A program made the position numbers and the translations under genes. A stretch of DNA of 64,000 nt, taken from Phorcus lineatus. Its lineage: Eukaryota; Mollusca; Gastropoda; Trochida; Trochidae. The stretch is from NCBI GenBank assembly GCA_921293015.1, contig OV121092.1, forward strand, positions 33,425,764-33,489,763. Reading direction: 5' to 3'. This document shows, piece by piece, positions 1 through 64,000 of this stretch (positions are counted from its first letter, which is position 1; every line of letters begins with the position of its first letter). A model generated the notes under the pieces. The model made no database searches, was not told the origin of the DNA, and saw only the letters and a program-made list of their open reading frames with translations.

Positions 1-932
1 ACGGTCAACGGAATATTCATATTGTAATACCGACGTGTCCATTCTCCGCAATAACTGCCAATGTTGTGCATTTTCGTGTGAAGAAATAGAATGTTTACTT
101 AAATCTATGTTTTGTCAGACCGATTGCATAATTAATGCTTTTTATAATATAAGTGAAATAAATAATTGATGTTAGTCATATGAATATCAACGTAAACAAT
201 ATGCAACGTGTATTTCTACTTTAAATATTTGATGGTTAAATTTTCTTCCTGTGTGTCGGATGATTTGAAAATAAACGATCTTCTTACAAATTACAAAAAA
301 ATATGTATGATAAATATTCCCCGCTGTAATGTAGGGCTAACCATGCTAAATGAATGTTATAAAACTAACGAGTCAAGGCATGATAATAACTTGCTAATCT
401 GTTCAAAAAATGCGCAATGAATGCATTTTTCGGATAATTTTTATAAATCGACAAGGAATTTTATGAACGTCTTCAATCGTTTGAAATAATTTAACGCATT
501 TAGATATTTTAAACCCAGTCGGAATGAAAGCAACCTTGTAATATTTGATAGCAGTTTCGCCGTTCATCATTTCTTGAATTTGTTTTTGGCAAAGAATTAT
601 CAAGTAGGCTTACACATAATGCCACCTCGGTACTAGGGGCCTATATCCCTATAAGTAGGCCTACGTAGGGTTAGGCGCTATCACAATAAATGGCTTATTT
701 GATTTTTATTTGTTAGAGAAAGAATTGAAATATTAATATTAATGGTTAAACAAGTTTAAATACTGGTTTATCCTTTTGAACTACGACTTTCTTATGCTAT
801 AAAGCCAACTTCTCAACACCCGTAAGTAGGCCCCCTTACTTCTCACCATTGACGCTTAGCGTGACGTTGCCCGCGGTCAAGGGCAGATAACTCTAAACGT
901 CAAAACTGGAAAATGGTCAATTGTCTTTTCAG
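1..932. other. Upstream flank of the C10orf67-like gene, no exon resolved
   Basis: AT-rich sequence without a convincing exon. The last ~90 bases are more GC-rich and contain an ATG at 913 that is in frame with the downstream exon. A palindromic stretch built on GTAGGCCT/AGGCCTAC lies near 640-670. A first exon or the promoter of the downstream gene may be here, but I cannot place it. Confidence 0.4.
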
Positions 933-1053
933 ACCAGCGTTGGCTGACCAGCAGAAGATTGGTTTCTTCAGCATGGACCGGTCAACTCAAACAGAAATCA
1001 CTGAAGTTGTTGATCTCAAGGAGATGACAGAAGTTCTGCAGGTCCTTTTACAG
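933..1053 (+). CDS. C10orf67-like exon a (first recognised)
   Basis: Acceptor TTGTCTTTTCAG and donor GTCAGT bound it. It reads PALADQQKIGFFSM then DRSTQTEITEVVDLK, ending LLQ in phase 0. The similarity to C10orf67 begins before the Met at 973, so coding probably starts upstream (ATG 913 if there is no intron here, or an earlier exon). Confidence 0.7.
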
Positions 1054-4000
1054 GTCAGTTCAGCCGCTTTTGTAAAATCTTTTTTTCATCATCGAATTAT
1101 AATATTGTAAATAATCTTGTAGAATGGGAGAAGAAACTGCTGGAAACAGAAATGTCTGTGCTGCATTACTGATTTAGATTAACCTCATTCTTATTTTAGA
1201 ATTCCAAATTCCATCTTTCCGAATCAAAAACAGAAATATTCTAAAAACTGTCTGACTTTTATTAAACATATTCAGTCATTTTTCATCGTTATGTGACATG
1301 ACATCTACATCTATGATGTTGAAAAGTAGATTACTTGATTTGTCATTTATCCAGCAGTGGCATTGTATTGTAAAATATTACCCGAGTCTCATTGTTGACA
1401 ACGGCATGGCAGTAACAAGGTTAGACACAAAACTTGGAACGAGCAAAACAAAACAAGACATAGGAAAAAATGGAAATTGATTTACAATACTTTCTGAAAG
1501 AAGTCGTGGACTGGAAACGCAAAACACTACCTCAGGGAAACCTGAAAGTACAATATGAAATTACCACTCAGAGAGCCAAAAACAAAAGACTAGATGAATA
1601 AACCTTTGCGGTGTAGATGTCTCCAATTCCAGTGGTACCGTCTCCAATTCTCCGCAGCATCCATAAGTTGATGCTGAAGACATCTAGCTCAAAGACGTCA
1701 CATAATGCTTGACGTCATGTTGACAGCTGACCCCAACAATTGCAAAAATTGCATTGTCAGCAGGATTTCTGCAAGGTAACAAGCCATGCCATTTTAATAT
1801 TGGATAGCCATAACATGAACCAACAGCCAAGTCTTTCAACGATACCTTTTCCATATAGATAGTTGTTGTTAAATTTTCCAGGATGTTGCTGAACTTAGAC
1901 GGGACATTAACTTCACAAAACATGTAATGCAGGCAGATTATGAATCCAAACTCAAGGAAAAGGCAGTAGACCTGTGAGTATAACTGAGGTTTATTGTATA
2001 TGAGATTTTGTAGTTTAATGTAAGAAAAAGTCACATCTATAGATAAGCTTTTGCCCTTTGCGTATGACACCCGCATTTTAGATATTCAGTGCCCGCCAGG
2101 GGCTCGGCAACTTTGTCTGCAGTAGAGAACTGTTCTACACGCAGTCAGGTTTGGGTGCAATGCTACACTGAATTTCAGCGCTGTACCACCCATGGTTCGC
2201 TAGTTCCAGCTGATGCTCGCAGGTTTCACCGCAATACATAGCCATAATGGTGTTGCGGGCTTTCTTCATGCAATAATACTAGCAGCCGCGATATAAGTGA
2301 AATAATCTTGAAAGCAGCGTTTAACCCCAACTCACTCACTAGATATTCAGTGGGTATTTCAAATTGCAAGTGTTTATTTATACTTTTGTTACCCACCATG
2401 TTTTTCAAGTTTGATATTACAATATACATTTCACAAATAAGTCCAGTGTTAAAACTTGCTTTGTCTCAATACCAGATCAATCAGGAAGTAGTTTTTAATG
2501 TCGATATAATGAGTGCAGAAGGGTGATAAGGGTTTACAGTAATCATTTGTTTTTTATGCACAGATATTGTCGAATTAATGAACGTGTCGCTGAACTGGAG
2601 AAACTCCATGAATCTGTGAGTACATTTTCTGTACAGACACGCTTACTTCAAGAACTTGGTCCTTGTAAAGTAATTTTTAATTAATCATTTTAATGCATCA
2701 AAAGGTAAAATATTCATGAGAGCGTCTTTATTGTAAGGGGACTGAAGTTTGCACATATGGTCTCAACACAAAGTCCGAAAAGCCGCATAAATTCCGCAGA
2801 AAGTGAGTCAAGCCAGACAAGAAAATGACACAAAATGACAGAAAAGCCGTATTAAATCCTCAAAAATGCCGCAAAGAGGTTGTGGCGAAAAGCCGCACTG
2901 AACCAATTTTTGACACACTTTTTTTACACATGTGCCAGACTTTTGCCGCACAAGTATGGGTACTTGATAGTCAAGGCCCACTGACCTAATTCAGACTTCT
3001 TTACAAAGACTACAGTCCTGTGAAGGTGAAAGTGTAGAGTATCAATATTATCGGATTCCAACTAGAACCTGTAAACTCCATGGCAATACACGCACACACA
3101 GTCGTTTGAGACACTTAGGCCAAAGTTATCAATGGTTCAAAAATACCCACTGCTCCATCAGATATATGAACTGGTTGTTTGATTTTGATGAATATCATTT
3201 ATTTGGGATTATAAAATAAGTATGTGAAATCTTTTGATTGTATGTAGATATAATTGGTGTTTTAGCACATATGGAAGCCCAAAAACATCAAACTAAACAT
3301 TGAGGGTCCCAAAGATGTGACATGAGGGGACCCTCAAACCCTGGGGATCCCAATAGTTGGGGGTGACTAGACACCCTGCTGAAAGTCTTGTTTTGCACAA
3401 CCTTTTCTGTGTATGGTCAAGCAGTTTGAGATGTTGCATTAATTGAAAATTCATTGATTTATCCACCAAAAAATTAGTATGAAGAGATTCTCAATCTCCA
3501 AAGATCCCTAATGGTGCGCCAGACATTACAGCTTAATAATGCACACTAGTTTCGGACATCTTTCCTGTGTATGTTTCAGCGAGTGGAGTCGGTTCGGAAG
3601 GCTTACAGACAACAGCTCGCCAATGCCATTGCCAGACTTGCTTCCCTCTTTGATGTAACTACCATCAGTTTCTGTGTGTCAATGTCTTCACCATTTGCGA
3701 TTCACACAAATTTTCATGCTCCATGCTAGAAGAACTAATTGCCGTTTTTGATTTCTACCATTGGATTTTCAAAAGATTAATGATAGATTGATGATACTTA
3801 GCTACCGTTCATTTCATACTATTTTCATCAAACGAGTTAATGATTTGGTATAAATCGAGTGAAAGCTAGTTTGATACCTTATCATTCATGAATTTGATAA
3901 AAATAGGGTTAAATGGTAGGAAGTTTACTTTTCTGTTTATTACTCAACCACTGGAATCAAATAATAATTTCCGACAGTTTGCTGAAGCGACCATTTCTGT

Positions 4001-7000
4001 GACTTGGCAGCCATTGTGAGGGCGGTTTTAAATTGTTATGTAATAACTACACACTATTGGGACCATTAAGTGCAGTGGTATTACACTAGTTAAATATTGC
4101 CATTTATTACCCGCCCGTGTAAGATACTGCAGTCTGACACCAGTGTAATATTCATACGGCAATATTAAACTAGTTTAATATCGCTGCACGTATGACGTCA
4201 TAATATTGTGTTATTTTGACGTTATAATGTTGGCACTGCCGTCACAATGGCGGCCAAGTCGTGGAAATGTTTTGTTCAGTACACTTTCGGCAATCATGCT
4301 TGATTACTGAGGTCAAGTAATAAACAGAATACTCAACTTCTTTCAATTTAATACTATTTTTATTAAACTCGTTAATGATTAGGTATCAAACTCGCTTTCG
4401 CTTGTTTTAAACTTATCATTAACTTGTTTAATAAAAATGGTATTAAATGGAAGGTCGTTTAGTATCCTCTATGTAAGTAATACACTGAAGTTTGTCACTT
4501 TGGAGAATAATGAGTGATTATATTTGATTTTTAAATCAAAACATTTTGATATTTTGAGTATTTGAAATGACCCTGGTTTCATTTCCCAAAACCACTTTCC
4601 ACACTGATCAATGAGCTTAAGAAAGTGATGTTGTAACTGATTGTAAAATCATTAAAACCGATGGAGTTTACAAATTTAAAATGTATATAAATTGAACAAA
4701 AGTTGAAAGCGTATTTGAACATTTTGTTATAATGAATTCATAATGATTTATTCATTCATTGACACTCTGATGAAATATCATACAAGAATCAGAATCAGAG
4801 ATTTGCATATCCAAATTTTTTTGTCAAGTTTATATCCAGTATTCTGATATTTTCATTTTCTGCTTTCAATTGTTTAAATTTTCTTCTTTTAACTGTAACT
4901 CTCTGCATTAATGGTTGTAATCTTGATTCTACGATAACTGTTCAGAAAAACCTAGATAGACGAATTCGGTCTGAGAGGAACCGTCAAGCTTTAGGGGAAG
5001 ACAAAATGGACGAGAAGTACAAGGAACTGCAGCAGACAATTCAGCGGAACGAGTCGGTCATACACATGCTGAGGCTGCAGCTTGCCCAGTACCAACAGAA
5101 TGCTGCAGTGGAGGACAATATGGTGGGTCCCTGTCATTTTATTCAGTTGATTTGATTCTTTGCATCCTGCTCCAGAGTATGTTTATCTGCTTTATGCTGA
5201 TTGTCTTCACTGGGTTTCCCTCATTACATTACTTGCTGGTTACCATATCTGTATGATTTCTATTTTCCTCTGGCTGGTTACTGTAGCTTCATGGAATGAA
5301 TTAAACATGTCAGTTGTCAACTATGTTCATTGTGTAACAAAATTCATTACATAATCATAAGTAGTGACATATATTTCATATGTGCACCATGTTATGGCGA
5401 CTGTGACTTCATAAAAACTATTGTTTGTGACGTTGCTTCAAGGGAAGCAGGCAATTTTGGAGATATTTTCATACAATTCAAATTGAAAATATTTGGTAAT
5501 AAAGATATTAGTACACTCGAAGTGTGTCATGTGAATTTTACCAAACTCATTCAAATTTGTGTATAGCCCTTGCTCTCACTCAGGTGATACTAATTTACAT
5601 ACTTGTTTTGTGAAAGTCATATTACACACTTCCTAGGGTAATGATAACCTTCGCTGTGCAAATAAAAAAAAAGGAATGGCTAGTTATTAGAATATGAGGG
5701 AATTGCAGTGAAGGCAATCAGGTAATTTTAGGATATTTGCAGATAAATATACTCTGATGAAGGAAAATGGATTCCATGTCAATTTTGTTTATTTTATTTC
5801 AATTTGTTTGGATTTATTAGAGTCATTATTGCAAAGGATACAAGGATGAAAAATAAAAACCTATGTTTTTTATGAATAACATTCTCTTTTTAGCAACTTT
5901 TTATTATCATTTTAGTCTAATAGTTAATATTAGAATAGAATAGATGATATATTACAGTTTAATTTCATTTGTAAAGTAATTTTGACATTTTTTTCATTTT
6001 GTATAATATGCTGAATTAACAATTTTTAGCTTTGTAATCTTTTAGTTGATGTTACAATATTTAATTATATTTCAGTTCATGTCTTTCAATAATCTCATAC
6101 ATATCAAATTGGAAAGTGATAGTACAAAAACACTCTTTAACACAACATCAATTGTCAGAATATTTTTAGTATGAAGAAATTGATTATAACATGTTCTCTA
6201 AGGATTTCATTTTATCAAATTGTTCATAAGAATATGTGCATTCTATTTTTTATAGATTTCTTCCTTGACTAAATTTCTTTTTCGATAATCGTGAAGAATG
6301 TCATATCTTTTTCAAAGCCAATGATACGTATAATGTCTTGTTTTACAATTTTATCAACATGTATAAGCAGAGTTTTATCGTGTGACAGCAAATTCTTTAT
6401 GAGGTAGTGTTAAACATTGAGGTTTCAAGACATATTCCGACTGAACTCTGGTAATCATGGTTTATATATAAAGAAAGAAACCATACATATAAATGGAGTA
6501 ACGAACATTTTAAGAGCAGACTACATCTGGCCTTTTTAAGGTGAATGAATTCTAAATGAAGATCAATATTTGATGTACAAATGTTTTTATTATTGCATTG
6601 TGACATATGACATATTGCAGTCCTCAAGAAGGTCTGTCATTTCCAAGACAGGAACCCACGCGAGTTCAAACCCAACTCCGTCCGTCCTGGTAAAACTTCC
6701 CACATATTCTCCCTCCCTGTGCATGATATGACGATTGTTCTTATCACCTTGTTTCTTCGACGATTGATGTGCTCCTTAACACCTTTCCATTTAACCCCAT
6801 ACCTGCTGATTAATGATGGTCACTGCATGACAAGTGACTGTCAATCCTTGGTTATTCCGTCTACCAACATATTATTAGAAAAATACTGGCTGTATTAATC
6901 CAATCCTTTAACACTAACAGATTTAATTATGTAAGTTTTTATATGAACTGAGCATAGTCCCTTTGAATAAATGTGGTGTCGATTAAAGTGAAATTATCAA

Positions 7001-10000
7001 TGTTACTTTGACTTTGAGGTATTTCAATCCATTTAGACGTCAGCAGATTTTTTTTTTTCATTGTAATTGTTTTTTTAAATTTAGAATTTTTATTTATCTA
7101 GTCTAAGATTTGAATTTTGGAGTCTTCACTTGAACATCCCATTTTTGGAATATAAAAGGCACAGTTTATGTATTTGTGGTGGACAAACATCTTCATTTTT
7201 AGTTTTGTACCTTATCGAAAGATATAAAACTGAGTCTATCTGAACAGATAAGGAACAGAGTTCCACAAATAGCACAAATTGGTGTACACCTTTAAAGTTC
7301 CTTACCTTAAATTACCCACATATTGTCCAACTTGCCTTTTATTGATCTTCCTTATACACTAAATCATTCTGTATATTTAAGTGTTTTTTTTAATTCTAGC
7401 TGATAGTAGAAATGTTTGTATTGTAAATGTAAAAACTGTGCGATTTTGTTTTCACTCAATAGTCTTGTAACTCCATAAGATACCCACCATTGATCTTGAA
7501 TATTAACAAAACCTCTTAATTTTGTTACTAATGCTCTTTATCACTAACAGCTTGAAGTGCGATTTATTTTATTAATGAAAGAATATACCCATTTCAACAC
7601 AATGTTGACATCTGAAGTTAATGGAAATAAGCAACAACATCCTCCCCGATCCACCAAAAACTATTCATGACTTCTTTGAAAGGCATAAAGAAATTGGTGA
7701 GATGAATAGAGAACAACTTCCATGGATTTACAACTTACATCACTTGCTTGACAACGGTGTAAGTATCTACACCAGAACGTTGCAATCCTGCAGTTAAGAA
7801 TTTGCAAATCCATAGAGCTTGTTCTCCATTCAAACATTTATGTAGACTAAGATTTAGTCCAAGACTATTTTTTTTCTAGAAAAATTAAATGTTTTCTTAA
7901 GGTTAACTTCTTGATCTTGAAATCTAGCCTTACTGAACTAGGACCTGGACTGTGTCAAAGTCTCTTATTTTCTACTCAGTCATGATTAATCTTTCACTAG
8001 ATTTCAAGTTGAGCTATAGGATATGACATGCAGTACAAATTTGTTACATCATTACTTTGCCTGGACTCACTGTTGAAATTGTTAGCGTCACATCTGAAAT
8101 AGTGTCAGACCATGTTCACAGACTGAGGTGGAGTCCCTGCGCTCAGCGACCCCAGGTGCGACAGCGGAGGAGGTTGCGGAGATGCAAGACCAGATCAAGA
8201 AGTTTGAGAAGAAGGTCGACCGTCTGGTGGAGGCTCTCGACATCAAGGATGAGGAGACAACTCAGCTAAGTGAGTAGACAGACATGCAGGGTCATGGTCA
8301 CAACTTTGTTAGTGGAAAGGGTCACTGAGTCAAGGTCACCTCTCTGTGACTTGATGGGGGTCATAAGGTAATGGTTATGGCTCTGCGAGTAGACAGGGTT
8401 ATTTGGTCAAGGCCATGACTGTTAGTAGACAGGAACAAATGGTCAAGGCGATGACATTGTGAGTACACAGGGTCAATTGGTCAAGGCGATGACATTGTGA
8501 GTACACAGGGTCAAAAGGTCAAGGCCATGACTGTGTGAGTAGACAGGGTTATTTGGTCAAGGCCATGACTGTGAGTAGACAGGTTATTTGGTCAAGGCAA
8601 TGACTCTTTGAGTAGACAAGGTTATTTGGTCAAGGCCATGACTGTGAGTAGACAGGTTATTTGGTCAAGGCCATGACTGTGAGTAGACAAGGTTATTTGG
8701 TCAAGGCAATGACTCTTTGAGTAGACAGGTTATTTGGTCAAGGCAATGACTCTGTGAGTGGACAAGGTTATTTGGTCAAGGCAATGACTGAGTAGACAGG
8801 GTTATTTGGTCAAGGCAATGACTCTTTGAGTAGACAAGGTTACTTGGTCAAGGCCATGACTGAGTAGACAGGGTTATTTGGTCAAGGCAATGACTCTTTG
8901 AGTAGACAAGGTTATTTGGTCAAGGCCATGACTGAGTAGACAGGTTATTTGGTCAAGGCAATGACTCTTTGAGTAGACAGGTTATTTGGTCAAGGCCATG
9001 ACTGTGAGTAGACAGGTTATTTGGTCAAGGCCATGACTGTGAGTAGACAGGTTATTTGGTCAAGGCCATGACTCTTTGAGTAGACAGGTTATTTGGTCAA
9101 GGCAATGACTCTGTGAGTGGACAAGGTTATTTGGTCAAGGCAATGACTGAGTAGACAGGGTTATTTGGTCAAGGCAATGACTCTTTGAGTAGACAAGGTT
9201 ACTTGGTCAAGGCCATGACTGAGTAGACAGGGTTATTTGGTCAAGGCAATGACTCTTTGAGTAGACAAGGTTATTTGGTCAAGGCCATGACTGAGTAGAC
9301 AGGTTATTTGGTCAAGGCAATGACTCTTTGAGTAGACAGGTTATTTGGTCAAGGCCATGACTGTGAGTAGACAGGTTATTTGGTCAAGGCCATGACTGTG
9401 AGTAGACAGGTTATTTGGTCAAGGCCATGACTCTTTGAGTAGACAGGTTATTTGGTCAAGGCCATGACTGTGAGTAGACAAGGTTATTTGGTCAAGGCCA
9501 TGACTGTGGGTAGACAAGTTATTTGGTCAAGGCCATGACTCTTTGAGTAGACAGGTTATTTGGTCAAGGCAATGACTCTGTGAGTAGACAAGGTTATTTG
9601 GTCAAGGCCATGACTGATTAGACAGGGTTATTTGGTCAAGGCCATGACTCTTTGAGTAGACAGGTTATTTGGTCAAGGCAATGACTCTTTGAGTAGACAG
9701 GTTATTTGGTCAAGGCAATGACTCTGTGAGTAGACAGGTTATTTGGTCATAGCCATGCCGGAGTAGACAAGGTTATTTGGTCAAGGCAATGACTGAGTAG
9801 ACAGGGTTATTTGGTCAAGGCAATGACTCTTTGAGTAGACAGGTTATTTGGTCAAGGCAATGACTCTTTGAGTAGACAGGTTATTTGGTCAAGGCAATGA
9901 CTCTGTGAGTAGACAGGTTATTTGGTCATAGCCATGCCGGAGTAGACAAGGTTATTTGGTCAAGGCAATGACTGAGTAGACAGGGTTATTTGGTCAAGGC

Positions 10001-13000
10001 AATGACTCTTTGAGTAGACAGGTTATTTGGTCAAGGCAATGACTCTTTGAGTAGACAGGTTATTTGGTCAAGGCAATGACTCTGTGAGTAGACAGGTTAT
10101 TTGGTCATAGCCATGCCGGAGTAGACAAGGTTATTTGGTCAAGGCCATGACTATGTGTAGACAGGGTCCGTTGGTCAAGGTCATGACTGAGTACACAGGG
10201 TCAGTTGGTCATGGTCACATCTTGTAGAGTAGGCAAGCTTAAGACACAATTGAAAGACAAGATCATTAAGATGACATTTCTTTGAATAAACAAAGATTGT
10301 AAGATAAAATTAGCCAAGATATCAGTGCATGAGGGAGGGTATCCACCCATTGATTAGACAAGGTCATCATCACATTTGATTATTTCATAATGTATTCTCT
10401 TTGAAAAAGGACACTGTCTGAACACGATTGTTTATTCTTGATTTCTTTCTCACTGGCAGACAAGGAGGTGGAGACTCTCACAGATCAGGTGGAGAAGCTG
10501 AAGATGCTAGTGGAACAGGTGAGATAACGAGCTTCATGTCCACCTGGCCAGTGTTGAAAGAACAGTACCACCTGGTAATGTTTTGTAAGAAAATAAATTG
10601 AGAGGAATAGATAAAATCATTGATAACATATAGGGTGAACATTTTGTGCTGTCATATTGTTTATATGTGCACATGAGCACATATGACTTTGCCGGGCTAC
10701 CAGATCTTAAGCACGATTAACCATATCTTGTCTGTGATATCACAAACAATTGTTGATTATGTCATTGATGTATGCCAATGCAAAGAAACGAGAATGTCTT
10801 CTTTCATGTTCTAAAGAAGTTTGAACTGTATGGAATCAGCTGTAAAGAAAAAAGAGCTCTCAAACAGTTGAAATAGGACACTTTGAAATTGACAAACCAA
10901 AGTGGTTTGACACACTCTTTAGTCCTTTGAGTAAACTTTTATACCCAACAGTCTTCATTTTCAATATTGTATGTTAAGTTTAAGCATAATGATGAGACTG
11001 AAAAGATTATTGCACTTGAGAAAGAACATTTAATTTTTTTTCAATGTTTCATCAGAGCAGGGTTAGAACGCTGGTATGTTGATAATCATTATTTATGTAT
11101 TCAACCACTGTAAATAAATTTACCTACCGGTAATTTATACAAGATCTTTTTTGCTTCTCCTGTTAGCTCAAGCATGAGAAGAATGAATTGAAGGCATTTG
11201 CAGAGCAAGATAAAGCTTCGTCGAAACGCATGGTATGTATTTACAATATGATATAGTTTCAATTAGATGTCCACAGTATTTGAAGAATTGGTCATTTTTC
11301 ACCTCCTTACTTTCATCTTGTTACTTATTTGTTTCAAAATGGGGAAGAATTATGGTTTTTGAAGATCTTTCAGTTGCTGGACTTACATAATGTATCGTAA
11401 GTAATGAGAGATAAAATATTGTCTTTATAATGTCCATTCCTTTTAGATAATGTAGCTAGATATCATATGACTAATATTTATTTTTTTAAGAAAAAATATG
11501 TTTACAAGTCTTGAAAATGCTTTGTAATTTATAAAATTCTGACTTTTTAGTTTTATGTAATCTTCATTATCGCCATAAATTTTGTACACTCTGTTCTCAA
11601 TGCTGAATACATATATTGAACCCACAATTGATATTGCTATGTTTTTATATTGAGGTGATTTGAAGATTTTATACATTTAATTGACATAAGAATTTATCTG
11701 ATTTTTTCTCTGCAGGCTGAGGAAATGGTAAATAATTTGGATAATTTGTGGTTTGACTCAAATAAATTTGCAATTGTTTGCTTAAAAATCATATAGAGTA
11801 CAATGCATGTATTTGATGTTTACTAGCACAGCATGATATCTACAATACCTAGAAATACCATATACATATCCTTATTCATGATTGGAGAAATATTTTGTGA
11901 TTATGATAAAAAAAATATTTTTATGACAAAAAGTGAAGAGTTTGTTGTAAAATGTCTCTCATTCCACATTTATACATTTTTGCAAAATGTTGTAAATGCG
12001 TAGCAAAATGTTGTAATTATGTTGCAATGCGTAACAATATGTTGTAATAATGTTGTAAATGCGTAGCAATATGTTATGATTGTGATTCAGAATATTGTGG
12101 AAATGTTGCCAAATGTTGTGACTTTTAATCATTGTGTGAATGTGTTGCAAATACTTAAATTTTTTTGACCATGTAGCAAGTATTTTATGAGCCCATATAA
12201 CTTGTTATCAAATGATTAACCTCGCACCCGCTGATAATGACTTGACACATCGCATGACCATTACTTTGATCTTCACTGTTGTTAACCAAACATATTCATG
12301 GGTGTGATCACATTAACTCAAAGTTCTAACATGTATTCTGCATGCATAAAGTGAAACTGGAATATCACCAACTTTATACCTGTCATAATCTTTAAAACTA
12401 ACACACGGAAACAAAAGAGGGAGGGTTTTAAAATTTGAATATTCAAAGGGGCACAGAGTATGTTGTTGGAGTGAAATATGTCAAACTTAAAATAGTGTTG
12501 TTTTATCGAGAAGTAGTAATTGTTTCAGAAAATCAGTATCCTAATGCTTATCAGTTTAGTATAGCAAAAGAAATTGTTGAGTGTTATGATTTGTGATCGA
12601 AAACCAGACTGTGGTGCCCGCCAATGATTTAAATGTAATTTCGGAAACTTATTTACAGCAGACACAAAGACAAACATTGGTTAATAGTGTTAAGAAGGTC
12701 ATTTAACTAATATACATGTTAAATGGACACATAATTTCAAATTCTTAACATTTATAGGGCCGTTTTCTGATTATCAGTGAAAACAAGAAAATATCATAAT
12801 TTTGGCATTTCAGAGATAAAGTCTCATGCAAGTAAGATGCAAAATTTTTACTCAACTCAGGTCATAAGGTATTTTGGCTCTCACAATAGCCATTTAAGAA
12901 TCTTGAAACATACTCTGTGTCACTTTAAGCTAAAGATAACTGGTTTACTACTGACACTGTCCAACATTATGCTGTTTGCTGTATGGTTCTTGTTCATGCT

Positions 13001-16000
13001 TCAAGCTCATTTTAAAATACCCGCCGGCCAATTGTTTTTGAATAATACCCGAATGAAGAAGCGGCTCAGATTTCCTTTAGTCCATATGTCGATTTCTTTG
13101 AAAGACAAAATTTCAGCCCCTGCTTCTTGTTGATGAATGGCTTCTGCCCTACCTCATGGACTGATTTGCTGTATAATGGTCATTTGAATTTAGTTTCAGA
13201 TGCCATTGTTAGAATCTTGCTATCTGAGGTTGCAGGCAATCTTCTAAATGCTCTAGTGTTGCAGAAATTATTCTATTTGCTGGACATGTCCAAATGGGAA
13301 TCCAGTTTAACCTACTGGAAAATTGCTATGAAATATGAATGTGAATGTGTGAGCAGCTATTTAAAACCTTACAAGAACCAATAATTGTGTCCTTCCTTTA
13401 CCTCTTTGCTATGTCTTTCTCTACAGCTCGGATCAGGTGTAAGTTGGTTCCACACAAGAATGAAGTCTTTGCATGATTGCATCAGGACCTTTTGTCACCT
13501 CGTCTGTCTGACTCCTCTTCCCTTTGTCACTAACTTGCTTGGTCTCTGCACTGGGTTAGGTCTACATTATACAATTATAGACTGGTGATGAGGTCCATAC
13601 ATGTTTTTAAAGACCCAAGGAAAGCAATATTGACAGAGGACCGAATTCACCAGTCCATAATTGTTTTATTATGTTTCGAATTAAACATGAAAAGAAAGGA
13701 AATAACTACAGTCATGAACAGCAATTTGGATCAATATGACAGTCAAATGACGTCACGATAATGACGTCATGTAAAAACAGTTTGACGTCATTATGTCTAT
13801 TTCAAGTCAATATCACTTTTGGTCGGACTCTGAGTGATGTCAATATGCTTTTCTGTCAACTGACACGTGACCGCTTCTCGACCAATCAGATTGCCGGAAA
13901 AATAAGCACGCATAATAATGTCTTTGTCTGTCTGTAAAAATTTGTCTGTCTTCTTGCTATCCCTTCAATGATATTTGCCTTTTATTTGCATTTGCGCAAA
14001 TCTGTCTCCACATCTCTGTCTGCCTTTGATTGTGTTCTACTAATAATCTGTGCCTGTTGCTGACAAACTCTGTCTCTGCCATGCACCATAATGTGTCAAC
14101 AGATGCTCTTGTCTTCATTCATATCCATTGTAAGTTGCTTCTAACATAGCATCAACCATTATTATCAACTCCCATGACATCCTGCTCAATGCCATGTGCT
14201 CTGTGTCATCACAGCAGGAATAAACAAGCTTAATAACGAGAAGCTATGTTTGTCAAATATACTACATGTCAGTCGTTCCTTCTCTTCTATTTAACTCTCT
14301 GTCTCTACCACTATTTATTACCTACCTGGGCAATCATATCAGGGTTCATATTAATCATAGGATGACCTAGGGCAAAATATCACATTTTCATTGAGACGTC
14401 ACGTCAAAAACAATGCTTTGACGTCATAGTTTGCCTATCACGTTGCGTTCTAAATGTGATGGCAGCGAGTAAACCGCCCATGGTAGGAGGTTGATTTTGA
14501 TTATTTCCTTTGATTTCGTGACTTTGGTAACAAACAGAATATCAGATTAGTGCCTGTGACACACTATGTTTACGATGCTCTTGTCTAAATATCAGTATAT
14601 TCCTCACTCTCGCTCAGGAAATAATAATATTAAGCACTTGTTCTGTAAAAATTGTACGTCATGGACTCATATAATATCCACTATATATTGAAAACCTTTC
14701 TTCCTTATTCTCTTCTTGTAAATTCCCTCTTTCTTTCTTTCCATCTTTCTCTCTACCTCTGTTGTTCTTTTCCCCTTTTTCCTGGTCTCTCTCTTCATCT
14801 CTCTATCTCTATTATCATGATTTAGTCCCTGCTTGTCAGTGACAATCCCATCCCTACTGATTTATATACACAAATTTTAAATTATGGTTTTTGGGTTATG
14901 TTTTCCAAACATCTAACAAGGTGAAAGGTGGTTAGAACATATTTATGTATATATATGGTTTTCATCTTTACCTACCAATGTTAACCTGTATGTATAATGT
15001 TTGTGTTAAACGATGATCTCATCTCTCTACTATGTAAATACTATGTATGAGAGAAAAGTTATTTGGAATCTGATTGACAGGTATATCATTCTGAACCATC
15101 TGTTGACACAGACACCCAACACCTTGCACAGGCTTCTTAACACCAAACAGTTTCGCATCTCTTAAACATGATTTATCTTATAATTATTATAAGCACAGTG
15201 CTGAATCGTCATCTTTCTGTGGTTTGCATGTTAATTTATAGCTAAATATATATTTCATATTTTAAGCTGCTTGCTTGCAAGGCATGAATTGCACCACTGT
15301 CAATGACATGCTTTATCAAGGCTTGCTGCATTATGGTTACTTTATCGTGCCATTTCTTTAGCATACTGCACCTGAGATTGATAGTCAAATAACAAGGCTC
15401 AATCATCTACAATTCAGAGTTGTCATGCATCTACTAATCACCGATCAGGGTGTGGGGTCAATCAAATTGTTTTGCGCAAACCTCATGATTTGAATTTTCA
15501 AGTGAATGCATGTTATGTTTTTGAAGACGTTTCACTAAAAGTTGCTTGAGATGTCTCCAGTAAGGACCAACACATGGAAATTATCAAACTGAAGTCCTTT
15601 TTCACTTGATATGTATAACTCCTTTTATTTGAATGAGAAACTATTCTGATCTTTAAAAATGGCACAACAACTTAAGTTTTATTGTCAATGTTATAGAATT
15701 TTTTTGATTAACATAAACCATATATTTTTTAGACTGAATGGTTTCATTCTGATATCTATCTAAGGTCATGTGTGTCCAGGTAAATTTTGATCCATTTCCA
15801 AATTCCATAAATGTAATGTTTGGAATCATCTTGTCATCTACATTTTTTATTTCTTTTTTGATTTTCAGTTTGATTATGATAACGTTATATATGTATTATA
15901 AGACTTGAAAACATATCAGCTTAAAAGTCTAATGCATATTTTGCAATGGATCATTTGACATAAATCGGAAAAGAATTACCAGCCCTGACAGAAAAGTAAA

Positions 16001-19000
16001 AAGTTAGGCAGTCAATTTCAAATTACTCTATATCAATATCAGCATTATTTTCGTAATCATGATTAATCTAGAGTGTTGGTTTTTTTTCTTGCCAAAATGA
16101 AAAGTTCAATAATAGTTTATAAGTTCTGCAAGTAAATGAGAAAATTCTTCTATTTACAGGTTAAATGTTTATAATTCACAGCAAAAGATTAAAAAGTTTT
16201 ATTAAACCCTTTGCCCAATGACTTATGACTTTGGGTTAGAGGATTTCCTTATGGTTGCTGCTACTGCTGCTTTCTGCTCTTAATATAGCAAATTGGCAAG
16301 GAACTCATGTCATGTACTTCAATCAGCAATTTGATGGTATATATCCTCATCACCTATAGGAATAATAGTAAGAATATAAGTATAATTCCTTGATTAGAAG
16401 GCCATTAGGCATTAGAATTTAAAAGAATCTTGTCAGTGGTGGAGTGATTGTATGTATAATATTTTCCACATGTTGTACTGTTGGCCTCATGACCATTTAT
16501 AAGTAAAAATGAACTGAACATTAGGGTTTAGACATTTATCTGTTTGTCTGATCTCTTTAATTTTTCCATGAAACCATGGTAACCATCGAAAGAAGCTTCT
16601 TCCATCAGGCAAAGACGAAGATTATTCTCCTATAGAACTGAAATATTCATAAATATGATAATCAAATGTTAATGTAAAAATGTATGTATAACCATCATTG
16701 TGCAAAAAGAGCTTCAAAATCTAGGTCTCTTGCCGCAAAATCTCAGTTTTGAATTTGTTTAAATAATGATATAATCATGTTGCCATGGTTACGTATTTCA
16801 GCTGGAGAAGCAGAAGTTGGATATGGAGAAGATGATGGAGGAAAAAATCAGGCTTGCCAGGGAGAGCGTGAGTAGATCAGATAACAATCAACCCGGTGCA
16901 GAGGAATGAAGGTTCCAATTATTGCCTGTCCCGGGATTGGAAATAAAGCTCTCTCGTTTTAAATTTTTTTTTATTCCAACATAGATTTGATACCTGTTGA
17001 TATTATCTGGAGCTGTGTGTGTAGCTAAGTTTTCAAATTTAATATCTACAGGTATCATATTAATGTTCAAAACACATAAATTACAAAATACAATGGTTTA
17101 TCTCCATTCTACCGTGACGAGTTTATCAACTTTTAAGTTACATTTCTTTGATGTCGCAAAAGTTCAGGCATAATGTGGTCATAGGCATTTCCATTTTAGG
17201 TAGGTGTAATAGATCAGGGTGCGCTGTAACATCGGTATATTGCAATACAGAGACAACACGATGCGTATCGGTACACTCTTCTGAAAATGTCTACTATATC
17301 AAAGGTTTTAAACTTTTAAAATTTTTTGTAAATACAGGAAAACATACCAAAAAGGCTGTAATTTCACCGAACTTGTAAACAAAGTATGACCCAAAGAGTT
17401 GAAAATAACATACACATGTTAAAAGTTCGAAACCAGTCACTGAATTATCTCTTTCAAGAAAACGACGGCTAGTTAAACATTGATCACTGTTCTAGTTGCT
17501 GTTATATAAGTCACGAGAGCATGGACGACCGAAAATATGACAAGTACCAATATATTGCAATACGTATTGCAATACACTGTTCTGTTTCTCAATATATTGC
17601 GATACAGAAATGAGGAGCTATACCCATCCTTAGTAATGGATGACACCTAAACTAGTATTTAAGGAAAGAGATAGAGTAGGGAACGTTAACAAATCAAAGA
17701 ATTGACAAGAAAACACAGTATAACATCAAAGTTTTCTGTAAACTCTTTTTTTTCTCAAAACATAACAAATCAACTTCCTCAAAGTACTGAAATACCTCTA
17801 ACAAAATGGCCGATACCATGATCCGTGATCAGCCTAATCTGACAACAAATGGTTTAAACATATTTTTATTCAAAAGAATCTGGTTCGGTAAACAAGCGAA
17901 ACTTAGCTTATGTGAATACCTCACCAGTAAAATCTGACAACAAATGCCTATGACGTCACTCTGTTTGAATGAAAACTATCGTAACCAAATCAGATTCTGT
18001 CATATTGGCATTAAATCAAACGTTTTCTTTCCCATATTGTTGCAAACAAGTCATATGAGTCAGTAGTATTAAGTATTCATATATTAAGCGTGAAGCAGTA
18101 TTTATCATCCAAAACTGTGTTCCACAGGAGATATCGCTTGTGGAAGATCAAGCAATATCTCCTAGGAGATATCTTTTTGGCAGTAGATTTTGAACAATGC
18201 CCCTCTGACGTCAAGTAAATGACATCACAGTTGTTTTACATCATCAAGTAATGACATCACAATGCTATCATGTCATAAACACCACGACGTCACAATGCTA
18301 TGACATCACCGCACTTGGAGTCTTAGGGCAGCATGTTGTTCATTCATGTTCATTTGTCATTCAAATGTAATGAAAAATGATTTTGGATTATAAATAGAAT
18401 CTCACCCTTGTGTCTTCTGATATCAAATATATCAACACTCGTTGATAAAAGTAAAAATATCCTCGGCAAGCCTCGGATATTTGTAACTTTCATCAACTCG
18501 TGTTGATATATTTGATATCAGAAGACACTTGGGTGAGATTCTCTATGTATTGGTAAAGTCATAACTTCTATGCAGTCTTTAATGAAACCACAAAATTTGT
18601 AGCATACTATGGTCAGAATTATGGTTAGTATTCAATAAAATCCTAAGTTTAGAATAGGTTATAAAAATGATAAGTTATGTGAAAGTGAAAATAACAGAAA
18701 CCACAAAATGATATGAAGGCTATCCAAGCCAGTTTTGATCAGTAGGCAATGTTTAGTAGTCGAGGTTTAAACTCTGCACAGTGTTGTTATCTCTTCATAC
18801 CACCAAACATATCACCTTCTTTGCAAAGAGCCTTGAGGACATTGTATTGAAACATGGTTAATTGGCTATCAAAAATTTTTGTGCGAACGTAGATTTGTCG
18901 TTTAATAAATTAATAAAAAAGATTATTAAATGTCATGGTAGAATACTTGTTCATCCAAACATATGACCTTTAGGAGGGATGATTTCAGTTTTTTTAACTT

Positions 19001-22000
19001 TGTGAGTGCTACAGGCGCTGAATGAGGACAGGAAGAATCGACAAGGAGCATCAGATGCAGAGAAGGAGAAGATCAAACTGCTGCAGGACCAGAAGAAGAT
19101 ACTCGAGGAACTCCTCGCTAAGGTCAGTCTGGTCGTATAAAGATAAAAGTTGAGCAGCATTAGAACCAATACTTCAGTCTGTTTCAGGGTGGGGGTGGGA
19201 TAGCGCAGTGGTTAGCGCGTTCGGCTTCGGATCAGGAGGTCCGTTGTTCAAATTCCGCCAGAGGCTAGGCAACTTTGTCTGCAGAAGAGAACTGTTCTAC
19301 ATGCAGTTTTGCAATGCTACACTGAATTTCAGCGCAGTACTACCCATGGTATGCTAGTTCCAGCTAATGCTCGCAGGTTTCACTGCAATGCATAGCCACA
19401 TGGTGTTGCGGGCTTTCTCCCTGCAATAATACTGGCAGCCGCGATATAAGTGAAATACTCTTGAAAGCGGCATTAAACCCCAATTCACTCACTCACTGTT
19501 TCAAGGTTAAAATGGAGCAGTCAAGCATGTTTGAATTCTGATCAAGAGTAAATAGGTTGGAATCTTGCAGGGACCTTGTCTGTTGAAGAGAATATCATCA
19601 GAGATTCAAATCACAAAGCAACCTTAAGTGATATCGACCTTTACTCCAGTTCTTTAACACTATACATTATACAATTATAGACTGGTGATGAGGTCAATAC
19701 CTGTTTTTATAGACCCGAGGAAAGCAATATTGACAGAAATAAATACGAAAAGGAAAGAAAAAACTAGTCATGAACAGCAATTTTGATCAATTGTTCAACA
19801 TGACGGTCAAATGACGTCACGATAACAATAGGATGACGTCATGTAACAACGGTTTGACGTCATTATGTCTATTTCAAGTCAATATCACTTTTGGTCGGAC
19901 TCGAGTGAAGTCAATATGCTTTTCTGTCGACTGACACGTGACCGCTTCTCGACCAATCGGATTGCTGGAAAAATAAGATCACATAATTAATGGCATTATA
20001 CCTAAGCCACTTAGGATCAGCTCTGTTATTTGTGTAATTTGTGAGTTTCGTTCTGTATTTGGTGACCTTTGAGCATTGTTGTGTTGAAATTAGGTGCATA
20101 AACATTGAATATGTATATTTATTACCTATTGGGGTTCATAATTTACATCGATGCCCTAGGGCAAAATATCACTTTCATTTATATCACAGTAAAACTGTGC
20201 GTCTAGCAGAACTGTGTGAAATACTTGATTCTGTTTGGCTACTGTGAATGTCATTCCTCCGTTTTGTACTACTGATTTTCAAACACAAACACAAAAGCAT
20301 GTCTCTGTCCTGATATGAACTATGAATATGATGCTACCGTAATTTGAAGATAAGTCCTCTACCTTGATAAGCTCATCATTAAGAGGCTTTTATACATTGA
20401 ATTTTGCTATGAAACATCATGGTCAATGCACATCATATTTGTAAACAGGAGAGGTCTAAAAACGGTGCCGGGAGTCAGGATTCAGGTGACGTGGAGAAAT
20501 TGAGGAAGAGTGAACAGAGGATGAGAGAGGAAGTTATCAGGTACATACCAAGGATGGGTATCGCTCCCTATCATTGTATTGCACTAAATACTGATAATTC
20601 CGTGCACTGTTAGTAGATACTGTAACGCTTTAGTTCAGAATTTAACACAATAATTCTCTTACGACAGATAAACTGTAATTCTGAGCTTTGAGTTGATTAT
20701 TCCTTTTCTTACCCAAGGTCAAATTTAAGGTACTTTTGGAAAAATACTTTCGTTGTGGCGAAACATCACTTAATCAAAATAAAGAAGTTGTTTATCCATT
20801 AAAAAGTCATTATTCTTCATAACGCTAACTTCTAAATGCCATTCAAAGAGGTCTCTCTTGCTCAGCTGATGTTGTTAAGTTCTACATAGACACTGGCCTC
20901 CTTAAGTTTCTCCTCAGCACACCTAAGCTTGATGTTATAACTATGGGGCTAATTAATGATGCACTTAATATAACTTAGAGAGGTATAGTGAAAATACACC
21001 AGGGTTTTACTTTTCTGTTATGTGTTGCTCGGTGTTCCAGACTAAAGAAGGAGATCGAGCGCACCAACAGAATCTGGGAGAAGAAGTTTGCCATTCTTCA
21101 GCAGAGGTTTGTCTGATTTACTCCTTATTTGTCCCTAACTTTTGGATTCAATATGATTTCAAAGATGCATTATTAGTGTCCATAGACAATCTATTATTGA
21201 TGGCCCCCTGATAAAGGCTTTCTTGTAATATAGACTGCAGGATGCTGAATTGAACAAAAACCAGTTGAAATGTTTTTGGATTTATGGAGATATTATATTG
21301 ATCTTATTTTGAGGTTAGCATTAACTGAAACAGTAAATAAGCAGAATTTATTTTCAAAAGTATGATATAAAAAAAGCGATAAAACCACAAGATTTTTACA
21401 CAGTGTTTCTGACAGGAAAGAAGATGAATTTTGACTTTTTTCACAGCTTGCACGCTCTGAAGGATGAGAGTTACCTGAGACAGACTCTGCAGAGGCAGGC
21501 AGCAACGTTACACCAGGCCGCCGTCAGCTACAGCGTGAGTCTAGATACTTGTACAGATAGAGAAGCCTCACCAACGACTAATCTGCTTCTTAGTAGGGCT
21601 TCCATTGGTACTCGAGTACTTCTTTACCCAAAGACTTGATAAAAGATTAGTTGAAATTTGAAGCTATACCAATGTCGCTATCAGTACAATAAAGAAGTTG
21701 ATTATCCATAAAATTTCTTATCTTCCTTATACTGACAACTTCTTTAATGCCACTCAAACAGTTCTCGATTTCTGGACGGAAAAAACTTATATTAACAATT
21801 GTGATGGAGCTACCTCTGTTTGGAGAGAATGGGATATTGAGGAAAGATGGCATACTGTTGCTGATACAATATCCTCATAACCTAGTGACTGACCTTGTGT
21901 TTACAGGTTGATTCCCCAGTTGGCATCATGCCAGCCAAAGTAAGCTCCAGCTCCAGGAAACCTCTGGTAAGAACCAAGACAATTATCTTCAATATCATCA

Positions 22001-24081
22001 ATTATCAATTTGCTTTGTCAGTAAAGCTTAAAAAGTTTAACTTCATACCACTCGGAGAACATAATTATTTAAAATTACATTCTATGTTTGTAATCACATA
22101 TCTTAAAAAGTACAAAATCTTGGACTTTTAGGGTCAGCTCTTTACGCAGCAAGCAGAAGTGCTGAAAGCACAAACAACTGATCCACTGGTCCTATAGGGA
22201 TCTTTATCTAAGTACAATCATGTTTTGATTGTGATGTACTGAGACATAGATATATAGATATTTGTCTCTTGTTTATCATCAATGCCAGGGTCCTATTTAG
22301 AGGCATCCCAATAGGAGATCTTTTAGACAGGTCACCGTCATTTCATATTCTTTAAAACTTCTTGGTGCTAGGAGGTACTAGCACCTCTAAATGATCTTTG
22401 AGCCATGCAGAGGAACATCCCAAAGAGGATGAAGCCTCAGTTACTAGATTAATAGCAATTCTAAATGATCTTTGAGCCATGCAGTAGAACATTCCAAAGA
22501 GGATGAAGCCTCAGTTACTAGATTAATAGCACCTCTAAATACTCTTTGAGCCATGCAGAGGAACATCCCAAAGAGGATGAAGCCTCAGTTACTAGATTAG
22601 TAGCACCTCTAAATGATCTTTGAGCCATGAAGAGGAACATCCCAAAGAGGATGAAGCCTCAGTTACTAGATTAATAGCACCTCTAAATACTCTTTGAGCC
22701 ATGCAGTAGGACATTCCAAAGAGGATGAAGCCTCAGTTACTAGATTAATAGCACATCTAAATGATCTTTGGGCCATGCAGTGGAACATCCCAAAGAGGTT
22801 GAAGCCTCAGTTACTAGATTAATAACACCTCTAAATGATCTTTGAGCATACAGTGGAACATCCCAAGGAGGATGAAGCCTCAGTTACTAGATTCATAGCA
22901 AATCTAAATGATCTTTGAGCCATGCAGTAGAACATTCCAAAGAGGATGAAGCCTCAGTTACTAGATTAATATCACCACTAAATGATCTTTGTGCTATGCA
23001 GCCGGACATCCCAAAGAGCGGGAGATCTCACCACAGTCACGGTCCTGGAGGGGAGAGGGACTACATCAGCTACACGGTCTCAGCTCCCAGTGGAAGGGGG
23101 ACAGCAATCTTCTCTGTTGATGGTCAGTTACTTGTTGTCTTTGTCTTTGCCAAGCGCAGTGAATTATTCAGAGACTGACATCTTTCATAAAAATTTTACA
23201 AAAATTATTTTGGATGATGATAAGAAGCTTCTGATATTTGTAACTTTTATCATATATCAACACCTGTTTTTAAAAGTTACAAATATCAGAACCTGCCAAG
23301 GATTTTTTCTTTATTTTATGAAGGAGGTGAAATTCTGTTCATCATCCGAAATAATTTTTGTTACATTTCCGGAAATAATAATTATAAATACTTCACTGTG
23401 CTTGGCAATGATGTCATCATGTTTATGACATCATAGCATACTAATGTCAGTACTTGATGATGTAAAACCATTGAGATGTCATTTACTTGAAGAGGGCAGG
23501 ATATTGTTCAAAATATACTCTCAAAGCATTATCTCCTAGTTATCGCCTGATCTCCAATAAGCAACATCTCCTGTGAAAAACAGTTTTAGATGATAAATTA
23601 TTTAGCTGCATAGTTGTCACAGGTAAGAATGCAATTGTCAATGGTCTTTATAACAGTGAAATTGTTCTTCAAACTTCCTCTGGAATAACAGGGATTAGGA
23701 AAGGCAGGGGCCATGGACAATTTTTCACATTGGATGAAATAATGGCCCATTCAAATTAGAAATCTTACCATTGCTACTTAAAGGGGAATGGCCAATTCAA
23801 AATTCTGAAAATGACTAAAATCCCTATTAATGGCCCATAATCAAAGGTGTCTTTCCCAATCCCTGAATAATAAAGTGATATCTAACTGTATATATATCTA
23901 TCCTTAATTCTCCCTCCCCACAGAGAACCAGGTGATGTCGGACGACCAGGACATGCCCGAGGACACGGTGCCTCTCCCCGCCCCCCCTCCCCAACCTCGT
24001 AACCAGGGTGACTGCGGGGAGGAAAGTCGCCCCTCGTCTCAAGGACACGTAGTCGTTCTGCCGTCTGTTGAGGCTCTGTGA
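933..24081 (+). CDS. Coiled-coil protein, C10orf67-like (DUF4709-type N-terminus), 17 exons
   Basis: Joining 17 exons with consistent phases gives an open frame of at least 519 residues ending in TGA at 24079-24081. Exons: 933-1053, 1882-1973, 2564-2615, 3580-3654, 4946-5122, 8122-8269, 10460-10518, 11167-11232, 11716-11727, 16802-16867, 19015-19122, 20449-20540, 21041-21106, 21447-21534, 21907-21966, 23002-23122, 23924-24081. The N-terminal block (KIGFFSMDRSTQTE, then a helical DVAELRRDINF segment) matches my memory of vertebrate C10orf67, which has GYFSTDHATQTD there. The middle is charged coiled coil (KLDMEKMMEEK, KLLQDQKKILEELLAK). A conserved-looking WEKKFAILQQSLHALKDE block follows, then a Ser/Gly/Pro-rich tail. 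No signal peptide or membrane segment is visible. Function is unknown. The start is open: ATG 913 or 973, or an upstream exon. Identity is from memory of the family; the gene model is read directly. Confidence 0.7.
1882..1973 (+). CDS. C10orf67-like exon b
   Basis: 30 codons plus 2 nt, starting DVAELRRDINFTKHVMQADY. TTTTCCAG acceptor and GTGAGT donor. Amphipathic helix of the DUF4709-like region. Confidence 0.85.
2088..2340 (+). mobile_element. SINE, 5'-truncated copy
   Basis: Same body as the 19191-19495 element, from GCCCGCCAGGGGCTCGGCAA through GAGAACTGTTCTACACGC to the AACCCCAACTCACTCACT tail. The tRNA head is missing except for its last bases. Confidence 0.85.
2564..2615 (+). CDS. C10orf67-like exon c
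   Basis: 52 nt, YCRINERVAELEKLHES. Phase 2 in, phase 0 out. Donor GTGAGT, acceptor ATGCACAG. Confidence 0.85.
3580..3654 (+). CDS. C10orf67-like exon d
   Basis: 25 codons, RVESVRKAYRQQLANAIARL then ASLFD. Donor GTAACT is weak but keeps phase 0. Confidence 0.8.
3745..4485. mobile_element. Compound fold-back element, family E, copy 1
   Basis: Two arms (about 3790-3930 and 4340-4460) are inverted relatives. Each arm is itself a palindrome built on TTTAATACTATTTTTATTAA and TCGTTAATGATTAGGTATCA. The centre holds TACGGCAATATTAAACTAG and two TGACGT sites. Confidence 0.7.
4946..5122 (+). CDS. C10orf67-like exon e
   Basis: 59 codons, coiled coil rich in Gln, Arg and Glu (KYKELQQTIQRNESVIHMLR). Acceptor CTGTTCAG, donor GTGGGT, phase 0 on both sides. 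Confidence 0.85.
5123..8121 (+). other. Large intron of the C10orf67-like gene
   Basis: AT-rich intron with no transposon I recognise apart from short simple tracts. It holds one exon-like open segment at 7618-7758, listed separately. Confidence 0.5.
7618..7758 (+). CDS. Candidate cassette or alternative first exon in the C10orf67-like gene
   Basis: An open segment runs from an AG at 7616-7617 to a strong donor GTAAGT at 7759. It encodes 47 codons (LMEISNNILPDPPKTIHDFF, then ERHKEIGEMNREQLPWIYNL, then HHLLDNG). The length is a multiple of three and phase 0, matching both neighbouring exons. Base composition is more coding-like than the surrounding intron. The polypyrimidine tract is poor, so the ATG at 7621 could instead begin an alternative first exon. 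It could also be chance or a transposon remnant. Confidence 0.35.
8122..8269 (+). CDS. C10orf67-like exon f
   Basis: 49 codons plus 1 nt. Glu/Lys-rich helix (QIKKFEKKVDRLVEALDIK). The donor GTGAGTAG is the sequence copied throughout the adjacent minisatellite. Confidence 0.9.
8270..10220 (+). repeat. Intronic minisatellite starting at a 5' splice site
   Basis: About 50 units of ~30-37 bp with the core GTAGACAGGTTATTTGGTCA followed by AGGCAATGACTCTTTGA or AGGCCATGACTGTGA. The first diverged units abut exon f directly, and many units keep GTGAGTAGAC, the exact start of the intron. Higher-order repeats are visible: a ~359-bp block (8751 and 9110) and a ~179-bp block (9723, 9902, 10081). The unit reads no long frame. 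Confidence 0.95.
10460..10518 (+). CDS. C10orf67-like exon g
   Basis: 59 nt, (N)KEVETLTDQVEKLKMLVEQ, heptad-like coiled coil. Phase 1 in, phase 0 out. Donor GTGAGA. Confidence 0.9.
11167..11232 (+). CDS. C10orf67-like exon h
   Basis: 22 codons, LKHEKNELKAFAEQDKASSK then RM. Acceptor CTCCTGTTAG, donor GTATGT. Confidence 0.85.
11716..11727 (+). CDS. C10orf67-like 12-nt microexon
   Basis: TTTTTTCTCTGCAG, then GCTGAGGAAATG, then GTAAAT. It encodes AEEM in phase 0, extending the coiled coil. The acceptor is excellent and the donor fair. Skipping would remove four residues without a frameshift. Confidence 0.6.
11985..12115. repeat. Short degenerate tandem repeat
   Basis: Three or four imperfect units of 30-40 bp sharing GCGTAGCAAAATGTTGTAAT-type sequence. 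Confidence 0.6.
12445..12928. mobile_element. MITE family A (GGCACAGAGTATGTT termini), copy 1
   Basis: About 480 bp bounded by AAAGGGGCACAGAGTATGTT and its inverted counterpart AAACATACTCTGTGTCACTT. There is no transposase-like frame. Other copies are at 47332-47986, 51889-52341 and 58325-58808. The internal motif TTATTTACAGCAGA and a segment ending TAGGGCCGTTTTC recur among copies. Confidence 0.8.
13565..14470. mobile_element. MITE-like family B with TGACGTCA palindromes, copy 1
   Basis: Begins ATACAATTATAGACTGGTGA, forms a local hairpin with the inverse sequence near 13645-13670, and holds several TGACGTCA or near-identical sites (13747-13800, 14395-14430). It shares the GACCTAGGGCAAAATATCAC block near 14370 with copy 2 at 19660-20190. 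The outer limits are approximate. Confidence 0.6.
16802..16867 (+). CDS. C10orf67-like exon j
   Basis: 22 codons, LEKQKLDMEKMMEEKIRLAR then ES. Phase 0 both ends. Acceptor ACGTATTTCAG, donor GTGAGT. Confidence 0.9.
17200..17645. repeat. Repeat remnant with ATTGCAATAC motifs
   Basis: Repeated and inverted ATTGCAATAC/GTATTGCAAT sequences occur at about 17235 and 17550-17600, ending in AGCTATACCCATCCTTA. A related AAGGATGGGTATCGCTCCC block occurs at about 20552. Probably a diverged short transposon; limits unclear. Confidence 0.4.
18102..18542 (-). mobile_element. MITE-like family C with 147-bp palindrome, copy 1
   Basis: Inverse orientation of the copy at 55788-56164. It starts TTATCATCCAAAACTGTG, carries ACGTCA/TGACATCA repeats at 18205-18310, then TTTTGGATTATAA, and ends in a near-perfect fold-back palindrome at 18396-18542 (AGAATCTCACCC...GGGTGAGATTCT). 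No open frame. Confidence 0.75.
19015..19122 (+). CDS. C10orf67-like exon k
   Basis: 36 codons, coiled coil ending KLLQDQKKILEELLAK. Phase 0. Acceptor GTGCTACAG, donor GTCAGT. Confidence 0.9.
19191..19495 (+). mobile_element. tRNA-derived SINE, full length, with target-site duplication
   Basis: The head is tRNA-like: GTGGGATAGCGCAGTGGTTA fits an A box, and TTGTTCAAATTCCGCC is a decayed B box. A shared body (CAACTTTGTCTGCAG, AGAGAACTGTTCTAC) follows, then a tail AACCCCAATTCACTCACTCA. Flanking 12-bp copies CTGTTTCAGGGT (19179-19190) and CTGTTTCAAGGT (19496-19507) look like a target-site duplication, as expected from LINE-mediated insertion. It lies 68 bp past the exon k donor. Confidence 0.9.
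19660..20190. mobile_element. MITE-like family B, copy 2
   Basis: Shares ATACAATTATAGACTGGTGA, AATGACGTCACGATAA, TTGACGTCATTATGTCT and CGTGACCGCTTCTCGACCAA with copy 1 at 13565, plus the CCCTAGGGCAAAATATCAC block near its end. The second hairpin arm of copy 1 is absent here. Confidence 0.65.
20449..20540 (+). CDS. C10orf67-like exon l
   Basis: 30 codons plus 2 nt. Ser/Gly linker (ERSKNGAGSQDSGD) then VEKLRKSEQRMREEVI. Donor GTACAT. Confidence 0.85.
21041..21106 (+). CDS. C10orf67-like exon m
   Basis: 66 nt, LKKEIERTNRIWEKKFAILQ then Q. First half of the WEKKF...SLHALKDE block. Donor GTTTGT. Confidence 0.85.
21447..21534 (+). CDS. C10orf67-like exon n
   Basis: 88 nt, (S)LHALKDESYLRQTLQRQAAT then LHQAAVSYS. 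Likely the most conserved C-terminal segment. Acceptor TTTTTTCACAG, donor GTGAGT. Confidence 0.9.
21907..21966 (+). CDS. C10orf67-like exon o
   Basis: 20 codons, VDSPVGIMPAKVSSSSRKPL. Ser-rich tail. Phase 0, donor GTAAGA. Confidence 0.85.
22380..23001 (+). repeat. ~74-bp tandem array ending at a 3' splice site
   Basis: Eight to nine units of ~74 bp (CTAAATGATCTTTGAGCCAT, then GCAG, then GGAACATCCCAAAGAGGATG, then AAGCCTCAGTTACTAGATTA). The last unit runs into the real intron end and exon p start (GATCTTTGTGCTATGCAG then CCGGACATCCCAAAGAG). Every unit thus carries a copy of the acceptor and the first exon bases. Confidence 0.95.
23002..23122 (+). CDS. C10orf67-like exon p
   Basis: 40 codons plus 1 nt, low-complexity Ser/His/Gly-rich (PDIPKSGRSHHSHGPGGERD). 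Its first ~17 bases resemble the tandem units upstream. Donor GTCAGT. Confidence 0.9.
23186..23600. mobile_element. MITE-like family C, copy 2 (diverged)
   Basis: TTATTTTGGATGATGATAAG, then a shorter fold-back (TTCTGATATTTGTAACTTTT and its inverse), then TCATCATCCGAAATAATTTT, GATGTCATCATG repeats, and an end AGTTTTAGATGATAAAT. Related to the copies at 18102 and 55788. Confidence 0.6.
23686..23868. mobile_element. MITE family D (CAGGGATTGGGAAAG termini), copy 1
   Basis: About 180 bp from CAGGGATTAGGAAAGGCAGG to CTTTCCCAATCCCTG, with internal AAAGGGGAATGGCC. AATAA flanks both sides. Further copies are at 39970-40125 and 54712-54890. Confidence 0.75.
23924..24081 (+). CDS. C10orf67-like terminal coding exon q
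   Basis: 52 codons including TGA at 24079. Acidic then Pro-rich (MSDDQDMPEDTVPLPAPPPQ) and ends VVVLPSVEAL. Acceptor CTCCCTCCCCACAG. Confidence 0.9.
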
Positions 24082-25884
24082 TAAAGAAGTTGATGAGGAG
24101 AAGGAAAACAACTTCATATTATTGTCAAAGAAATTGTTCTATGGGTTTGAAGCATTATTATATTGCTGTCTTTCAAATTATGAGGTGTATCTAGAGTTTA
24201 AACTGAGAATGAAATTAGTCATTGGAAATGGATTCCAATATATTTTTTACTGTTAACTGCAATTGAATTTAAAATTATGATGTGTTTTATCAAAGTTGTG
24301 CAACTAAGTGAAAGCATTTATTTTATTGTTCTGATCAGAGGGAAGAACATGTAGATTGTAGATAATCAAATCTTCTTGTTTTCAAGGATTTAGAAGCTAA
24401 ATCCGATTTTCAGTATTGTGGTTGTATTGTTACCAAGGAATTAAATTTGAATTAGTGAAGAAATCCTTGCTTAAACAAAGAGGAAATGTTCTGATACTCA
24501 AGATCAGATGATGAGCTGTTGGTTGGTGAACATTGATATATTATTGTGTATCAAAAGTTCCAGGAAACTGTTTTGAAGTTCAACTCCAGTATTTCCTTCC
24601 TTCCAGTATTCTTGTAATCCTTATCACTAAACAATTCAACTGACATTGATTATCTTGTTGTGCAGTATTTACAAGAATACTCTGATATATAATATTATGT
24701 CCGTCCTAATTGATATGGAACATGGAGAAAGCATTATTTGTATTAAATCTGTATTTATACTAGGGAGATTTTTTTAATTGTGTGGTTTTGTACATTTTCC
24801 ATGTGTTGAATTTTTCATGTATCAAATATGTTTTTTCCCATGGTATAATTGTCTGTCTCCAAAGTTGTTTGAAACATGTTGTATATCCTTCCCAAAGAAT
24901 TTATCTGATGGTACCAAGTGTTTAATTTATGTATTTGAATGATGTTGATCAGCATTATAGCATGTCAGCGACATGACGTCAACCTTTTGTGCCCCTAGAC
25001 TGTGATATATATATATGTAAATAAATATTTTATCTTTTCATTTGGATTTGTTCATGCAGAACTTGCAATCATGGCAAAATTCCAATTCTTGAGGACAAAG
25101 TTTGATTTAATAAGCATCTTTAAATGAAAACAGTCCAAGTATAAGGTTTGCTGCTCTGCACTATGATGACAACACAGTTGCAGTAGCATGTTTTTTTTGG
25201 TAAACTATGTGATCTCATGAAAATAAAATGTCTTTTCATCAATAGAAGCAGTTTTAAAAGGCATGTACCAAGATCGGTTAAGATATGCAAGTCCATTTCC
25301 CTACCTCAAATGATAAATAATGGATGCTATTGGATTGATAACTGATTATTTCCTATATTGATTATTTATAGTGTTCTGTCAAATCACAGATAAGACACAG
25401 GCAAGAGATTATATATTTTTGTTATGTTTCTGGGGAGGTAGGACTAAATTTTGAATCTCTGCCTGTGTCATATCCTTGTTTTGACGGTGCATTCCCCTTT
25501 TTAACAATGATAATTCACTTGTACCCACGTGAATCATTGATCCACAGTTTTAATATATGAGTGTTTATGCCATCATGTTAGCTTAGGTTAGCCCCACCTT
25601 GGACGAAACAGATGATCAGGATGAATAATGAGAAAGTTTGACGAAATAAAATCTTTCAAAAAATGTGCTACTTCCCCTTTAAGAAAGCTCACATTTGAAA
25701 ATCCTGTTTGTAATATGCTGGGATGCTGTTAAAAAGTAACCCTTGACAATTAACATCCCATGACAAATTTTCTGATGTAAGCTATGTTACAATAGGGTGT
25801 TGCCTCAGACCCCATCCTGGCTTGGTGCATGAAATCCAGATCACTCCACAACACAGAAACCAAGCCAAATTCTGATTCAGAACA
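24082..25884 (+). other. 3' flank / probable 3' UTR of the C10orf67-like gene
   Basis: AT-rich, no exon seen. AATAAA hexamers at 25020-25025 and 25222-25227 are plausible poly(A) signals for the plus-strand gene, which would give a 3' UTR of about 1 kb. Confidence 0.45.
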
Positions 25885-26204
25885 TTTATTATTTTCAACT
25901 TATGGTTTACACATGACAAACATAGTGATACTTAATCATTATGTACACATCGTAACAGCGAGACCTAGCTTTGTATACAGTTAGAGTACTATCAAAAGCA
26001 TCTTTAGTGTCCCCAATCTTTGTCAGCATAAAACTACAGGTTCTCATGAAAAGGCTATGTCTCTAATCCATACCAAAGTTCTGTCAAATTTTGAGTTTTT
26101 CAATTTTACAAATTTCTCAGGTAGATAAAACTCTTGCCAGTGTTGACCGCTTACTTCTTTCAAGCCTTGCTACATTCAGTGAACAATTATCTGCTCCAGG
26201 ACCT

Positions 26205-26320
26205 AGAATTTCAAAGCTCTCATAGAACTAAGATAACCGTAGGACAATATTAATATATGGTATCTATGACTATCTTTGCACTAAGAGAGTTTAGAAAATC
26301 TAGGCCCTTGTTTTCAGGGT
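26205..26320. mobile_element. Small fold-back element
   Basis: The ends are inverted relatives: CCTAGAATTTCAAAGCTCTC and AGAGAGTTTAGAAAATCTAGG. A diverged relative lies at about 36912-37015 (GCCTAAAATTTCAAAGCTCT). Confidence 0.5.
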
Positions 26321-26863
26321 ACTAGTATTACATCCACACTTGATAAATCAGAAATCACTCGGAGGTTGCTAACAATTGCCAACAAGGGTATGATCTCCAA
26401 AACAGTTTTTGCACAATGCAGGAAGGTTAAAAACAGTCAGTGGTGGCAATTGGCGCAGGTTATGTTGCTCAGGGTTGACTTTTTTTTCACCTACAACATT
26501 TCCCTAAATTTCATACATCTACATTATGTCACTTTGGCAATTATCTTAAAAGTTAATTTGTTCAAAATTTCCAATATCATATCTTGGCCAAAATACAACA
26601 TTGGTTGCCAAGGGGTGTTGAAAGAAACGGAACCTGTATTTGCATTTTAGAAAAATCTTGTCATATATTCATAACATATTGAGTCATTTTTACACCAATG
26701 AAATATGAAACTTTGCATTGTCAACAAAACAAATAGTGCCAACAATTTCCAAAATTTTTTCAAACATAAGAAAAATTCATCAAAGTCCAAAAAGATGATT
26801 ATTGTTGAAATTGGTCTCTCAAGAAGAGTGATTGAAATGATGGGACACAACACTGATAAATTT

Positions 26864-26968
26864 ACCTGCGAGTTCTGCATAAATACTCATCAAATTTGGA
26901 AAGGACACATGAAAATATAAACCTGCGTGTTCTGCATAAATACTCATAAAATTTGGAAAGGACACATG
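26864..26968. repeat. 57-bp direct tandem duplication
   Basis: Two adjacent copies of TTCTGCATAAATACTCATCA followed by AATTTGGAAAGGACACATG differ at only a few bases. Confidence 0.85.
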
Positions 26969-29900
26969 GTAATTTAACCTTTAGGAACAGTTACGTGGTA
27001 CTATTTGCCTACTTATTGTGCAACTCACATGGATTTGTTGAACTCAGGAGACCCTGTACTAGACCCGGTAGTAAGTCCCCGCACTCAGCAAGGCATATTT
27101 GTATATTCATCACTGCATAAAGGACCTTTTCCTTGACACTGACTACTGGCGGTATTGCTAGTGATTGAGATGATTAAAACAGCTAGAAGCTCAACAAAGA
27201 TATATCTATCAACAGAACTATATACTCATTTGTACACTCTCATTCAATGCTCCTGATCATCACTGATGAAATAAATGTGCAACAGCTCGGCTTGGGTAAA
27301 ACTTATTTCAACAAGGTACTTTCAGTAAATTCAAAATCATAATGATAACCCATGTATAAAGCACGTTTTCACATGCACAAATATACAGGAAATAGTCCCC
27401 GTAAATGATTGTACTACTCGGCAATAAAAAAAGCGTTTAAATTCCTTTCTTCTGTGACAAAATAGTTGCAAGACTTTCCCTATATATCTATTTCAACATT
27501 GATCCAAACTTTTCTATTATTTTATCACAAATGCAAGTCAAGACACCAAAACTTAAACTAAGGTCATAAATAAAATATATTAACCATTAGCTTAAACCGT
27601 AATCATATATTTACAAAATTTGAACATTTCGATGGTAAGAAAATGGAATGATAACCCTCAAAGTTATTGATAACAAATGGTTCAAGTGCAAAGTGCTGAA
27701 GGTGAAAACAATAGGTGAAAGAGAATTGAGAAAACTTAACAATCCAAGTAGCGACAAAGACTTTTGGTCACAAAACAGTTTAAAACAGACAATATAATTT
27801 ACATGAATCAAAATGATATTTATGGTATTCAATGGATGTCAATAAAGAAAAAAGTAAAGTACATTTATCTTTAAAGTTTCTTTAAGAATTTACAGTGGTT
27901 CAGTCATTGAAATATTGTAAATTTCCTCATGAGTTAAACGCTGATTACAAAAAAAGACAGACTTCTTGAAGCACTGAGAAATCATGCAAAATTCTTCTCC
28001 AAAACTTAACTTTCAGCATCAAACAATATACTTAGATGAAAGAAACTTGAAAGATCAAATATAAGCTTGAAATCCTCACTAAAATGAAATAGGGCCTACT
28101 ACAGACAGTCATATACACAAGTAACAGTAATTTTGCATATTGGATGTGTGTTATACATAAAATCAGCATTCATCTTTAATGTACTTAACATATAATAATA
28201 AAGATGATAAAGTAACACAAGAAATGAAACGATATTATTGCAATACAGATAATGAATTCAAAATCATTTAGAGCCAACAGAACACAATCATATCAACATC
28301 TCTTGCAAAAGTGTAACAGCATTAACTTAATTAAAAACAACACTTTAGAAACTTATCATAAGATTTCTTTTTATTCAGTTTAAATTGACAATGACAGCAT
28401 TCTTGCTGCAAATTAACAATAAATATACTATTACATCATAATGGAATCTGAAAACATCCCATTCTTGATATATAATCTACATTTTAGCTAATGAATGTAT
28501 TTGCGCCAAATCATTTCTTGAGCGGCAAATTACTGGCATAAAAAGCTTATAAACAAAGAGAATATCAGTAATTATGAATTTGCCAGGAATATTCTATATT
28601 TGAAGAAAATTGTAAAATTCTAAAAAATAACGTTTAAAAGATTTTTGTCCCTACTTTAAAAAAAAACAATGGAAAACATGTTAAGTTAAAGAATTTGCCC
28701 TTTATGCAGTGGTCCCCTATTAAAGCAGCTTACAAGTGTATGAACTAGTAACACATCAAGGCAATACAATATTTCACCAAAACAACAACTACAATATAAG
28801 CAAATAAAATACTGAAAGCTGTATCTTTAAAACATAGGTTTCTTAAGAGTGGTTAGTCTCAGCGACATCATCAACTTTAACAAATGGTACATTTTCACAG
28901 CATCAACACAAAATGCATATTTAGGTAGATGGGGAAGAGAGAGAGAGAATGAAGAAGTCAATAAAGCAACAGCAGTGTAAAGAAGCATCTTATAAATAGC
29001 AACTTCAAAAATGATAAAAAATACCACAAATAATGAATTAAGTTTTTAAGAACTAAAATGAAAATGAAAATATATGATTATATTGATTCAATGTTATCGA
29101 GAGTATGGCTTAACATCAGAGATCAAATTCCAACAATTATCAACTGCTTGAGTCAGAATTTAACCTTGAACTTTTACTGCAATCTAAAGATTATCTATAG
29201 AATTTTTAGCTTGCATTGTACCAGCTTATAAAATGACCCCCAATGAAGATCAGCTTTTTATAGTTTACAAACTTTCAGCTATTATTACTGAATATACAGT
29301 TAGAATCATAAAAAGCAGATGTAAATTAATATTTATCAATGCCTATTGCAAGCCTATAGGCTTAAAGCATTGTTATCATGTTATCAACAAAAAGTACAGC
29401 TTTTATAACAATTCTCTTTTTCATATAGCCAAACTTTCAACCTTTGTCTGAGATGCTTCATGTAATTAGTGTCTTGTGTTTGATTTTGTCACTAAAGGGG
29501 AACGGTTTCCTCTTAAAAATGAACCATTTTTATATTTCAACATAAGACAGGATATTTTGATTAGTGTGCAACTTGGTGGGATGAAATATGACTGATGGTT
29601 TATTTCAATAAGGTAAGCAAGAAAAATACTTTGACTACAACATGCAGTATGCATTTCAGCTAATTTACAAAGAACTTTGGTATAAAGTACAAGTTTAATA
29701 TAACATCATCAGTAAAACAATCTTGTATCCACACATATGGCTTGATAAAAATATTTCAACTCTAATATAAATCTTATGAACATTTGAAAATGAATGACGT
29801 CAACATATCACCACAACAGATTAGTTTTCTTGAACTTACATTGAAATATTGTTTAATTGCAACCAACTAGTACTTCATTAACTACCAAGAAGCCAATCAA

Positions 29901-32372
29901 GTCTCGCAAGACTGATGAGCTAACTTGAAATGTTCCTATAAACCATTACTTACATCCTAGTGACAGTTTTCAAACTTTTCTCTTACACAGCATAAATACA
30001 TGCATGGTCTCCATTGGAACTTACTAAATCTAAAAACAATCAATTCCATATATATCAAAAAGGATGATACTCATTTGATTATCTCATCAGAGTAAATGCA
30101 AACTTATCCAAGATTTAACTTGAAAAAACATAGATTCTCAGAGGAAACATATCTCATCTATAGTGTATTCGAAGTGACAAGTCACGTTTTAGAGAATTCC
30201 CACAACTTGATGGAACTAGCGACACTGGCTGGTAATTCAGCACTGGATGAAATAGCACGGAACCTTAGCTTGATGTCAAATAGAAGAGGAAAGAGTGTAA
30301 GTCGCCATGTTTCAGGTTATTTGTTTGCCAACTCTAGCAGCTACAGATAGCCACCAACTAATAGGTGAGTCAGACAATCAATCAGTACAACTAGCTGTAC
30401 AAATTGTCTTAACTTCATCAAACTTCCACCAGAGACATTCGATGACTATGTCAGTCACAAAAATTTGAAAACGGGTAGTTGGTGTAATCTAGTATTGTAT
30501 GGTAGGATGACTCAAGGGGTTCATCCCCTTTTTGAAAATTTGTCCCACACCACACCCCTGGATCTACCACTTGAGTAGATAACTGGTTCCTTGGTAGGTT
30601 GCGTTTAACAACGTTTTCTCGTCATTGTTTAACAGTGACACTCCACAACAATTGACCATTTTACCAATGTCTGCACTTGTTTACAACTTGAGGCAAACTC
30701 AACCAATAAAGTTGACGTGGTCGGGTAAGTGAACATTGATTGTAATGTTAGCTTGGAATTTTCAAGTGCTAGCTTAAAGTAGACCAAAGCAAAGTCCATG
30801 GACCACCAACTATTGTAACAAAGTTTAATACATATGACTTATGTACATGTTTTCCATACAAGTCACTCTTCAAAGAAAAAACTGATTTGTCTTTTGACAG
30901 TTCATGAAAGCACAGATCATCAATCAGTCAATAATCTAGCAACTGTAATCAAATAGCGATGAAAATATAGTATGTTTCTATAATGACATATATTCATATA
31001 TTGACGATGATAAAAATCTCTGGTAATGTTGAATTATTTTCTAAGGTATATAAGAATGCAGACATCAATTCAATGAAAATGATGTTCTTTGTGAGACAAT
31101 GGTACAGTGCCCTCAAGATTGGAAATAACAATGATGAGAATAATAGCATAAGTGTTTTTGTAATTGCTGCATAATCATTAATCAAATCACTGAGTGATTT
31201 CTCTAGGATAAAACGCAAGTTTTGACCAGTGGCCATCATTAAGTACAGGTTAACTAACATTTCATCAACTGTTTGAATTTTAACATTTTTCTTTTTCATT
31301 AACAGGAACCTCTACAAACATACCAGTGTCTCTGGGATAGTCACAGAAATATTCAGACTATTTATATTAGTAAGAAAAAGGTTTTCAGGATTACATTCTT
31401 AGACATCTACTAATTCATGAAACTAATTATAATACATAAATATACCAAGGAAATCGTTTAGGGCCTTACATGTTTATTTACGCTCTATCATGTTTTAAAG
31501 GTTTGCATGATACTTGGTATGTATAGACATCTTTAGCTGAGATCTGAAATATATAAATTACATTCTTCTCTCCCTGCATCATTGTTGATTCTGTTCAACA
31601 GGACAACAAATAACCATACAAGATGGGAATATCACCTGATAGTTACTACATCAGTAAGGGAATCAATTCTTAGAGGGGGAATATTCATTCTGTATCATTT
31701 AAGCCACTCCCACTAGGGGACTAAGAAAATACATGGCAAAGTCATTAGCACTTTGACTGAAGTTGGAGTGAAGGTAAAAGCCATGTAAAGTTTGGGAGTA
31801 AATAAGAGTATGAGAGTCTGCGAACAGTGAATGCTTAATCTTTGTAGCTTCTAAGTGCTAATTCAATGTTGATTACTCGTTAGCATGTCTCATTCACAAA
31901 ATCTAAAGTATATAGTGTTATTGATAAGGTTAGCTCAACATATTGCCAAGTTGATTACTTTTACCCATATCTTATGAACTGCTAAAGCACAGAGCATGAT
32001 AGATATTTCAAGCTCAACTTACACTACCATGTACATATCTTATAAGGGTATCTTTCTTATTGCTAAAGCAGATATGAGAGATAAAGACAGATTAATTCAA
32101 ATTGAACATTTGCTACTATTTAAACTTGCTCATAACTTCTTTAAAACCATATCTTACTACACAAAGAGGGTGTCATTGATAAGGACAACTCAATTAACAC
32201 ATTTTCGAGTTGATAATCTATAAAGATATCCTATACACTGTTGAAGTCAAGGCCAGATTAATTATCGCTTCCAAAAGACATATCTCCTACACTGAGAGGG
32301 TGAGACATAAGAGGGCACTGTTGAGAGCAATGTGTAGATGTGGATGAGGAAGGACTAGAAGTTGGGTGGATG

Positions 32373-49097
<16,725 letters not shown>

Positions 49098-49122
49098 GTT
49101 TTTTTCTTCATTTAAAGATCGT

Positions 49123-50954
49123 CTGCAGAGAAAAATAATATAATAGTGAGTCATTTTTCAAGGGATATATTGTTGAAGAAACAGCAAAGATATTGAAAAT
49201 TCGAACATCATTGGTCGTTGCAATACACAGTATGGAAGTTACTACTTCAATCTTTTTTTTAAATGAGTAATGACATTTCATCAACAAACTTGGTTGTTAG
49301 CATTATCCGCATATTGTGACTTAGAATTAGGCGGGATAGCACAGTGGTTAGCATGGCTTCAGATCAAGAGTTCCTGGGTTCAAATCCCGCCAAGGGCTCG
49401 GTAACTTTGTCTGCAGTAGAGAACTGTTGCACATGCAATAAGGTTTGGGTACAATTTCAGGACAGTTCCAGACATGTATCGTTCGCTAGTTCCAGCCGAT
49501 ACTCGCAGATTTCACAACAGCACATAGCCATAATAGTGTTGCTGAATTTCTCCCTGCAGTAGCGCTAATACAAGTGAAATACTCTTGAAAGAATTTACAT
49601 ACTTTAACAATTAAAAAGATAATCTAACTGAAATTTTCATAACAATATTTAGCATTTATACATATAAAATTTGACACATTTAGTAATAGGCATTGTGTGG
49701 CTGGGAAGTTGTCATCTGATAACTAATGTTATAAATGAGTGATGTGGGCTTAATGCAACATGATGAAAAAATTAAACTGCCGTAACCCAGGGTCACACAT
49801 TTCCATATTGTAAAGAATGCACTGGTTCGTTTAATTTACACAGCTGCTACAAAACGACTGACGTTACAGTAAAATAATTAGCAAACAATGAAATCTAATA
49901 CAATTAAAATTTCAGGTACCATTAATTTGATACAGCTAAAGGATACTTGATTTCTTTTCAGAGTGCACTTAAGGTTAAAACCTTCTATTTATGTGCCCAT
50001 TTTTGTAAGATATGGGCTTCACTCGATTTTACATTGAAAAAAAACCAGTTTTGTTGATGAAATAGGCTTTGAACTATGCACTTTTTCACAGTAATCGTAC
50101 ATAAAATTATAAATCTTATTATTTGAACAAGCCCCACAGATTTAGTGTCCTGAAGTGAAAAAAAAAGTTCTCCAACAGCAGAGGTCTAATGTTATTTGCA
50201 ATTATGATATTGATATAGGCAACTTGATGCTAATCATCTTGAATACTTTCATCAATTTGAAATCGAATTAATCAATTGAAATAAATGTATAATTTCTTCT
50301 TGCCACAAGCGTTCTATATTTATGATATTTGAAATAGATTCAGAAAATAGGACCCAGCATAGTTCAAATAATAATATCATGTACAATGAGATCGTTTACT
50401 ACGATGACATCGATTTCAATTACAACTTTCTCATTTTGCATAATGACACATAACGGTTATTAACCATGTACGTAACTCATTATATCATTAACGTAAACAA
50501 CGCTGTGACAGACCTGTTTTCTGGAGCAAGCTTTCGGAAACAAGCACTTGCAACAAGTAACAGGCTCTAACTTTGACAGGTGTGTAATTATCAATCAAGC
50601 ACACAAATTAGTTTTTAGATAATTGCAATAATTCTCAAATAAATTATCAATAAATGCATGTGCATATTTTTAAGGAAAATACACGTGAAACTCGTACTTT
50701 CAGAATATCACTTCGGATTTCACCGTCCCATCCGGCATGAAAACAAGCAACATGGCCGATGAACCTTTACGTAGAGCACAAAAATTGCAACGTGTCACGA
50801 ATCGCCCAGCTACGTACGCAAAGCGTGGTGACGTAATTCACAAATCGTCTACCTGGGAAGTGGTAGGGGAAATAAAACCGGTGATCGAAATTAATTTACA
50901 ACAGTTGATTAGCAACGGAACTAAGGATAGCACGGTTAGCTTGAAATCAACAAG
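49123..50954. promoter_or_regulatory. Divergent spacer between ZMYND11 and FTCD
   Basis: It must hold the ZMYND11 5' non-coding exon(s) and the promoters of both genes. No TATA box is clear. The right part (50690-50954) is less AT-rich and has TGACGTAA at 50830. The left part is occupied by a SINE. Confidence 0.5.
49331..49590 (+). mobile_element. tRNA-derived SINE, 3'-truncated
   Basis: GCGGGATAGCACAGTGGTTA head with a B box GGGTTCAAATCCCGCC better preserved than in the 19191 copy. Same body, ending at TGAAATACTCTTGAAAG without the ACTCACT tail. Confidence 0.88.
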
Positions 50955-51012
50955 ATGCCCAGAATTATCGAATGCGTTCCCAACTTTTCTGATGGAAGAA
51001 ATAAAGAGGTGA
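50737..51012 (+). other. Open frame overlapping the FTCD start (possible uORF)
   Basis: A 91-codon frame from ATG 50737 (MKTSNMADEPLRRAQKLQRV...) runs through FTCD exon 1 in a different frame. It stops just past the donor, or within two codons of exon 2 if spliced. An internal AACATGGCC start is in good context. I do not recognise the peptide. It is either upstream leader sequence read by chance or an inhibitory overlapping uORF. Confidence 0.3.
50955..51008 (+). CDS. FTCD: FTCD exon 1
   Basis: 18 codons, [18 protein letters not shown], the start of the formiminotransferase fold. Donor GTGAGA, phase 0. The 7-kb intron that follows makes it easy to miss. Confidence 0.95.
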
Positions 51013-54000
51013 GAAATTCTCCATTGATGACTAACTTGGGAACTATCCGATGGCCTTGAGCTGACGCTGTAATAACTTCACATGCTTCCTGTGTTGACAT
51101 TTCATTAACGTTATTCTAGTTGACAGATAGATTTCACACATGAACAAACATTGCATGAGGTTATGTGTTGAGATAATAAAATTAACTTTTCAATTTCAAA
51201 TACGTTATATTCTTTAGAACTTTAGAAAGTTTAACTTAAATAAAGATTTTATCATTTATTTTTTAAATTGTGTTTATTTTACATATTGGGATAACAATCT
51301 TAGGTATTTTCAAAACTTTACCAGAAGAAATTAGCAATAACCCCTTATCAGCATGTTTCTTTCTACTTTTTGTAATACAGTGTTTCAAGACTCAACATGT
51401 TATAAACTTTATCAGTTTGAAAATAATTCAGGAATTCATACTTGCTTTAACAAGAAAGTTTTTTTTGAAAAAATAGTTAATAGATCTATAGCAGAGTAGT
51501 AATGTACCGGTAAAGCAATTTCATCACTTCCCATACATTGTTTTCGGGGAAATTTTGGTGCGAGATTGAATGAATCATTATGGTCCCTGTTCCACAAAAC
51601 ACGTTACAATTAGGCCTACAATTGATTGTAATTAGGCCTTAGGCAAAAAATCATGCAATGTTAAAAGATTTAGCTACAATTGATTGTAACTAAAAATTAC
51701 AACTGCTATGTGCAATGGCACCCGTAGTGGTACCAATAATCTAGACTGAGCAATTTTTGTTACCTACATTTTTGTGAAATATTATTTTAATCTTCTTGGT
51801 TTTTGATATCTCAACAGTCAACAGGAGAAAATCGCTACTTTTTCTTGAAACATTGTTATTATAAAACTAATTAAATAGCTATTGTTGTAAAGTGGCACAG
51901 AGTATGTTTCATGATTTTAATACCTTATGACTTGAGTTAAGTTAAAATCGCCCCCTAAACTTGCAGCTTTATCTCTAAACTGCCAAAATTATGATATTTT
52001 CTTGTTTTCACTGATAATTGGAAAACGGTCCTAGAAATGTTAAGAATTCGAAATTATGTGATCAACAAGTATATAAGTTAAATGACCTACTTCACATTAT
52101 CAACCAATGTTTGTATTCCTTGTATCTGCTATAAAAATTGTTCAGAAATAACCTTTTATGTCATTGGTGCGTGCCACTGTCCAGTTTTTTATCACAAATC
52201 AGGACCCGTTTATTGTCTTTATACTGGGTTGATAAGCAATAGGATTCTTTTTTCTAAAACAAGCACTACTTCTCGATAAAATAACACCATTGAGGAAGTT
52301 TGACAATCTTGACTCCAACAACATACTCTGTGGCCCTTTAAGTTTCTAAATTAATTTTTTTTTAAATACTCAAATAAATTTTAGAATTTTGTTTCAACAT
52401 AAAATAACATGTTTTTGTACAACGATATTTTTAATCCCAAATATTTTAGTAAATTATAAAATGTATGTTGATTCACCATGTGTTTCTCAGTGTCATGTGT
52501 AATAAAAATTAAGCATATCAGTATGGTAACCTGTGAACAGCCGATAACTTGTTAACACTAGAACCAGGCAGATAAGGAGATATGTTGTAAATGTAAACAT
52601 GTCCCATGGTCCTGCCCATTAATCTTGTTGGACATGTTATGTAATGAATCCATGCACCCTTTCAACTTTTATTGAACTCATTTAACTAGTACATGTGTCA
52701 GCATTAGTGTTCGGAAATAAATTTAGTCCTTACTAACAAGCATGGCTAGTGCTTTGAAAAATCCACCAGCCTTCCTAAGATTTGACAAGCTCTACAATGT
52801 ATGTACAATTCAAAGTATGTGATTCATGAATTATAACTTCAATGTCTCATTACCACTTAAGTATGATGTTTATCAAATCAATCACACGTGATATATTTTG
52901 TCATAGGTTCAGTAAAATAAATTCAGCAAATAATTTTATAAAACTTGCTGGCATGACTTTAATATATGTTGCAATTTTACAAACATTGTAACTACAAACA
53001 TGACATGAATAAAGTCGTTTCATTAACTCACTTAAGTCATAACTGAGTGACAGACAATTTATCTTTTTATGTTAACAATTTATGCATAAGTTTAATTTTG
53101 CTTTCAAGTTCTTTAAATCTGAAGTAGAACAAGTTGATACGGATTTTCAACTTCTTAATTGCACGAATTGCGTCATTTAGGAGTAGATACTAACACTTTG
53201 ATCAAGCAAGTGATACATATGATTCCATGAAGGCAAATATATACATTTATTACTTGCCCGTGTGACATACAGCAGTGTAATATTTATACGGCAATATTAT
53301 ATATATTTATACTGCTGTCACATAGCAGCCAAGTCGCAGAATTTTTCCTTTTGAACACTTTCAACCATTATGTTGGATTACTGAGGTCTAAACTCCCGTC
53401 CATTTAATACTATTTTTATTAAATGCATTAATGATTTGGTATCAAACTCCCTTTCGCTCGTTTTATACTTAATCATTAACTTGTTTAACAAAAAGAGTAT
53501 TAAATAGAAGATCGTTTAGCATCCTCTTTGTATGTTTTTTTTCTTTGATTAAATGGTTTGACGTACGTATTGCTCTAATAAGGAGTTTACAGTGGGAAGT
53601 AGTTTATACAAGAAACAAGGTTGATGTACAGGATATGATAGGTTGAGTTTACAGATAATGGAACGGTTCACCCCTATACCTTCCATCATCTTTAAATCTG
53701 TTAATTATTTTTCATACGTTCAGTCATTTAAAGAAAATTAGATCTATATATATTATGTACATGTTTATAAATATGGTTAATATTATCTACATCATAACAG
53801 ATAATATTGAATTTTTATGATGACTTTAAGCATAAAAATTATCCCATAAGTATACTCAATATTGATTCAAAAATCTTTCCATGAAAATCAAGAGAAGTTT
53901 AACAGAGCTGACAAAACAAGTCGTTTATAACAATTGAATCATTCTTCTAATTAGTTTTCATATTTATGGAACTAATCAAGAATTGGTTCAGCAAAACTTC

Positions 54001-57000
54001 ATATAATTAGGGACCTTCTTAACAGTTCATGTTCAAATTCATATCGTAACTCAGTAAGATAACAAAACAGAAATCCACAATCAATTCATTCTTCAGTTTG
54101 CCTATTCATATGTACTAAATGTACTGTAAAAACCATCTGTGTGTGCAGTTTGTTGTTTATTTAGACATTAGTAATATTTATTGACCTGATTTGTTTATCA
54201 TGTTTATATTATTGAGACAAGGAATTGCTGAGTAGTCATTAATGGACTTTTATTGGTCAGAGTGTAAATAAACACTCTGATCTGGAAATCTTCAAAGGAG
54301 ATGCCAGATTTCAGATTACAGTGTATTTTGACTTTTCCTTTTATTTGTCTAAAGAGAGATTAAATTCTCTTCTGGAAGCTTTTTTTCTGCCATTTCTAGT
54401 GTTATTGGGGTTTTTTAAATGCTATTTTTCATGTAGATAAAAAAATATACAAAGCAAACAACTAATAATAAATTACACCTTTTCCACATCAACACCGTAA
54501 CTTTATGTCCGCAACAATTTATTTCATCAAAAATAACCCAAAGTCCTAATCTTTTCTTATGCTTTGTAAATAACTAGAATATTTTTGTAAAAAATAATTT
54601 AAAAGCAGGACAGCATATTTTGAATATCTAATGGAATCAAATATGACTATTTTTCTAGAATGTGTATGGCATTTATTCTGATAAAATGCAACTTTTGGAT
54701 CATTTGTCTAAGGGATTGGGTAAGACCCCTTTGACAATGAGCCATTTTTGGGAGTTTTAGTCATTTTCAGTATTTTGAATTAATAGGCCATTCCCCTTTG
54801 TATCAATGGTAAAATTTCTAATTTGAATGGGCCATTTTTGCAACCAATGTGCAAAATGGCCCATTGCCCCTACCTTTCCCAATTAATCTCTGCTTGTCTT
54901 CACCAAGGAGTATTCCTCTACAGTAATATTAATGGTTTGATCATTATTTTGAGACATTAATATTCAAAGCAAACAACTTAAGATTAAACCTTTTTCCAAA
55001 TCAGCACATGCAAAGTAACTTTAAATCCGAAACAGTTTATTTCATCATCAATAACCCAAAGCCCTCTTATATTTTACACGTTCAACTAGAGTATTCAGTA
55101 TAAGATAACTGAAAAGTTAGAGTATTTGGATCATATAAGACTATTTTTTGAGAATTTGTACAAAATTCACTCTTATAAATGCAGCTTTCAGATTGCTTGA
55201 TTTTGATCTGAATCAAGAGGCATAACACGAGAGTATTTCTTATGGGGCAGTCTTTGATCATGGCTATCTTCTTTTTCACAGGCATTTCCTCGGAAAGGAC
55301 CGGTCCTTATCATTTTTGTTTGAAGTAAATAGCCAATTTTAGCGATTAAGAGCTTCTCATATGAAATATGTTTAGATTAACAGCTGTTGAGAATCTAAAG
55401 AGCGACCCTGAGAGATAGTGTTATCTTTATACTGACCTTAACCCATTAAGCTCATACATGTTTGTACATACATTATTTCATTAACTCAAGACACTGAAAT
55501 CTGTCTAGACTAAAATTTAGTCTATGAAAAACTTTGATAATTTATTGTTCCTTCATCCATAATATTTTTTTCTTGTGTATTCAGTCAATCTAGACTTGCT
55601 GAATGTGGACCTAGACTGTATAAAAGGCTCCTTTATATACACAGTCATGAAGCAGGACTAAAATCTGTCTTGCTACATACATATATAGGTCAGCTCTCTT
55701 TTATCTTGTTTGAATCATTAAATCATCAGTGTATGATATTACTTGAATTTTTTCTTCAGTTTGAAAACTAAAGGGTTAAATATATAGAGAATCTCACCCA
55801 AGTGTCTTCTAATATCAATTATATCAACACGAGTTGATGAAAGTTACAAATATCCGAGGCTTGCCGAGGATATTTTTACTTTTATCAACGAATGTTGATA
55901 TATTTGATATTAGAAGACACGAGGGTGAGATTCTATTTATCATCCAAAATCATTTTTCATTACAATTGAATGACAAATGAACATTACTGAACACCATGCT
56001 GCCCTAAGACTCCAAGTGCGTTGATGTCATAGCATTGTGACGTCGTGGTGTTTATGACGTCATAGCATTGTGATGTCATTACTTGATGATGTAAAACAAC
56101 TGTGATGTCATTTACTTGACGTCAGAAGAGCGATATCTCCTGTGGAACAGAGTTTTGGATGATAAGTTGAATTATAACAAATCCAACATGATTTTGGTGC
56201 TGTCTGATGTCTTACCATATTATCATTGCATAACTTATTTTTTGAATGGTCACCGTAATGAAACATGAAACACCCTGGCAGGAGGTTGAATTTGATAATA
56301 CAAAAATATTCCTCTCAGATAATTGACAAGTCTATGGGATGGTCATTATAGGATTGGATTATTGACATAAGTCATTAGTGTGAAAATAACATGGATAATC
56401 AATGATGACTTATGATCAAATGAGTATGGTATCAATATATTTCAACTCAGAGCTGGGCATTTAAATAACCAAGGTCTTATTCTCTATGACTTTGATCTTA
56501 GTTTGACTATCAAGAGTAGGCTTAAAAAAGTTATTTATATCTTCAAGTATAAAGGGGTTGATTTTATATATATATTCTCATTAAATAGAGAGAATTTCTA
56601 CAAAAGTTTATTATGTTAGATTGAATTGAGTTGTTTTAATTTAATAACATTTCACTTTATCCAAAAAATCTCCAAAAAGTCTTCATTAACCCCTAGATAT
56701 TTATTAATAGAATAATTTCTGTGGGACTTAATTTCAGAAATCCTTGTTTGCTTGTTAAGGGAATCATCCCGATTTGATCATATGCTAAGTTATGGATAAA
56801 ACATAACCACTTGAATTTTAGAGAATTTGTCTAAACATTTCTAATTTTATTTCATGAAAAGGATGGGTAAACAAGAGATAATATAGTACTTCTCCCTCTT
56901 ACTATTGATAGATAGTCTATTGCAAGCTACTATTGCGATATCAATAGGATATTGTGACCCAGTAATTTGCAATTGCTACTGCAATAGGATTGGATCCAAA

Positions 57001-60000
57001 CAAAAAGGAATTTCAGCTGTGATTCCCAATAGATTTTGTAAGGAACATCTGAATGATGAAACGATTTCCAGTCGCTGTACGCTGTTGCCACCAGTTTTCC
57101 CCACTCTAAAAGACAATTTCTCATCTCGAACATTATGAAGTGAAATTAATTCAAATGAACTTGCTTGAAATATTTTACAAGTGATCATAAATGTCACCGA
57201 TCCAGTAATGATATAACACTTTCAATAGGATCGATAGTTTACCTAACTTCTGATAGCGTTTTCATGTTCCTCATCAAAAAAGTACTGTTGCATAGGTGAC
57301 TGTTGTGATGCATCGATAGTTCATTATATTGGTACACTCTTACCTTTATTGTTAAAATCTTAACAAGTCTGATTAATCTGATAATAATAATTTTCAAAAG
57401 TAGTAAGGAATTTGTAAAAACGGCCTATTAATTGTTAAATCTTATAGAGAAATAAGGATGTTTCATCTCAGGGCTCCAGATAAGATGCGTATCTGCGTAA
57501 AATACGCACAGGTAATTCGGATATACGCATTAAAAATGATATCAATGAGTGACAGATACGCAGAACTTTCCCAGAATACGAGTTTACAGGAGTAATCATG
57601 ACATGTCAAACTAAAGTTTCATTTCTACATGCTTTATCTTTACATCTCGAATGGTAGTCAACTTGATGCCAACCTGCATGAAAACAAAGATTACCGATAT
57701 CATATTTCGTCAAAGAGAAATCACTTGTATATTTACAGATTAAACGTGTGGAAAATATAATCAACGACTTACATCGACAAAGATGCTAACTTGGAATAAG
57801 GATCTGATAATGATAAACCTTGAAATACTCCTAGTTTTTTTCATGTGGTAATTTTACTCCTCAATTTATATTTTGAGGAGTGAAATACCCCTGTGTCCAA
57901 ATAATTATCTGGAGCCCTGCATCTGGAGAAATCCCCATTGTGTAATTACCCTTCATGTTTTATGTACATATTCCCAGGTCATAGAAGCAATTGCATCAGC
58001 TATAGCTGGGACACATGGCTGTACAGTATTGGACGTTGATCCTGGGATCTCAACCAACCGTACAGTGTACACCTTCGTTGGTAACCCCGTCACTGTGGTA
58101 GAGGGCGCTCTCAACGCTGCACGTGCTGCCTACCATCTCATCGACATGCGACAACATTCTGGTGAGTTTTTCAAATCTTTGAAAATTAGGATTTAGATTC
58201 TATTGCTTATGTCTTTGTTAGCAACTGCCAGGTAATCTTATAAGTCATCATCGATTGATAAAGTTGTTTACCTGTGTCCCGAAACTCCAAATGCACAAAA
58301 CACTAAGGTAGTCTTACTGAATTTAAAAGTGACACAGAGTATGTTTTCATAGATTTTGTATGTGGCTTGAATAGAGTCAAAATACCATTTGTCCTGAGGT
58401 AAGTTCAAATCGCCTTTCTAAAGTTTCATTTTTAAGTTAAAACTGTCAAACTTACCATATTTTTTGTTTTCAATGATAAATGATGAATGGCCATATGAAA
58501 GTTAAAAAGTCACAATTCTTCTTCACATTTACATTTTTATGTGTTAAATGACTTACTTGACCCTATCAACCCCTATTTGTCTTGCTATCTGTCATATATA
58601 AGTTTCATACTTACGTTTCAGTCAATGGCTTGTGTCATTGTCCGGTTTTCGATCATAAATTATGACTTTTACTTGTTTATTGTCACTAAGGTGAACTGAT
58701 AAGCACTAAGATTCTTATTTTCAGAAACACCCACTATTTCTCTATTGAATAACACCTTTTATGAAGTTTACATATTTGACTCCAACAACATACTCTGTGG
58801 CCCTTTAAGGATGGCACTAAGGTTTAACTTAGTGTTAGATTGTTTTGTATAACAAACTCCATATCTTCATGTAATTTTTCCTGAACATGTATGGTGTTTT
58901 ATGCCTACCAGGAGAACACCCGCGGATGGGGGCTCTGGACGTGTGTCCATTCATCCCAGTTCAGGACACAACAATGGAGGACTGTGTTCAGTGTGCTCGT
59001 GAATTTGCAGAGAGAATGGCCGAGGAGATGTCACTTCCAGGTACCACTCACTTTGAAATTTAAAGAGGATATTCTTTGTATATTTCCTGCATCAGGTCAT
59101 ATGTTGATTGTATTGACTCTATCAAGTGACAATCACCTCAGCAACAGTATTATATCCTGCATAAATGCTGCTTGTCATTATGTCGAAGCAGTGCTAGTTG
59201 GAATTTAGTTATTAGTCACTAGCACTGTTAAGTGTACAAGTACTTTGCTTGCTGGGTGAAAGTAGTATTTGTACACATGTGCATGTGATATTTATGACAT
59301 AGGTTACTTTTCTGCTCATCAGACCTATAATGGCAGATCACAGTGGTGTATCCTTGATTCAGGGATCCTATTGGATTGATCTCAGTGACAGATCCAGAGG
59401 AATGGCAAATTAGGGTCCATTTCCCCTTTGAACCTGTGACACCCCCACCCATCCAGATAAGAGTGTGTTTAAATCAAATCAAAGACATGTTTTTGCTATA
59501 ACTTACCTGACAGGTGAGGTATATTTTTACCTATATTGCAGTGTACCTATATGGAGAAGCCGCCACCAGTGACAAAAGGAAGAAGCTGTCAGACATCAGA
59601 TCAGGGGAATACGAAGCTCTTCCAAGCAAGGTCAGAAATGAGCAACGTGGAAATCTTTAGATAGTTTTATCACATTTCAAAAGACATTCCATGGTTTTCT
59701 TGAAATTTTCTCTGCTTTGATTTGTTCTCAAATACCATGAATGCTGATAAAAATTTAAAACAACTCACACCTATATCCTCAAATGACAAATAAACCACAA
59801 TTGATATTTTTAATGAAACTTGAAAATCATTATTCAAAATGTGCAGAATTAAGCCATAATCAGACATTTTTTATTACATGAATACTTATGTTATATATGT
59901 CCCATCAAACACTTTCAACTCAAAAAATTTCCCATGTCCGCTTTGGGTTGAATTAGTATGAATATGAAGCTGATAAACACTGAAAAAGAAATAAATTCAA

Positions 60001-63000
60001 TACTGTTGATTACATGAAATCTGACATTAACTATAATCCGAAATTTCACATTGATGCACAATGCACTGAACCAAAAGCAAAATTCAATGGTACTATTGTA
60101 GTTGTGAACCATTTCAAGCCATAAATATATACCCTTAATTATTTTATTCAGGTGAGTAATGAAATGTGTTTTAGGTCCATATATGTCATTGCAGCTTTCT
60201 CAGGCAGAATGGAAACCAGACTTTGGCCCAGCAGACTTTGTGCCTTCATGGGGAGCTACAGCAGTCGGCGCAAGAAAGTTCTTGATTGCCTACAACGTGA
60301 ACCTGCTGGGTACCAAGGAACAAGCCCATCGCATAGCACTCAATGTTCGGGAACAGGGGCGCGGGAAGGACCAGGTACAACTCCATTTTAATACTTAGAG
60401 GGAAATCATATAGAGGTTTATATTGATCATATGATGCCTGTTTGCAAAATATAACTTTATGAGAAACCATTTCAATGAACTAACTAATTTTCCATTCATA
60501 GAAATTTTACATTAATTTCCTGTATTCATTCATGATTGTCAATAGTTCAAGGATTGTTTTAAGTAATTTTGTTATTAGATCAAGGTCGTTAACTTTAGCT
60601 AATGTTTCAATATAGAATATTCACATTTTTTAACTTTTATTGTAGAGATAGTATGACATGGCCACTCATGTAATATCCTCTATGTATTACCCTTATAGTA
60701 AAACAAAAGTAGTGACATATTTTTCATATGTCCCTCTGCACATACAGTTTTTCATAGCAATGATTTATTCCCATATTTGGTTGTCTGTGGCGTCAAACAG
60801 TTGTTCACAATGTAAGCAAGGCAGGCGATTGTAAGGGTAGCAGGTCGTTTCACACACTCAACCAGCCTTTACGGAATATCCCTGATAACTTTCAGTACAA
60901 CCAATGAGATTTAGTTTTCTTCTCTTATGCCTGATTCTAAAAGATACCTGTAACTCCAAATTTGCTGATCAGCCACATTTCGTCACTGAGGATATGCGGT
61001 ATGAAGAAGCAGAGTTCAAAGATCCACTAACTTAAAGACATCTTCTCTTTTTTGTTATATTGTTGAATTGTGCCATGTTTTTTTTTTCTGGGATCAATTT
61101 TGCCTCAAATCAAATCAAATTCTTAGAGTGACTGACTCTCATTACAGCCGGGCAGACTGACAGAAGTACAGGGAATAGGCTGGTATCTAGAGGAAGCCAA
61201 CATGGCCCAAGTGTCCATGAATCTCACAGACTTCGAGAAGACTCCCATCCACACAGCTTATGAGGAATGTGTCAAGGATGCTGATGTGAGTGCAAAAACA
61301 ACTGTATTTATTAGTTACGTTGTTTATAGATGAAAAATAGTCAGGGATCATTAGGTTAGTCTGCTTTTGCCTGATGCGTCCTCATGACTTGTGTCAGCAG
61401 TCTTCAGCTTTCCGAAATAATATTTTCGATGTTAACTAGTTATGGCTCCTGAATTTAAATGTAAGATATGCCACTAGATCAATATTTTCTTTAAAAAACC
61501 TTGGATATCTTCAACACTGAAAATATTAAAGTTCCTTATCTGTTCCGTGATCTAGGAACTGAACCTGGCGGTGGTTGGGTCCCAGATTGTGGGCGTGGTC
61601 CCCCTGAAGGCGCTGCTGATGGTGGCTGAGTTCTACATGGAGAAGGAAGGGCTCTTCATCCTGGAGGAGGACCAGAAACTCAGACTGGTAAGTACAGACT
61701 AAAGTCACAGTCTTTACCAACATTTGGGATTTATTATGGTTATAATTTTCCCTGTGAAGCAGGCTTGTACGTGCAGACTAAAGGCACACTTTTTGCCATA
61801 ATTTGGGATTTATTTGACATATTTCTGATTAATTTTCCCGTGAAGCAGGCTGGTACATGCAGACTAAGTGTCATAATTATTTCCTTGTCATTTTTGACCT
61901 TTAAGTTGTTTGATTTTCTTTGTAACAACTGAACATGGACTTTCTGCTCTTGAAAAAGGATTTTAAGGCACTTCAACCTCTGTGAGGACATAGCTTGTGC
62001 CAGTCTCTCTCACTGGCAAATTTTTAGCATGCTTCAACAGTTTATCACAAGTGCTTACCAATTGTTATTAGCTTATCTATGGTTCATTAATCAATATGAT
62101 TATATGAATATAAATAAAAGTTGCTTTTGTTTTGTGATAACATATGTACATTTAATCTTTTCTAAATCACTGTTGTTCAAATTTGAGTTATTCTACTGAT
62201 GTTCCTTTTACCTATTTCCCCTTTCTTATATTTTTCATTTTTATTTTACATTCTTATTTCAAGGTGGTATTGGCTGAATTACCAACCAAGCAATATTTGA
62301 CAGTATGTCACTGTCACTCTGGAAAATAATGTTTTTGGTTTTTATTTCAGGTCATCAACAGACTTGGGTTGAACTCATTAGGTGTTTTTAGTCCAAAAGA
62401 GAGAATTATTGAGTAAGTTGTTCCTAAGCTTTTTCAACATTGGGACTTGCAAACTAAAATAAATTGGTAATATGTAACAAAGTAGAATGGTAGTTCAAGG
62501 ACTTTTATAAAATTGGAAGTTGGTGGTTTAGCTTTCAAATGAAGTTGGAAGATGAGGCAACCCATTTCATTGCGATTTCTCTATGAAAACGAGGGGAGGG
62601 TATGGTTTGAAACTATTGGAAAAGAGTTGATCGAAGTGATAGCGTCACATTTAGACTAGTTGAAGTGCCTTAAAATCATTTTTCAAGTGCAGAAGGTCCC
62701 TGTTCAGTTCTTCACAAAGGTAATCAAACAACTTAAAGGTCAAAAGTGACAAGGAAATGATTGTGTTCTTAATGAAAATAAGGCAGCTGTTTGGGCATTC
62801 TTTATAAGAAATATTAAGACAAATGTAGCTGCAAATTGAGGGTAACTTTAAGACTATTGTCAAAATATTTTCTAAACTATTGAAACATTTAAAATAGTCA
62901 TTATATGATTATATATCCAATTTAAAAAAATATCATCCAAACTTCTATATAGATAGGCATGTTTTGGATAAATTGGATAAAAACATAAAGATGCATGATA

Positions 63001-64000
63001 TGGCTTACCCTTAAATCCAAATGACCAATGATATAATATATATGCGCGCAGTGTCAATTGAATATGTATAATGGTTCCTTTAAATGCACTTACTTAAGAC
63101 ACTGTTGCACATTCTTCTTTGTTATATTTGTTCAAATTTGCCTTCTTTTAAGCTTAAAAACTATTTTTTCTATAGAGGGTAAAACATGTGACTTCTTACT
63201 TCATCATTCATAGTCATAGCTAAAGATGTATGAAATAAAATCTTCCATTTAAGTGTGAGCGGTAAGTTTTCTTTTTAGATTTCTTTCCCTTATTCCAATT
63301 AGAATGTGCCCAACACAACAGTGCCTTTAAAAAAAGCCTTGCTAATATAATTCCATTATGATACAGGTACATGATACAGACAGATGAGGACGGCCCGCTG
63401 GTCAGTATGGACGTGAAGGACTTCATCATGACCATTGGCTCTCGGTCCCCCACACCAGGGGGCGGAACTGTTGCTGCTCTCTGTGCATCTGTGGTCAGTT
63501 GCTCAAACTCTTAATGTGCTTTTATATGTTCTCAGAACTCTTGTTTGATTCTTTACAGTGCTCAAGGTTATTCATGGGACTTGATGAATGCAAATAACTG
63601 TCAGATTCTCTGTCACATATCTTTGGTCTGTCATTTTTGCATGGGCTGATTTTTTATTGTGACTACAAATCATTCATGAGTGTTATTTTATCTGACCATA
63701 TTTGTTTTGTGTGACTGTTTCTGTACCGCAATATGTATTGTCAACTTTAGAATTATTTTAGTTTCATAAAATATCAAAATTATATAGCACACAAAATTTC
63801 AAGCTCTATGTTTATATTAATTGTAAATCTATGATATTTTATCATGTTTTATATTATTTTGTATCACTCTTGGATATCATGTTATGTATCATATCATGAA
63901 ACATCTGTATCGTCACAACTTTATGTATCTGTCAGGGAGCGGCTCTGTCTGCCATGACTGGGTTCCTGACGTACGGCAACAAGAAGTTTGCTGACCTCGA
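50955..64000 (+). CDS. FTCD: Formimidoyltransferase-cyclodeaminase, 3' end outside window
   Basis: Bifunctional enzyme of histidine breakdown. The N-terminal domain moves the formimino group from formiminoglutamate to tetrahydrofolate; the C-terminal domain releases ammonia to give methenyl-THF. Exons: 50955-51008, 57978-58161, 58912-59040, 59542-59630, 60195-60374, 61148-61285, 61556-61687, 62351-62412, 63367-63493, 63936-64000+. The joined frame is 386 residues so far (human 541). [18 protein letters not shown] is the family N-terminus. The catalytic His of [14 protein letters not shown] falls at residue 82, the number used for the mammalian enzyme. [20 protein letters not shown] and the cyclodeaminase signature [20 protein letters not shown] are intact. 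Phases agree at every junction. Confidence 0.97.
51889..52341. mobile_element. MITE family A, copy 3
   Basis: AAAGTGGCACAGAGTATGTT to AACATACTCTGTGGCCCTTT. Inverse orientation relative to copy 1. Confidence 0.85.
53235..53525. mobile_element. Fold-back family E, copy 2 (half)
   Basis: TTATTACTTGCCCGTGTGAC, TATACGGCAATATTATA, then a right arm TTTAATACTATTTTTATTAA with GATTTGGTATCAAACTCCCT. Matches the right half of the 3745-4485 element. Confidence 0.7.
54433..55195. repeat. ~250-bp direct duplication split by a MITE
   Basis: CAAAGCAAACAACTAATAAT...TTTATTTCATCAAAAATAAC (54450-54690) recurs as CAAAGCAAACAACTTAAGAT...TTTATTTCATCATCAATAAC (54966-55195). The family D MITE lies between. Confidence 0.75.
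54712..54890. mobile_element. MITE family D, copy 3
   Basis: AAGGGATTGGGTAAGACC to ACCTTTCCCAATTAATC with internal GGCCATTCCCCTTTG. The ends are decayed. Confidence 0.7.
55788..56164 (+). mobile_element. MITE-like family C with 147-bp palindrome, copy 3
   Basis: A fold-back palindrome at 55788-55934 (AGAATCTCACCC...GGGTGAGATTCT, with TATCCGAGGCTTGCCGAGGATA at the loop) is followed by TTATCATCCAAAATCATTTT, several TGACGTCA/TGATGTCAT sites and the inverted end GTTTTGGATGATAA. Confidence 0.8.
57469..57919. mobile_element. Non-autonomous DNA transposon with CAGGGCTCCAGATAA termini
   Basis: 451 bp. CAGGGCTCCAGATAA at the left, TTATCTGGAGCCCTG at the right, perfect inverted repeats, with CATCT on each side (57464-57468, 57920-57924). 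No transposase. It ends 58 bp before FTCD exon 2. Confidence 0.9.
57978..58161 (+). CDS. FTCD: FTCD exon 2
   Basis: 61 codons plus 1 nt, [20 protein letters not shown] then [20 protein letters not shown]. Substrate-binding N-subdomain. Acceptor TATTCCCAG, donor GTGAGT. Confidence 0.97.
58325..58808. mobile_element. MITE family A, copy 4
   Basis: AAAAGTGACACAGAGTATGT to AACATACTCTGTGGCCCTTT, ~480 bp, in FTCD intron 2 and ending about 100 bp before exon 3. Confidence 0.88.
58912..59040 (+). CDS. FTCD: FTCD exon 3 with catalytic His82
   Basis: 129 nt, [20 protein letters not shown] then [20 protein letters not shown]. The His of EHPRMG is residue 82, the proposed catalytic base. Acceptor CCTACCAG, donor GTACCA. 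Confidence 0.97.
59542..59630 (+). CDS. FTCD: FTCD exon 4
   Basis: 89 nt, (V)[20 protein letters not shown] then GEYEALPSK. Donor GTCAGA. Confidence 0.95.
60195..60374 (+). CDS. FTCD: FTCD exon 5
   Basis: 60 codons, [20 protein letters not shown] then [20 protein letters not shown]. Start of the C-subdomain of the transferase. Donor GTACAA. Confidence 0.97.
61148..61285 (+). CDS. FTCD: FTCD exon 6
   Basis: 46 codons, [20 protein letters not shown] then [20 protein letters not shown]. Phase 0. Acceptor CTCATTACAG, donor GTGAGT. Confidence 0.97.
61556..61687 (+). CDS. FTCD: FTCD exon 7
   Basis: 44 codons, [20 protein letters not shown] then [20 protein letters not shown]. Its donor CAGACTG/GTAAGTACAG is imitated by the repeats just downstream. 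Confidence 0.97.
61681..61870 (+). repeat. Tandem duplication starting at the FTCD exon 7 donor
   Basis: Two and a half units of ~80-90 bp. The unit starts align as CAGACTGGTAAGTACAGACT (real junction), CAGGCTTGTACGTGCAGACT and CAGGCTGGTACATGCAGACT. Shared inner sequence is TTTGGGATTTATT and TTTTCCCTGTGAAG. Confidence 0.85.
61871..61985 (+). repeat. Inverted repeat arm left of FTCD exon 8
   Basis: ATTTCCTTGTCATTTTTGAC then CTTTAAGTTGTTTGATT and TTAAGGCACTTCAAC. About 110 bp; the inverse copy lies at 62655-62775. Confidence 0.85.
62351..62412 (+). CDS. FTCD: FTCD exon 8
   Basis: 62 nt, [20 protein letters not shown] then split E. End of the transferase domain. Acceptor TTTATTTCAG, donor GTAAGT. 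Confidence 0.97.
62655..62775 (-). repeat. Inverted repeat arm right of FTCD exon 8
   Basis: GTTGAAGTGCCTTAAAATCA then CAAACAACTTAAAGGTCAAA and AGTGACAAGGAAAT. Inverse of 61871-61985, with a few mismatches. Confidence 0.85.
63367..63493 (+). CDS. FTCD: FTCD exon 9, domain junction
   Basis: 127 nt, [20 protein letters not shown] then [20 protein letters not shown]. Ends the transferase domain and opens the cyclodeaminase domain in a single exon. Donor GTCAGT. Confidence 0.97.
63936..64000 (+). CDS. FTCD: FTCD exon 10, cut by window end
   Basis: [20 protein letters not shown] then L, cyclodeaminase helix. Acceptor TATCTGTCAG. Continues outside the window; about 155 residues remain by comparison with human. 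Confidence 0.95.

Follow-up and report, generated by a model that had tools for sequence, protein, structure and literature searches.

Intronic tandem arrays at or near splice junctions in three genes of the gastropod Phorcus lineatus

Four intronic tandem arrays lie at or near splice junctions of three unrelated genes, C10orf67, ZMYND11 and FTCD, within a 64-kb stretch of the Phorcus lineatus genome (assembly GCA_921293015.1, contig OV121092.1; hereafter the window, which is free of N). This arrangement raises the question of whether the arrays originated from duplication of the junctions themselves, grew from elsewhere in the introns until they met an exon, or reflect a mutational process directed at splice junctions.

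Arrays and mapped splice junctions

To place the arrays relative to the genes, gene structures were derived from homology to Haliotis proteins (tblastn) and a splice model, which gave 36 introns with 72 junctions. Haliotis proteins are the closest relatives, and exon-by-exon identity to them is 48-100%, mostly 60-95%. The GC content is 0.497 in internal exons (n = 33) and 0.333 in introns, and neither tRNA genes nor Rfam families at the gathering threshold were found in the window. On the plus strand, a C10orf67-like coding exon at 8122..8269 (tblastn with Haliotis rubra P0121, splice model) ends at the donor of array 1 (8269|8270). A second coding exon of this gene at 23002..23122 (plus strand; homology and splice model) follows the acceptor 23001|23002, starts inside array 2 and reads PDIPKSG..., where Haliotis P0121-P0123 have PDIPRSG. 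The last coding exon of ZMYND11, which encodes the MYND finger (32376..32495, minus strand; homology and splice model), is identical to Haliotis asinina P0001 at 40/40 residues and has its first base, next to the acceptor of array 3, at 32495. The FTCD coding exon at 61556..61687 (plus strand; tblastn with Haliotis rufescens P0242, splice model) ends at the donor of array 4 (61687|61688).

The arrays were delimited by diagonal self-comparison, which was blind to the genes and accepted only matches exceeding the highest value from 12 locally shuffled windows. It set the array limits at 8270-10235, 22376-23018, 32515-33165 and 61681-61867. TRF returned arrays at 8377-10188, 22379-23018 and 32515-33165, and recovered only a small part of array 4 (61792-61835, score 51). 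The distances from array edge to junction in the gene-blind search are 0, 17, 19 and 7 nt for arrays 1-4, respectively. In agreement with the sequence-only reading, the mapped junctions put two arrays at donors (1 and 4) and two at acceptors (2 and 3), and the arrays that span a boundary are one at an acceptor (array 2) and one at a donor (array 4). The four arrays are real. Mis-assembly is common for tandem arrays, but point changes and small indels distinguish the units here, a pattern unexpected from simple read duplication, and the window contains no N, making assembly error an exceedingly unlikely source.

Junction sequence in and around the arrays

Array 2 (22376..23018, plus strand; TRF and self-comparison) consists of about 8.7 copies of a 74-bp unit and reaches 17 nt into the exon, its last copy holding the C10orf67 acceptor together with positions 23002-23018. 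The best junction copy matches at 69/77 positions, spanning -60 to +17. The 17 exon nucleotides are matched at 13-14 positions in 8/8 upstream units, all of which keep the AG, and no trend in junction likeness towards the far edge was found among the copies. Array 4 (61681..61867, plus strand; self-comparison and junction alignment) begins 7 nt inside the FTCD exon and contains three copies of the junction segment, counting the real one; their spacing is 79 and 86 bp, and the last is partial. Its intronic copies match the junction at 45/55 positions over -7 to +48 and, for the second, at 18/22 over -7 to +15, with GT at the donor position in 2/2. These alignments support seeding of both arrays at their junctions, with coding nucleotides (17 in array 2 and 7 in array 4) duplicated into the intron.

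Array 1 (8270..10235, plus strand; TRF and self-comparison) begins on the first intron base and extends for about 2 kb, with a unit of about 37 bp and longer nested periods that fit repeated expansion. Among its 52 anchored copies, 19 have GT at the donor position, including the real donor. The donor GTGAGTAGACAG is repeated in register with the unit, and no exon nucleotides occur in the aligned copies. The junction match of this array is statistically the weakest of the four (p = 0.09 with the 45-nt junction query, ninth of 72 junctions; p = 0.008 with the -10..+45 query). Likeness to the junction peaks in the far-edge copy, at 10189 (0.78), the other 50 copies reaching at most 0.69, as would be expected if end copies escape homogenisation. 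The in-register repetition of the donor suggests that array 1 may also have been seeded at its junction.

The core of array 3 (32515..33165, minus strand; 30/90-bp unit; TRF and self-comparison) lies upstream of the ZMYND11 acceptor, from which it is separated by 19 nt, and does not overlap the junction. A 19/21 copy of this junction, comprising 13 intron and 8 exon nucleotides with the first exon-like base at 33375, was located at 33368..33388 (minus strand; junction-query alignment and shuffles), 203 nt past the distal end of the array and outside it. Its score was reached by 1/200 shuffles and by 0/2000 in a second test. A partial resemblance to the junction, GTTTCAATGTTTCAACTG, was noticed by eye only at 33178..33195 (minus strand), just past the distal end. 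The single 19/21 copy with its 8 exon nucleotides, which lies outside the array, suggests seeding at the junction for array 3. Thus, the earlier statement that all four arrays abut exons and carry junction copies is clear for arrays 2 and 4, and has to be qualified for array 1, which lacks exon nucleotides, and for array 3, which stops 19 nt short and has its copy outside.

Among the 72 junction queries, those of arrays 2, 4 and 3 rank first to third (z = 21.5, 9.5 and 5.7). Exon-edge bases recur in the intron for arrays 2-4, and the copied bases encode residues common to Haliotis proteins, indicating that the exon came first and that the junction was copied into the intron. We favor, with a probability of roughly 0.6, the reading that the arrays are minisatellites of the "mirage" type, arising from a small duplication that spanned or abutted the junction and was then amplified into the intron. 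A small tandem duplication, produced by replication slippage or template switching, would by chance span or abut a junction, and unequal exchange or slippage would then amplify it. Amplification would go intronward, where length is nearly neutral, and the exon-adjacent copy would stay in use, presumably favoured by exon definition, with the decoys left to drift. We think that the arrays have no function beyond being tolerated.

Array position and rival origins

In the gene-blind self-comparison, six tandem clusters of at least 100 bp were found in introns, 4/6 of which lie within 20 nt of a junction. The two counter-examples, detected by TRF and self-comparison and given no strand, are an 82-bp array in a ZMYND11 intron (42616..42978) and a short cluster of tandem repeats within an intron of C10orf67 (11986..12089); the closest mapped junctions are 730 and 753 nt away, respectively. 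A seventh cluster (26864-26977) is intergenic. Under random placement 0.37 clusters would be expected within 20 nt (P = 0.0002), and with three clusters shorter than 100 bp added the result is 4/9 (P = 0.0016). When edges are taken instead from TRF, which scores four arrays at 500 or more, P is 0.016-0.027 at 20-110 nt, and 0/4 qualify at 10 nt.

The sequence-only reading had argued that chance would rarely place arrays in this way. This holds against random placement, but the argument omitted the two off-junction arrays and loses force under a null in which arrays grow until they meet an exon, where 1.75/6 arrays are expected to abut one and P(at least 4) is 0.056. In this simulation, the probability of abutting in their own introns is 0.92, 0.66, 0.54 and 0.34 for the four junction arrays, and 0.03 and 0.06 for the two that do not abut. 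By coverage there is no excess at junctions, as clusters contain or come within 20 nt of 4/72 junctions and cover 8.2% of intronic bases. Abutting as proof on its own was dropped after this simulation, and array position is a weaker clue than had been claimed.

These results bear on a rival origin, in which ordinary minisatellites arose anywhere in the intron and touch the exon as a boundary effect, purifying selection having prevented growth past its edge; slippage would later have swept in the junction bases. The simulation accounts for much of the abutting, array 1 halts exactly at its exon and array 3 just short of one, and the coverage figures fit as well. However, exon-edge bases belong to 8/8 upstream units of array 2 and to both copies of array 4, and array 1 repeats its donor in register with the unit, features for which a truncated array has no reason. 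Such an origin is therefore considered somewhat unlikely.

A different rival is a mutational process that acts on splice junctions throughout the genome of this lineage, for example through breaks, R-loops or stalled forks where base composition changes between exon and intron. The step in GC content between exons and introns, the random-placement P of 0.0002 for four arrays at or near junctions of three unrelated genes in 64 kb, and similar arrays in several amphioxus genes are in line with it. However, the 68 non-array junctions show no excess of local duplication, with z above 3 in 4/68 compared with 9/184 random intronic points (Mann-Whitney p = 0.43), and the window had been selected on account of the array-junction pattern itself. 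A lineage-wide process is thus improbable, and the proposed tendency of splice-junction DNA to duplicate in this genome finds no support within the window. Candidate old mirage traces at 37484, 34928 and 3580 (z = 4.1, 3.9 and 3.6) were rejected because non-array junctions match random intronic points. Nor is a concealed junction origin supported for the array at 42616-42978: compared with all 72 junctions, it scores no higher than 23, at a junction belonging to another gene.

In their own introns, the junctions at arrays 1, 2 and 4 score 31, 114 and 60, compared with 24, 23 and 21 in the other plus-strand introns of the window, so that these arrays look like local duplications. For array 1 the gap between home and elsewhere is small. 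By the same scores, a dispersed, introner-like intronic element is not supported for these three arrays within the window.

Decoy splice sites and known systems

The array 1 units contain 18 decoy donors with scores of 5.6-8.0, compared with 6.5 for the real donor, and donor-like sites occur at 12.3 per kb in this array and at 2.8 per kb in other introns. The decoys of arrays 2 and 4 are weaker in score than the real site, the decoy acceptors of array 2 scoring 2.4-9.3 against 12.0. In conceptual translation, only the exon-proximal junction copy of arrays 1, 2 and 4 avoids an early stop codon, and coding continuity with Haliotis proteins requires the exon-proximal site in the same three arrays. 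The decoys are sites of fair strength, and splicing to those of arrays 1, 2 and 4 would introduce stop codons; they are probably tolerated. Alternatively, decoys might be used, with the spliceosome sampling them and thereby yielding non-productive transcripts or adjusting how the array introns are spliced. The strength of the 18 array 1 decoys and the AG present in all eight upstream array 2 copies would suit such use, but 33/52 copies of array 1 lack GT, the decoys of arrays 2 and 4 score below the real site, and no sign of selection keeping decoys was seen, so that use is very unlikely. Loss of GT in array 1 was dropped as a sign of selection because the GT-less copies are a few recurring variants.

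The sequence-only reading knew of no described system of this kind, yet the "mirage" minisatellites of amphioxus, which span exon-intron boundaries, have been published for Adh3, the globins BflGb6 and BflGb9, troponin C and PGBD5 (PMC3087553, PMC3902484). As in amphioxus, the repeated unit holds exonic and intronic parts (arrays 2 and 4), both 5' and 3' boundaries are affected, and splice signals are retained in many but not all copies (19/52 in array 1, 8/8 in array 2 and 2/2 in array 4). In amphioxus PGBD5 the first repeat adjoins the 5' splice site (PMC3087553, PMC3902484), and array 1 likewise starts at one. Mirages are further characterised by splicing that remains normal and by lengths that are unstable among alleles or in the soma. 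Unlike the amphioxus cases, the host here is a gastropod, the exonic part is only 0-17 nt, the junction copy of array 3 sits beside the array instead of forming its repeated unit, and array 1 extends for about 2 kb with units that lack exon bases; the comparison covers one genomic sequence. A lancelet source for the window, considered because mirages occur in lancelets, was set aside on the strength of the Haliotis matches. No report of mirage arrays in molluscs was found in a literature search.

Tandem genomic duplication of an exonic AGGT segment can give rise to a new intron. This resembles the present case in that splice signals are copied by tandem duplication, whereas here the copies lie in an existing intron and the exonic part is short (0-17 nt). 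Intron gain by tandem genomic duplication is treated in PMC4974935 and PMC3443670. The intron 3 minisatellite of an abalone TSSK1-like gene, with a 27-bp unit and a copy number that varies among individuals, is similarly intronic, although the passages describing it do not locate it at a splice junction (PMC6905558). VNTR6-1 in intron 6 of human TERT is also an intronic array with a similar unit length (38 bp; PMC11830802), and its units are not known to derive from a junction.

A broader and doubtful proposal is that, in the genomes of some animals, tandem arrays arise preferentially at splice junctions, with lancelet and gastropod mirages sharing a junction-centred duplication that fills introns with decoys and feeds intron lengthening and gain. 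If the introns are only filling up with minisatellites halted by exons, the null of growth and stopping would be the right control for such claims. If, on the other hand, mirages are common in a mollusc and in lancelets, they would not be a lancelet oddity, and a few assemblies together with RNA-seq could be used to examine whether duplication is favoured at exon-intron boundaries, how the splicing machinery passes over a dozen good decoys beside the true site, and whether the arrays feed intron growth or gain.

Gene models and repeats in the window

Spliced comparison with Haliotis proteins for the C10orf67-like gene (P0121, H. rubra), ZMYND11 (P0001, H. asinina) and FTCD (P0242, H. rufescens) mapped 36 introns and 72 junctions, with a mapped intron total of 48,368 bp. 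GT/AG at all 72 junctions was built into the search and is not an independent result, and some junctions distant from the arrays may be misplaced by a few bases. The proteins used to find relatives were rough drafts joined from open reading frames, and had their best relatives in H. asinina (ZMYND11), H. rubra (C10orf67-like) and both H. rubra and H. rufescens (FTCD); identity to Haliotis by exon is 48–100%, mostly 60–95%, which makes the source a gastropod allied to Haliotis. The three genes are unrelated, as a sequence-only reading had stated. Matches to C10orf67 and FTCD seem to be linked in H. rubra and likewise in H. rufescens, suggesting a possibly ancient gene neighbourhood, and the apparent linkage of ZMYND11 and C10orf67 matches in H. 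asinina gives the same hint.

Because array edges would otherwise be picked by eye, the window was compared with itself blind to genes (ungapped, offsets 10–400 bp, cut-off set higher than any score in 12 locally shuffled windows). As a result, 10 tandem clusters were found, seven of them at least 100 bp long. Of the six intronic clusters of this size, four come to 20 nt or less from a junction at one edge: array 1 (8270–10235) begins 0 nt from the C10orf67-like donor at 8269/8270, array 2 (22376–23018) ends 17 nt inside the exon at the acceptor of that gene at 23001/23002, array 3 (32515–33165) stops 19 nt short of the ZMYND11 acceptor exon (minus strand, first exon base 32495), and array 4 (61681–61867) starts 7 nt inside the exon at the FTCD donor 61687/61688. 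The edges of 11986–12089 and, in ZMYND11, 42616–42978 are more than 20 nt from a junction; 26864–26977 is intergenic, between the C10orf67-like gene and ZMYND11. The three clusters below 100 bp are all intronic, at junction distances of 72, 141 and 178 nt. TRF called arrays 1–3, array 4 only in small part, and 42605–42978 (82 bp unit, 4.6 copies), an array missing from the earlier count of four at junctions, all of which are present. Following the 82-bp array (42616–43060 region), the plus strand carries a good donor-like site, AGCAAG/GTAAGC, and an unannotated antisense exon may adjoin the array. Within array 1, nested periods of 37, 72 and 359 bp at 8377–10188 point to several expansion rounds.

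A dispersed repeat family (2061–2340, 19223–19493 and 49355–49530; 61–92% identity between stretches) appears to be a tRNA-derived SINE: a stretch resembling a tRNA B box occurs near GTTCAAATYCCGCC in two of its three copies, and a tail ending in TCACTCACT is common to two. ARAGORN detected no tRNA. The repeat pairs 13832–13916/19903–19987 (92%) and 23409–23490/56038–56119 (85%) are possibly mobile elements.

Position and content of the junction arrays

Under random intronic placement (same array lengths, exon overlap of up to 20 nt allowed, 20,000 draws), 0.37 of six arrays would be expected within 20 nt of a junction (P(≥4) = 0.0002), and inclusion of the three clusters below 100 bp gave 4/9 and P = 0.0016. 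TRF edges of the four arrays scoring at least 500 gave P = 0.016–0.027 at tolerances of 20–110 nt, with none of the four qualifying at 10 nt; alignment-chosen edges, selected after the junctions had been seen, gave P = 0.00005 at 20 nt. The claim that chance would rarely produce this pattern thus holds against random placement, but less so against an important rival, in which arrays start anywhere in an intron and extend until an exon is met, abutting being a result of growth. Simulated growth led to 1.75 of six arrays abutting (P(≥4) = 0.056); in their own introns, the four junction arrays abutted with probabilities of 0.92, 0.66, 0.54 and 0.34, and the two non-abutting arrays had 0.03 and 0.06. 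Coverage showed no junction excess: 4/72 junctions fall inside a cluster or no more than 20 nt from one, versus 8.2% of intronic bases clustered. Since, in addition, the window itself was selected for showing the pattern, position by itself is weak evidence.

Unit content is stronger evidence. When 20 exon and 25 intron bases of each of the 72 junctions were aligned to the remaining intron (200 shuffles each), the top three were 23002 (z 21.5), 61687 (z 9.5) and 32495 (z 5.7), belonging to arrays 2, 4 and 3. The best copy in array 2 covers −60 to +17 (69/77), and 13–14 of the 17 exon bases are matched in all eight upstream units; array 4 has copies of −7 to +48 (45/55) and −7 to +15 (18/22). 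The array 3 copy (33368–33388; 19/21 matched, the 21 nt being 13 intronic and 8 exonic), whose score was equalled by 1/200 shuffles in one test and 0/2000 in another, lies outside the array units, 203 nt past the distal end; a shorter resemblance at 33178–33195, also beyond the array, was seen by eye only. The array 1 donor ranks ninth (z 1.5, p 0.09), and its first intron bases, GTGAGTAGACAG, repeat in register (p 0.008 with a −10 to +45 query). The proposal that each array carries copies of its junction therefore stands for arrays 2 and 4, which span it, and in part for array 3, where the copy is nearby but not an array unit; array 1 lacks exon bases.

The copied exon bases in arrays 2–4 encode PDIPK (PDIPR in Haliotis), CF of CFNCEEE and RL of QKLRL. 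Because these exon edges are common to Haliotis, the sequence went from junction to intron; array 1, carrying no exon bases, is silent on direction. Its far-edge copy is most like the junction copy (0.78; the other 50 copies ≤0.69), as when end copies escape homogenisation. No far-edge trend was seen across the array 2 units.

A duplication process targeted to junctions is improbable: at 68 array-free junctions compared with random intronic points (clusters masked; 184 usable out of 204 drawn from the 34 introns that reach 300 bp), no excess of local duplication was detected (z > 3 in 4/68 versus 9/184; Mann-Whitney p = 0.43). Beyond the four arrays, the window thus gives no sign that splice-junction DNA is prone to duplicate, as had been suggested.

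Decoy sites and comparison with mirages

Intronic copies of splice sites (decoys) were scored with a matrix built from the window's own junctions. In array 1, 18 GT-bearing decoys score 5.6–8.0 and the real donor 6.5 (5.4 when excluded from its own matrix). GT is missing in 33/52 copies; these are mostly a few recurring variants, so GT loss does not speak for selection. AG is present in 8/8 upstream copies of array 2 (2.4–9.3 versus 12.0 for the real site), and the array 4 decoys score 6.5 and 4.7 versus 10.8. Conceptually, decoy use would lead to a stop within 15 codons in 8/8 cases in array 2 and a few codons beyond the exon in arrays 1 and 4; the ZMYND11 decoy acceptor before 33375 would leave 66 codons open ahead of a stop. 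Coding continuity suggests that the true exon-proximal sites are used.

The earlier view that no such system has been described is superseded by amphioxus mirages, minisatellites whose repeats span exon-intron boundaries (PMC3087553, PMC3902484). According to the globin paper, splice signals occur in many, not all, copies, RT-PCR points to normal splicing, BflGb6 haplotypes vary in repeat number, the term goes back to Adh3, a gene that also showed somatic instability, two more amphioxus loci are cited, and mirages are proposed to give rise to introns (PMC3087553). A second paper adds lancelet PGBD5, whose first repeat adjoins a 5′ splice site, and troponin C (PMC3902484). Arrays 2 and 4 have the structure that defines mirages, array 1 resembles the PGBD5 case in adjoining a splice site, and array 3 falls between these categories. 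No mollusc report of mirage-like arrays was found among the literature matches listed, with most subscription journals outside coverage; the intronic repeats mentioned in the available text of a cone-snail gene-structure paper are simple repeats only (PMC3862624), and an abalone study describes a length-variable 27-bp intronic minisatellite in a TSSK1-like gene (PMC6905558).

In summary, the most likely history of these arrays is a chance tandem duplication touching a splice junction, after which the duplicated unit would have been amplified into the intron, and the array may have been tolerated because splicing continues to rely on the copy nearest the exon.
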